DNA of 47,885 nt from Muribaculaceae bacterium (GTDB lineage: Bacteria; Bacteroidota; Bacteroidia; Bacteroidales; Muribaculaceae), in NCBI GenBank assembly GCA_003979155.1, contig RYWL01000004.1:1-47885 (forward strand), written 5' to 3'. Positions 1 to 47,885 of this stretch are shown here, one piece after another. Each line of letters starts with the position of its first letter. Positions within the stretch are counted from its first letter, which is position 1. A program made the position numbers and the translations under genes. The notes under the pieces were generated by a model. The model did no database searches. It worked only from the letters and a program-made list of their open reading frames with translations, and was not told the DNA's origin.

Positions 1-2433
1 ATGTATGAGCGAATTCATCACATTGTCGTGCGGTCGGCCTATGCCCACGGCCAGACGTCGGCGTGCGCGTGAGAATGCCACGTATAACAAACGGATGCTT
101 TCGTCGGCGCGGCCAAAACGCGAGCTTGCATTTGCCACTATCACATTATCGGATTCGAGACCTTTGGCTTTGTGCACTGTCATCACCGACAGGCGTTCTT
201 TGACCAGTCCGCATGCAAAGAGGTCGGATTCGTGGAAGGTGAGCAAGTCGTAGAGGTGCGCCGTGAGTTGTGTGGCAAATCCTGGCTCTGAACATGTATC
301 CACTATGAAATTATCGATTAGCTGCAGTATGTAGTCTAAATGCTGTATCGGCTCTATGCAGTCGGTCGACGTGAGATATTGATGAGCTTCATTCACTGCT
401 TCTGAGAGCGAGAACCCCGGCAATGTTGTCCTCAGTCGGGTCGAACTGTAAAAATCTCCATATTTCTTTTTCAGACGCGCTGCTATGCGCAGAATCTGCT
501 GGCTCGGCCGGTGTATATAGGGCTCGTCGACAGTGGAGTCGGTGAAGCGTGTCGCCGCCTCTGGTATAAGAGCTTTGATGAGCTCGGCCGTGGCGGCTAC
601 GTCGTCCGAGGCATTATGACTGTTGTGCCCGTCAATTTTAAAATAATCGATAAGAGCCGCCAGGGTATGAGTGCGTAAGTGGGGATACAGCAGTCGAGAT
701 ATTGCGAGAGTGTCAATCTGTCGGATCTCGTCGCTGAATATATCTGCCGGTTCGCGCGATAAGACTCGTGATATGTAATTGCGCAGAATACCACAGTCGA
801 AGGCAATATTGTGCCCGGCAAGCGCCGACGCGTCGCCAATATATGCCGTGAACATCGCCATGGCTTCGGCCGGACTATATTTCCGGGCATCGGCATATAT
901 TTCGACCAACTGGTTGGGCAAGCTGTCTTTCAGCGTTGGCGGCAGAGTCTTGTCCGTTGTGATAAAAACTTCGAATTTCGTGCCGGCGATAATCTCTCCG
1001 TCTTTCATTTTTATGGCAGAAATCTGCACGATATCGTCATTGAAAATATCGAGCCCGGTCGTTTCGGTGTCGAATACAACTACAATGCCGCCGTTATTCA
1101 TGCTGTTGCAGAAACGCGACAGACGCCACTGCGAAGGCGGCAGAAACAAGTCGTCGACTGAAATTGCCCTTGCCCTCAGTTCTGCCACAAGACGCCGGGC
1201 TTCTCTGAGGGTACGGATGGTGTCGGTCTGATACAGAAGTCGGCTCCACGCATGCCACTGCAGAGGATTAGCCACCACAGCGAGATGCGACCATATGGTT
1301 TTGAAGCTTGTCTGATGAAAGACATCCTGCTTCGAGATATGGAAATGTGGCAAACCAAGAGCCGAAAGCGTATGCGACATATCGTCGCCTTCGCGGTTTG
1401 TGCGGACAAGAATGGTGATACTCTCGTCGGGATTGGTTTCGAGCCAGTATCGGGCCTGTGCCGCAGCCATTACCCGCAGCGTGTTTTCTGATGCATGATA
1501 TGCAGTCAGAGGGGCTTCGGCATTGTCTTCGGCTATTGCTGAAGGGAGCAGCGTGCTGTCTATTCCGAGCCAGCGGCCGGCAAGTTCGTTGCACAGCGAC
1601 ACGAGATATGAGGGCGAGCGGTAATTGCGATATAAATGCAGTATTTTGCCTTTGCACATACGTTTTACGATGTCGAGGGCTCGCCCTCCGGCGCCTAAGA
1701 AACTGAAAATGGCCTGTTGCTCATCGCCGAGAAATAGTGCCGTGTGGTCTACGCTGTCAGAAACGAGTTCGATAATGGCGAGCTGCAGTGGTGTCATGTC
1801 CTGCGTCTCGTCGACCTGAACCCATGTATAACCGGTCATGCGATAGGGCTCGCTGCCGGTGTAGAGCAAGGCTGTGTATGTTTTCAGAAGAATTTCATCG
1901 AAATCGATAAGTTTGTTCTCAGCCTTGAACTTTACGAATTCGGCCACGAGTTTGCGCATACGGTCCGACGGTAATACCGACGGACGACGCATGACCCACG
2001 AAGGATGGTCGTTGTCGCACTGGTAAATGTATGCCGCTGACTCGAGGAAGTTTTTTACATCGTCGGATTTTGATATTCCAAACGATGTGAGCAGGTAGTC
2101 AAGCAGGTCTTCTTCGTCGAGAACAGATGTGTCGGGCTCTATGAGACCGTTGACATAAAGAAAGCGCAGGCAGAAGCGATGTATATTGCCCACAAAAAGA
2201 CCTTGTGGAGAGTAACCGAAATAAGCCGTGATGCGCGATTTCATTTCGCGTGCCGCCCGGTTGGTAAAAGTGATGCACAGCATCTTGTCGAACTCGATGC
2301 TGTGCATTGCATTTGCATGGAATATGCGACGGGCAAGAATGTGCGTCTTACCACAGCCCGGAGGAGCCAGCACAAGGGCGCTTGTGTCGTAGAGCTCTAT
2401 CAGCTTCTGCTGGCTGCTGTCGTCGATATCCAT
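1..2433 (-). CDS. UvrD/PcrA-like superfamily 1 DNA helicase with an inserted DEDDh (DnaQ-type) 3'-5' exonuclease domain, 3' end cut by the window edge
   Basis: Starts at the ATG complementary to 2431-2433 and stays open for 811 codons to base 1, so the C-terminus is missing. An SF1 helicase frame is clear: a Q-motif-like start (SSQQKL), Walker A APPGCGKT at residues 23-30, CITFTNRAAREM (motif Ia), VDETQDMTPLQ (motif II), YRNYRS, then near the end TVHKAKGLE and LLYVAFSRARRR (motifs V and VI, about residues 750-790). Between these, from about residue 450 to 620, sits a complete DnaQ-type exonuclease: FDTETTGLD (Asp, Glu), HNIAFDCGIL (Asp) and HNASDDV (His, Asp). I checked that the frame is continuous at three points (codons at 181, 1099 and 2431). 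Expected activity is ATP-driven unwinding coupled to 3'-5' trimming in DNA repair. It is the last visible gene of the long minus-strand series, 21 bases after the SGNH hydrolase gene, which may only be co-transcription. Helicase call is firm; biological role is inferred. Confidence 0.9.
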   Translation of the reverse strand, partial: MDIDDSSQQKLIELYDTSALVLAPPGCGKTHILARRIFHANAMHSIEFDKMLCITFTNRAAREMKSRITAYFGYSPQGLFVGNIHRFCLRFLYVNGLIEPDTSVLDEEDLLDYLLTSFGISKSDDVKNFLESAAYIYQCDNDHPSWVMRRPSVLPSDRMRKLVAEFVKFKAENKLIDFDEILLKTYTALLYTGSEPYRMTGYTWVQVDETQDMTPLQLAIIELVSDSVDHTALFLGDEQQAIFSFLGAGGRALDIVKRMCKGKILHLYRNYRSPSYLVSLCNELAGRWLGIDSTLLPSAIAEDNAEAPLTAYHASENTLRVMAAAQARYWLETNPDESITILVRTNREGDDMSHTLSALGLPHFHISKQDVFHQTSFKTIWSHLAVVANPLQWHAWSRLLYQTDTIRTLREARRLVAELRARAISVDDLFLPPSQWRLSRFCNSMNNGGIVVVFDTETTGLDIFNDDIVQISAIKMKDGEIIAGTKFEVFITTDKTLPPTLKDSLPNQLVEIYADARKYSPAEAMAMFTAYIGDASALAGHNIAFDCGILRNYISRVLSREPADIFSDEIRQIDTLAISRLLYPHLRTHTLAALIDYFKIDGHNSHNASDDVAATAELIKALIPEAATRFTDSTVDEPYIHRPSQQILRIAARLKKKYGDFYSSTRLRTTLPGFSLSEAVNEAHQYLTSTDCIEPIQHLDYILQLIDNFIVDTCSEPGFATQLTAHLYDLLTFHESDLFACGLVKERLSVMTVHKAKGLESDNVIVANASSRFGRADESIRLLYVAFSRARRRLAVGIGRPHDNVMNSLIH

Positions 2434-2454
2434 GCGGTGTGTTTTGACAAACTT

Positions 2455-3114
2455 TTATTCGTTTATATATGGCAGAATCAATTCTCTCCAGATAATGTAT
2501 CCTGGTCCAAGCAGATGCAGGCCGTCGTTGGTCAGGTCGGCGCGGAGATTGCCGTTCTCATCGGCAAACGAAGGATAGAGATTAATCCACGTGATGCCGC
2601 TTTTCGCGGCATGTTTTTCGAGGAGGGTATTGATGTCGCGTATGGTCTGCTCTTTGCCGAAAATACGTTTATAGCGTCCGAACGAATTATTTATCGGCAG
2701 GAGCGACTGGAGGTAGACTTTTGTCGTAGGCGATTCGCGACGTATACGCTCTGTAATTGCTTCCACTGCCGATGCTATCGAGTCGGCCGACAGGTCGTGG
2801 CTTACATCGTTCACGCCGCAGAGCAGAAATATTTTGGCCGGTTTGCCGCGAAGAATTCCGTCGAGTCGCAAGTCGATGCCTTCGGCGATGTCACCGTTTA
2901 TGCCACGGTTTACCACATTGGGGTTGCCGAGGAGCTCGTGCCACTCGCAACCGTGTGTGAGGCTGTTGCCGAGCATCACTATTGACGACGGATTTGTGCC
3001 GAGCGTATCGAATAACGATGCCCGTTGATAATAGAGCTCGCCAAAATCGGTTCCTTGGGCTGCAAAGCAGGTGGCAGAGAGCATTACAGACAGTGCTATA
3101 TTAAGTGCTTTCAT
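2455..3114 (-). CDS. SGNH/GDSL family hydrolase, exported
   Basis: A 219-residue protein with a signal peptide (MKALNIALSVMLSATCFA) followed by an SGNH hydrolase fold. Visible blocks are GNSLTHG (block I, nucleophilic Ser), RGINGD (block II Gly/Asn region), CGVNDVS (block III, GxND) and NDGLHL (block V, catalytic Asp and His). These hydrolases act as esterases or acetylesterases, often on acetylated sugars. I start at the ATG at 3112-3114; a TTG three codons upstream is less likely because the ATG puts the positively charged residue right at the signal peptide start. It follows murQ by 12 bases, so an O-acetyl esterase acting on peptidoglycan sugars in the periplasm is a reasonable guess, but the substrate is not visible in the sequence. 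Confidence 0.85.
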   Translation of the reverse strand: MKALNIALSVMLSATCFAAQGTDFGELYYQRASLFDTLGTNPSSIVMLGNSLTHGCEWHELLGNPNVVNRGINGDIAEGIDLRLDGILRGKPAKIFLLCGVNDVSHDLSADSIASAVEAITERIRRESPTTKVYLQSLLPINNSFGRYKRIFGKEQTIRDINTLLEKHAAKSGITWINLYPSFADENGNLRADLTNDGLHLLGPGYIIWRELILPYINE

Positions 3115-3126
3115 TTTAGGCAACTC

Positions 3127-3954
3127 TTAGGAATTGGCGTGTCCCTCTCGGTAATCGTCGACGGCTTTCTTTACAGAGCCATGCATAAGCAGCAGACGAC
3201 GGGCCTCGTCGTAAGGCAGACCGAGTTCTTCCACAATCATGCGAGTGCCGCGGTCTACGAGTTTTGCATTCGAGAGCTGCATGTTCACCATTTTATTGCC
3301 TTTTACCCTGCCCATTTTAATCATTGTGGCAGTTGTAATCATGTTACATATCATCTTTTGTCCTGTGCCGCTCTTCATACGCGATGAGCCCGTGACATAT
3401 TCCGGTCCGACAATCATCTCGATAGGAATTTCGGCGGCTTCGGAGACGGGGGCATCAGGGTTAGATGTTATGGCAGCTGTGAGAATACCGCGTTTGCGGC
3501 ACTCTTTGAGAGCTTCAATCACATATGGTGTAGTGCCCGATGCGGCAATGCCGATTACAGTGTCGAGCTCATTGATGTTAAATTTCTCAAGGTCGCGCCA
3601 ACCCTGGAGAACGTCGTCTTCGGCATTCTCGACCGGATTGCGCAGGGCGATATCGCCGCCTGCGATTATGCCGATTACCCACGAAGGCTCCATGCCGAAT
3701 GTCGGAGGTATTTCCGAGGCGTCGAGCACACCGAGGCGTCCTGATGTACCGGCACCGATATAAAAAATACGGCCGCCACGTTTCATGCGGGGTACTATCT
3801 GTTCGACAAGGCGGCTGATTTGAGGCATAGCTTTCTCTACGGCAAGAGCCACCTTTTTATCTTCGTTGTTGATGTCGTGAATAATCTCAGCGACCGATTT
3901 CTTCTCGAGGTCGTTGTAAAGCGAGGGTTGCTCGCTGATTTTTACAAATGCCAT
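3127..3954 (-). CDS. murQ: N-acetylmuramic acid 6-phosphate etherase
   Basis: MurQ splits the lactyl ether of MurNAc 6-phosphate to give GlcNAc 6-phosphate and D-lactate in the cytoplasm. The 275-residue length is close to that of characterised MurQ proteins (about 300). Family signatures are clear: SIS-domain phosphosugar site IGAGTSGRLGVLDASE at about residues 67-82, the IAASGTTPYV loop at about 137-146, and GPEYVTGSSRMKSGTGQK at about 182-200. The order upstream, DUF5009 membrane protein then BadF kinase then MurQ, matches the murT-murK-murQ cluster described for Tannerella forsythia. It starts 11 bases after the kinase stop. The D-lactate product would feed the FAD/Fe-S dehydrogenase three genes upstream. 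Identification is firm. Confidence 0.97.
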   Translation of the reverse strand: MAFVKISEQPSLYNDLEKKSVAEIIHDINNEDKKVALAVEKAMPQISRLVEQIVPRMKRGGRIFYIGAGTSGRLGVLDASEIPPTFGMEPSWVIGIIAGGDIALRNPVENAEDDVLQGWRDLEKFNINELDTVIGIAASGTTPYVIEALKECRKRGILTAAITSNPDAPVSEAAEIPIEMIVGPEYVTGSSRMKSGTGQKMICNMITTATMIKMGRVKGNKMVNMQLSNAKLVDRGTRMIVEELGLPYDEARRLLLMHGSVKKAVDDYREGHANS

Positions 3955-3965
3955 TGTCGTGATGA

Positions 3966-4811
3966 TTAAGAGTGGAAAGCAATAAGACCTTTCATAGGAC
4001 TTTTTACGATGCTACCGATTTTACAACCCTCGGCTTCAGCAGCTTCGCGCAGAACATCGGCGAAGTAATAGGCGATTGAGCCTATGAAATTCACATTATG
4101 CGATTCATATTGGGTGTATTGACGAATATTGCGACGGAAAAATGCGCGGAAAGCGTTGTATACGAGTTCGTGAATCTCGGGAACGTTGATGTTTTTGCTC
4201 AGGAATGGTGTCACCGAGGCCAGGAAACGGTTTGCGAAAGGCTCTTTGTATACTCTGCGGATGATGGTGAGCAAATCAAGGTCGTATTCGCTGAGGAAAC
4301 GATCGCACACCTCGGCCGGCAGTTGTTTTTTGAGCACGTCGCCGAGGAAGAGTTTGCCAAGCACTGCTCCCGAACCTTCGTCGCCGAGCACGTAGCCCAA
4401 AGGCGATACATTCTGCACTATCGCCTGTCCGTCGTATAGGCATGAATTCGAACCTGTGCCCATTATGCAGGCAATGCCGGGCTCGTGGCCGCAGAGGGAG
4501 CGGGCCGCAGCGAGCAGGTCGGTGTATACCTCCACAGTCTCGGCCGAGGAGATGTTTGCCTTTATTGCATGTGCCACATTGGAGCATACCTCCTCGGAGA
4601 TACATCCGGCACCGTAGAAAAACACGGCAGATATTTGCTCCGCGAAATTGCCGAGCTCGGGAATGAGTTCGGCTGCTATTCGTTCGCGAATTTCTTCCTC
4701 TGAGAGCATGACGGCATTCATGCCCATGGTGAATATCTGCTTTTCCAGTTTGCCGTTTTTGAGGGCGCACCAGTCGATTTTGGTGCTTCCGCAGTCAGCT
4801 ATTAATATCAT
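3966..4811 (-). CDS. BadF/BadG/BcrA/BcrD-type sugar kinase, probable MurNAc/GlcNAc kinase (MurK-like)
   Basis: A 281-residue ASKHA-fold kinase. The phosphate-1 loop is ADCGSTKIDW near the N-terminus, the phosphate-2 region is CIMGTGSNSCLYDG at about residues 134-147, and LGDEGSGAVLGK follows at about 162-173, as in eukaryotic-type GlcNAc kinases and the MurK family. It should phosphorylate imported MurNAc or GlcNAc at O-6, producing the substrate of MurQ, whose gene follows 11 bases later. Its ATG overlaps the stop of the DUF5009 gene by four bases (4808-4811), which points to translational coupling. The sugar preference (MurNAc, GlcNAc or both) cannot be read from the sequence; gene order favours MurNAc. 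Confidence 0.9.
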   Translation of the reverse strand: MILIADCGSTKIDWCALKNGKLEKQIFTMGMNAVMLSEEEIRERIAAELIPELGNFAEQISAVFFYGAGCISEEVCSNVAHAIKANISSAETVEVYTDLLAAARSLCGHEPGIACIMGTGSNSCLYDGQAIVQNVSPLGYVLGDEGSGAVLGKLFLGDVLKKQLPAEVCDRFLSEYDLDLLTIIRRVYKEPFANRFLASVTPFLSKNINVPEIHELVYNAFRAFFRRNIRQYTQYESHNVNFIGSIAYYFADVLREAAEAEGCKIGSIVKSPMKGLIAFHS

Positions 4812-6010
4812 AGTTTTATATATATTTTCTTTTTATATAGAATCAATCCTATTAGCCAGTTCACAACAAGGAAAACTACGGCGAACATAAATGATGCAAA
4901 GGTTGCGTCGTCTCCACAAAGCGGAAGTAAATATTCGCTGTAGACAATACCTTTTATTGACATTGTACTCTCACCGAAAGGCACTCTGATAAAACTTATG
5001 AGAAGTGTCATCACGGCTCCGAGGCAGTAGAGGAAAAGGGGGTTGATGCCGAATACCTCAAAGAACCGACACCAGCGGCGATAGCCTTTTATATCTATAA
5101 TCCATATGAGAAGCCCGAGGAAACTCGATGCAAGACCACATGTGGTGAGAACGAACGTGGGCGACCATATTTTTTTATTTACAGGTATGCCGTAGTCGAG
5201 AAGGAACCCTGAGAATGTAAGTATTACGCCAACGATAAACAGCTTGTTGATGCGCAATTCGTTGTCGCGAGTGCTCATAATCAGACCTCCGCAGAGGAAG
5301 CCAATGAGCATGTGCGCTATCGAGGGGAATGTACTGAGCAGCCCTTCGGGATCGAGATGAAGCGATATATCGCCTATGGTCTCTTTATACAGATGATTGG
5401 GCCCGATGATTTTGTTGTCCACTATATAGAGCACATTTTTGTCGCTGAATTCAAATCCGTTGCCGAATATAAGAACAATGGCATAAACCACGAGCATGGC
5501 AACCACTGTCAAAGGCAGTCCTTTGCGTGGTATAAGCAGTGCCATTGTGGCTCCTACGCCGTAGCAGAGTGCCAGTCGGGGAATGACACCGAGGAGGCGG
5601 ATGCGGTCAAAGTTGAAAACAGCCTCGAGAAATGTGGCATCGTTATTAAGGCCGCGTAGAAACAGTCCGAACCATGCCACCGCCATGCCGATGAGGAAGA
5701 GCAGCACTGAGCGGCGTAGTATTTTCCAGAACGATTTGACGGAGAATTTAAAATCGTATTTCCTGAGTGAAAAATATGTGGAAATACCCATGATGAACAT
5801 GAAGAACGGAAAAACAAGGTCAGTGGGTGTGAGCCCGTTCCACTCGGCATGCCTGAGCGGAGCATACATGTGTCCCCACGAGCCGGGGTTATTCACCAGA
5901 ATCATTCCGGCTATTGTGATTCCTCGAAGAATATCAAGCGCGAGCAGACGTCCGCTTACTTTTTGAGGCTTCGGATTCTCTGATATCATATTCTGAGAAT
6001 GCTGTTTCAT
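4808..6010 (-). CDS. DUF5009/COG4299 polytopic membrane protein, candidate inner-membrane MurNAc transporter (MurT-like)
   Basis: A 400-residue integral membrane protein with about ten hydrophobic segments, starting with LDILRGITIAGMILVNNPG (about residues 25-43), the hallmark of the heparan-alpha-glucosaminide acetyltransferase/NagX-like DUF5009 family. Members of this family are often labelled acyltransferases, but in Tannerella forsythia a protein in the same position (before the kinase and murQ) was shown to be needed for MurNAc uptake and named MurT; that comparison is from memory of the literature. Here the same three-gene order is present. It overlaps both the upstream gene (6007-6010) and the downstream kinase gene (4808-4811) by four bases. 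Transport is therefore the favoured role; transmembrane acetyl transfer to an amino sugar is the alternative. Confidence 0.8.
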   Translation of the reverse strand: MKQHSQNMISENPKPQKVSGRLLALDILRGITIAGMILVNNPGSWGHMYAPLRHAEWNGLTPTDLVFPFFMFIMGISTYFSLRKYDFKFSVKSFWKILRRSVLLFLIGMAVAWFGLFLRGLNNDATFLEAVFNFDRIRLLGVIPRLALCYGVGATMALLIPRKGLPLTVVAMLVVYAIVLIFGNGFEFSDKNVLYIVDNKIIGPNHLYKETIGDISLHLDPEGLLSTFPSIAHMLIGFLCGGLIMSTRDNELRINKLFIVGVILTFSGFLLDYGIPVNKKIWSPTFVLTTCGLASSFLGLLIWIIDIKGYRRWCRFFEVFGINPLFLYCLGAVMTLLISFIRVPFGESTMSIKGIVYSEYLLPLCGDDATFASFMFAVVFLVVNWLIGLILYKKKIYIKL

Positions 6011-8829
6011 ATGTTATCGCGATATTTGGGCTGGGCAGACGGAGTGGTGCACTCGTCTACAAGATACACAATCGACTTATATGGAATTCCCGAGTTGGTG
6101 GTCAGGCCTATTTCGCAGGTGCGCGAATTGGAGTAACCGTATTTGATTCCGGCTTTCTCTATCTGCTCGCGAAGTTTGCGGAGTCCCCATGCATTGAGTT
6201 CGGGATGGGTGAAACCCTTGTCGCCTGCAAAGCCGCAACAGCCCACTTGTTCGGGAACGAGTACATGAGCCGAGCACATGCCGGCGAGTTTCACTATTTT
6301 GTCGGCAATGCCCATACGGCGTGTCGAGCAAGTGATGTGCACGGCCACAGGTGTGTCATGGCGGTGGAATACAAGATTCTGAGCCAGACAGTCGTGGATG
6401 AATTCGGCCGGTTCGTATAGTTTAACCGACTTAATATGCTCTGTCATACGGTGCAGACACGGGCTTTGATCGCATACAATGGGCCAGCGACCGTTTTCCG
6501 ATGCGGAAATCAGCGCAATCTCGAGTTCCGACAGTTTTTGGTCGGCGATATCGGGCATACCTTTGCTTTCCCATATCATGCCGCAGCACAGGTCTTTGAG
6601 ATTTTGTGGAAATATGACTTCGTATCCGGCTTTGTTGCAGAGGTTCACAAACATATCCACTAATGGCCGGATTGTTGTGTCCGATTCTTCCGATCGTCCC
6701 ATGGTGCGGTTGATGCACGATGGATAATAGACAACCTTTAGCTTCTGCGGCTCAGTCTGCGCCGACACGGTTTCGATCGGATTATATGGAACTGGCAGGG
6801 CAGAAGTCCATAGCGGCATTCCGAGTTTGTGAAGCCCTTTGCCGAGAGCTTCAACTCCTTTGTCTCCAATCATGGCGTGGGCTACCGACGCGGTTCCAAG
6901 TGCTATGCGCAAACCAGTAGAGACACCTGCAAGGTGTTGTGCCGCCCAGCGTCCGAGTTTCTTTTGGTTTGTTGTCAGTGCCTGCTCTCTTACCTCATGA
7001 ATAAGGTCGCCGGTATTTATTTTCATCGGACACGATGTGCTGCACAGGCCGTCGCCTGCGCATGTATCGGCTCCGTAATATTTATAGCTGTCTATAAGAG
7101 ATTTCAGCCGTTCGGGGTCTCCGTTGTCCGATTTCAGACGTGATATTTCTCTGTGCGCCACGATGCGCTGCCGGGCAGACAGCGTAAAGCCGCAACTGAC
7201 ACAATTGGGCTCGCAGAAACCGCACTCGATACATTTGTCGACTATCGGGGAGGTAAGGGGCAGCGGTTTCATGCCGTGCACAAAGCACTCGGGGTCATCA
7301 TTGAATATGACACCGGGATTCAGCAGCTCCAGCGGGTCGAAAGCTTTTTTGAGCCGCTTCATTATTGTCCATGCCTTGGAGCCCCATTCTGACTCAACAA
7401 AGGGTGCCATGTTGCGCCCTGTGCCGTGCTCGGCCTTGAGAGAGCCGTCGTAGCGTCGTACAACGAGCTCTTCTATATGACTCATGAGGTTGCGGTATTT
7501 GTTCACCTCTTCCTCTGTGTCAAATGATTGGGAGATTATGAAATGGTAGTTGCCTTCAAGCGCATGTCCATAGATGCATGCGTCGTCGTAGCCGCAGTCT
7601 TCAAGAAGGCGGGCGAGTTCTACCGAAGCCTCAGGCAAATCGTCGATATGGAATGCGATATCCTCGATTAATACTGTTGTACCCGGTTTGCGCGTACCGC
7701 CCACAGCCGGGAATATGCCCGAGCGCATTTCCCACCATGCTGCGACTTCGGCTGCGTCGGTTGAAAAATGAGCAGGTTTGAAAAGCTTGAAGTTTCTGAT
7801 TACGTCGAGCGTGGCATTAATCTGTCGGTCAAGTTGTTCGGCAGTCTCTGCTTCGGTCTGGACGAGCAGTGCCGTGAGATTGCTGCCGGTTGTATCGTTT
7901 ACAGACCGGAGCGATTTACTGTCGAGAAGTTCGCATGCCTGCACCGGAGCGCTCTTACGCATTGCCACTACAGCACGGCATGCTTCGGCCATATCATCGA
8001 AGTATATCATTGCCGATGCGGCATAAGGCTGCTTGAGCTTGGTGTTGAATCTCACTTCGCTTATAAACGCGAGTGTGCCTTCGCTGCCCACCATACAGTG
8101 TGCGATGATGTCGAACGGGTCGTCGAAAAGGACGAAAGGCAGTATGTTGAGACCCGTAACGTTCTTTATGGAATATTTGTGCTGTATGAGCTGTGTCAGT
8201 TCCGGATCTTGGCGCACTTCGTCGCGGATTGCCTTTATTTCGTCGAGCAGGGAGCTGTGCTTGTCGGCGAACGCTTTGCGCGATGTTTCGTCGGCAGTGT
8301 CGAGCACAGTGCCGTCGGCAAGAACAATGCGAATGTCGCGGAGTATGCGGTCGCTGTTGGCGTGTGTGCCGCACTTCATGCCCGATGCGTTATTTGCTAC
8401 AATACCGCCAACCATAGCGGCTTTTTTTGATGCAGGGTCGGGCGAGAAGACGCGGCCATAGGGCGCAAGGATTTCGTCGACGCGCGCGCCTCGGATACCG
8501 GGCTGCAGTGCTATGCCTTTGGCTTCGGGGTCGAGCAGCCGGTATTTGTCCCATAATGTACCGGCCTCAATGATAATTGAGTCGGAAATAGCCTGGCCGG
8601 ACAGACTTGTGCCTGCCGCACGGAATGTAAGCGGCAATTTCAATGCTGTTGCCTGCTGGAGCACTGCCGTTACTTCGTTCTCGTCGGCCACACGCACCAC
8701 GACCTTGGGAAGAAGACGGTAGAATCCCGCATCAGTGCCCCATGCGAGACAACGCAAATCGTCGCTGTAAATGCGCGTCCGGGGTACAGTACGGCTTATT
8801 TCCCGTATGAACTTTTTGTAGTTGTCCAT
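6007..8829 (-). CDS. FAD-binding and (Fe-S)-binding oxidoreductase, probable D-lactate dehydrogenase
   Basis: A 940-residue protein combining an FAD-binding PCMH/GlcD half with a GlpC/LutA-like Fe-S half. The FAD part shows TFRAAGTSLSGQA and GGIVANNASGMKCGTHANSDRI in the N-terminal 180 residues and the vanillyl-alcohol-oxidase type C-terminal region KAEHGTGRNMAPF at about 460. Two [4Fe-4S] motifs follow, CIECGFCEPNC at about 530 and CAGDGLCSTSC at about 590, then two CCG domains (LCCGMIWES near 745 and VGCCGFAGDKGF near 863). This is the Dld-II/GlcD-GlcF fused architecture used for D-lactate or other 2-hydroxyacids. Its position between namZ and the MurT/MurK/MurQ genes makes oxidation of the D-lactate set free by MurQ the obvious task. 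Its ATG shares one base with the namZ stop. Substrate is inferred from context. Confidence 0.85.
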   Translation of the reverse strand: MDNYKKFIREISRTVPRTRIYSDDLRCLAWGTDAGFYRLLPKVVVRVADENEVTAVLQQATALKLPLTFRAAGTSLSGQAISDSIIIEAGTLWDKYRLLDPEAKGIALQPGIRGARVDEILAPYGRVFSPDPASKKAAMVGGIVANNASGMKCGTHANSDRILRDIRIVLADGTVLDTADETSRKAFADKHSSLLDEIKAIRDEVRQDPELTQLIQHKYSIKNVTGLNILPFVLFDDPFDIIAHCMVGSEGTLAFISEVRFNTKLKQPYAASAMIYFDDMAEACRAVVAMRKSAPVQACELLDSKSLRSVNDTTGSNLTALLVQTEAETAEQLDRQINATLDVIRNFKLFKPAHFSTDAAEVAAWWEMRSGIFPAVGGTRKPGTTVLIEDIAFHIDDLPEASVELARLLEDCGYDDACIYGHALEGNYHFIISQSFDTEEEVNKYRNLMSHIEELVVRRYDGSLKAEHGTGRNMAPFVESEWGSKAWTIMKRLKKAFDPLELLNPGVIFNDDPECFVHGMKPLPLTSPIVDKCIECGFCEPNCVSCGFTLSARQRIVAHREISRLKSDNGDPERLKSLIDSYKYYGADTCAGDGLCSTSCPMKINTGDLIHEVREQALTTNQKKLGRWAAQHLAGVSTGLRIALGTASVAHAMIGDKGVEALGKGLHKLGMPLWTSALPVPYNPIETVSAQTEPQKLKVVYYPSCINRTMGRSEESDTTIRPLVDMFVNLCNKAGYEVIFPQNLKDLCCGMIWESKGMPDIADQKLSELEIALISASENGRWPIVCDQSPCLHRMTEHIKSVKLYEPAEFIHDCLAQNLVFHRHDTPVAVHITCSTRRMGIADKIVKLAGMCSAHVLVPEQVGCCGFAGDKGFTHPELNAWGLRKLREQIEKAGIKYGYSNSRTCEIGLTTNSGIPYKSIVYLVDECTTPSAQPKYRDNI

Positions 8830-10058
8830 TATTTGTAGAGGTGGTATTTAGCGGATGCTTTTCTGAATGTATCCACGTCTTTATTCCAATAGTCTTCGAT
8901 ATCGGCCACTTTATAGTTTTTGGTGAAGCGGCGGCGAATTTCCTTGCTGCCAGTCACTTTGTCGAACATGTTCATGCGGCTCTGGTCTCCGATGTCGAAG
9001 AGTTTTTTGTCGGGATACATATCGGCAAGCTCCTGCATCACATAGAATTGCGTGAGAGTGATAGGTGCTATATTCTTATCAACCACATAAGCCTCTATAC
9101 CCTGCAGATTCTCGCCCTTGCCGGTGCTGTAGAAAGGCTTGATGTATATGGGGCGGAATTTCATGCCGGGCAAATTGAGGCCGTTCATACGACGTGCGAG
9201 TTCGGGCGCGTCAATCCATTCGGCGCAGAATAGTTTGAAAGGTTCGGTATAGCCAACGCCGATAGAAATGGCGTAGAGCTCGCCCAAAATACCCGACATA
9301 GGATAGTAGAGCGCCGTTTCGGATGTTGGAATATGAGGGGAGGGAAGAACCCACGGCATGCCTGTAGCACGGAAATCCATATCGCGCTTGTATCCTTCCA
9401 TAGGCACAACGGTGAGGTCGGTTTTCTTGCCGCCGGCAATCAGTCGTTCTTCGTTAAGATACATAGCGAGTTCGCCTGGCGTGAGGCCATAGAGATATGG
9501 AATGGGAAATTTGCTGACGAATGAGAAGCACGAGTCTTCCACGATATTGCCCTCTATTTTGTCGCCTCCGATAGGGTTCGGGCGGTCGAGTACCATGAAT
9601 TTCTTGCCTTGCTCGGCGCAGGCTTCCATAGCGGCTCCCATGGTAGAGATGAATGTGAACGAGCGGCAACCGTTATCCTGAATGTCGTATATAAGCACAT
9701 CCACGTCTTTGAGCATTTCGGGTGTGGGTTTGTAGGTCGCTCCATATATGGAGTACATTGGTACTCCTGTGGCTTTGTCGACCGACGCATCGACCTTGTC
9801 GCCGGCATGGACATCGCCGCGTACGCCGTGTTCAGGCGAATAAAGGCCTACGAGTTCTACATCGGGAGCTTCGAAGAGTATATCAATTGTCGACTTGAGA
9901 TTGTTGTCAACTCCTGTGGGGTTGGTTATAAGTCCCACTCGTTTGCCATGGAGTCCTTCGAAGTTGTTGTCGCGGAGAACTTCTATGCCGGGTTTTACCT
10001 GTGCGGCGAGGCTGAGTGTCACCGCAGCGCAAAGAGTCGCTAATATCGTTTGTTTCAT
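8829..10058 (-). CDS. namZ: Exo-beta-N-acetylmuramidase (NamZ family, DUF1343), exported
   Basis: A 409-residue DUF1343 protein with a signal peptide (MKQTILATLCAAVTLSLAAQ). Family landmarks are GLITNPTGVD, YSPEHGVRGD (about residues 74-83), IYDIQDNGCRSFTF, LDRPNPIGGD and PSPHIPTSETALYYP. NamZ of Bacillus subtilis was shown to release MurNAc from the non-reducing end of peptidoglycan fragments, founding this family of glycosidases. Here the enzyme would act in the periplasm and supply free MurNAc to the MurT-like transporter encoded downstream. Its ATG overlaps the ampG-like stop by four bases (10055-10058). Family call is firm; strict exo activity is from the family. Confidence 0.92.
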   Translation of the reverse strand: MKQTILATLCAAVTLSLAAQVKPGIEVLRDNNFEGLHGKRVGLITNPTGVDNNLKSTIDILFEAPDVELVGLYSPEHGVRGDVHAGDKVDASVDKATGVPMYSIYGATYKPTPEMLKDVDVLIYDIQDNGCRSFTFISTMGAAMEACAEQGKKFMVLDRPNPIGGDKIEGNIVEDSCFSFVSKFPIPYLYGLTPGELAMYLNEERLIAGGKKTDLTVVPMEGYKRDMDFRATGMPWVLPSPHIPTSETALYYPMSGILGELYAISIGVGYTEPFKLFCAEWIDAPELARRMNGLNLPGMKFRPIYIKPFYSTGKGENLQGIEAYVVDKNIAPITLTQFYVMQELADMYPDKKLFDIGDQSRMNMFDKVTGSKEIRRRFTKNYKVADIEDYWNKDVDTFRKASAKYHLYK

Positions 10059-11968
10059 TGTTTCTCTATTTTACGTCCGAAGTTCGGGTCAATTTTTATA
10101 AAAGCGCATATGCCGATTGTAGCGGCGCAGCAAATCATTGTCCAGATGAAGAAATGGCGGTAGCCGATTGTCTCCTGTAGCCAGCCTGCAGCCATGCCAG
10201 GCAACATCATGCCAAGAGCCATGAAACCCGTACAGATAGCGTAGTGAGCCGTTTTGTGTTTGCCTTCGGAGAAGTAGATAAGGTAGAGCATATAGGCTGT
10301 AAAGCCGAAGCCATAGCCGAACTGTTCGACGAACACGCAGATGTTTACCGTGAGGAGGCTGTGATCGCTCGCGTAGCTAAGGTAGACAAAAGTGAGGCAT
10401 GTGAGCGACATTGACCATGCCATGGGCCACAGCCACTTTTTGAGGCCGCCTTTTGCCGCTACAATGCCGCCGATTATGCCGCCGAGAGTAAGACCAATGA
10501 TACCGACAGTGCCGTAGACAACGCCTACTTCACCGGTTGTGAGTCCGAGACCACCTTTGTCGATAGGGTCGAGCAGGAACGGATTGATGAGTTTTACAAG
10601 CTGAGCCTCCGGCAGACGGTAAAGCAGCATGAAGGCTATTGCCACCCATGCCTGGGGCTTGTTGAAGAATGATTTGAATGTCTCGAAGAACTCTGCAATG
10701 ATGCTCGATGCAGAGTTGCCGGCTTCATTGTTTCCGTCGCTTGCCGGACGCGGCAGTGCCCAGCTGTGATATGCGGCGACTATGAAGAAGAATGCCGACA
10801 GAACAGCAAAGACAATTGACCATGCAAGTGGTATGTTGCCAGAGGCGCCTTCGAAGCTCGCTGTTGTGGGTTGTGTGAGTTTATGGTCGACTTCGTAGAA
10901 CAGATAAGCGGGTTTGTCCCAGTTGTCGGCGGTGAATATAAAGCGTGTGGAGAGCTTGTTCTGCTCAAGTTTGATGCTTTGGTCGCCCGACTTATGAGTT
11001 ACGTTGAGCACAATCTCCTCGCCCTGCTTCGGTTGTTTGTTGAGACGTACTCCAACAATGGCAAAGTTATTGTCTCGGGCTGTGAATGGCTGACGGTCTT
11101 CGCCGAAATGCTTTTTCACCCATGCGGTGAATGACGAGGGACCCTTGTCGGCAGCAACCGTAGCCTCTCCGGCTGCGGCAGCTTTTGTCTCTGCCACGAC
11201 GAACCCGTTGCGCTCGTTCATATTCTTTACAGAATCGCGCATTATTGCCGAGTAGCGCCCGAATGGCATTGTTTCCTCTTTGCCGTTGACCATCACAGTC
11301 ACCTCTTCGGGCGTATTTACTGCAACATTGATGTCATTTACGGGAGTGAAGAATTCGAGCTCTCCTGCAAGGTCGGACGATGCCGAATATATTGCGTCGA
11401 GCTGTGGCGCTTTCCATTCTGCGGCCGGGTCGGCGTTGACAGTCACAGCCACTGGCGCGAGTCCCGAATTGGTCTCGATGAATCCGGCTATAATCACAAG
11501 CAGACCTTGCCCCGCCACTGTAGCGATGCGATAAAATGTTGAACGAATACCTACATAGAGCGACTGCTCGTGCTCAGTAAGGGCGTGCATATAGAAGCCG
11601 TCGGCTGCTATATCGTGTGTGGCCGAGGTGAAGCCAACAAGCCAGAAAATGGCAAGAGTAAGCTGAAAGAAGAATGGAGCCGGAATGGCGAATGCGATGC
11701 CTGCAAGTGCGAACGCTATTATCCACTGCATGGTGAGCGTCCACCAGCGCTTGGTCTTTATAATGTCGACAAATGGACTCCAGAAGGGTTTGATTACCCA
11801 CGGCAGATAGAGCCAGCCGGTATATAAGGCGATGTCGGTGTTGGAGATGCCGAGACGCTTGTACATAATCACCGAGATTGTCATCACGGCTACGTAAGGC
11901 AGACCTTGCGCAAAGTAAAGCGTCGGAATCCATGCCCAGGGGTTACGTTTGCTTGTGTTTTTCATCAA
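10055..11968 (-). CDS. AmpG-like major facilitator permease with a large periplasmic insert
   Basis: A 637-residue MFS transporter; AmpG proteins import muropeptides or GlcNAc-anhydroMurNAc. The first five membrane helices lie in residues 13-165 (WIPTLYFAQGLPY at the first), including the AmpG-like segments KPFWSPFVD and GFTSATHDIAADGF. Helix six resumes at about residue 379 (NIPLAWSIVFAVLSAFFF). The roughly 210 residues between are soluble and beta-rich and, with an N-in topology, sit in the periplasm. The second helix bundle (residues 440-637) is ordinary and includes GFTAYMLYLIYFSEGKHK. The length is well above the usual AmpG size of 430-490 because of the insert. It starts five bases after the SpoIID gene stop. 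Transport role is by family and context; the insert is discussed as a finding. Confidence 0.88.
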   Translation of the reverse strand: MMKNTSKRNPWAWIPTLYFAQGLPYVAVMTISVIMYKRLGISNTDIALYTGWLYLPWVIKPFWSPFVDIIKTKRWWTLTMQWIIAFALAGIAFAIPAPFFFQLTLAIFWLVGFTSATHDIAADGFYMHALTEHEQSLYVGIRSTFYRIATVAGQGLLVIIAGFIETNSGLAPVAVTVNADPAAEWKAPQLDAIYSASSDLAGELEFFTPVNDINVAVNTPEEVTVMVNGKEETMPFGRYSAIMRDSVKNMNERNGFVVAETKAAAAGEATVAADKGPSSFTAWVKKHFGEDRQPFTARDNNFAIVGVRLNKQPKQGEEIVLNVTHKSGDQSIKLEQNKLSTRFIFTADNWDKPAYLFYEVDHKLTQPTTASFEGASGNIPLAWSIVFAVLSAFFFIVAAYHSWALPRPASDGNNEAGNSASSIIAEFFETFKSFFNKPQAWVAIAFMLLYRLPEAQLVKLINPFLLDPIDKGGLGLTTGEVGVVYGTVGIIGLTLGGIIGGIVAAKGGLKKWLWPMAWSMSLTCLTFVYLSYASDHSLLTVNICVFVEQFGYGFGFTAYMLYLIYFSEGKHKTAHYAICTGFMALGMMLPGMAAGWLQETIGYRHFFIWTMICCAATIGICAFIKIDPNFGRKIEKQ

Positions 11969-11973
11969 AGATA

Positions 11974-13299
11974 TTAATAAAGATTACTGAGAGAGGCTCC
12001 GGGAAAATAGTGGAAAAGAATTTTGTCGAAGGAGTAGCCGCGGGCGCTCATTACGGCAGCACCAATCTGGCACAGACCGACACCATGACCCCAGCCGGCC
12101 CCACGAAGTGTGAATTTGCACGGAACTGCGTCGTCCTCAAAAGTCTCAGTCTCCACAACGAATGCCGACGAATACAGATGGGAAGACGAAAGCGTGCGTC
12201 GTATTTCAAGTTCCTTGCCTATGGTCATGGTGCGTTTCGTTCCGGCGATTTTCAGCCGGACTATGCGACCCGATGTGCCGCGTTCGAGAGGCTCGAGCGA
12301 TATTATTTGGCCAAAGTCGATGCCCGAACGCTCACGAATGAGAGCCGACAGCTCATCCTGAGTATATTCTACCGTCCAGCGGTAAAAGTCGGATGTCTCC
12401 TGGTCGTAATTGTTGAGCACTTGACCGAGAATCCGGGCGTCGGAAGTGTTGCAGAATGCATCCGGAGTTCCGAGAATCCATTTTTTCGCGTTTTCCTCAA
12501 CACGCAGGTCGGGGAAGTCGGTTGTGGTGTCGGAGTCGCGGCGTGCCACGAGATAATGATGATGCCGGGGTTCCCAGCAGTTGTCGAATTCTTCAAATAC
12601 TCCGCCGCAACACTTCGAGAAGCGTGCGTCGCAGAGCTTGCCGCAGTTGTCAGTGAGTACGAGCCCGCGTGTTGCTTCGATAGCTTGCCGCACTGTAGGC
12701 GTGCTCTGACGGGTTATGCCCTGGTAGCGCTGGCAGTGATCGTCGGCGCACACGTCGAAGTTGACATGGTCGTCGCGGTCGTACCAACGGACAATCTCGT
12801 TGTCTGTACGGGTACATGATTTGCAGTTGCAGGTCTCATCCTTGTGCCAGCGCCGCTCAATCTGTGCCAGTATCCAGCTTCGTGAAATCACGGCATGCGC
12901 CTTGAGGAACTCAAGATTGGCCGTGGCGCTCATTTCCGAACTTATAACACTTGTGAGATAACTCTCCACCGGCAGTATGTTGATTAGTGTGATAGCGCCG
13001 TTCTCAACTATAAGGCTTATATTTCCACAGAATTGCTGGGTTTCGCGCCGTTCCCAATGGAAATTAACCCCTATAATTACATCGGAGACCTCAAAAGTGG
13101 CATCGTCACCGGCTGCAGAGAAGTCAAGTCGAGTGTAATTACGTCCTTGCCACTCTATCTTGCCGTTGCGAGTTACGGCGAATGTCTGAGTTCCGGTCAA
13201 AGTGCCGGGAACTTCTGCGCAGCAATAGGGCTGCATCAGCGATATCTGTATCTGAGGAGCGTTCAGAATACCTACTTTGATTGTGGGTTCTCCTTGCAT
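11974..13299 (-). CDS. SpoIID/LytB domain protein, probable peptidoglycan glycan-strand lytic enzyme
   Basis: A 441-residue protein with the SpoIID fold. The catalytic region is ESYLTSVISSEMSATAN at about residues 125-141, where the Glu of SSEM matches the catalytic Glu of SpoIID, followed by FLKAHAVISRSW. The C-terminus has the hallmark GAGWGHGVGLCQIGA and the segment ending in HYFPGASL. A cysteine-rich stretch (CNCKSCTRTDN, then CADDHCQ) lies between. Clostridial and Bacillus SpoIID cleave glycan strands that have lost their peptides. No signal peptide is evident at the N-terminus (MQGEPTIKVGIL), so location is uncertain. It is found between the DUF4922 gene (45-base gap) and ampG (5-base gap) in the salvage series, where it could shorten glycan strands. 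Confidence 0.85.
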   Translation of the reverse strand: MQGEPTIKVGILNAPQIQISLMQPYCCAEVPGTLTGTQTFAVTRNGKIEWQGRNYTRLDFSAAGDDATFEVSDVIIGVNFHWERRETQQFCGNISLIVENGAITLINILPVESYLTSVISSEMSATANLEFLKAHAVISRSWILAQIERRWHKDETCNCKSCTRTDNEIVRWYDRDDHVNFDVCADDHCQRYQGITRQSTPTVRQAIEATRGLVLTDNCGKLCDARFSKCCGGVFEEFDNCWEPRHHHYLVARRDSDTTTDFPDLRVEENAKKWILGTPDAFCNTSDARILGQVLNNYDQETSDFYRWTVEYTQDELSALIRERSGIDFGQIISLEPLERGTSGRIVRLKIAGTKRTMTIGKELEIRRTLSSSHLYSSAFVVETETFEDDAVPCKFTLRGAGWGHGVGLCQIGAAVMSARGYSFDKILFHYFPGASLSNLY

Positions 13300-13344
13300 T
13301 ATCGGATAAGAAAATAGCGTTTAGATAGTATTTTTACGTTTTAC

Positions 13345-14274
13345 TTACATCAGCTTTGCCGCAATTGCGTCTATTTCATCTTTCGACAGGCAGAGCTCGT
13401 CGAAGACACGGCGGATAATGTCGCTGTCGAGGCGTTCGAAGTCTTCGCGGCGAGGAGTGATGAAAACACCACCCATATCTACCGATGCCGGGCTGAGAAG
13501 CATACACTCCGAGCCTTCGGTGCCATAGAACGACGGACGGTGCTTCTTGCGGGGAACGACAAGTGTGCGCACGCCGGCGGCAGTGGCGTAGCAGAGCACG
13601 TTCATCATGGGCTCTGTATCTCCTTCGCCGACAGGAAGAGCTTCATATAATCTGTCAAAAATTATTTCAGCGCTTTCGGCTGAGGTCGAATCTATGACAA
13701 ATACATTGAGCGGCAGGCCGGCTGCAAGTGAGAGTATGGCTCCATCGGCTTCTGCAATTGTCTGAAGTTCGGCGTTTTCGACTGCGTCGCCAATGGTGAG
13801 GAAGTCGGAATTCCCGGCCTGAAAATGCATGTGGTCGGGAGCCGAAGCCCCGCATTTCGGGCCGTTGTAGAACACCGTGTATCCGGAGAGTTCCGACACC
13901 AGCCGTGCCATGTCGGCAATGCGGCCTTTGATAAGTTGCAGGGTGTGGCTGTTGTCGGGAATCGTGAGATGACGGGGAAATATAGGGAAGGGGTTGACAA
14001 GGATAGTGTAGCGTCCTCCCCAGGCAATGCCGCGCTGTTCGGACGGACGGTTGGCATCGCAGAGAAAGCACTTTCGCGCTTTGAGAGATGCCGCGTCGAC
14101 TTTGGCTCCCGACGATACTATTCGCGCCGGGTTGAACTGTACCTTCATGGGCATGCCTGGCATGTCAATTTCTTTGACCTCGACATTTTCGAGGGCTTTG
14201 AAATTGGCAGCGGCAAGTGGCCACTCGGCAAGCTGAGCATTTATGAACGTATCTATTTTATCGGCTGTCGGCAT
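13345..14274 (-). CDS. DUF4922 protein, HIT/GalT-like nucleotidyltransferase or phosphorylase fold
   Basis: A 309-residue soluble protein of the DUF4922 family. It carries a CFLCDANRP motif at about residue 70 (zinc-like CxxC as in GalT relatives), an IPRHLTIPDN-type segment near 115, and DHMHFQAG at about residue 150. The H-x-H-x-Q core resembles the active site of the histidine-triad GalT/Ap4A-phosphorylase branch (HPHxQ). This suggests nucleotidyl transfer or phosphorolysis of a nucleotide sugar, but no biochemical role is known to me. The ATG overlaps the stop of the glycosyltransferase gene at 14274, so the two are likely made together. Family call is good; function is unknown. Confidence 0.75.
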   Translation of the reverse strand: MPTADKIDTFINAQLAEWPLAAANFKALENVEVKEIDMPGMPMKVQFNPARIVSSGAKVDAASLKARKCFLCDANRPSEQRGIAWGGRYTILVNPFPIFPRHLTIPDNSHTLQLIKGRIADMARLVSELSGYTVFYNGPKCGASAPDHMHFQAGNSDFLTIGDAVENAELQTIAEADGAILSLAAGLPLNVFVIDSTSAESAEIIFDRLYEALPVGEGDTEPMMNVLCYATAAGVRTLVVPRKKHRPSFYGTEGSECMLLSPASVDMGGVFITPRREDFERLDSDIIRRVFDELCLSKDEIDAIAAKLM

Positions 14275-15740
14275 TATTTATTCTGTTTGTTGAGAGCTAT
14301 ACGTGCTTCAAGTTCCCAGGTGCGGATACGGTCTTTATAAAGGTCGTTGGCGTTCACTTTATTTATGTCGAGTGCTGCGTCTGAATTGTCCTCCCAGCGA
14401 CGGCAGTTGTAAACAACGTCGTAGACACGTCCTATCTGATTCTTGCGTGAGAAAGCCAGTCCGAGAGCGTAGTCTTCGCCATAGGAAGTGTTGGGCACCA
14501 TGATTTCGCGGAGCATGGGTGTGTAGAACGCACGCGGAGCACCGAGCCCGTTGATGCGGAGGGCATTGTTGCGTCCGTTCTCGGGAGTCCATTCGCGGTG
14601 GTCGATAATGCCCGGCGGAATAGTATTGAGTTCTATGTCGGTGAGGCGGTATGTTCCGACAACCATGCCCGAATTATTATCGTAGAAAGCCTTTACCATT
14701 TTGGCGAGAGTATTCTCGTCGGAGTATACGTCGTCGGAGTCGAGCTGCACGCAAAATTTGCCTGCTTTGCTGTGGTGAGCGCCTACATTCCAGCATCCGC
14801 CGATGCCGAGGTCATCGCGTTCGGGTACGATATGTATCAGACGTTCGTCGTCTTTGAACTCGTCGATAGCCTCTGTGGTGCCGTCGGTAGAGTGGTTGTC
14901 GATGATGATGAGATTAAACTTGAAGTCGGCTTTCTGAGAGAGGACGCTACGGATTGCGTCGCGTATTGTGCGCACACGGTTGCGGACGGGGATTATTACT
15001 GATGCCTCATATTCGAAATCGCCTTTGTCGAATTCGATTTTGTCGAATACGGGCTCGAGATATGCGCCTACGGCTTTGAGATGCTCTGTGCATGCTTCCT
15101 CCATTTCAATCTGCACGCCACGGTTCTTCGGGTCGACGTAATCAAAGATTTTTTCGCCGGATTTACGCGTGTCGAGTTCAACGTCGCTGTAAAGGTACTC
15201 ATTGATGTGAACAATGGGTGCAATACGGCTGAGGCGGAGTCGCAAATCGTAGAGGCCTGCAGCAGTATATTCACGGTCGATGCCGGCAGCGGCTGTACGG
15301 AAGTCTTTGTTGCTGAAGAAAAGCACCGAGCCGAAATTGAAATTGTCGCGGAGCGAGCCCTTCTGATAGTCAATTACGGGCGACGCTGTGCGTTTGCCTT
15401 CGGAAACGCTGTAGTGGTCGGCATAGAGCATGCCGGCCTGCGTGTCGGCAGCTATTTTTACGAAGCGGTCGATAGCGAGATATCCGGGCACGAGATGATT
15501 GTACTTGGTATAGAGGAGAATGTAGTCGGCATTGGCGGCATCGGCGATTTTCTTCATTGTTGCCGATGAGTTTATGCTATCGATATGTATTAGGTCGCAA
15601 CCGAGGCATGGTTTTGCTGTTGCGTCGGTCGACAGAAGGGTTATCTTTTCTACAAGAGCGCTTTCACGCAGCGAGGCCACGGTTGCTTTAATCTGGGCTT
15701 CGCCGGCAAAAGGAAGAAAGCACTGAACGGTTGGTTTCAT
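14274..15740 (-). CDS. Two-domain family 2 glycosyltransferase
   Basis: A 488-residue cytoplasmic protein with two GT-A-like halves. The N-terminal half (residues 1-230) begins QCFLPFAGEAQIKATVASLR and contains YILLYTKYNHLVPG, but I see no good DxD motif. The C-terminal half (from about 247) is a standard GT2: ASVIIPVRNRVRTIRDAI, IIDNHSTDGT, GGCWNVGAHHSKAG, then LDSDDVYSDE with the metal-binding DxD at about residue 340 and YGEDYALGLAF near 425. It probably moves a sugar from a nucleotide donor. It follows the amidase gene by 63 bases and overlaps the DUF4922 gene by one base. Donor and acceptor are unknown; the pairing with a GalT-like protein suggests they act on one sugar. Confidence 0.82.
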   Translation of the reverse strand: MKPTVQCFLPFAGEAQIKATVASLRESALVEKITLLSTDATAKPCLGCDLIHIDSINSSATMKKIADAANADYILLYTKYNHLVPGYLAIDRFVKIAADTQAGMLYADHYSVSEGKRTASPVIDYQKGSLRDNFNFGSVLFFSNKDFRTAAAGIDREYTAAGLYDLRLRLSRIAPIVHINEYLYSDVELDTRKSGEKIFDYVDPKNRGVQIEMEEACTEHLKAVGAYLEPVFDKIEFDKGDFEYEASVIIPVRNRVRTIRDAIRSVLSQKADFKFNLIIIDNHSTDGTTEAIDEFKDDERLIHIVPERDDLGIGGCWNVGAHHSKAGKFCVQLDSDDVYSDENTLAKMVKAFYDNNSGMVVGTYRLTDIELNTIPPGIIDHREWTPENGRNNALRINGLGAPRAFYTPMLREIMVPNTSYGEDYALGLAFSRKNQIGRVYDVVYNCRRWEDNSDAALDINKVNANDLYKDRIRTWELEARIALNKQNK

Positions 15741-15803
15741 CTTTGTTATGTTGTTTTTAATAGTTAGCGGTTGTTGTTAGTGTTGTGGCTTTTAACCAGC
15801 TGC

Positions 15804-18773
15804 TTACTTTTTGTTTACAGGTGTAGGATTGGTGAGGAAATCGAGAACTTGCTTCATGAGGTGTGCCCGATTGCCTGCATCTTTGATTGTCTCGAACGGG
15901 AAGCCGATTACGGTCGTACGGTAATTGCCGTTGTCGAATATGGTGCCTGCTATGAGGTTGTTTTCGCTGTATCGCATGAAGGTTGCGCCTTTCTCTGTGT
16001 CGACGGGATAGAAGGAGTCGGGCGATTCTACGGCATAGCATTCAGGGCCGAGTTCGGTGACGAAGTCATAGCTGCCTTTTGTAAAATCTTTATAACGGGT
16101 CTGCACCTGATAAGCTTCGCCTTCGACTGTCGCCTGACCGACACGCCAGTTATAGCCGAGCACGTCGCGCGCAAATTTCTTGTCGGCCTCGGCAACTTCT
16201 TCCGAAGAGTTGGGATTGTCCCATATGTCGGTTGCCACAAAAGCTCCGCTTACAAAGAAACTTGTGCCTTCGGAAGTAAGAGAGGAAATGCGCGACTGTA
16301 ACTCTGAGGGGAAAGCCTTAAAACGGGTGCCATAGAAGCCGCGGCCCTGTTTGATTTCTTTCTGTTTGCCGAGAATAAGGTCTACAAGTGCCGGTTTGTC
16401 GCCTGCGTTGCAGAAAGCGTCGACGCTCGATGATATGAATGAAAAACCGGCTTTGCGAATAGCCTCGCCATGAGTGACCACATAGTCGAATGTATTGCCT
16501 GCCACAACCTTGTCTTCGTAGTTGGCACGAGATGCGCCGAATCCGGCTGCGTCATCATCCATCCAAGGTATGTTGCGACGGAATTCGAACATACTGCCTA
16601 TAAATGATATATCTTCAACGTAAGGTACGCCGTGGTCGCGGGTATCGTAGAAACCGGCGATGTCGCCTGAATCAAATCGGTCGGGAGCGCTGACACGTGT
16701 AAAGCCGTTGACAATGGTGACACACGGTTTGCCTGTGCCGGCATTGCAAAGTGCGAGTACTTCGGAGGGGAATGATACACCGCCGTCGTTGCCAGCGATT
16801 ATGCGGTAGGAGTGTATTTCGTTGTCGTCTACGGCGATGTTGAAGGCCGGTTCCGATACTTTTGCTACCGGAATGAATGCGCCGTCGGCCACGCGCTCTT
16901 CTATTATATAGTATGAGGGCATTGCGGTAGGTTCGGTTTTGTCGGGAGTCGCCTGCCAGGTAAGGGTGTAATCGGCGGCGCCTGAAGCCGAAATAGCAAA
17001 GCTTCTTACGGGTAGCGGCTGCACAACATAGCTACGGTTGTCGCGGCGTGCAAGGAATTTGAGCATGCCTTTATATATGGCGCGTGATACCACGAAGCGG
17101 AAAGCCGGGTCGAGGCCATAGCTCATGTCGGCGAAGTTCTGATGCGAGAGGAGCTCGAGAAGCATTGCAGGAACTTGAGGCACACGGGCCTCGAAATAAC
17201 TCTCGTCCCACATGCCGCGACGTGTCCAGTTGGGTTCAAACGACGCACGCACATCATCGACTATATTGGTCATCACATCGTTGGTAAAGTCACGCGAAAC
17301 TCCGCGGTTGCTGCCGTTGCCGAGTTTGTCGCCGGCAGTGCAGTATATGCCGAGTGTTCCGATAATCGAGTCGTTCATCGTCGTGCCGGCATCGGAATGA
17401 AATGCGAAACTGAGGTCTACAGGAATGCCGAGACCTTCGCTATCGGGGAGCATCGACGAGCCGCCGGCAAGCCAGTTGACCCATAGGCCGCGGCTACGGT
17501 AGTCGTCGGTGTAATCGTTGACATAATCCGACGGTGTAAACACGCTGTCGGGAGCGCCGGCCCATTGCAGAAAATAACGGGCGCCTTCGGTAAAACGGGG
17601 ATAGCCGCTCGTCACATATTCAAAATCTATGTCATCGGTGCTGTCTTTTACCTTACGTGCTACATTGCCCATGCCGCCGCCAAATTTTACGGCATCGGCA
17701 GTCACTACAGATTTTTTATTCTTTCCGGCGTTGGAGAGTTCGACTATGGTCTTAACACCGTTGCTTTTTTTGAAAGGAAAATGGCCGAGGTAAATCCATG
17801 TTCCGCCACCCATTTTCTGATTTATGGTGAAACAGTGGTCTCCGTCGGCGGCTTTCACAATATATTCGGCAGCTGTGGTGCTGTTGGGGAGCGATACATA
17901 GCTTACATAAACGGCATACTTGCCGTCCGATGGTATTGACGCTTTCCACTGAGCCGTTGCCGACGCTTCTTTTTTGCCGGAGAGGTTTGCTTTGAGAGCC
18001 GTTCCGGCAGTAAACGGATGGTCGCCGTTTTCGAGAGTCGCTTTTTTGTATGCAAACGCTGCTTTGCCGGCATCCGACCAGTTGCCGGTAGTGTCGAAAT
18101 GGCCGGTGGCGAATTTACTTCCGTCGTTGTCGGCGATGATTTCTACACGTTGGGTATCGCGTTCACGTGGCGACATCACATATGCGCCGGCATTTTCCAG
18201 CATCGGCATCAGGAAAGGCATTACATAACTTTGTGTATACAGGTCTTCCACGGTCTGGAATATACGTGCGCGTTGCCATTCCCAACGGTTGAGCTTTGGT
18301 TCGAAATACCAACCGTGACTTTGCCAAAGCGCAATGTTGGCGCCGTCGAGGCCCGATGGTGCTGCCTGTCGGTCTTTGCGGACAACAAAAGCATTCTTTT
18401 CTTTAGGGCCATTGTTTTTCTTCGGTCGGTAAAGAGCGATGTCGTCGAGCGATTTACCGGCGCTATAGAGCTTTACCTTATATCCGGCATACTCAGGACC
18501 GAGCTCTTTCAGAACATCGGCTTTGAGTGCTGCGACACCTTCGGCTGCAAGCGGAAGGTATGAGGCCGCTTTGTTGTAGTTTACGGTAACGGTGCGCTTG
18601 TTTGTCGAAATTTCTACACTGTCGGCTTTGATTTTGCCGAATCCCGAAGTGCCGGGCATATATGCTTTTGTAGCTTGGGCTGCGGCATCCTCATTTGAGA
18701 GAGACTGCGCCTGCAAAGGTGCGGCTGTTAAAGTCGCTACACAAAGAAGCGGGAATATATTTGTGGCTTTCAT
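15804..18773 (-). CDS. Large exported Amidase_3-type N-acetylmuramoyl-L-alanine amidase-like protein with golvesin-like and fibronectin-like domains
   Basis: About 989 residues with signal peptide MKATNIFPLLCVATLTAAPLQAQS. I prefer the ATG at 18771-18773; a GTG five codons upstream exists. The catalytic domain looks split: SHGWYFEP near residue 151 (zinc His), VEDLYTQSYV (zinc Glu), LENAGAYVMSPRERD (the LE-x-x-GA-x-V-x-x-x-R-x-x-D pattern of Amidase_3), FHSDAGTT near 459 (His) and LLELLSHQN near 541 (Glu). A golvesin/XLY-like domain is inserted at about 245-370, and a fibronectin-like stretch follows at about 600-690. The rest (700-985) is unassigned. Such proteins are often called xanthan lyase in databases, which I do not follow. 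It is the first gene after a strong promoter, so it likely heads the salvage operon and removes stem peptides in the periplasm. Confidence 0.75.
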   Translation of the reverse strand: MKATNIFPLLCVATLTAAPLQAQSLSNEDAAAQATKAYMPGTSGFGKIKADSVEISTNKRTVTVNYNKAASYLPLAAEGVAALKADVLKELGPEYAGYKVKLYSAGKSLDDIALYRPKKNNGPKEKNAFVVRKDRQAAPSGLDGANIALWQSHGWYFEPKLNRWEWQRARIFQTVEDLYTQSYVMPFLMPMLENAGAYVMSPRERDTQRVEIIADNDGSKFATGHFDTTGNWSDAGKAAFAYKKATLENGDHPFTAGTALKANLSGKKEASATAQWKASIPSDGKYAVYVSYVSLPNSTTAAEYIVKAADGDHCFTINQKMGGGTWIYLGHFPFKKSNGVKTIVELSNAGKNKKSVVTADAVKFGGGMGNVARKVKDSTDDIDFEYVTSGYPRFTEGARYFLQWAGAPDSVFTPSDYVNDYTDDYRSRGLWVNWLAGGSSMLPDSEGLGIPVDLSFAFHSDAGTTMNDSIIGTLGIYCTAGDKLGNGSNRGVSRDFTNDVMTNIVDDVRASFEPNWTRRGMWDESYFEARVPQVPAMLLELLSHQNFADMSYGLDPAFRFVVSRAIYKGMLKFLARRDNRSYVVQPLPVRSFAISASGAADYTLTWQATPDKTEPTAMPSYYIIEERVADGAFIPVAKVSEPAFNIAVDDNEIHSYRIIAGNDGGVSFPSEVLALCNAGTGKPCVTIVNGFTRVSAPDRFDSGDIAGFYDTRDHGVPYVEDISFIGSMFEFRRNIPWMDDDAAGFGASRANYEDKVVAGNTFDYVVTHGEAIRKAGFSFISSSVDAFCNAGDKPALVDLILGKQKEIKQGRGFYGTRFKAFPSELQSRISSLTSEGTSFFVSGAFVATDIWDNPNSSEEVAEADKKFARDVLGYNWRVGQATVEGEAYQVQTRYKDFTKGSYDFVTELGPECYAVESPDSFYPVDTEKGATFMRYSENNLIAGTIFDNGNYRTTVIGFPFETIKDAGNRAHLMKQVLDFLTNPTPVNKK

Positions 18774-18814
18774 GGATAAAAGTTTCACTCTTTATATAGT
18801 TTGTCTTTATTCCA

Positions 18815-18845
18815 CAAAGGTAAAGCTAAAAACAATTGCAACAAA
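18815..18845 (-). promoter_or_regulatory. Bacteroides-type promoter for the peptidoglycan salvage operon
   Basis: On the minus strand TTTG (18842-18845), a 19-base spacer, then TACCTTTG (18815-18822) match the Bacteroidota -33/-7 consensus perfectly. Transcription would start near 18811 and give a leader of about 38 bases before the amidase ATG at 18773. Confidence 0.75.
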
Positions 18846-19280
18846 TTTTAAAAACGAAAGAATTATCCGCATAAACATTATTTAATATTTAAATACATAT
18901 TTTGATATTTCATCACCCGGACACAGAGTTGTCATGCGGTATGTGCAGACTCCTACTCAGGGGCTTTGATAATTCAGTGCTGCCTGTTCACGGGGCTATT
19001 TCTGTTTAAGGTATTCGGATGCACAAAAAAACATGGTACTTGTAGTCGTGACAACAGCCTTCTGTCTTTGGATGTCGTATGCCGGCAGGCTGCTCGAATG
19101 GTTTATGACTTATATCTTATACCTTTCGGCATAAGTTTCAATATAAAGGCACGCCGACGCGAGGGTGCTTTGACAGAACCAATTTTCACAAAGCCGGAAC
19201 TGTATGTGCAGTATTTCTTATCTTGTGTCGTATACTGATTATCCACGGAGCCGGGAACTGATGGAGCCTGAGCCGGCTTT
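18846..19280. other. Intergenic stretch without a recognisable gene
   Basis: About 435 bases between the amidase promoter and the stop of the phosphoesterase gene. It is AT-rich around 18870-18915. A 90-codon plus-strand reading frame at 18966-19238 has no recognisable motif or start signal. I see no tRNA, convincing terminator hairpin or repeat. It may hold the upstream control region of the salvage operon. Confidence 0.6.
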
Positions 19281-19793
19281 CTATTGGGAATCTATGGCTC
19301 TTGATTTCGAGAGTTCGATGACTTCGAGGTCGGCAGGCTTGCCGTTTTCTATGGTGAGTCGGAGCAGAGTGCGTACGGCTTGCCAACCGAATGGGCCTGC
19401 GGCTCCCGGATTTATATGTAGCAGACCGAGTTTGGGGTCGTTCATCACTCTGAGGATATGACTGTGCCCGGCTACCATGAGCGTAATGCCGTTGTTTATT
19501 AGTTCGGCTCTCACCCCCGGAGAATACTTGCCAGGATAACCGCCGACGTGGCCGAGCCATAGTCGCATGCCGGCCACGTCGGTGATGATTCTTTCGGGAC
19601 ATCGGCGACGCACTGTGCCGTGGTCGATGTTTCCGTATACGGCGCGGACTACCGGAGCGACTTCTTCAAGCCGCTGAACAATAGTGTAGTCGCCAATATC
19701 GCCTGCGTGCCATATCTCATCGCATCCGGCGAAATGTGCGGCATATCTGTCGTCCCAATAGCTGTGGGTGTCGCTTAAGATTCCAATTTTCAT
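19281..19793 (-). CDS. YfcE/MJ0936-like metallophosphoesterase
   Basis: A 170-residue calcineurin-like phosphoesterase. All metal-site motifs are visible: ILSDTHSYWD at the N-terminus, HAGDIGD near residue 29, VYGNIDHG near 52, LGHVGG near 77 and AGHSHILRV near 105, with HINPGAAG following. I start at the ATG complementary to 19791-19793 because the fold begins immediately (MKIGILSDTH); the longer frame upstream only overlaps the previous gene. There is one base between this ATG and the stop of the C69 peptidase gene, so the pair is coupled. Family members hydrolyse phosphodiesters; the physiological substrate is unknown. Confidence 0.9.
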   Translation of the reverse strand: MKIGILSDTHSYWDDRYAAHFAGCDEIWHAGDIGDYTIVQRLEEVAPVVRAVYGNIDHGTVRRRCPERIITDVAGMRLWLGHVGGYPGKYSPGVRAELINNGITLMVAGHSHILRVMNDPKLGLLHINPGAAGPFGWQAVRTLLRLTIENGKPADLEVIELSKSRAIDSQ

Positions 19794-19794
19794 T

Positions 19795-21390
19795 TTAGAA
19801 TCCGGTCCAGTTGTCTTTCCAGAGTTTGTTGCCGAGTTCATCCCATCGAAGAATTGCAGCACCGAAGAAATCGCGTTGATAATCGGTGATAAGGGCCTGA
19901 GCCTCGTCGGGTTTGCCTTCGTTTATATATTGTTTGTAAAGGGTTTCAATGGCAGGCAGTTCGCGCAGGCCTTTTTTGAGGAAATAGTCGCGGGCCGGCT
20001 CTGTAAACTCTCGGCTCTTGGCCCAGCGGACAGTGGCAAGGCGATTTGGCTTACGGAAATGCCAGAGCGCTGCATCGTCGCGTTCGCGGTGCTGTCCGCA
20101 TATTTTGAGCATTTCGGGCACGTCGGACGAACCGGCGAAGATAGGGAAGCGGGGCGACTGTCCGGGGTTGTCGAGACAAACCCATGCCACACCTCCGACA
20201 GCATCAGGCAGCCAGTCGCGGCATTGTATTATGGTGGAGTATGCGCACCACGCCACGCTCACAGTGCGGATGTTCTGCATAGTGCTGTCGCCTAAAGCTT
20301 CGTAGACTGCGATTTCATCGGGACGCATCCACGGATTTGCCACCGGGCTAACAATAGAGTCGGGCAGCGCGGCATCTTCTTCTGTCTTTTTGTTTGGATT
20401 TTTCACTTTTAGACGGTCACACAGCGCATTGGGAGTGCCTTCGTAGTATGAAGCCAAGAGGCGGGCCACGTCGTCGACGCCTACTTTTTTGTCAGGCTTG
20501 ACGCTCACGGGAAGTTCATCCATCGAAGCGTTGAAACCGGCGCTCGGTGCGAGCTGATTCATTATGAATAGTTCGCGTATATCATAATTTTTCGGTTCCT
20601 TCTTGTAGTTGACTCCGCTATAGGCTTTCCAAAACGAAAATTCTTCTTTGCCGTCCCAAAGGCCCATGCGTATTGCTACGTCTTTCACGTTGTCCGATGC
20701 CATGAAATTATCTTTGTCATCGAAATTTAGCTTGCCAATTCGACTAATGTTGGCCGACACAGCAATATGGTCGTCGGGGATGCGTTGTGCAGCCCATACG
20801 CCGCCTATTTTGTCGGGACCTTCACCCTGCACCTCGAAAATCCATACTTCCTTTGGGTCGGCTATTGTGAGACATTCGCCGCCGTCGCCGTAGCCATACT
20901 CCTTGATTAGACTGCCCATGAGGCTTATAGCCTCGCGAGCTGTAGTGCATCGTTCGAGGGCTACGCGTGCGAGTTCTTCAATCATGAACATACCGTTTTT
21001 GTTCACCAGCGTATCGCGTCCCGAATACGTAGTCTCGCCCATAGCGAGCTGATGCTCGTTCATGCAGGGATATGCGGTGTCGAAAATACGGTAAGTGTGA
21101 CGTCCCTGCGGTATTGTACCTTTCTCTTTCATGCCGTCGGAACTTGTCGGATACTCGGTGTGCATGCGACCTTCGTATATGCTCATAATCGTATCGTTGG
21201 GATAGTCTTTGGGTTCGGTCATCTGCATCCATGTGCGATACCATGAGTCGCAGGTGTGGCTTGTAATTACAGAGCCGTCGGCCGACGCCTTACGTCCTAC
21301 CATGATGCTTGTGCAGGCATCTGCGGCAGTCTGTGCAGCACCACTATAGGCAGTGAGGGCTAAAAAAAGAAATATATTGAAAAATTTCAT
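19795..21390 (-). CDS. C69 family dipeptidase (PepD-like), exported
   Basis: A 531-residue Ntn-hydrolase peptidase. The signal peptide MKFFNIFLFLALTAYSGAAQ is followed by ADACTSIMVGRKASADGS, where Cys26 is the expected N-terminal nucleophile after processing. Further C69 landmarks are EGRMHTEYPTSS, GETTYSGRD near 118-126, EELARVALERC and YGDGGECLTIAD. C69 enzymes cut dipeptides or short peptides and arylamides. Placed 34 bases after a transglutaminase-like gene and before the phosphoesterase, it suggests peptide scavenging in the periplasm. Whether it works on peptidoglycan peptides is open. Confidence 0.9.
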   Translation of the reverse strand: MKFFNIFLFLALTAYSGAAQTAADACTSIMVGRKASADGSVITSHTCDSWYRTWMQMTEPKDYPNDTIMSIYEGRMHTEYPTSSDGMKEKGTIPQGRHTYRIFDTAYPCMNEHQLAMGETTYSGRDTLVNKNGMFMIEELARVALERCTTAREAISLMGSLIKEYGYGDGGECLTIADPKEVWIFEVQGEGPDKIGGVWAAQRIPDDHIAVSANISRIGKLNFDDKDNFMASDNVKDVAIRMGLWDGKEEFSFWKAYSGVNYKKEPKNYDIRELFIMNQLAPSAGFNASMDELPVSVKPDKKVGVDDVARLLASYYEGTPNALCDRLKVKNPNKKTEEDAALPDSIVSPVANPWMRPDEIAVYEALGDSTMQNIRTVSVAWCAYSTIIQCRDWLPDAVGGVAWVCLDNPGQSPRFPIFAGSSDVPEMLKICGQHRERDDAALWHFRKPNRLATVRWAKSREFTEPARDYFLKKGLRELPAIETLYKQYINEGKPDEAQALITDYQRDFFGAAILRWDELGNKLWKDNWTGF

Positions 21391-21424
21391 GTCCAGTTGT
21401 TGCTAAATAATATGGAAGATTGAA

Positions 21425-24011
21425 TTACTCCTTGACGCGGCTAAGCACGTCGTGGAACTGTTCTCCAAGGTTGATTGAATAACCGTTGCGGTTGAAGATA
21501 ATTCTGTTGAAAGTATCGGCAACAACAAAAAGCGGCAATGGCGTGCTGTCGGGCAGTTCGAGACCTGAAATAATGGCGTTGCGGATTTTGCCGTCGATAT
21601 CCGAGCCGATAATGGCATTCGATGGAAGTTCTCCGTAATCTGAGGCGTTGAATTTAGTGGCTGATGCTTCATCGGGGAAGAGTAGCAGTATTTTGCGGCC
21701 GTCGCTTTCGAGTTGCGACGCAGCAGCAGCGATATCGTTTATGGCGTGCGAGCTCGGTTCATGTCCCGGAGCAATGATTGCGAGCACATAATATCCGCGG
21801 CCTGTGGTGGAGAGTATGCTCTGCGGCTCGCCGTCGAGTGGCCGGTAGAGCAATTCGGCATCGAGAGAACCTATTACCTCCAGTGCCGAACTGTCGCTTC
21901 TTACATCAAGGGCTACAACTGTTGTATCGTCGGACTCGATTTCGAAAAATGATACACGCGACAGCACAGAACCGTCGGCCAGGCGTTTGCCAGTGGTAAG
22001 AATGTATTGGCCCAGTGGAAGCGGTTCGCTCGGCGGCGACACATCCTTCGTCGAATTCAAAGAGCTGAGGCACGCCATTGTTGATTCGGGAAATGGTGAA
22101 CTGAGAGTAATATTTAGGCTGCTTGTCGGCATCAGACGATAGATTTACACAGCCTTTTCCTTCGGTGGATATATCGGAGGCCTTTTTGCCGAAATTTACG
22201 TCGACCCATTTCCCGTTATCTCCAGCATATTGAACGGCGTGACTTACCGGGTCGATACGGGCAGCTATGCCTAAACTGCGGCAGGCCGCTACGAAAGCTA
22301 TGTCGCGCGAACGGCTGTCGGCTATACGATATTCCCATACAGATGCCGGCGAAGTACGGTATCCTGCCGGGTTGTAGATATTGTCGATAGAAACGTTGTC
22401 GGCAAACCATTTTGCAAGCACAGCCGGATTATCGACTGCGTCGTTTTGCAAATCTTCGGGAATGTTTGCTGCGAAATATGCTTTGTATGGTGTCAGCATT
22501 TCGTTTTCGACACGAGGGTTGAGCACATAATCGTTATAGAGCTCATCGGTATCGAAAGGAGTAGAAATGTGGTCGGCAAGAACGTCGAGGCTTATGTCGT
22601 GCAGGTCTTTCACGCGAATAGCCTGCAGCAGGGCTTTTGCCTTTGGCTTCAGCTGATCGGGTGTTCCCATCATAAAACTCTCAATCAGCGCATGATTGCC
22701 ACGGGAGTTGAAAAGCGCTTGTGCCGCATCGCTGTCCCAGTTTACAGAGTCGCAGAATTTCGTTGCGCTCTCCGGAGTGTGGAACGTGGCTTCATAAGCC
22801 TTGCGGATGCTATCCTCCTGATTTTTGCGGAAGTCATTGATTCTTGCGGCTTCGTCGCTCACAAAAGGCATGTTGCCGCTTTGGCCCGGCGGCACAATGT
22901 CGAAATCAATGCTGCCTCTGAAAGAAGCGTCTTTGTCGAGCTTTATGTGCAGAGTGTCGCCACGGAGACTTTTGGCGAGTCCGAAATTGCGGCCGTCGGT
23001 AGCCCAGACAATCATATCGCCTATGCCGGTGCTCAGAGTGGTATGCCCCATGCTGTCGGCTGTGCGCCGCGCAATGGGGTAGTATTCCGCATAGTTGTAT
23101 AGCGTGTAGAGCACAGTTGCGCTGGCGGCCGGTTTGCCTTGCGCATCGGTAACAACAACAGGATTGTCGATTGTCGGCGCGTAGTTCGATGTGACATTGA
23201 TAACAGTTCCTATGTCATCGCGGCTGAGCACTTCCTCCGGTCCGTCGTATGCACCGGTGACTTTTGTACTCATCATCATTCCGCGCGAAGCCGGTGCGTT
23301 GAACCAGCCGAGATTGAGAACGGCCTCAGGCTCGCAGGCTCCGAGGAAATACCAATTTCCGTCAGCCCATGCCTCTACCCACGCATGATTGTCGTCGGTA
23401 TGAGCCCATCGCGGAGTGTATACCTGACGCGCTGGAATACCTACGCTGCGCAGAGCGGCCACAGCAAATGTCGATTCTTCGCCACAACGGCCAAGAGCGT
23501 TGCATACAGTGGCGAGCGGCGACGAGGTGCGGGCATCGGAGGGCTGGTAGGCTACTTTTTCGTGACACCAGTGGTTTACTTCAAGGATAGCATCTTTCAT
23601 CGACAGGCCTTTTACACGGTCTTTGAGTTCGGTATAGAACTCCGTCCGCGACATGTCGAGATTTTCGTTGTTTACACGCACCGGGAGAACAAAATGCCGC
23701 CATTCGCGGTCGGGGACAGTCGCGCCCCAGGGCATTTCCTCTGCCGCACGAAACGCAGCGCGTATGTTTGCGAGGTAGAAATCCTCGTCGTAGTCGAGTA
23801 CATCGGGAGTAGGCATATATGCATAGAGGAACTGAAGAGCCTGCCGCTCGTCGTTTGTCTTTGCCTTTGAGGCCGACATGCGTCGGGCAATCGACTTTTG
23901 AGCCTCAAGACGAGCTTTATAGTCGCCTGATGCTTTTGGTGTAAGAATGGTGCGGGCCTGCGCGTCGGAGAACAGCGCAAGCGTCAACAATAAGATTGCT
24001 GCTTTTCTCAT
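21425..24011 (-). pseudogene. Transglutaminase-domain protein interrupted by a single-base frameshift
   Basis: Reading from the ATG at 24009-24011, a signal peptide (MRKAAILLLTLALFSDAQA) leads into a transglutaminase-like domain with the catalytic Cys in LGRCGEEST and His in DDNHAWVEAW near residues 190-225, then GNWYFLGACEPE. The frame then runs into unrelated residues after NGVPQLFEFDE. Dropping one G from the GAAGGAT at about 22043-22049 restores an open frame (FDEDVSPPSEPLPLGQYI...) to the stop at 21425, giving about 861 residues in total. The C-terminal part ends in a region with FVVADTFNRIIF and looks intact. The broken product stops near 21906. The cause may be a real mutation or an assembly error. 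The gene overlaps cutC by four bases. It may act with the downstream C69 dipeptidase on peptides. Confidence 0.85.
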
Positions 24012-24751
24012 AGGTGATTTATCAGGTTGTGTAATTTATTGACTTTTATATAATCTGTTGCCATACGGCTGCCGTCGGCAGCGTCGGCCGAGCCCATTGT
24101 AGCGTCGGTCGCGGCAGTTTTCATAGCCGAATTTTTGAGAGAGCGTGCCGAAGCATGGAGAGCATCGGCATCTGTGAGCCGGAGAATTTCAGCGGCATTT
24201 TCCGGACAGATTCCAGCGCCGGCCATTATTTCGATTCTTCCTCGTGCCTGCTTGCGTAGTGCGGCAATCAGGCACGCACCTTCAAGAGCCGAAGACGCCT
24301 GCCCGGAGGTGAGTATGCGTTTGAATCCTAATCCGATAATAGTCTCCAAAGCCTCACACGGGTCGGCTGTTACATCGAATGCGCGGTGAAAAGTGCTGTC
24401 GGCTCCGTCTCCGGCCGCTTCTATGAAGGCCGCGCAGGCCTGCACGTCGACTTTTCCTTCAGGCGTGAGAGCTCCTGTTACTATTCCCGAAGCTCCTGCA
24501 GCCATGGCACTGCGTATGTCGTCCGTCATCACTTTGACTTCGTCCGGTGTGTACACAAAATCGCCTGCACGGGGGCGAATGAGCACGTTCACACTACCTT
24601 TCTTCAGTTCTGAAGCAAAGCGAATAATAGCGACTGACGGAGTGAGGCCGCCTTCTGCCAGCCCGGAGCATAGTTCAATACGGTTGGCACCGGCCTCAAA
24701 GGCGGTCTGTATGCCCTCTGGGTCGCCTGTGCATATTTCAAGAGTTTTCAT
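24008..24751 (-). CDS. cutC: CutC family protein (copper homeostasis)
   Basis: A 247-residue TIM-barrel protein. The conserved N-terminus LEICTGDPEGIQTAFEAGA, the motif IELCSGLAEGGLTPS, the segment VLIRPRAGDF, FHRAFDV near residue 120 and ILTSGQ near 145 are standard CutC landmarks. The family was tied to copper tolerance in Escherichia coli, though its biochemical role is unclear. It is first in an operon with the transglutaminase-like gene, overlapping it by four bases, and has its own promoter at 24765-24795. The tail after about residue 205 is Ala/Asp rich and low in complexity. Confidence 0.93.
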   Translation of the reverse strand: MKTLEICTGDPEGIQTAFEAGANRIELCSGLAEGGLTPSVAIIRFASELKKGSVNVLIRPRAGDFVYTPDEVKVMTDDIRSAMAAGASGIVTGALTPEGKVDVQACAAFIEAAGDGADSTFHRAFDVTADPCEALETIIGLGFKRILTSGQASSALEGACLIAALRKQARGRIEIMAGAGICPENAAEILRLTDADALHASARSLKNSAMKTAATDATMGSADAADGSRMATDYIKVNKLHNLINHL

Positions 24752-24764
24752 ATCGTATTTTTCA

Positions 24765-24795
24765 CAAAGGTAGCTAATTTTATGCGTAAAACAAG
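24765..24795 (-). promoter_or_regulatory. Bacteroides-type promoter for cutC
   Basis: Minus-strand CTTG (24792-24795), 19-base spacer, TACCTTTG (24765-24772). The leader to the cutC ATG would be about 10 bases. Confidence 0.65.
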
Positions 24796-24805
24796 TAAAA
24801 ATTGT

Positions 24806-24813
24806 TAACTTTG
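24806..24813 (+). promoter_or_regulatory. Probable -7 box of the rpiB promoter
   Basis: TAACTTTG matches the -7 consensus TAnnTTTG; the -33 element is weak (TATG at 24781-24784). It lies back to back with the cutC promoter, whose -33 element is only 11 bases away. The leader to the rpiB ATG at 24876 would be about 58 bases. Confidence 0.5.
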
Positions 24814-24875
24814 CCGTCGATAGACGCTCCTGTGGTGTTTAAATCAAAGATAAAAGTATAAAACATAATCATAAT

Positions 24876-25334
24876 ATGACCATTCTCAAAGAAAAACTGC
24901 CTGTGGGTCTATGTAGCGACCATGCCGGTTTTGAGCTCAAAGGCATCATCGAAGGTTATCTCGAATCAAAAGGAATTTCTTATAAAGATTTTGGCACTTT
25001 CAGCACAGAGAGCTGTGATTATCCCGATTTCGCGCATCCCTGCGCTGCTGCCGTTGAAGCTGGCGAGGTGTATCCTGCAATAGCAATCTGTGGCACGGGC
25101 AACGGCATAGCCATGACCCTGAACAAGCATCAGGGCATACGCGCGGCGCTTTGCTGGAAACCTGAGTTGGTCGCTCTTGCACGTGAGCACAACAATGCCA
25201 ATGTGCTCGTTTTGCCCGGTCGCTTCATAGAGCCCGAGGTAGCCCTCGAGTGTGTAGATGTATTCTTCTCGACGGAGTTTGAGGGGAGACGTCACGAACT
25301 CCGCATCGAGAAAATTCCTGTGAAACAGTGCTGA
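24876..25334 (+). CDS. rpiB: Ribose-5-phosphate isomerase B
   Basis: A 152-residue cytoplasmic enzyme that interconverts ribose 5-phosphate and ribulose 5-phosphate in the pentose phosphate pathway. Landmarks are CSDHAGFELK near the N-terminus (phosphate-binding DHAG), YPDFAHPCAAAVEAGE, ICGTGNGIAMTLNKHQGIRAA without the break seen in LacAB proteins (catalytic Cys in CGTGNG), and EHNNANVLVLPGRFI. The length is normal for the family. It stands alone, divergent from cutC, and is followed by a strong terminator at 25361-25397. Confidence 0.96.
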   Translation: MTILKEKLPVGLCSDHAGFELKGIIEGYLESKGISYKDFGTFSTESCDYPDFAHPCAAAVEAGEVYPAIAICGTGNGIAMTLNKHQGIRAALCWKPELVALAREHNNANVLVLPGRFIEPEVALECVDVFFSTEFEGRRHELRIEKIPVKQC

Positions 25335-25360
25335 CCGCAATTGCTGCGGAAGAAATTTAT

Positions 25361-25397
25361 ACGAAGCTTCGGCCCTGCGCCGGAGCTTCGTCGTTTT
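25361..25397 (+). terminator. Intrinsic terminator between rpiB and the symporter gene
   Basis: A 13-base-pair stem (ACGAAGCTTCGGC with GCCGGAGCTTCGT, one G-U pair) with a 5-base loop, followed by CG and TTTT. The T run overlaps the stop codon of the convergent symporter gene (25396-25398), so it may serve both directions in part. Confidence 0.85.
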
Positions 25398-26793
25398 ACC
25401 AGCACTCGGTCTTGTTTTCTATCGAGGATATGGTTGAGGACTTGTATTGTGGGTCAAGCCCGCGGTGTCGCTGTCTGCGGTAGTCGTCAAGGCTGCTGAT
25501 TGCATAGCGGCCGAGTATGAGAATGGCTATGATATTGCATAGGGTCATCAGAGCCATTGTTATGTCGGCGAGAGCCCATACGAGGTCGAGCGCTGCGAGG
25601 CTGCCGAGAAATACGATTGTGCCTACAGTAATACGGAAGCCTACGACAAGGATGCGGCTATGGGAAATGAACTGCAGATTGGTCTCGCCATAATAATAAT
25701 TCGCTATAATGCTGCTAAAAGCGAACATTGTGACAGCTGTCGTAAGAAAATATTTGGCGAAACTGCCTATTTCGCACGAAAGAGCAGCCTCTGTCAGTAC
25801 TATTCCTGTAAGGCCTGAATCATAGAGCCCGCTGCAAAGAATAATGAATGCTGTGGCTGTGCACACCACCATTGTGTCGACATAGACACCGAGTGTCTGC
25901 ATGAGGCCTTGCTTTACAGGATGAGATACGGCAGCTGTAGCGGCGGCGTTCGGTGTTGAGCCTTCGCCGGCCTCGTTGCTGAAAAGGCCTCGCTTGACGC
26001 CCATAATCATGGCCATGCCTATGCTTCCGCCCATAGCCTGCTCCAGGCCGAAAGCGTTGTCGATTATCAGCTTGAGTATATGAGGAAGCATGCTTATACG
26101 CGTGGCTACAACATACAATGCGAGCATGATGTAGAACAGAGCCATAACGGGTACAAGCCACTCATTGAAACGGGCGATACGCTGGATGCCGCCGAATATT
26201 ATTGTCAGCGACAGTGCTGTGAGGCATACTGCGGTGACAAGAGTGCTTGTGCCGAAGGTGTTTTCGAGTGCGAGCGCTATAGTATTGGCTTGAACGGAGT
26301 TGAATGCCAGGCCAAATGTGATGGTAATAAGAATTGCAAATGTTACGGCATAGCCACGCGAACCGATGCCTTTGCTTATATAGTATGCCGGGCCGCCTCG
26401 GTATGAGTGGTCGCCACGCACTTTGAACAGCTGGGCGAGGGTAGACTCGATAAAAGCGTTTGATGAGCCTATGATTGCCACCACCCACATCCAGAAAACC
26501 GCACCGGGCCCACCCATGGCGATAGCGATTGCTACGCCGGCGATGTTTCCTGTGCCGACTCGGCTTGCAAGCGACACAGCAAAAGCCTGAAAGGAAGAGA
26601 TTGTTTTACCCTTTGGCAAATGGCGGTCCGATTGTTTGTCGTATTTGCGCCCTGAGCGTACGAGTAGGCGCAGCATTTCGCCGAATTCTGTAAATTGTAC
26701 GCCGCGAGTACGTATGGTGAACCACAGTCCTGCTCCCAAAAGGACTGCAACGAGCACGTAAGTCCAGAGAAAATCGTTTATGGTATCAATCAC
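25396..26793 (-). CDS. Sodium:alanine symporter (AGCS family)
   Basis: A 465-residue inner-membrane symporter with about ten or eleven hydrophobic segments. AGCS landmarks are SLASRVGTGNIAGVAIAI near residues 74-91, GGPGAVFWMWVVAIIG, YRGGPAYYISKG near 131-142, and GVKRGLFSNEAGEGSTPNAAATA near 258-280. These proteins take up alanine, glycine or glutamine with sodium. D-alanine and L-alanine come from peptidoglycan stems, so a link to cell-wall salvage is possible but not shown. It follows nagB on the same strand, with the nagB terminator at 26803-26841 between them. Confidence 0.94.
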   Translation of the reverse strand: MIDTINDFLWTYVLVAVLLGAGLWFTIRTRGVQFTEFGEMLRLLVRSGRKYDKQSDRHLPKGKTISSFQAFAVSLASRVGTGNIAGVAIAIAMGGPGAVFWMWVVAIIGSSNAFIESTLAQLFKVRGDHSYRGGPAYYISKGIGSRGYAVTFAILITITFGLAFNSVQANTIALALENTFGTSTLVTAVCLTALSLTIIFGGIQRIARFNEWLVPVMALFYIMLALYVVATRISMLPHILKLIIDNAFGLEQAMGGSIGMAMIMGVKRGLFSNEAGEGSTPNAAATAAVSHPVKQGLMQTLGVYVDTMVVCTATAFIILCSGLYDSGLTGIVLTEAALSCEIGSFAKYFLTTAVTMFAFSSIIANYYYGETNLQFISHSRILVVGFRITVGTIVFLGSLAALDLVWALADITMALMTLCNIIAILILGRYAISSLDDYRRQRHRGLDPQYKSSTISSIENKTECW

Positions 26794-26802
26794 AGGGCAC
26801 AG

Positions 26803-26841
26803 AAATAAAATGCAAGGCCGCCCCGATAGGTGCAGCCTTGC
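26803..26841 (-). terminator. Intrinsic terminator after nagB
   Basis: On the minus strand a 10-base-pair stem (GCAAGGCTGC with GCGGCCTTGC, one G-U pair) and a 10-base loop are followed by ATTTTATTT. It starts 15 bases after the nagB stop and ends 9 bases before the symporter ATG, so any read-through would be needed to link the two genes. Confidence 0.8.
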
Positions 26842-26856
26842 CGGTGTGATAATATG

Positions 26857-27666
26857 TCAGAGTTGCGAGGCCGGGTCGAGATTGGCCTTCTCTATGTCTT
26901 TGAAATATCGGTAGGTGTCGACTTTGAGCTCACCGCATGCAGCGTCGTCGGCAACGATGATCGCGTGGGGATGCAGCTGGAGTGCAGAGATTGTCCACAT
27001 CTGAGATACAGCACCTTCGACACCGTGACGAAGTGCACGGGCTTTGTTGTGTCCGTTTACCATAAGCATAACCGAGCGGGCATCCATAACAGTGCCTACG
27101 CCTACTGTAAGAGCTGTTTTGGGCACGAGGTCGGTGTTTCCTTCAAAGAAACGGGCGTTGGCTATGATAGTGTCGGTGGTGAGAGTTTTCTGACGTGTGC
27201 GTGAAGTGAGCGATGAGCCGGGTTCGTTGAACGCGATGTGTCCGTCGGGGCCTACACCACCCATGAAGAGGTCTATGCCGCCATACGATTTGATTTTAGC
27301 TTCAAAGCGTTCGCACTCGGCAACGAGGTCGGGGGCATTGCCGTTGAGGATATTCACGTTTTCGCGCAGAATGTCGATATGGCTGAAGAAATTGTTCCAC
27401 ATAAAGCTGTGGTAGCTTTCGGGGTGGTCTTCAGGCAGGCCTACATATTCGTCCATATTGAATGTTACAACATTCTTGAACGATACCTTTCCTTCTTTGT
27501 AAAGTTCGATAAGGCGGCGGTACATGCCCAGAGGCGAAGAGCCGGTGGGGCAACCGAGCACGAAAGGCTTGTCGGCAGTTGGCGCTGCAGCATTGATGCG
27601 TGAGGCAACATAGTTGCCGGCCCATGTGGAGAGCTGGTTGTAATCAGGTTCTATTACAAGTCGCAT
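26857..27666 (-). CDS. nagB: Glucosamine-6-phosphate deaminase
   Basis: A 269-residue enzyme that turns glucosamine 6-phosphate into fructose 6-phosphate and ammonia. Landmarks are [14 protein letters not shown] near residues 37-50, [17 protein letters not shown] near 69-85 (general base Asp), [18 protein letters not shown] near 135-152 (His and Glu of the active site), and [19 protein letters not shown]. The length matches the E. coli enzyme. It completes the route from MurNAc via GlcNAc 6-phosphate (after a NagA deacetylase that is not in this window) into glycolysis, so it likely works downstream of the salvage operon although it is transcribed separately. Confidence 0.97.
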
Positions 27667-27680
27667 GTTTATAATTTATG

Positions 27681-27688
27681 CAAAGTTA
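27681..27688 (-). promoter_or_regulatory. Probable -7 box of the nagB promoter
   Basis: Minus-strand TAACTTTG fits TAnnTTTG. No good TTTG is seen at the ideal distance; a TTG lies with a 16-base spacer. The leader to the nagB ATG would be under 15 bases. Confidence 0.4.
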
Positions 27689-27707
27689 ATGGTTTTGTAT
27701 TTGTCAA

Positions 27708-28346
27708 TCAGAAGAGCCATGCGGCTGTTATTGTCCAGTATTTGTTTTTGCCTTCAATCTTCTGTCCCTGGAAGCTCGATATTGTCTCGATACTTTTGGT
27801 GAGGCCGAGGCCGTAGGACGCACTTACCTGAAGATGCGATACGAGCTGCACGCCTAAGCCAAAGTTCCAGGCTACATCGACAGATTTGTTCTTATAAGCT
27901 TCGGTGATGGCTTTCTTTGAAGTGAGGAATGCTACCGATGGGCCTGTGAATACGTAGGGGGTAAATACCTTACCTATAACGGGCAGTCCTAATTTATATT
28001 TGAAGTTGAGCGGAATTTCGATATAGTCGCGGTTACGGAGACGTCCGCTTTCGAGAGCTGCATCAGTGTCGGCGGAGCCTGTGTTGCTGATGGGGTCGCT
28101 CTGGCTTATACGGTGGCAATACATTACAGAGAGGTCGAATCCTATGTTTACAATGGGTACGGTAAATTCGGCCTGCAGACCACCGGTGAAGCCGGCACGG
28201 TTATCGTTGTTGAACACGTCTGTATTGAGGCTCATTTTGTTGACCTCGACGCCTACGCGCGGACCCCAGCGGAACTGAGCTGCGGCTGGTATTGCCGATG
28301 CGGCTACAAGTACTATGAGAGCAAGGAGTGTTTTAAATTTCTTCAT
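27708..28346 (-). CDS. Small outer-membrane beta-barrel protein (porin/PorT-like fold)
   Basis: A 212-residue protein with signal peptide MKKFKTLLALIVLVAASAIPAAAQ, then FRWGPRVGVEVNKMS and alternating hydrophobic strands (GFTGGLQAEFTVPIVNIGFDLSV, YIEIPLNFKYKLGLP, PYVFTGPSVAFL, GLGVQLVSHLQVSASYGLGL). It ends ITAAWLF, with the terminal Phe typical of outer-membrane barrels. This fits the eight-stranded outer membrane beta-barrel group common in Bacteroidota. No specific function can be given. A -7 box lies at 28410-28417. Confidence 0.8.
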   Translation of the reverse strand: MKKFKTLLALIVLVAASAIPAAAQFRWGPRVGVEVNKMSLNTDVFNNDNRAGFTGGLQAEFTVPIVNIGFDLSVMYCHRISQSDPISNTGSADTDAALESGRLRNRDYIEIPLNFKYKLGLPVIGKVFTPYVFTGPSVAFLTSKKAITEAYKNKSVDVAWNFGLGVQLVSHLQVSASYGLGLTKSIETISSFQGQKIEGKNKYWTITAAWLF

Positions 28347-28409
28347 AAAATATAGGTTTGATTGTTATTTGTTCGAGGTATAATGTCGTGTTATAAACTA
28401 CATTTTTTG

Positions 28410-28417
28410 CAAAATTA
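28410..28417 (-). promoter_or_regulatory. Probable -7 box for the outer-membrane barrel gene
   Basis: Minus-strand TAATTTTG matches TAnnTTTG; no clear -33 element. The predicted leader is about 60 bases. Confidence 0.4.
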
Positions 28418-28462
28418 GCATTTATATCAATAAAAAAGCCCTTTTGTCAATAAAAATTTTTG

Positions 28463-28470
28463 TAATTTTG
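28463..28470 (+). promoter_or_regulatory. -7 box placed five bases before the DUF59 start codon
   Basis: TAATTTTG ends at 28470 and the ATG starts at 28476. If the usual spacing holds, transcription starts at or within about two bases of the ATG, giving a leaderless message. The -33 element is weak (TTTTG with a 16-base spacer). Confidence 0.45.
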
Positions 28471-28475
28471 CTTAT

Positions 28476-28796
28476 ATGAATGCTGAAGAACGACTTAAAA
28501 TAGAAGAAAAGGTAGTGGAGATGCTCCATACCGTTTACGACCCCGAAATTCCAGTGGATATATATGAGTTGGGCCTTGTATATAAGATAGACCTCGATGA
28601 TGACGGTAATCTTGTTGTAGATATGACCCTTACGGCTCCCAATTGTCCAATGGCAGATTTTATTTTAGAAGATGTGCGTATGAAGCTCGAGAGCGTCGAC
28701 GGGGTGAAAAGTGTTGTCGTAAACATTGTTTTCGAGCCCGAGTGGACGCAGGACATGATGAGCGAGGAAGCAAAACTTGAACTGGGGCTGTTATGA
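28476..28796 (+). CDS. DUF59/MIP18 family Fe-S cluster assembly factor
   Basis: A 106-residue protein of the SufT/MIP18 group. Landmarks are TVYDPEIPVDIYELGLVY near residues 19-36 and LTAPNCPMADFI near 52-63 with the conserved Cys, followed by VKSVVVNIVFEPEWTQDMMS. Members help place Fe-S clusters on target proteins in the cytoplasm. Its stop overlaps the lpxH ATG by four bases (28793-28796), so the two are translated together although no functional link is known. There is no sequence of Shine-Dalgarno type before the ATG and a -7 box lies immediately upstream. Confidence 0.9.
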   Translation: MNAEERLKIEEKVVEMLHTVYDPEIPVDIYELGLVYKIDLDDDGNLVVDMTLTAPNCPMADFILEDVRMKLESVDGVKSVVVNIVFEPEWTQDMMSEEAKLELGLL

Positions 28797-29566
28797 ACCG
28801 GCCCGGGCGCACGCGCACATATTTCCTCAGCGATGCTCATCTCGGAGCTTCGTATATCACCGACCGCCGTGGGCATGAAAAGCGTATTGTGTCTTTTTTA
28901 GACGGTATCAAAGACGATGCCTGCAATTTGTTTCTGCTCGGCGATATACTTGATTACTGGTTCGAGTACAAGACTGTTGTGCCGCGTGGCTATGTGCGTT
29001 TTTTCGGAGCGCTTGCCCGTCTTGCCGACAGCGGCGTGCGTATAGTGTGGTTTATCGGCAATCATGATATATGGCTGTTCGATTATCTGCGAGATGAGAT
29101 AGGCATAGAAATCGTAGACACTGCTCAAGGAGGCATCCCACTGGAAATCGATGGCGTTCATTTCTTTGTGGGTCACGGCGACACCTTCGGCCGCCAGCCC
29201 TGCTCGTATATGTTCCTTCGTGAGCTTTTTCATAACCGAGTGCTGCAAAAACTGTATTCGGCCATTCATCCGCGTTGGACAATTCCCTTCGCTCATGGCT
29301 GGAGTTCGCACAGCCGTAAGGGGGTAGGGTACTTTGCTGAGCCAAAGCTCACTGCCCGTGCGCGTGCAGCAGTGGAAGTGCAGGCCAGGCTGCTATCGGC
29401 CGATGATTCGCTGCTGCGATATATCGTTATTGGCCATCATCATGTGGCTCTTGACGAACCCATCAACGACCATTGCCGACTTGTGATTCTCGGCAACTGG
29501 ATAAACCGCTCGACTTATGCGGTGTTTGAAAACAATAAGCTCGAACTGAAAGAGTTCGAGCTTTGA
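28793..29566 (+). CDS. lpxH: UDP-2,3-diacylglucosamine diphosphatase, LpxH type
   Basis: A 257-residue calcineurin-like phosphoesterase that makes lipid X from UDP-2,3-diacylglucosamine in lipid A synthesis at the inner membrane. Metal-site motifs are YFLSDAHLGA near residue 11, LLGDILDYWFEY near 47, FIGNHDIW near 84, VGHGDTFGR near 124 and VIGHHHVAL near 217, with an LpxH-like HPRWTIPFAHGWSSHSRK segment. It overlaps the DUF59 gene by four bases. Its last codons form a perfect 11-base inverted repeat (29537-29563). Confidence 0.92.
   Translation: MNRPGRTRTYFLSDAHLGASYITDRRGHEKRIVSFLDGIKDDACNLFLLGDILDYWFEYKTVVPRGYVRFFGALARLADSGVRIVWFIGNHDIWLFDYLRDEIGIEIVDTAQGGIPLEIDGVHFFVGHGDTFGRQPCSYMFLRELFHNRVLQKLYSAIHPRWTIPFAHGWSSHSRKGVGYFAEPKLTARARAAVEVQARLLSADDSLLRYIVIGHHHVALDEPINDHCRLVILGNWINRSTYAVFENNKLELKEFEL
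29537..29563 (+). repeat. Perfect 11-base inverted repeat at the lpxH 3' end
   Basis: AAGCTCGAACT, a 5-base loop (GAAAG), then AGTTCGAGCTT, finishing just before the lpxH stop codon. A second small hairpin (ATTCCG/CGGAAT, 29566-29582) follows, with only a short AT-rich tail (TTGTTATATT). The pair could end or protect the message. Confidence 0.7.
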
Positions 29567-29598
29567 TTCCGCGTGACGGAATTGTTATATTAACTGCC

Positions 29599-31041
29599 TT
29601 ATTTTTCGGTGTGGTCGCGCGCATAAGCCTCGGCCGGACACATTCCGCTGCCGTCAAAGCAGTGTGTGCATATCTGATCTTTCGGAAGTCCGATGCTCTC
29701 TACAATCGCCTCGATTGTGCTGAATTTGAGGGTTGTAAGTCCGAGACGACGAGCGATTTCGTTGACCATGCGCTCGTATTCGGGCGTGCCGGTTGTGGCG
29801 TAGCGCTCGATATTTTTGGCATCTTCGCCCTCAAAATCGCGTATTATCTGACGTGTTATCAGTTCCATGTCGCTTTTTGATGACGTGAAGCCAATGAACG
29901 GACATCCGAATACAAGCGGCGGACATGAAATGCGGGCGTGTACACCTAAAACACCGCCTTCGAAGAATGTGCACACATTGTCGCGCAACTGTGTGCCGCG
30001 GACTATAGAGTCGTCGCAGAATACTACATTTTTACCTTCTAGGATTGCGCGGTTGGGAATAAGCTTCATTTTTGCCACGAGGGCACGTCGGCTTTGGTTG
30101 CCGGGAGTGAAGCTGCGGGGCCATGTGGGTGTATATTTTAGTACAGCCCGACGGTAAGGAATGCCATTGCCTTCGGCATATCCGAGCGCAAAACCGACAC
30201 CCGAATCGGGAATACCACAAACGCAGTCGGCGATTTGTTTATCATCCTGACCCATGATGCGTCCGCAATGTTCGCGCATGTCTTCGGCATTGATGCCGAG
30301 ATATTCGCTTGCCGGGAAGCCGTAGTATACCCAAAGGAAAGAGCATATTTGCTGACGCGAGGCAGCCTGCTGCATCACTTCGACGCCGTCGGCGCGCAGA
30401 CGCACAATTTCTCCGGGGCCTAAGTCGCGCAGTCTGTGATATCCCAGATTGGGGAATGCACAAGTCTCGCTAGTGGCTGCATAGGCACCGTCCTTTTCAC
30501 CTATTATAATAGGTGTACGACCGAGATAGTCGCGCGCCGCGATTATGCCGTCTTCGGTAAGAATAAGCATCGAACATGAGCCTTTGATTTTGCGGTATAC
30601 AAGATTTATGCCATCCACATAAGTCTGTCCCATGTTTATCAGCAGTGCCACGAGCTCGGTCTGGTTGATATTGTTTGCCGAAAGTTCGCTGAAATGCATG
30701 CGTTGCTGCAGCAGTTCGTCGGCAATTTCTCGTATATTATTGATTTTGGCTACCGTCACCACTGCATATCGGCCCAGATGAGAGTTTACTACTATCGGTT
30801 GTGGGTCGGTGTCGCTGATAACGCCTATACCTTGATTGCCTATGAATTCGTCGAGTTCCGGTTCAAATTTCGACCGGAAGTAATTGCTCTCGATTGAATG
30901 AATCTTACGACTGAATCCTTGCTCGGAATCGTAAGTGATTATGCCGGCGCGTTTTGTGCCGAGGTGTGAATTGTAGTCAGTGCCGTAGAATACGTCGTTG
31001 ACGCACGGTCGCTTGGATATTGACCCGAAAAAGCCGCCCAT
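29599..31041 (-). CDS. Amidophosphoribosyltransferase-like protein (PurF paralogue) lacking the nucleophilic cysteine
   Basis: A 480-residue protein with the PurF layout: an N-terminal class II glutamine amidotransferase domain and a C-terminal phosphoribosyltransferase domain. The PRPP loop is VVFCDDSIVRGTQLR near residue 345. True PurF starts with Cys2 (often MCGI), exposed as the nucleophile; here the protein begins MGGFFGSISKRPC, with Gly2. Other amidotransferase residues such as YNSHLGTKRAG are kept, as are CVCGIPDSG, KYTPTWPRSF and CTHCFDGSGMCP at the C-terminus. Without Cys2, glutamine hydrolysis should fail; ammonia-dependent activity or a regulatory role are options. It has its own promoter at 31065-31094 and is convergent with lpxH. 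Confidence 0.88.
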   Translation of the reverse strand: MGGFFGSISKRPCVNDVFYGTDYNSHLGTKRAGIITYDSEQGFSRKIHSIESNYFRSKFEPELDEFIGNQGIGVISDTDPQPIVVNSHLGRYAVVTVAKINNIREIADELLQQRMHFSELSANNINQTELVALLINMGQTYVDGINLVYRKIKGSCSMLILTEDGIIAARDYLGRTPIIIGEKDGAYAATSETCAFPNLGYHRLRDLGPGEIVRLRADGVEVMQQAASRQQICSFLWVYYGFPASEYLGINAEDMREHCGRIMGQDDKQIADCVCGIPDSGVGFALGYAEGNGIPYRRAVLKYTPTWPRSFTPGNQSRRALVAKMKLIPNRAILEGKNVVFCDDSIVRGTQLRDNVCTFFEGGVLGVHARISCPPLVFGCPFIGFTSSKSDMELITRQIIRDFEGEDAKNIERYATTGTPEYERMVNEIARRLGLTTLKFSTIEAIVESIGLPKDQICTHCFDGSGMCPAEAYARDHTEK

Positions 31042-31064
31042 GGAAATATTGTTAAAAATTTTTG

Positions 31065-31094
31065 CAAAAGTAATAATTTTTTACCGTTTGACAA
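31065..31094 (-). promoter_or_regulatory. Bacteroides-type promoter for the PurF-like gene
   Basis: Minus-strand TTG (31092-31094), 19-base spacer, TACTTTTG (31065-31072). The leader to the ATG at 31041 would be about 20 bases. Confidence 0.65.
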
Positions 31095-31272
31095 TACATG
31101 CTTCATGTAAAATTATAGTGTCTTGTGCATTTACAATCATTTACAATCACTTTTCAGGTGGCCTATATTGAAAATTTATCGCATTGTTGATGAGCGATAA
31201 ATTTTGTGCCTTTGTGAACTCTTTTCTAACAACGAGCTATTGAATCTTAAGGGACTCCTGATTATATTGCTA

Positions 31273-31706
31273 ATGAAGAAAATAACAATAGTATTGCTGA
31301 TTATATCGGCAATGGCTTCAAATCTCATTATGGCACAGCAGAAAACCGTTCAATCTTCGACTCACGGTACTGAGGTGATGCAGACCATAGGCCCTCAGCG
31401 ACTTGGTGAGTTTGCCCAGGAGTTCGACCATCTTTTTAACGAAGACATCCGTTTCGGCGAAGTGTGGAGCCTAAACAACCTTATGCCGCTGCGCGACCGC
31501 AGACTTGTGACAATCTCGTTTAGCTTGCAGGGAATTACCGACAGCTCACTGACCGGTCACCTTCAGGATGCGAAGAGAAGCGGTATAACATGCACTGAGG
31601 CTGCCGAGATTAGCACCCATATCGTTTGCCATGCCGGAAGCCCGAAGCATGGGCGACTTTCCGTATTGCCAAGGATGTGATAATTAACAATGTTGTGCCT
31701 AAGTAA
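31273..31706 (+). pseudogene. Exported carboxymuconolactone decarboxylase-like protein with a frameshift near the C-terminus
   Basis: The ATG at 31273 starts a signal peptide (MKKITIVLLIISAMASNLIMAQ) followed by a CMD/AhpD-like region: LRDRRLVTISFSLQGI near residues 75-90, then HLQDAKRSGITCTEAAEISTHI and CHAG. After HAG the reading frame gives SPKHGRLSVLPRM and stops at 31680. One base further on, the alternative frame reads PEAWATFRIAKDVIINNVVPK and stops at 31706, which fits the family ending (AG-x-P-x-A-x-x-x-x-x-x-AK). Adding one A to GGAAGCCC at about 31635-31642 would restore a 144-residue protein. It may be a real mutation or a base-calling error. Function in Bacteroidota is unknown; such proteins are often peroxidase- or decarboxylase-like. 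Confidence 0.8.
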
Positions 31707-31723
31707 ATAAATCGCTAATTTTG
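31693..31723 (+). promoter_or_regulatory. Bacteroides-type promoter for the nitroreductase gene, overlapping the upstream gene end
   Basis: TTG (31693-31695), 20-base spacer, TAATTTTG (31716-31723). The ATG starts at 31728, only four bases after the -7 box, so the transcript is predicted to be leaderless or nearly so. Confidence 0.55.
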
Positions 31724-31727
31724 CGGT

Positions 31728-32498
31728 ATGCTAACGAAAAGTATTAAAGAAGCGATGGTGTCGCGTCGCTCGGTGCGCAACTTCATCGATCGTCCTCTCG
31801 ACCCGAAGGTGCGGACAGCCATAGAAAGCAAATGTGCGGTTCTTGCTCAGAGTCTTGCCGGACAGGAGTGTCGTATCGTTCCGGTATTTCGCTCCATGGG
31901 CGGTAAGATTGGCAGTTACGGAGTGATTCGTAATGCCCAGTGCTGGCTTGTGTTGGTTTACCGCGATTCGGATGTCTTTAGCGCAGTCAATGCCGGCATG
32001 GTGATGGAAAACATGGTGCTGTGGCTTACTTCGCAAGGCCTTGGCACCTGTTGGGTCGGCGGCACATTTTCACGTTCCGACGTATCAAAATATGTTGCAG
32101 TACGCGAGAACGATAAGATTGCAGCAATGGTCGCGGCAGGTGAAGCCGCCGGACGCGATTCGCTGCTGTCCGGAATAATGAAGTCGGCTATCGGCAGTCG
32201 TCACCGCAAGAAATTCGAAGAACTATTCAAGACCGAAGTTGATTCTCCGTTCCGCCCCGCGCTTGAAATGATGTGTCTTGCCCCGTCGTCATATAATTCA
32301 CAGCCGTGGCGAGGCATCGAAAGTCCGGCAGGGGTGATGAATTTTTATACGTCAATGAATAACAGTAGCGGCTTTCTCAACCTCGGCATCGCGCTCTCGC
32401 ACTTTACGTATTTTGCACCCAAAGGCACATGGAGGGTTGTCGAGGGCGCTCCGTTGTACAAAGGTGCTGTATATGCGCTGTCGTGGATAAGTGGTTGA
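31728..32498 (+). CDS. Nitroreductase family protein
   Basis: A 256-residue flavoprotein-like sequence. The start EAMVSRRSVRNFIDRPLD is the usual FMN-binding opening (SRRSVR), with VFSAVNAGMVMENMVLWLTSQGLGTCWVGG at about residues 83-112 and CLAPSSYNSQPWRGI near 182-196, which belongs to the putative TM-nitroreductase group. It may reduce nitro or quinone compounds using NAD(P)H; no substrate can be named. Its stop lies one base from the convergent stop of the AAA-DUF4435 gene. A -7 box is only four bases before the ATG. Confidence 0.85.
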   Translation: MLTKSIKEAMVSRRSVRNFIDRPLDPKVRTAIESKCAVLAQSLAGQECRIVPVFRSMGGKIGSYGVIRNAQCWLVLVYRDSDVFSAVNAGMVMENMVLWLTSQGLGTCWVGGTFSRSDVSKYVAVRENDKIAAMVAAGEAAGRDSLLSGIMKSAIGSRHRKKFEELFKTEVDSPFRPALEMMCLAPSSYNSQPWRGIESPAGVMNFYTSMNNSSGFLNLGIALSHFTYFAPKGTWRVVEGAPLYKGAVYALSWISG

Positions 32499-32499
32499 G

Positions 32500-34209
32500 T
32501 CAGAGTTTTCTGTCTGTTCTGTCTCTGTGCCGCTGCCTTTTCTTTTTTGCATGAAATCTCTTTTCCGGAGAGTCTTTCTGCCCGGGTGATTGTGGGTGTG
32601 GCTGCACTTCCTTTCTCTTAGGCTGAACCGACTGCAATTCATCAGCCGCAAGACATTTACGCACGGCAGCCCTGATGCGCTCGGCGTGAGGCGTGTTGTG
32701 CCGTAATATGTTGATTAAAGCTTCGATGTACTTGTCTCGGCTCTGCAGACCACAGAGCTGTGCCACGTTGCAGCTTATCAGAATTGACTTTTGATTGAAG
32801 ACCCTGAGAATGGACTCGTAGTCACCGGCCTGCTCATACTTGTGAAACTGACGGCAGAACTCATCATATACTGCGGTGGGATTTACCTCCTTCAAGAGGT
32901 CGGAGAGGTGCTCCTCGAGCATGCCGACATTTTCGCAGCGTGCATCGACACGGTATTCGAAGGTACGCTTCACCCTATGCCGGGTGTGTAGCAGTGCCTG
33001 TTGGTTGAGGTCTGCTTTGAAAAGACTCAATATTGCCCGTTTTACTTTGAAAAACACGCGGTCGGGGTCTTTTCCTGCGACTTCGGCCATGGTGCGTACA
33101 ATCTCCTCAATCAAAAGCATATTCTCTATTTCGGCAACATTGGGCACCATAATCTTTTTCCGTCTCAGATAAGCGACTTCCGCGTCGTCGCGGCGGTCTC
33201 GGTCGACAATGCCGAAAGAGTCCATCTTGTGAAAAGACGAGAGATCGTTGAAAGTGCGGGTCGATTCTATCACCTTGTTGCAACTTCCGAGCGAACGAAC
33301 GGTATAGTCCGGAAATATCAAAGGATAGAGTTTGGCATCGATGGAGTGCTGGCTGTCGCCTTCGATAAACAACACCGGTTTGCGCGTGCCTACGAGCGTG
33401 AGATAGAGCTCCGACGATATTTTTGACTCCGGGGGCAACACTTCATAATTCCAAGCGTCTTTTTGTGAATCGCAGTCGCGTACCCAAATGGCCGGAGCTG
33501 AGTCGCGCGATGCCGTAAACTCTGTGTCGTGAGTGGTATAACAGAATGTGCAGTCGCTCCGCATAGCTTCAAGTCTATTCCATAGAGAGGCGGTGAGGGT
33601 AGGGTGAAGGAACATCTCGGGCGAATCTACAAATATTATTGCACCGGCAGGTGCATACAGCACTGCGCCAGCATAGTAAAGCACGGCTTTTTCGCCGGCG
33701 GAGAGGCGTACTGCCGAGTATGCGTTCGTGTCGATGTCGCGTGCAAAAAGAATCTTGCCGCTTTCGGTGAGCACGCGGTTACCTGGAAAAACTTCTTGCC
33801 AGAGCGAAATCACACGGTCGAGACGCGTGGGCCTCAGTTCGGTTTTGCGGCCATCGGCAATTGCGAGTTTATATCCTATCAGATTTACAAGTTCGTCGTG
33901 CATCAATTGTTGCAGCAGCATGTCGATAAGCGTAGGTGCCGGAGTGCTCTTTTCGGCCTGGGCGAGTATTGCCGGAGACAATACTCGGCGGAGCGACGAC
34001 GGGAGATTGTCGTCAGAAGATTTTCGGTTGTATAAAGCATCGAGAGCCGACAGGCTGAACGCCTTCTCTCCGAGGCTTTGGATTATAGCATCGGTGAATC
34101 GTGTTTTGCCGGCTCCGTTGGCGCCGATTATGACAAACGACATGGCCGGGCTTAGCGATATAGTCTGAGCCTGGCGGCCATCGTTGCGAGGGGGTAGTCG
34201 GAGTTCCAT
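32500..34209 (-). CDS. AAA/ABC-type ATPase fused to a DUF4435 (TOPRIM-like) domain
   Basis: A 569-residue protein. The ATPase half has Walker A GANGAGKT at residues 29-36, the ABC-like signature RLSAGEKAV near 168-176, Walker B AIIFVDSPEMFLHP near 189-202 and a switch-like TTHDTEF near 222. The C-terminal half starts VLFIEGDSQHSIDAKLYP near residue 280, with the acidic patch FGIVDRDRRDDAE near 333, as expected for DUF4435, a TOPRIM-like nuclease domain. A strongly basic tail ends the protein (KKKRQRHRDR). OLD-like and PARIS AriA/AriB proteins use the same two modules, in PARIS usually as two genes. A defence role is possible, but chromosomal housekeeping homologues may exist in this phylum. 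No defence or mobile genes are adjacent. Confidence 0.85.
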   Translation of the reverse strand: MELRLPPRNDGRQAQTISLSPAMSFVIIGANGAGKTRFTDAIIQSLGEKAFSLSALDALYNRKSSDDNLPSSLRRVLSPAILAQAEKSTPAPTLIDMLLQQLMHDELVNLIGYKLAIADGRKTELRPTRLDRVISLWQEVFPGNRVLTESGKILFARDIDTNAYSAVRLSAGEKAVLYYAGAVLYAPAGAIIFVDSPEMFLHPTLTASLWNRLEAMRSDCTFCYTTHDTEFTASRDSAPAIWVRDCDSQKDAWNYEVLPPESKISSELYLTLVGTRKPVLFIEGDSQHSIDAKLYPLIFPDYTVRSLGSCNKVIESTRTFNDLSSFHKMDSFGIVDRDRRDDAEVAYLRRKKIMVPNVAEIENMLLIEEIVRTMAEVAGKDPDRVFFKVKRAILSLFKADLNQQALLHTRHRVKRTFEYRVDARCENVGMLEEHLSDLLKEVNPTAVYDEFCRQFHKYEQAGDYESILRVFNQKSILISCNVAQLCGLQSRDKYIEALINILRHNTPHAERIRAAVRKCLAADELQSVQPKRKEVQPHPQSPGQKDSPEKRFHAKKKRQRHRDRTDRKL

Positions 34210-34377
34210 GATGAAGAACTTTTTTATTGTGCCGCAAGATAATCATAAAATTCCACACGGGAGCATCAAATTAACATTAGTTTGAACTCAAGGAGTTTTT
34301 TTCGCCATAATTGCAGCACATATTGCCGATAAATGCCGTTTATGACGGCTTGTAGAAAAATTTTCGACTCCTCGCTG

Positions 34378-34408
34378 CTTGTTGTTTCGTCTATATTAAG
34401 TAATTTTG
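34378..34408 (+). promoter_or_regulatory. Bacteroides-type promoter for the coiled-coil/MgtC/antiporter series
   Basis: CTTG (34378-34381), 19-base spacer, TAATTTTG (34401-34408). The leader to the ATG at 34444 is about 32 bases. Confidence 0.7.
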
Positions 34409-34443
34409 TACTTTGAAAATAAAGAGAAGATTTGATAAACAAT

Positions 34444-35406
34444 ATGAACACACCTACCACTCCCGGAGGCAGCCGTTCTCCACAAAACAACAATGGTGAA
34501 ACAAAGCGCAATCTGCTCATAGCCTGCGCTGCAGTGATACTCTCAATTCTCGTAGGCTGGCTTGTATTCACGGCCGTGCGTGCAAGCAAACGCGCCGAAG
34601 CTGCCCAGATTCAGATGGAGCAGTTGCAGCTCGATATGGCTCAGAGCCAGCTCGAAAGCGATTATGCCTTGCTTAATGAAGAGTTTGCGCAGTTTGAAAA
34701 TTCGCGCCGTTTTATAATGGACGACTCTGTGAAGCGCGAACTCAACGACAAATACGAGGCTGCCCGTGTGCAGGTGGAAAAACTTCAGCAGGAGCTCAAA
34801 AACCAGAAGCACAAAAGTGCGGCCGAAATCGCTAAACTCAAGGATGAAATCGGCACCCTGCGAGCTTTGCTCCGCCACTATGTGGAAGAAATTGACCGTC
34901 TTAACAAGGAGAACGAAGCCCTTCGTTCAGAAAATAAAGAGATTAAAGAGCGCAACAGCAGGCTGTCGTCGCAGGTTACGGAGACAACACGTCGCAATGA
35001 AGTGCTCAGCGAGCGCATGACTCTTGCCGAGAAGCTCAACGTAACCGGCCTCAACCTTACTCCGCTGAACAAAAAAGGCAAAAACGAGAAAAAAGTGTCG
35101 AAGGCCACACAGCTTAAGGTAACATTCACTATTCCGCAGAACAATTCCACTCCGGTGGGCGAAAAGACTATTTATATGCGTATCATGTCGCCTTCGGGCC
35201 AGTTGCTCGGAACTGGTGCTACCTTTGCATTTGAAGGTGGTCAGGTAGGCTACACCGCACGCAAGACTATTGAGTATGCCGGTGAGGAAATTGGCGGTGT
35301 GACGATTTTTTACGACGTGAACACTCCGCTGATTGCCGGTGATTATCAGGTTGAACTCTTCGCCGACAATTTCCGACTCATTTCGCGCTCGTTCACTTTA
35401 AAATAA
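34444..35406 (+). CDS. Membrane-anchored coiled-coil protein of unknown function
   Basis: A 320-residue protein. A short N-terminal cytoplasmic segment rich in Pro, Gly and Asn is followed by one membrane helix (LLIACAAVILSILVGWLVF, about residues 25-43). Residues 50-205 are a long heptad-rich coiled coil full of Glu, Lys, Gln and Leu. A C-terminal beta-type domain (about 220-320) contains KVTFTIPQNNSTPVGEKTIY and YQVELFADNFRLISRSF. I start at the ATG at 34444, after a promoter-derived leader; a TTG four codons upstream is weaker. It leads an apparent operon with the MgtC-like gene (seven bases downstream). An envelope-structural role is plausible, not shown. Confidence 0.8.
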   Translation: MNTPTTPGGSRSPQNNNGETKRNLLIACAAVILSILVGWLVFTAVRASKRAEAAQIQMEQLQLDMAQSQLESDYALLNEEFAQFENSRRFIMDDSVKRELNDKYEAARVQVEKLQQELKNQKHKSAAEIAKLKDEIGTLRALLRHYVEEIDRLNKENEALRSENKEIKERNSRLSSQVTETTRRNEVLSERMTLAEKLNVTGLNLTPLNKKGKNEKKVSKATQLKVTFTIPQNNSTPVGEKTIYMRIMSPSGQLLGTGATFAFEGGQVGYTARKTIEYAGEEIGGVTIFYDVNTPLIAGDYQVELFADNFRLISRSFTLK

Positions 35407-35413
35407 AAATATC

Positions 35414-36142
35414 TTGACAGCCGATATATTCACATATATAACCGGTCATATTGACTCTGTTGAAGTCAATACGATAGGAGCGGTCTACAAAATGGTGCTG
35501 AGTATGCTGCTCGGCGCGGTAGTGGGCTTTGAGCGCAAGCGAAAAGGCCAGACTGCAGGAGTGCGCACATTCTCACTCATAAGCATGGGCGCTACTCTGG
35601 CCATGCTGCTGTCGATATATGTGCCGCAGGAATATATGGGCCTCAAGAACGGCGACCCGGGCCGAATAGCGGCGCAGGTGATTACCGGCATCGGATTTCT
35701 CGGCGCCGGCGCCATAATACAGATGAAAGGTTCGGTCCGTGGTCTTACTACGGCAGCCGGCATATGGATGGTGGCAATCATAGGCATGGCTGTAGGCGTA
35801 GGTATGTATGTGCTTTCGATTGTGGCTTGTGCGCTGATTCTGCTTGTACTTGTTCAGCTTGAGAAAGTGGAGCAGCGTGTAAGTCGCGGTACCACTTCGC
35901 GAATCATCCGCATACATACAGCCGATATTATCAGAGATGTGTCTGATTATCGTGAGGTACTCGCAGAGAACAAGGTTACGCTTCTCAATTATTATGTCGA
36001 GTACGACTTCGTCGACACTGAGACACGGCTTAATCTGGTAGTGCTTGTTCTTGAAAGCACAAACTACATAAAACTCTTCTCTGCTTTCGAGCGGTTGCAT
36101 CCTACCAAAGCCATAACACTTGCCAACCAGTTAAGCATCTGA
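35414..36142 (+). CDS. MgtC/SapB family membrane protein
   Basis: A 242-residue protein with four or five membrane helices in the N-terminal 140 residues. The signatures LLGAVVGFERKRKGQTAGVRTF near residues 32-54 and ITGIGFLGAGAIIQ near 90-103 define the MgtC family. A soluble ACT-like C-terminal region (160-242) follows. The start is a TTG at 35414, chosen because no ATG precedes the first hydrophobic segment; the Met at about residue 27 is an alternative. MgtC proteins are linked to growth at low magnesium and to regulating membrane ATPase activity. It sits between a coiled-coil protein gene and a cation antiporter gene, which fits ion control. Confidence 0.88.
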   Translation: MTADIFTYITGHIDSVEVNTIGAVYKMVLSMLLGAVVGFERKRKGQTAGVRTFSLISMGATLAMLLSIYVPQEYMGLKNGDPGRIAAQVITGIGFLGAGAIIQMKGSVRGLTTAAGIWMVAIIGMAVGVGMYVLSIVACALILLVLVQLEKVEQRVSRGTTSRIIRIHTADIIRDVSDYREVLAENKVTLLNYYVEYDFVDTETRLNLVVLVLESTNYIKLFSAFERLHPTKAITLANQLSI

Positions 36143-36149
36143 TTCATCT

Positions 36150-38351
36150 ATGGATATCGAGGGACTTATTACCGACCTTGCCTTTATTCTCCTTTTGGGG
36201 GCTGTTGTCACTGTGGTTTTCAAAGCCATACGTCAACCGGTAGTGCTCGGCTATATCGTGGCCGGATTTCTGGCAAGCCCTCATTTTCAGTATCTTCCGT
36301 CAATTACCAATGAGGCCAACATCGAATTCTGGGCTCAGATAGGTATTGTGGTGCTTCTGTTTTCGCTCGGTCTTGAATTCAGTTTCAAGAAACTCGTCAA
36401 TTCGGGCGGCTCGGCGGTTGTGACCGCTCTCGTAATCATTACGGGCATGATGAGCGTCGGTTTTGGCATAGGGCGACTCATGGGTTTCAATTCCATCAAC
36501 AGTCTCTTCCTCGGCGGCATGCTTTCGATGTCTTCTACGACAATAATTATCAAGGCATTCAACGACATGGGGCTGAAACAGAAAAAATTTGCTTCGCTTG
36601 TGCTTGCCGTGCTTATTGTCGAAGACCTTTTTGCCGTGTTGATGATGGTACTGCTGTCGTCGATAGCTATAAATAAAAGTGTGGAGGGCGGCGAGCTCCT
36701 TTACTCTGTGGGCAAGCTCGTGTTTTTCCTTGTGAGCTGGTTCCTGGTCGGCGTGTATGTGCTGCCTTCGCTGCTCAACGGCATACGGCGTTACCTCAAT
36801 AGCGAGACACTGCTTGTAGTGTCGATGGGATTGTGCCTCGGCATGGCAGTGTTTTCTGTTGCATGCGGATTCTCGCTTGCTCTCGGAGCCTTCGTCATGG
36901 GTTCGATTCTTGCCGGCACATCATATGCCGAGCGCATAGAGCATGTTGTGGCACCTGTCAAAGACCTTTTCGGTTCTGTCTTCTTTATTTCTGTGGGCAT
37001 GATGGTGCAGCCCGCCATACTTGCCGGCTATTGGGGTCCGATACTGATATTGTCGCTTACGGTGATAATCGGCATGATTGTATTCGGCACTTTCGGCATG
37101 CTTCTCACAGGCCAGACACTCAAAGTGGCGATACAGTCGGGATTCTCACTTACCCAGATTGGAGAATTTGCTTTCATCATAGCCACGCTCGGCATGTCGC
37201 TCGGCGTGCTCGATAAAACGATATATCCGATAGTGGTGGCCGTGTCGGTGATTACAACGTTCACCACACCATATTTTATAAAAATGGCCGACCCGGTGTA
37301 TGTGATGCTCGAGCATCATCTGCCGGCAAGGCTCAATTTCCTTATCGATCGTTACCAAAGGCAAGCCGATCGCAGCAGCGACAATGGTCGCCCCTGGGGA
37401 CGTGTTATAAAGCGACATCTTGGCAGCACTTTGCTCTACTGTATCATTCTCATCGGCATTCTTGTAATTTCCGATAAACTGCTTGTGCAGCATGTGGAAA
37501 ATATTTTTGGCGAATGGAGCCGCCTGGTGTGCGTCATTGTTACTCTGCTGGTAATGTCGCCATTTCTGGTTGCCCTTATGGTGCCAATCAATGCCCGTAA
37601 AGCCAATGCGTATGAAGAGCGTGAAGGGCGTGTCCCCCGGCTTGTCGTTACACTTGTGCGTATAATCATATCGGTAGCATTTGTCGTACGTGCCATGACA
37701 TTGTATTACTCGGCAAAAGCCGGCGTGCTTGTAGCCGTGGCAGTGCTGCTGCTTGTGGTGCTTGTCTTCTCCAAAAAAGTGCGAGAAAGCATGGCGAGAA
37801 TCGAAAATAAATTTCTCGACAATCTGAATGAGCGCGAACTTCGTCGCAGCGGCAAGAAAAATGCCGTGGTCCACGACCTTCACAAGGCATATATCACTGT
37901 CGGCACTGGTTGTTCTTTCGTCGGGCAGCGTCTCATGGACAGCGATGTCCGCCGCAGCTTTGGTGTAAATATCGTGGGTATACAGCGTGGAACCCAATAC
38001 ATACCAATTCCCGACGGCCGCACGCGAATCTTCCCCGGAGATGTGATAAGTGTAATCGGCACCGACGACGAAATCGAGCGGATGTTGCCCGATGTAGAGA
38101 AAAATCTCCCCGAACCTGACATTATTGTCGACCCGTCTGAAATAAAGCTCAACCGCATACTTCTGTCCGACTCATCGCCTCTTATATCAAAAACGCCCCG
38201 CTCGGCATCGTTACGCGACACTTTCGATGCCTTGGTTGTGGCTGTCGACAGAGGAAATACACATATAGATTCGCAGCCCGACTTTGTATTCCAGCCCGGC
38301 GATATTCTGTGGGTGGTGGGCGAGCCGTCGAAAGTAAACCGAATGAAATAA
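36150..38351 (+). CDS. CPA2 family cation:proton antiporter with extra membrane segments and two C-terminal RCK_C domains
   Basis: A 733-residue antiporter. The N-terminal 390 residues are a Na+/H+ exchanger-type membrane domain with about twelve helices; landmarks include LFSLGLEFSFKKLV near residue 70, MLSMSSTTIIIKAFNDMGLK, VLIVEDLFAVLMM and LALGAFVMGSILAGTSYAERI. A second hydrophobic block at about 430-550 adds three or four more helices. The tail has two TrkA-C-like domains, RRSFGVNIVGIQRGTQYIPI near 608 and DALVVAVDRGNTHI near 695, each ending in a PGD motif. No TrkA-N (NAD-binding) domain is visible. Regulation by a ligand bound to the RCK_C domains is expected. It begins seven bases after the MgtC-like gene. 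Confidence 0.9.
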   Translation: MDIEGLITDLAFILLLGAVVTVVFKAIRQPVVLGYIVAGFLASPHFQYLPSITNEANIEFWAQIGIVVLLFSLGLEFSFKKLVNSGGSAVVTALVIITGMMSVGFGIGRLMGFNSINSLFLGGMLSMSSTTIIIKAFNDMGLKQKKFASLVLAVLIVEDLFAVLMMVLLSSIAINKSVEGGELLYSVGKLVFFLVSWFLVGVYVLPSLLNGIRRYLNSETLLVVSMGLCLGMAVFSVACGFSLALGAFVMGSILAGTSYAERIEHVVAPVKDLFGSVFFISVGMMVQPAILAGYWGPILILSLTVIIGMIVFGTFGMLLTGQTLKVAIQSGFSLTQIGEFAFIIATLGMSLGVLDKTIYPIVVAVSVITTFTTPYFIKMADPVYVMLEHHLPARLNFLIDRYQRQADRSSDNGRPWGRVIKRHLGSTLLYCIILIGILVISDKLLVQHVENIFGEWSRLVCVIVTLLVMSPFLVALMVPINARKANAYEEREGRVPRLVVTLVRIIISVAFVVRAMTLYYSAKAGVLVAVAVLLLVVLVFSKKVRESMARIENKFLDNLNERELRRSGKKNAVVHDLHKAYITVGTGCSFVGQRLMDSDVRRSFGVNIVGIQRGTQYIPIPDGRTRIFPGDVISVIGTDDEIERMLPDVEKNLPEPDIIVDPSEIKLNRILLSDSSPLISKTPRSASLRDTFDALVVAVDRGNTHIDSQPDFVFQPGDILWVVGEPSKVNRMK

Positions 38352-38370
38352 ACCAATCATCATAATAAAA

Positions 38371-39537
38371 ATGGCAAACGAACGCTATGACCTCCGCGGA
38401 GTATCGGCTACTAAAACCGATGTACATGCGGCTATCAAGAACATCGACAAGGGCATATATCCCGGTGCTTTCTGCAAGATTATTCCCGACTATCTTGGCG
38501 GCGACGCCGAATACTGCAACATAATGCATGCCGACGGCGCCGGTACGAAGTCGTCGCTTGCCTATGCCTACTGGCGCGAGACAGGAGACCTCTCTGTTTG
38601 GAAAGGTATCGCTCAAGATGCGCTTATTATGAATATCGACGATTTGCTTTGCGTAGGCGCTACCGACAATATACTTCTTTCGTCGACAATAGGCCGTAAT
38701 AAACGGCTTGTGCCAGGCGAGGTGATTTCGGCTATCATAAACGGCACTGAAGAGCTCGTGGCCGACCTGCGGAAATATGGCGTGAATATCCACACCACAG
38801 GTGGCGAGACTGCCGATGTAGGCGACCTCGTGCGCACAATCATTGTCGACAGCACTGTCACATGCCGCATGAAGCGTGCCGATGTAGTCGACAACGCCAA
38901 TATCAAGGCCGGGGACGTAATCGTAGGCCTCGCTTCTTATGGCCAGGCAAAATATGAGAGTGAATACAACGGCGGCATGGGTAGCAACGGCCTCACTTCG
39001 GCGCGTCACGACGTATTCGGCCCGCAGGTGCGCGACAAATATCCCGAGACATACGATAACGGTCTGCCTGTCGAACTTGTTTACTGCGGAAAACTAGGCC
39101 TTACCGATGAAGTCGACGGTGCTCCGGTCAATGCAGGTAAACTCGTGCTGTCGCCCACACGCACATATGCGCCCGTCATCAAGGCTGTGCTTGAGCATTG
39201 CCGTCCGCAGATTCACGGCATGATACATTGCTCGGGAGGCGCACAGACAAAGATTATGAACTTTGTGGATAACAAACACGTTATTAAAGACAAGTTCTTT
39301 GACGTACCGCCGCTCTTTGACCTCATTCGCCGGCAGTCGGGTACGGCGCCTTCGGAGATGTACCGGGTATTCAACATGGGTCATCGTATGGAGATTTACT
39401 GTCCGGCTGAAGCTGCCGCCGATATCATCGCCATTTCCGAAAGCTTCGGTGTTCCGGCAATGATTGTCGGAAGTGTAGAGGATGCCCCGGCAAAGCGCCT
39501 GACGCTCGTTACGCCCTTTGGCACTTTCGAGTATTGA
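38371..39537 (+). CDS. purM: Phosphoribosylformylglycinamidine cyclo-ligase (Bacteroidota type)
   Basis: A 388-residue enzyme of purine synthesis that closes the imidazole ring to give AIR, using ATP. The N-terminus RYDLRGVSATKTDVHAAI is followed by HADGAGTKSSLAY near residues 53-65 (ATP-binding loop), MNIDDLLCVGA near 88-98, and TTGGETADVGDL near 146-157. The C-terminal half has GMIHCSGGAQTKI. The length is greater than that of the E. coli enzyme (345), as is usual in this phylum. It starts 19 bases after the antiporter gene and is followed by 55 bases before the MltF-like gene. Confidence 0.95.
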   Translation: MANERYDLRGVSATKTDVHAAIKNIDKGIYPGAFCKIIPDYLGGDAEYCNIMHADGAGTKSSLAYAYWRETGDLSVWKGIAQDALIMNIDDLLCVGATDNILLSSTIGRNKRLVPGEVISAIINGTEELVADLRKYGVNIHTTGGETADVGDLVRTIIVDSTVTCRMKRADVVDNANIKAGDVIVGLASYGQAKYESEYNGGMGSNGLTSARHDVFGPQVRDKYPETYDNGLPVELVYCGKLGLTDEVDGAPVNAGKLVLSPTRTYAPVIKAVLEHCRPQIHGMIHCSGGAQTKIMNFVDNKHVIKDKFFDVPPLFDLIRRQSGTAPSEMYRVFNMGHRMEIYCPAEAAADIIAISESFGVPAMIVGSVEDAPAKRLTLVTPFGTFEY

Positions 39538-39592
39538 CAGAGACAGACTCTATGTCGGCTTCTGAGGTTTTGAGCGCGATTTAAAACGCATT

Positions 39593-40978
39593 ATGCAAAA
39601 GATGCAGATTGTATTGAAATCCACTTTTTGCTGCGCTATCATGTGCGCAGCCTTCTCATGCAGCGGCAATTCATCGCTGAGTGAGACAGAAGCCGACGAG
39701 CCTGCTCAAGACACGCTCAAAGTTGTCACGCTCTACGGCCCGACATCGTATTTCATATACCGCGATGAGCCAATGGGCTATGACTATACGCTGGTCGACA
39801 GTCTCGCGCACGACAAACATATGGTGCTCGACCTGAAAGTGGCGCATAGCCTCTCGGCTGCCGTTGCCATGCTCGACTCAGGCAAGGTGGACCTCATCGC
39901 ATACGATGTGCCCATAACAGAGCACTACAAGAAGTATGTGATTCCTTGCGGACCGGAAAACTATACCACGCAGGTTCTTGTCCAGCCTAAGGTGCACGGG
40001 CAGCCATTGCTTACCGATGTCACACAACTTGTAGGACGTGAGGTGTTTGTGGAGAAAGACAGTCGGTATCTGCGTCGCCTTGAAAATCTCAATGACGAGA
40101 TTGGCGGCGGAATCATTATCAAAGAAGTCGATGCCGACAGTCTTATAACCGAAGACCTCATTAAGCTTGTGAGCGATGGCAAGATTCCACTCACGGTAGT
40201 CGACAGCGATATCGCGCGTCTGAACAGCACTTATTACCCCGACCTCGATGTCGACCTTGCAGTCAGCTTTCCGCAGCGCGCCTCATGGGCTGTAGCTCCC
40301 GACAAAGAGCAACTGGCAAAGGAGATTGACGATTGGTTTGCCGAAGCTTCTCCGCAACGCACCAATGCCGAACTGCTCAAACGCTTCTTTGAGCAGGCAA
40401 AATATGCTCCTGTGGTGAAATTCGACTTCTCGAAGGGATACATATCGAAGTATGACTACCTCTTCAAAAAATATGCCCCAACAATCGGCTGGGATTGGCG
40501 ACTGATGGCCGCACAGGCCTATCAGGAAAGCAGATTCAGACCTAATGCAAAATCGTGGGTCGGCGCGCGCGGACTCATGCAGATTATGCCGAGCACGGCA
40601 CGTGGATACCGCACCAAAGTGAGTCAGCTCAACAATCCTGAAGTGAGTGTCAAGGTGGCTTCTCTGCTCCTTGATGACCTCGACGGTTATCTCCGCAAAT
40701 ATGTGCCGAGCGATAAGGAGCGTATAAAATTCGTGATAGCTGCATACAATGTCGGCATTGCCCATGTCTATGATGCTATCGCGCTGGCTAAAAAATATGG
40801 CCTCGACCCCACTGTGTGGGAAAATAATGTGGCGAAGGCGCTGCTAATGAAAATGAACCCTAAATACTACAACGACCCTGTGGTTAAATACGGCTATTGC
40901 AGAGCTACGGAAACTGTAAATTATGTCGATAAAATCACATCGTTCTACGAACAGGCACGTCGTGAAATAAATGCATAA
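39593..40978 (+). CDS. MltF-like membrane-bound lytic transglycosylase, lipoprotein
   Basis: A 461-residue lipoprotein: the lipobox FSCSG follows a signal segment at about residues 20-25. The N-terminal half (about 42-270) is a periplasmic solute-binding-like domain, including MLDSGKVDLIAYDVPITE. The C-terminal half is an SLT domain with catalytic Glu in AYQESRFRPNA near residue 307, GARGLMQIMPSTARG near 321-335 and AAYNVGIAHVYDAIA near 382-396. MltF enzymes cut peptidoglycan and leave 1,6-anhydroMurNAc ends, the product that AmpG-type permeases import; the salvage operon in this same window could use its products. Confidence 0.92.
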   Translation: MQKMQIVLKSTFCCAIMCAAFSCSGNSSLSETEADEPAQDTLKVVTLYGPTSYFIYRDEPMGYDYTLVDSLAHDKHMVLDLKVAHSLSAAVAMLDSGKVDLIAYDVPITEHYKKYVIPCGPENYTTQVLVQPKVHGQPLLTDVTQLVGREVFVEKDSRYLRRLENLNDEIGGGIIIKEVDADSLITEDLIKLVSDGKIPLTVVDSDIARLNSTYYPDLDVDLAVSFPQRASWAVAPDKEQLAKEIDDWFAEASPQRTNAELLKRFFEQAKYAPVVKFDFSKGYISKYDYLFKKYAPTIGWDWRLMAAQAYQESRFRPNAKSWVGARGLMQIMPSTARGYRTKVSQLNNPEVSVKVASLLLDDLDGYLRKYVPSDKERIKFVIAAYNVGIAHVYDAIALAKKYGLDPTVWENNVAKALLMKMNPKYYNDPVVKYGYCRATETVNYVDKITSFYEQARREINA

Positions 40979-40999
40979 CCAATAAATAAAAACAGTCCT

Positions 41000-41551
41000 A
41001 TGAAAAGAAAAGTGATTAACACTGCTGTAGCGGCTCTGCTTGCCGTATCGGCCATCACAACACCTTCATGTATCGGCAACTTTGCCCTTTTCAACCGAGT
41101 GCTCGGCTGGAACAACAACGTGGGCAACAAATTCGTAAACGAACTCGTTTTCATCGGTTTTTGGATTCTTCCGGTTTACGAAGTCTCGTTTTTAGCCGAC
41201 TTTGTGGTGCTCAACAGCATTGAGTTCTGGAGCGGAACAAATCCTATCGCTTCAAATGAAAAAATCATCGAAGGTAACGATGGTCGCTATCTCGTCAAGT
41301 CGGACGACAAGGGATACGATATTATCAGCTGCAACGACGGCAGCAAGGTGCGTCTCGATTTCGACAACGAAACCCGTTCGTGGAGTGTGACTGCCAATGG
41401 CGAGACTCATGAGCTTTTCACTTTTGTCGACGACACTCATATCCGCGTCCCTGCCGGTACAGGAAACGATTACCGCACTGTCGAAATTTCGGCCGAAGGC
41501 GTTTACGCATATCGTCAGATGATGGAACAGGCAGCTTACGCAGCCCGTTGA
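41000..41551 (+). CDS. DUF3332 family lipoprotein
   Basis: A 183-residue protein with signal MKRKVINTAVAALLAVSAIT and lipobox TPSCIG. It continues NFALFNRVLGWNNNVGNKFVN, FIGFWILPVYEV and LNSIEFWSGTNPI, landmarks of DUF3332. A hydrophobic stretch lies near residues 45-75. The C-terminal 100 residues are polar, with a Gly/Asp rich beta-like pattern. No function is known to me. It lies 21 bases after the MltF-like gene and is followed by a clear terminator at 41569-41613, ending that transcription unit. Confidence 0.85.
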   Translation: MKRKVINTAVAALLAVSAITTPSCIGNFALFNRVLGWNNNVGNKFVNELVFIGFWILPVYEVSFLADFVVLNSIEFWSGTNPIASNEKIIEGNDGRYLVKSDDKGYDIISCNDGSKVRLDFDNETRSWSVTANGETHELFTFVDDTHIRVPAGTGNDYRTVEISAEGVYAYRQMMEQAAYAAR

Positions 41552-41568
41552 ACAACGTATAAACCATA

Positions 41569-41613
41569 AACTCTTCCTCCTTTTGTCGCACGACAAAGGG
41601 AGGAGTGTGTTTT
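41569..41613 (+). terminator. Intrinsic terminator after the DUF3332 gene
   Basis: A long stem around CTCCTTTTGTC/GACAAAGGGAG with one G-U pair and outer pairing of ACTC with GAGT, a 4-base loop (GCAC) and a TGTGTTTTT tail. It lies 18 bases after the stop codon and closes the plus-strand unit that began at 34408. Confidence 0.85.
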
Positions 41614-41632
41614 TATATCAAGCTATAATAAT

Positions 41633-42520
41633 ATGAAATTGAGCAAGCAGGCACTTATAGGTTATCCTGCAGGTGTTGTCACCGGTGTTACTTACGGATT
41701 GAATCCACTTTTTGCCGTACCGCTTATGGCAGCAGGCGCGGCTGTAAGTTCGATTCTGTTTTTTCGTTATTTGTTTGCAGTGGTTCTTCTCGGCCTCTTT
41801 CTATTGGCTACGAGACATAGTTTTGTTGTAAACTTGCGGCAGGTCGTGGTGCTTCTTACTTTAGGATTATTGTTTACCTCGAGTAGCTTGCTTCTCTTTG
41901 AAGCCTATCACTATATGGCATCGGGTCTGGCTACAACACTTGTGTTTCTCTACCCTGTGCTTACTGCATTGATAATGGTTTTTCTCGGTAAAATACCTTC
42001 GTGGCCGGTATGGCTCTCGATAGCTGCCACATTTGTCGGTGTCGCTATAATGACAGGCGGCTCCGACAACGGGTCTCTGAGTACCACCGGCATAGTATTG
42101 TCTGTCTTGTCGGCCTTGTCTTATGCATTGTTTATTGTTATCGTCAACCGTAGCCGTTCAATAGCCGATATCTCTGACACGGTGCTCACTTTCTATACCT
42201 TACTTGTGGGCAGTGTGGTTTTCTGGCTCTGCGCTCAATTTTCCGATACGCCCCTTACCTACGGCATCAGTGGCGTGGGTGCATGGCTGTCGCTACTCGG
42301 CCTCGCCATATTCCCCACAATAATTTCAACGGGCACACTCGCTGTCGCTACCCGTAAAATCGGTGCGACAAAAGCATCGGTATTGGGTGTGTTCGAACCA
42401 ATCACAGCAATTCTTGTGGGCACGATAGCTTTTGGAGAGCCGCTTACACCTGCTATAGTCTGTGGCATCGCCATATCAGTGGCGTCTGTCTCGTTTATGA
42501 TTTGGGCTACTAAACGTTAG
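41633..42520 (+). CDS. EamA/DMT family transporter
   Basis: A 295-residue inner-membrane protein with ten hydrophobic segments arranged as two EamA repeats. The first repeat runs to about residue 138 (GVVTGVTYGLNPLFAVPLM at the start, FEAYHYMASGLATTLVFLYPVL near 86-107). The second runs from about 150 and has GATKASVLGVFEPITAILVG near 244-263, the usual DMT closing motif. Metabolite export or import is expected; the substrate is unknown. Its stop overlaps the convergent VanZ-like stop (42517-42520). Confidence 0.9.
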   Translation: MKLSKQALIGYPAGVVTGVTYGLNPLFAVPLMAAGAAVSSILFFRYLFAVVLLGLFLLATRHSFVVNLRQVVVLLTLGLLFTSSSLLLFEAYHYMASGLATTLVFLYPVLTALIMVFLGKIPSWPVWLSIAATFVGVAIMTGGSDNGSLSTTGIVLSVLSALSYALFIVIVNRSRSIADISDTVLTFYTLLVGSVVFWLCAQFSDTPLTYGISGVGAWLSLLGLAIFPTIISTGTLAVATRKIGATKASVLGVFEPITAILVGTIAFGEPLTPAIVCGIAISVASVSFMIWATKR

Positions 42521-42912
42521 TTTCGGCTTTTAAGTACGGCGCGGATTGCCGGCGGAGCAGTAAAGAATGCAATCAATATGCCCGCGGCATCAGCAAGAAA
42601 GTCGAAGACATCGCCTTCGCGCGCCGATGTGAGCGTATTCTGGCAGATTTCGTCGAGGCCTCCGCAGGCAATGCATGCGGCAGCGGTAATTACAAGTGAT
42701 TTGACTGTCATGCCGCGGCCGTCGCGGAAACGGTCAAAAGAAATCGCAGAGAAAAGACCTCCGAACATAATGGCATGTATCACCTTGTCGGCACCCGGAA
42801 AAATCGGTAGCTCGTCGGCTCCGAGGGGGTTGTCGTTCAGAGTGGCGTATAAAATTACGGCGATAACAATCATTGTTGGCCACCATGTAGCAAAAAATCG
42901 TTTCATAATCAT
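42517..42912 (-). CDS. VanZ-like family membrane protein
   Basis: A 131-residue protein with about four membrane helices. The conserved VanZ features are the loop FPGADKVIHAIMFGGLFSAI near residues 38-57 and DEICQNTLTSAREGDVFDFLADAAGI near 87-112 (acidic residues and the Asp-Phe-x-x-D-x-x-G pattern). VanZ gives teicoplanin resistance in enterococci; chromosomal relatives are common and of unclear role. It overlaps the degenerate LytM gene by four bases, suggesting co-translation and an envelope role. Confidence 0.88.
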   Translation of the reverse strand: MIMKRFFATWWPTMIVIAVILYATLNDNPLGADELPIFPGADKVIHAIMFGGLFSAISFDRFRDGRGMTVKSLVITAAACIACGGLDEICQNTLTSAREGDVFDFLADAAGILIAFFTAPPAIRAVLKSRN

Positions 42913-43718
42913 TCAAAACCGATATAATCCTGTGGGTCGAGAGCTGTGCCGTTGTGCCACAGTTCGAAGGTGAATGCATCGCCTGCTGTGTTTCCAAGAC
43001 CTTGTGCCGCCGATACTTTGCGCCCTTTGGCCACGTATACATCACTGAGCCCGGAGTAGATGCTGATAAAATCGTTAGGGTGCTGTACAATTACAGTCGA
43101 AAGACCATTGGAACCGGTGTTAATGTCGACTACGGAACCGCGATATACGGCCTGTACCGGTATGTTTCGCGCGGTTGTGATTTTCAAACCTTGAGTGGGT
43201 AAGGTCTCTGTTTTGAGAACACTTGTGGCAGGAGCTCCGAAAATCATGCCTTCGGCGGCTATCGGAGAGAGCACCGACAGATTGAAGCGCTCCTCTTCTT
43301 CATATTCGCGGACAAACTGGCGCTCGCTCTCGGAGGCAAGAAGTAATGAATCCGAGGAGATGACTTTGGCGGCGGCGAGCTGAAGAGCAGAGTCGCCGGG
43401 CAAATCGTCGCGCATTATGGCCACTATATTGGCTATGTAGGCGTCGTTTATACGGGCAGCCTGTTCGAGGGAGTCGAGACGAAGCGCCGTCTCGAGATAG
43501 CGGCTGCGCATATCTCCGCTCAGCGATTCGGGCAACAGACGGCGAATGGGAGTATATGCCATTACAAGCCATAAAAGTGCGGCGAATCCGGCAATGACAG
43601 CAGTCGATACTATTATCACTTTTATACTTGTCATGCGCACGCTCCACAGTCTTGCAAAAGTGTTCTCTTTTACAAAATCGAGACGGTAGTGCGTATGTTT
43701 TTTTGAGTAATCAGCCAT
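42909..43718 (-). CDS. LytM/M23-like protein with degenerate zinc site, membrane-anchored
   Basis: A 269-residue protein with one membrane helix (VIIVSTAVIAGFAALLWLVM, about residues 34-53), a helical segment at about 70-145, and a C-terminal M23 fold (about 160-269). In active M23 peptidases the first motif is HxGxD and the third is HLHFE. Here the matching segments read QGLKITTARNIPV and FTFELWHNG, so the zinc ligands appear lost. Later family features (NGTALDPQDYI) remain. Such proteins usually activate other wall hydrolases (as EnvC and NlpD do) or act as scaffolds. It overlaps the S41 protease gene by eight bases and the VanZ-like gene by four. Confidence 0.85.
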   Translation of the reverse strand: MADYSKKHTHYRLDFVKENTFARLWSVRMTSIKVIIVSTAVIAGFAALLWLVMAYTPIRRLLPESLSGDMRSRYLETALRLDSLEQAARINDAYIANIVAIMRDDLPGDSALQLAAAKVISSDSLLLASESERQFVREYEEEERFNLSVLSPIAAEGMIFGAPATSVLKTETLPTQGLKITTARNIPVQAVYRGSVVDINTGSNGLSTVIVQHPNDFISIYSGLSDVYVAKGRKVSAAQGLGNTAGDAFTFELWHNGTALDPQDYIGFE

Positions 43719-44811
43719 TGTGGTGCGGATTTTGTGCTATTACTTTAGCCGGAGTCGACGAAGAGTTGTTCTTGTCGGCCAGGCGGTTAAGAACGTCTAT
43801 GGCAAATTCGAGTATCGTGTCTATACCTTTGGCCTCTTTTTCGGGGTCCATATCGATAGCCCCGCCGTCTGTAGGTTCCACGCCGTTTTCGGTGAGTTTC
43901 ATTTCAGCGTCGTAGACCGGAGAGGCCGAGAAGCGCACACTCCAGCCGCAAGGAATTTCCGACGAGAAAGGCATGCCGCTGCCGCCTCCTGTGCAGGCTC
44001 CGACAATCGCCACCTGCTTGAGGCCTTTCATGGCACTCACAAAGTTGTTTGCAGCGCTGAAGGTGCTACGGTTGGCAAGTACAATCACCGGTTTGAGCCA
44101 ACGCACATGCCCTGTGGCCGACTCGTAATAAAACGGATAAGGCTCGGAGAATTCATCATGTCCCGGTCCTGTCTTATGTTGGATGTATCCGCCGAGAGTT
44201 TTCTCAGTGATGAAATGTGACACTATTTTTTCGACATTGTCTATAGCGCCGCCGCTGTTGTCGCGGACATCTATTATGATTCCATCTGCATCTTTCATCG
44301 AGTAAAGCATCTGGTCGATGAAGCTGTGGCTTGCGCAAATCGAAAAAGTGCTGTACCGGATATATCCTACATTGCGTTCGGTGAGGTATTTATATTGAAA
44401 TCCGCCGCCGGAGCGCCATTCGAAATTGAGATAATACTGCTCGATGATACGCTCGTTGAAGTTCTGGGGATAATCGCTCCACCATTGACGGTAATAGGAA
44501 ATGTCGAACCATGAAGAAAGATTGGTGTGTCCGTCGCGGAGCTCACCGAGCATTTTGGCACAGTGGTCGAATAATTGAATCTGGTCCCAGTCGGGGTCGA
44601 TTTCGGCGCGGTATTGCCGTCCTATTTCGTCCCAGTCAACATCCTTGTCGGCAAAGAAACAATAATGCTCGTCGAGAACTGTCCACAGTGCGTCGAAGTT
44701 GCCGTAGGGGTCATTGTCCCATGTGTCGATGTGGTGACATGCGCTTGTGGCGACAAGCAGCGGCATTGTCAGAGCCAGAGATGCAAATATTTTCGCGATA
44801 TGTTTTGTCAT
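43711..44811 (-). CDS. S41 family peptidase (C-terminal processing protease-like) lipoprotein
   Basis: A 366-residue lipoprotein starting at the ATG complementary to 44809-44811; the longer frame upstream adds residues that do not fit a signal peptide. The signal is MTKHIAKIFASLALTMPLLV with lipobox TSACHH. The N-terminal helical region has NFDALWTVLDEHYCFFADK, typical of Bacteroidota S41 proteins. The peptidase core has DGIIIDVRDNSGGAIDNVE near residue 175 and VLANRSTFSAANNFVSAMKG near 245, with the nucleophilic Ser in the TFSAAN segment. The usual distant Lys is not obvious and no clear PDZ domain is seen. It overlaps the LytM-like gene. Substrate unknown. Confidence 0.85.
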   Translation of the reverse strand: MTKHIAKIFASLALTMPLLVATSACHHIDTWDNDPYGNFDALWTVLDEHYCFFADKDVDWDEIGRQYRAEIDPDWDQIQLFDHCAKMLGELRDGHTNLSSWFDISYYRQWWSDYPQNFNERIIEQYYLNFEWRSGGGFQYKYLTERNVGYIRYSTFSICASHSFIDQMLYSMKDADGIIIDVRDNSGGAIDNVEKIVSHFITEKTLGGYIQHKTGPGHDEFSEPYPFYYESATGHVRWLKPVIVLANRSTFSAANNFVSAMKGLKQVAIVGACTGGGSGMPFSSEIPCGWSVRFSASPVYDAEMKLTENGVEPTDGGAIDMDPEKEAKGIDTILEFAIDVLNRLADKNNSSSTPAKVIAQNPHHNG

Positions 44812-44833
44812 CGTGATAAAGCGTAAAAACAGG

Positions 44834-45697
44834 TCAGTAAAGGGCACTGATGATGCGTGCATTCTCAAGTCCACGGTTTCGTCGCGCGCTCAGCGAGAGC
44901 CATTCGGTGGCGAGCCCGACAACAAGTGTATGTGTCACTTTGCGTGTGACAATATTGCAGGCTTTGCTCGATAGTATAGTGCCCCGATAGCCAATGCGCA
45001 GTATAGTGCCGCCGAACCGCATGTCGAGAGTGGCGAGATTGTCGAGGCGCAGGTAGTTGCCGGGCCACGCTCCGTGTAAAAGACCGCTGTGGTTGCCAAG
45101 ATAAATCTCGTAGTATAGCTCGTCGTACTGCGGCGAAAAGAATATGCCGGCGAGAGGCATCTCAATGAGATAACGGGCGCACAGCGGAAGTCCGTGAAAA
45201 TTGCCGTTCCACACCGCTCCGGCCAATGCGTTTACTGTCCACGATGCTTTGGCCGATGCCGGATTATTGCTGTTTCTTGCATTATAGAAAGCGCCGCCGG
45301 CCACACCGGTAGAGCCGCCTGCCATAAGTGTGATGCCCTGAGGTCGATGCCAGTGGAGCAGCATACCCCAGCTCACATTGATGTCAATATCGAGCATCGA
45401 TGCATTGCGTGCCGGGTTTTCGGCCTTGTTGAATGCAACTCTGGCGTTGAGGCGCATGAGCCATTTTTCGGGCGAAAACTTCATGGCCTGCATTCGCTCG
45501 TAGTTTAGGGCAGTCGACCATCCCGAATATTTCAGGGGCGAAAGGTAAGTGTCGGCGATATGCGACGAGCCTATTTCGGCCGTATAGGCCGACAGCACAG
45601 GCCTCAGCAGCGGTTCGTCGGCGTGGGCGCACAGCGCTGCAATGGCAAGTGTTGCCGATAGTGCCGCCCGCTGCAGATATTTATTCGTCAGCTTCAT
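44834..45697 (-). CDS. DUF3316 family exported protein
   Basis: A 287-residue protein. The ATG complementary to 45695-45697 gives a signal peptide (MKLTNKYLQRAALSATLAIAALCAHA); the longer upstream reading frame lies inside parC and is not credible. DUF3316 landmarks are LSAYTAEIGSSHIADTYLSPLKYSGW near residues 35-60 and YERMQAMKF just after. The rest alternates hydrophobic residues (MLDIDINVSWGMLLHW, TLDMRFGGTILRIGYRG) as an outer-membrane barrel would. Function unknown. Its start overlaps the end of parC by 17 bases. The S41 gene follows after 22 bases. Confidence 0.82.
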   Translation of the reverse strand: MKLTNKYLQRAALSATLAIAALCAHADEPLLRPVLSAYTAEIGSSHIADTYLSPLKYSGWSTALNYERMQAMKFSPEKWLMRLNARVAFNKAENPARNASMLDIDINVSWGMLLHWHRPQGITLMAGGSTGVAGGAFYNARNSNNPASAKASWTVNALAGAVWNGNFHGLPLCARYLIEMPLAGIFFSPQYDELYYEIYLGNHSGLLHGAWPGNYLRLDNLATLDMRFGGTILRIGYRGTILSSKACNIVTRKVTHTLVVGLATEWLSLSARRNRGLENARIISALY

Positions 45698-47591
45698 TAT
45701 TTTCGTCAAAGAGCGATGGCGTTTCTTCGGCAGATGTCTCTGCTTGCACGTTGTCGGCGTCTGTTTCTTCAAAATCGGCGTCAGGTATTTCTGTGCTTTG
45801 CGCAGTTTCATCATCTACAGGCTGAGGAATGCGTTTGGGTTCGAGCTCCACAACGCTTTCAAGCCCATAGGTTGTAAGACGCTTGCCGCGAGCCTTGAAT
45901 GATTTCAGTCCGATAAATTCTTCGGCATCTATTGTGAGCGGAACTCGCGAGGCGTCGGAGAAATTGAGCTCGAATCTGGCTCCGTCGGCATCGGTGAGGA
46001 TGATTAGTGTCGACCGTGTGTCATCTCCCACGAAACGTTGCTTGCGTGGCGAGTCCTCAAACGTAAAGCGTTTGATGTAGGGATAGCCTTGTTCTGCATC
46101 GTTGAGCACGGCGGTCCACTCCTGCTTCGGGCGGAATTTTTCCAGTCGCACTATTTTTTCATCGTAGTGGTTTGTCACCTCAAAGCCTGTGGTGTAGAAT
46201 TCTCCCGAAGCCGTGACCACAAGTATGCGATCTTCGCCGAGGAATTCGCCGAGGAATTCGCCGCGACCGTCGTAATTGAGCCTCATGACATCGGAGTCGA
46301 ACCACACTTTGCGGCCTCCGAGAGTGGAGTGTCCGCGTTCTTTGAGCGAGAAACGCGCCACGTCGTTTTTGGTGACGAGATTTCCCTGCGCAGCGCGGCC
46401 TTTGATTGCAAGTTTGGAGAAATCGACATCGAAACTCAGATTCTTGAGCCTCAGTTTCGGCTTAAGTGTCACTTTCACCACTTCGGCCTCGCCGTTGGGA
46501 TTTGCCGAGAACCATACGATTCGGCTGTTGGGCTGGAGGTTGGATGTGAGAGTATATTCCTTGTCGCGCGTCATGCCCGTTGCGGCGAAGCGTTTCATAT
46601 AATATATGCCGCCGCGGCCGTTCTGATAGATGACATTGTATATTGTGCGAGTGTCATTGCGCTTGTATACATTAAGATACAGCACATTCTTGCCGACAAA
46701 GAGCTTGTCTTGCACCCTTACGATTTTGTAGCGTCCGTCGCGGTAGAAAATTATGATGTCGTCGAGCGACGAACAAGTGCACACCGGCTCGTCTTTGCGC
46801 AGCGCAGTGCCTATAAAGCCTTCCTCACGGTTGATATAGAGCTTTTCGTTGGCTTCGGCCACAGTTGAAGCCTGAATGCTGTCGAAACTGCGGATGACAG
46901 TCTTTCGCGGATATGAAGCGCCATATTTTTTCTTAAGGTACTCATACCAGATAATAGTCTCGCGGTCGAGATGTTCGAGCCGGTCGATATTGTCGGCAAT
47001 GCGTTTCTGCAGAGCCGCAATGGCGGCATTTGCCTCATCGGAATTGAAGCGAAGTATTCGCTTCATTTTTATTTCAAGCAGCCGCAATATGTCGTCGCGA
47101 GTTATGTCGCGGATAAACGACGGCTTGAAAGGCTCGAGGCGCTTGTCTATATGGGCCATGGCTTCGTCGAGAGTCCGGGCCTCCTCGTATTCTTTATCCT
47201 TGTATATACGGTTTTCTATAAAAATCTTTTCGAGGGTGGCGTAGAGCAGTTTCTCGCGGTCTTCGCCAAGGATGACACGGAGGTCGGCATCAATAATGCG
47301 TTTTGTAGTCTCGACGCCGTGACGAAGTACATCGCTCACCCCGAGGAAGCAGGGCTTCTTGTCTTTGATAACGCAGCAGTTGGGCGAAATGCTCACCTCG
47401 CAGTCGGTGAACGCATAAAGCGCGTCGATTGTCTTGTCGCTCGAAGTGCCGGGCAGAAGATGAATCAGTATCGAAGCTTCGGCGGCAGTGTTGTTCTCTA
47501 CTTTTCGTATTTTGATTTGTCCGCGTTCGAAGGCTTTGAGAATTGACTCAATCAGGGCTTCGGAAGTTTTACCAAAAGGTAGTTCAGTGAT
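45681..47591 (-). CDS. parC: DNA topoisomerase IV subunit A, 5' part missing at a chimeric join
   Basis: About 637 residues of the Bacteroidota-type ParC. The frame can be read upstream of 47396 as ITELPFGKTSEALIESILKA, then PGTSSDKTIDALYAFTDCEV, SISPNCCVI and FLGVSDVLRHG, all conserved in the family. The coiled-coil tower region follows (HLDRETIIWYEYLKKKYG), then beta-propeller-type C-terminal blades, ending in an acidic tail (DEETAQ..., ENNEADE). The N-terminal part with the active-site Tyr is absent because homology stops at about 47591 and an unrelated sequence begins. The C-terminal domain contains a 12-base tandem duplication. The protein removes positive supercoils and decatenates chromosomes with ParE, which is not in the window. 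It is the first gene of the series with DUF3316 and S41. Confidence 0.92.
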   Translation of the reverse strand: MTELPFGKTSEALIESILKAFERGQIKIRKVENNTAAEASILIHLLPGTSSDKTIDALYAFTDCEVSISPNCCVIKDKKPCFLGVSDVLRHGVETTKRIIDADLRVILGEDREKLLYATLEKIFIENRIYKDKEYEEARTLDEAMAHIDKRLEPFKPSFIRDITRDDILRLLEIKMKRILRFNSDEANAAIAALQKRIADNIDRLEHLDRETIIWYEYLKKKYGASYPRKTVIRSFDSIQASTVAEANEKLYINREEGFIGTALRKDEPVCTCSSLDDIIIFYRDGRYKIVRVQDKLFVGKNVLYLNVYKRNDTRTIYNVIYQNGRGGIYYMKRFAATGMTRDKEYTLTSNLQPNSRIVWFSANPNGEAEVVKVTLKPKLRLKNLSFDVDFSKLAIKGRAAQGNLVTKNDVARFSLKERGHSTLGGRKVWFDSDVMRLNYDGRGEFLGEFLGEDRILVVTASGEFYTTGFEVTNHYDEKIVRLEKFRPKQEWTAVLNDAEQGYPYIKRFTFEDSPRKQRFVGDDTRSTLIILTDADGARFELNFSDASRVPLTIDAEEFIGLKSFKARGKRLTTYGLESVVELEPKRIPQPVDDETAQSTEIPDADFEETDADNVQAETSAEETPSLFDENNEADE

Positions 47592-47602
47592 ATTTTGAGT
47601 CT
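47592..47602. other. Chimeric junction between parC and a ferredoxin gene fragment
   Basis: To the left, minus-strand reading gives ParC up to NITELPFG. To the right, plus-strand reading gives a ferredoxin from CGNCQRHCPTGAI. Neither frame makes sense across this point: parC reaches a stop at 47637-47639 after unrelated residues, and the ferredoxin frame meets a stop at 47588-47590. The exact base is uncertain within about ten positions. Confidence 0.8.
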
Positions 47603-47809
47603 TGCGGCAACTGTCAGCGTCATTGTCCCACGGGCGCTATTTCGATGGTGGAGGCCGAAAACGGCAATATGCGTCCTGTTGTAAACGAGAGCGTATGCAT
47701 CGGCTGTGGCGAATGTGAATACCACTGTCCGGTAGGCCGTGCAGGACAGCTGACTTCCAACTCGGCTGCTATATATGTAAACGGTATTGAAGTACATCAA
47801 AAAATCTGA
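47603..47809 (+). CDS. C-terminal fragment of a 4Fe-4S ferredoxin-like protein
   Basis: The plus-strand frame reads CGNCQRHCPTGAIS and then CIGCGECEYHCPVGRAGQ, two [4Fe-4S] cysteine motifs, and ends at 47807-47809 (EVHQKI). The 5' part of the gene is missing; the first Cys motif is cut at the junction. The next open frame starts four bases later. It most likely comes from elsewhere in the same genome or sample and was joined to parC during library preparation or assembly. Protein type is clear; its true context is unknown. Confidence 0.8.
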   Translation, partial: CGNCQRHCPTGAISMVEAENGNMRPVVNESVCIGCGECEYHCPVGRAGQLTSNSAAIYVNGIEVHQKI

Positions 47810-47813
47810 AATC

Positions 47814-47866
47814 ATGGCTGACAACTATAATAACATTGATAAATCGCGTCGCCGTTTCCTTAAAAA
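47814..47866 (+). CDS. First codons of a twin-arginine signal protein, cut by adapter
   Basis: ATG at 47814 starts MADNYNNIDKSRRRFLKN. SRRRFLK fits the Tat consensus (S/T-RR-x-F-L-K). From 47867 the bases are adapter, so nothing more of the protein is known. Its place right after a ferredoxin gene suggests a periplasmic or membrane redox enzyme. Confidence 0.6.
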
Positions 47867-47885
47867 CTGTCTCTTATACACATCT
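47867..47885. other. Nextera transposon mosaic-end adapter sequence
   Basis: The last 19 bases are CTGTCTCTTATACACATCT, identical to the Tn5 mosaic end used in Nextera libraries. This is technical sequence left at the contig end, not genomic DNA. Confidence 0.97.

Follow-up and report, generated by a model that had tools for sequence, protein, structure and literature searches.

A T. forsythia-type muropeptide/MurNAc salvage operon with a probable D-lactate dehydrogenase gene between namZ and murT in a Muribaculaceae bacterium

Inspection of the window, a 47,885-nt stretch of DNA from a Muribaculaceae bacterium, reveals a genuine operon of ten close-packed minus-strand genes running from position 18788 to 3127, all found in the place, order and strand given by the initial annotation. 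The first gene (15804..18788) encodes a 994-aa product from a GTG start, with Golvesin_C and Fn3-like domains identified by Pfam and fold search. Downstream lie genes for a GT2-family glycosyltransferase (488 aa, 14274..15740; PF00535, 7.1e-24), a DUF4922 protein (309 aa, 13345..14274; PF16269, 6.5e-65), a SpoIID/LytB-domain protein (441 aa, 11974..13299; TIGR02669, 159.3 bits, cut-off 83.3) and an AmpG-like muropeptide permease (637 aa, 10055..11968), whose match to TIGR00901 scores 172.1 bits against a cut-off of 350 and falls in two stretches split by a long central insertion. The NamZ exo-beta-N-acetylmuramidase (409 aa, 8829..10058; PF07075, 7.8e-82; PF20732, 2.5e-39) is followed by a 940-aa FAD/Fe-S D-2-hydroxyacid dehydrogenase (6007..8829), most likely a D-lactate dehydrogenase, which sits as claimed between NamZ and the MurT/MurK/MurQ genes.

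The MurT-like inner-membrane protein (400 aa, 4808..6010; HGSNAT_cat/DUF5009, NagX-like) is assigned from these models and from a position like that in Tannerella forsythia, with 22.5 bits to PF07786 (cut-off 22), 20.6 to PF16401 (cut-off 25) and 119 to NF046061 (cut-off 480). The MurK-like kinase (281 aa, 3966..4811) is named from its position and a weak NagK match; a Pfam search of the protein returned no match, and it shares 37-54% identity with the murQ-adjoining gene in loci of other families. MurQ, the MurNAc-6-phosphate etherase (275 aa, 3127..3954), scores 308.7 bits to TIGR00274, above the curated cut-off of 302. An SGNH/GDSL hydrolase gene (222 aa, 2455..3123, minus strand; PF13472, 7.4e-22), possibly the last of the unit, starts 3 nt past murQ. 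Of 67 named murQ-holding loci, 47 have a gene of this type no more than 1 kb past murQ (43 of the 61 with more than 1 kb of room left). The operon may count eleven genes.

The junctions had been described as mostly 1-4 base overlaps, which is slightly generous. Five of nine overlap by that much, namely GT2/DUF4922 and NamZ/dehydrogenase (1 nt each) and AmpG/NamZ, dehydrogenase/MurT and MurT/MurK (4 nt each); gaps separate the first gene from GT2 (63 nt), DUF4922 from SpoIID (45 nt), SpoIID from AmpG (5 nt) and MurK from MurQ (11 nt). The label "amidase" for the first gene finds no support in family or fold searches. Its product holds motifs that we take to resemble those of amidases; Pfam returns Golvesin_C only, and the 50 best fold matches cover Fn3 and xanthan-lyase/Golvesin-like parts with no amidase among them; the putative core is, however, split by the Golvesin_C domain, which may hide it.

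For the promoter claimed ahead of the first gene, a motif scan finds a counterpart at 18815..18845 on the minus strand. This promoter-like element of the Bacteroidota -33/-7 type, TTTG-N19-TACCTTTG, is presumably a full match to the Bacteroidota promoter consensus. It is the single full two-box match in the window, with 0.42 expected by chance and one present in 32 of 100 shuffles. In the 20 of 82 relative loci that could be examined 5' of the first gene, the -7 box (TAnnTTTG) occurs no more than 250 nt upstream in 19, versus 19% of shuffled upstream stretches, and it occurs in 135 of 1516 other windows; the full motif is present in 2 of the 20 versus 8 of 1516 elsewhere. Scans of the window for sigma-70 promoters (20 found, 16.2 expected) and terminators (17 found, 18.6 expected) gave no signal.

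Conservation of the dehydrogenase gene beside murQ and namZ, on which the initial annotation had staked its proposal, is observed. Among loci found through the dehydrogenase gene, 70 of the 73 with enough room have murT directly after it, and 59 of 70 have namZ before it. Across 297 genomes of the window's family, presumably Muribaculaceae, the dehydrogenase and MurQ occur together in 129, each alone in 2 and neither in 164, and in a draw of 198 genomes from the order MurQ is present in 18 of 20 with a full-length homologue versus 26 of 178 without, both comparisons ignoring shared descent. In 97 of the 129 family genomes with both, the two genes share a strand and are no more than 8 kb apart. 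Beyond the family, G109 and G165, from two further families, have the same operon with its dehydrogenase, G041 has a namZ-dld pair, and G007 and G125 have a divergent namZ. Weighing against the D-lactate reading, 26 genomes of the order draw have MurQ and lack the dehydrogenase gene, as does the published T. forsythia operon.

It is very improbable that a housekeeping gene landed in the operon by chance in one lineage and was then inherited. Such an origin would suit the 31 of 129 family genomes in which the gene and murQ lie on different contigs, 19 of them from genus g166, although in fragmented assemblies separate contigs need not mean distance. It would also suit the three g166 copies that were read, which adjoin CotH-type or other unrelated genes, and the several other families in which the gene stands apart from the operon. 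Against this, links to salvage genes recur in f8, f41, f59 and f109 in differing arrangements, and where the gene stands apart it still co-occurs with MurQ in the genome; chance neighbourhood is already disfavoured by this co-occurrence. One genome, G002, holds a dehydrogenase homologue without MurQ, and the one neighbour scanned there is CinA.

Relatives of the dehydrogenase were also inspected for lactate genes nearby. A relative in G130, a genome with no MurQ match, lies directly after a lactate permease, and in G015 a permease, an unknown gene and then LutA-LutB-LutC precede the relative, this Lut-linked copy being broken into pieces. Of 19 order loci, 2 have permease or Lut neighbours; another, L037, offers just a 29% LutC-like match 7 kb away. 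None were found at 20 phylum loci (one just 3.2 kb long) or at six further loci with the gene apart from the operon. At most detached copies no lactate gene was found among the neighbours scanned, which include CotH, SusD, CinA, a sigma-54 activator, aminopeptidase P and a carboxyl transferase, among others.

To the question of enzyme family, the single chain of the dehydrogenase carries PF01565, PF02913, PF13183 and PF02754, all above the Pfam cut-off. These domains (FAD_binding_4, FAD-oxidase_C, 4Fe-4S and CCG) we take to define the FAD/Fe-S D-lactate dehydrogenase (Dld-II-like) family. Residues H422, H429 and E467, presumably the His/His/Glu metal site, and H468, presumably the catalytic His, are invariant across all 22 aligned rows, YdiJ and GlcD among them. 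The predicted fold is closest to mouse LDHD and to a bacterial D-lactate dehydrogenase; human D2HGDH follows by a small margin (TM to target of 0.87-0.89 for LDHD versus 0.83 for D2HGDH). By sequence, LctD ranks first, then that bacterial enzyme (under an entry as glycolate oxidase), then LDHD and then D2HGDH. The Lys that we take to bind carboxylate in human D2HGDH was tried as a substrate marker and does not discriminate in the alignment, because YdiJ lacks it too.

An enzyme of this kind might instead act on another D-2-hydroxyacid (D-2-hydroxyglutarate as in YdiJ, or glycolate), its place in the operon being unrelated to the product of MurQ; we consider this improbable. The alignment shows a layout like that of E. 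coli YdiJ, where FAD domains precede an Fe-S/cysteine-rich part over ~1000 aa, and the best NCBIfam models are GlcD (TIGR00387, 183.9 bits, cut-off 567.9) and YdiJ (NF049975, 146.8 bits, cut-off 1350), both far under cut-off. The window's enzyme and E. coli YdiJ share 21% identity, and in a quick, midpoint-rooted tree the dehydrogenase family (39 rows) separates from the YdiJ-like paralogues; identity with YdiJ was rejected on the model score and this separate grouping. The permease- and lut-linked members form a 5-row clade that branches before the operon members. Two residues past the second metal-site His, family rows hold I, V, L or A (149 of 149) and YdiJ-like rows R or K (10 of 10), counts that include duplicate loci. 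Some match is present in 136 of the 198 order genomes; setting aside the 20 that hold the full-length homologue leaves 116 whose only match is of the weaker, YdiJ-like kind. The tight linkage to murQ and the lactate genes adjoining two relatives likewise speak against another substrate. The published account describes YdiJ as a D-2-hydroxyglutarate dehydrogenase with no D-lactate activity in E. coli and P. ananatis (PMC9504171), a point in favour of another substrate. Taken together, murQ linkage, predicted fold and tree make the D-lactate dehydrogenase-type assignment of the initial annotation the most likely one, and oxidation of the D-lactate released by MurQ is the best reading of the enzyme's role.

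Whether such oxidation would yield energy is a separate matter. It is possible, if rather doubtful, that D-lactate oxidation mainly removes waste or keeps MurQ going and brings no appreciable energy. Lactate is described as accumulating in C. glutamicum engineered for growth on MurNAc via MurQ, which the authors think more dld could prevent (PMC6165865), and T. forsythia, whose operon has no dehydrogenase gene, is described as growing on MurNAc. Lactate could, however, simply be excreted, and a large FAD/Fe-S enzyme, judged from its domains, would fit respiratory use.

In all likelihood, then, the locus is a T. forsythia-type muropeptide/MurNAc salvage operon that holds a D-lactate dehydrogenase gene between namZ and murT and would serve both catabolism and wall synthesis. 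Gene content and order, conservation, co-occurrence, enzyme family, predicted fold and the lack of MurA/MurB matches are observed here; substrate, acceptor, flux direction and the transport and hydrolysis steps we infer. A secreted hydrolase and NamZ would release muropeptides and MurNAc, AmpG and MurT would import them, and MurK would convert MurNAc to MurNAc-6-phosphate. The 940-aa enzyme would then oxidise D-lactate from MurQ to pyruvate, with electrons leaving through its Fe-S part to an acceptor that might, at a guess, be menaquinone. Some of the MurNAc taken up would, in the window's genus, probably be turned into UDP-MurNAc by two enzymes from genes outside the operon, an AmgK-like kinase and a MurU-like uridylyltransferase.

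The last step bears on an unlooked-for observation that the initial annotation had missed. Within the window's genus, to which the MurB and MurC scans were confined, MurA scores above 330 bits in 6 of 45 genomes and MurB is found in 5 of 45. MurA is absent in 8 of the 10 genus genomes listed at 99% completeness; neither enzyme was found in the window's own genome, which is only 76% complete. MurC-type ligases, by contrast, seem to be retained: all 45 genomes have a match to the MurC model at E<=1e-30, none reaching its cut-off of 335.1 and 42 scoring 216-330 bits; the matches in G477, G461 and G745 (127-141 bits only) are perhaps another Mur ligase. An AmgK-like/MurU-like pair is present in five MurA-less genomes, and the best NCBIfam sugar-enzyme model is AmgK for 2 of 2 scanned kinases and MurU for 4 of 4 transferases, all under cut-off; a search of G227 for an APH match found none. 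In the wider family, 17 genomes hold no match to MurA, MurQ or the dehydrogenase, their completeness not being listed.

As neither MurA nor MurB turns up in most genomes of the genus, the operon may be needed for wall synthesis besides the gain of carbon and electrons. By analogy with T. forsythia, the MurA-less members look like MurNAc auxotrophs, for which the operon would be a lifeline. With somewhat better than even confidence, we propose that much of the Muribaculaceae, a common gut family, are obligate MurNAc scavengers that lost MurA/MurB and use their neighbours' wall fragments through one operon, its D-lactate dehydrogenase tapping the lactyl side chain of each MurNAc burnt for pyruvate and electrons; the operon would have come first and enabled the loss. 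Titles and opening lines of the abstracts returned by searches of open-licence literature show no report of MurNAc auxotrophy in Muribaculaceae or of this dehydrogenase gene in a MurNAc operon. One natural gene cluster would join MurNAc breakdown with use of the lactyl side chain, and a large uncharacterised flavoprotein family gains a testable function. The missing MurA/MurB predicts a growth need for other bacteria's wall fragments. Genus members are known mostly from metagenome-assembled genomes among the records examined; such a need, if true, would be part of the reason why they are hard to culture. It also makes MurNAc a candidate supplement for growth media, and MurA inhibitors are predicted to leave these bacteria unaffected.

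Comparison with known systems places these features in context. Shewanella oneidensis is described as holding lldP-dld (SO_1522-SO_1521) and lldEFG (PMC5432575). There, as with the G015 relative, the genes next to the D-lactate dehydrogenase encode a lactate permease and an L-lactate complex, a likeness of arrangement and description; the partner of the window's enzyme is a MurNAc operon, and its lactate would arise intracellularly. For Fidelibacter, the portion of the account consulted says that D-lactate from MurNAc-6P is oxidised by a D-lactate dehydrogenase; F. multiformis belongs to another phylum, and that portion describes no operon joining the steps (PMC11652737). The shared traits, as described, are a muropeptide-based life and oxidation of MurNAc-6P-derived D-lactate, F. 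multiformis being a peptidoglycan auxotroph.

The likeness to the T. forsythia cluster seen in the initial annotation holds for nine genes. By order and annotation these follow the published series xanthan-lyase-like/GT/GT/lytB/ampG/ybbC/murT/murK/murQ, where we take ybbC to be NamZ and where the first gene (annotated "xanthan lyase" in T. forsythia), MurT and MurK are equated mainly by position. In the available parts of the accounts, the T. forsythia genes Tanf_08345-08385 form a nine-gene muropeptide/MurNAc operon, one transcript by RT-PCR (PMC5388701; further accounts in PMC7670621 and PMC5790795), with a promoter close before the first gene, where the window has its promoter-like element. 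T. forsythia is described as lacking murA and murB, as most members of the window's genus seem to. Its transcript stops at murQ, where the window has the SGNH gene close behind, and Tf_MurT is placed in the sodium symporter superfamily (PMC5790795), which by description sets it apart from the HGSNAT/DUF5009/NagX models matched here. The GT2/DUF4922 pair had been read as an extension of the pathway, a reading we reject because the T. forsythia operon, as published, already has two glycosyltransferase-annotated genes at those positions. The dehydrogenase between NamZ and MurT is the only gene added relative to that operon. That is to say, the window operon is a variant of the known T. forsythia-type operon in which the dehydrogenase alone is new.

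Inspection of gene calls and Pfam/NCBIfam matches reveals ten tightly packed genes on the minus strand of the window, from 18788 to 3127, and all ten salvage genes named in the initial annotation are found in the order it claimed. Read 5' to 3', these encode a 994-aa protein with a Golvesin_C domain and motifs that we take to be amidase-like, a GT2 glycosyltransferase, a DUF4922 protein, a SpoIID/LytB protein, an AmpG-like permease, NamZ (presumably the protein elsewhere named YbbC), a 940-aa FAD/Fe-S protein (6007-8829; the dehydrogenase), a MurT-like membrane protein, a MurK-like kinase and MurQ. The junctions had been described as mostly 1-4 base overlaps, which holds for five of the nine, while the remaining four are gaps of 5, 11, 45 and 63 nt. 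Upstream, TTTG-N19-TACCTTTG (18845-18815, minus) fits what we take to be the Bacteroidota promoter consensus and is the sole match within the window, where 0.42 are expected by chance. Among 20 examinable relatives, the -7 box lies 5' of the first gene in 19, versus 19% of shuffles, and the full motif in just two.

Several features accompany these genes. AmpG (10055-11968) carries a central insertion; most AmpG proteins of relatives, inside and outside the family alike, are either ~440 or ~630 aa long. An SGNH hydrolase gene (2455-3123, minus) lies 3 nt downstream of murQ, as one does within 1 kb in 47 of the 67 named loci holding murQ; O-acetyl removal from MurNAc is our guess at its role. 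A NagB-like glucosamine-6-phosphate deaminase gene (PF01182; 26857-27666, minus), on the same strand but outside the operon, could serve onward use of the GlcNAc-6P branch.

For the window's family, presumably Muribaculaceae, 297 genomes were covered, and strong dehydrogenase homologues occur in 131 of them, as does MurQ: 129 hold both, two hold each gene alone and 164 hold neither, counts that are not independent owing to shared descent. Seven more genomes with 35-38% homologues were kept apart from these counts, and MurQ matches none of them. Where both are present, the genes lie within 8 kb on the same strand in 97 genomes, on different contigs in 31 and far apart on one contig in one. The 80 named loci were located through the dehydrogenase, whose presence there is by construction; murT directly follows it in 70 of 73 loci with room and namZ precedes it in 59 of 70, so the gene-order comparison proposed in the initial annotation finds the dehydrogenase kept beside murQ and namZ in relatives. 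No murT-like gene was found between dehydrogenase and murK in two operon copies (loci L175 and L142). At three loci of genus g166 (L172, L174, L178), the dehydrogenase is away from murQ and adjoins CotH-domain genes, two of these with dockerin.

Across 198 genomes of the order, a full-length homologue is present in 20, 18 of which have MurQ; MurQ also occurs in 26 of the 178 genomes without one. The operon, dehydrogenase included, appears in two other families (genomes G109 and G165), and in G059, a genome from G165's genus, namZ adjoins murT with no dehydrogenase match. The gene directly follows namZ in G041 and is divergent from it in G007 and G125; elsewhere, the dehydrogenase lies away from murQ.

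What the dehydrogenase oxidises, most probably D-lactate, was judged from its domains, phylogeny, neighbours and predicted structure. Pfam assigns FAD_binding_4, FAD-oxidase_C, 4Fe-4S and CCG, and scores against the GlcD and YdiJ NCBIfam models fall far under their cut-offs. A quick tree, with long branches and a midpoint root, separates the dehydrogenase and its 38 relatives from a group of E. coli YdiJ and six YdiJ-like paralogues. Branching before the operon members is a five-row clade that includes two lactate-gene-linked copies: that of G130, a genome without a MurQ match, directly after a lactate permease, and that of G015, which is in pieces with a single piece placed in the tree, after a permease, an unknown gene, LutA, LutB and LutC. 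These neighbourhoods recall Shewanella lldP-dld and lldEFG as described in PMC5432575. Lactate-gene neighbours occur at two of 19 order loci, plus a weak 29% LutC-like match 7 kb off in locus L037, and at none of 20 phylum loci or six other loci with the dehydrogenase apart, which counts against the lactate reading. For the predicted structure (mean pLDDT 88.4), the best fold matches are mouse LDHD and a bacterial D-lactate dehydrogenase, with human D2HGDH slightly lower. Two residues past the second metal-site His, the residue is I, V, L or A in all 149 rows of the dehydrogenase's protein family and R or K in all 10 YdiJ-like rows (duplicates included); a basic residue there would, we infer, suit a second carboxylate. 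D-lactate activity is reported absent for YdiJ of E. coli and P. ananatis (PMC9504171).

MurA (TIGR01072) has no match in the window's genome, which is 76% complete. Among 45 genomes of the genus, 29 give some match and just six exceed 330 bits, the weaker ones (18-38 bits) probably being AroA; MurB is found in five, all within those six, on the same contig and adjoining murA. The MurC model matches all 45 at E<=1e-30, with 216-330 bits in 42 and none above the cut-off of 335.1, and the 127-141 bits in G477, G461 and G745 may represent another Mur ligase. The family draw contains ten genus genomes given as 99% complete (G200, G227, G247, G266, G283, G297, G310, G323, G363, G378): MurA at E<=1e-30 was not found in eight, being present in G200 and G363, and all ten hold dehydrogenase and MurQ. 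Family-wide, MurA occurs in 176 of 297 genomes and is retained in 29 of the 131 with MurQ. The 121 MurA-less genomes comprise 102 with MurQ, two more with the dehydrogenase alone and 17 with neither, for which no completeness is listed; MurA loss thus falls mostly (104/121) in carriers of operon genes.

A candidate route to UDP-MurNAc is a putative AmgK-like kinase and MurU-like uridylyltransferase pair in six genomes (loci L223-L228), where an APH-matching gene (476-492 aa) precedes a nucleotidyltransferase gene, with NTP_transferase in all six. The window's genome carries this pair on contig 2 (L223; 25-822 and 875-2353, minus). Best NCBIfam models, all under cut-off, are AmgK for the kinase domain of both kinases scanned and MurU for all four transferases scanned, and Pfam matches a RapZ C-terminal fusion in both kinases scanned (L223, L224). 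At L224, the pair is positioned after clpP-clpX-recQ. Among these six, G000, G247, G202, G323 and G378 are MurA-less and G200 has MurA; no APH match was found in G227 (99% complete, MurA-less) and only a shorter one in G219. Gene content predicts MurNAc auxotrophy for most of the genus, a dependence that is directly testable and more surprising than the added dehydrogenase gene.

The published operon of Tannerella forsythia runs xanthan lyase, GT, GT, lytB, ampG, ybbC, murT, murK, murQ (PMC5388701, PMC7670621), and by RT-PCR forms one transcript that starts 17 bp upstream of the first gene and ends at murQ (PMC5388701). Its ybbC is the positional counterpart of the window's namZ. Because these nine genes share the same order, the GT2/DUF4922 pair belongs to the known operon rather than extending the pathway as initially proposed, GT, GT already standing at those positions (PMC5388701). 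That is to say, nine of the ten window genes are an already known operon, whereas the tenth, the dehydrogenase gene placed after namZ and before murT, does not appear in the published T. forsythia gene list. A mismatch concerns MurT: the window's protein matches HGSNAT/DUF5009/NagX models, whereas Tf_MurT is assigned to the sodium symporter superfamily (PMC5790795). T. forsythia is described as lacking murA and murB (PMC5790795), which matches the missing MurA and MurB hits in most genomes of the window's genus. MurQ yields GlcNAc-6P and D-lactate (PMC5790795), and D-lactate so freed would be oxidised by the operon-encoded dehydrogenase. The same two steps are described for Fidelibacter, in an account of them that includes no operon (PMC11652737). 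Engineered C. glutamicum builds up lactate on MurNAc, which its authors deem conceivably preventable by more dld (PMC6165865), and the window's operon looks like nature's version of that remedy. Overall, the window holds a published operon to which one conserved and functionally apt gene has been added.
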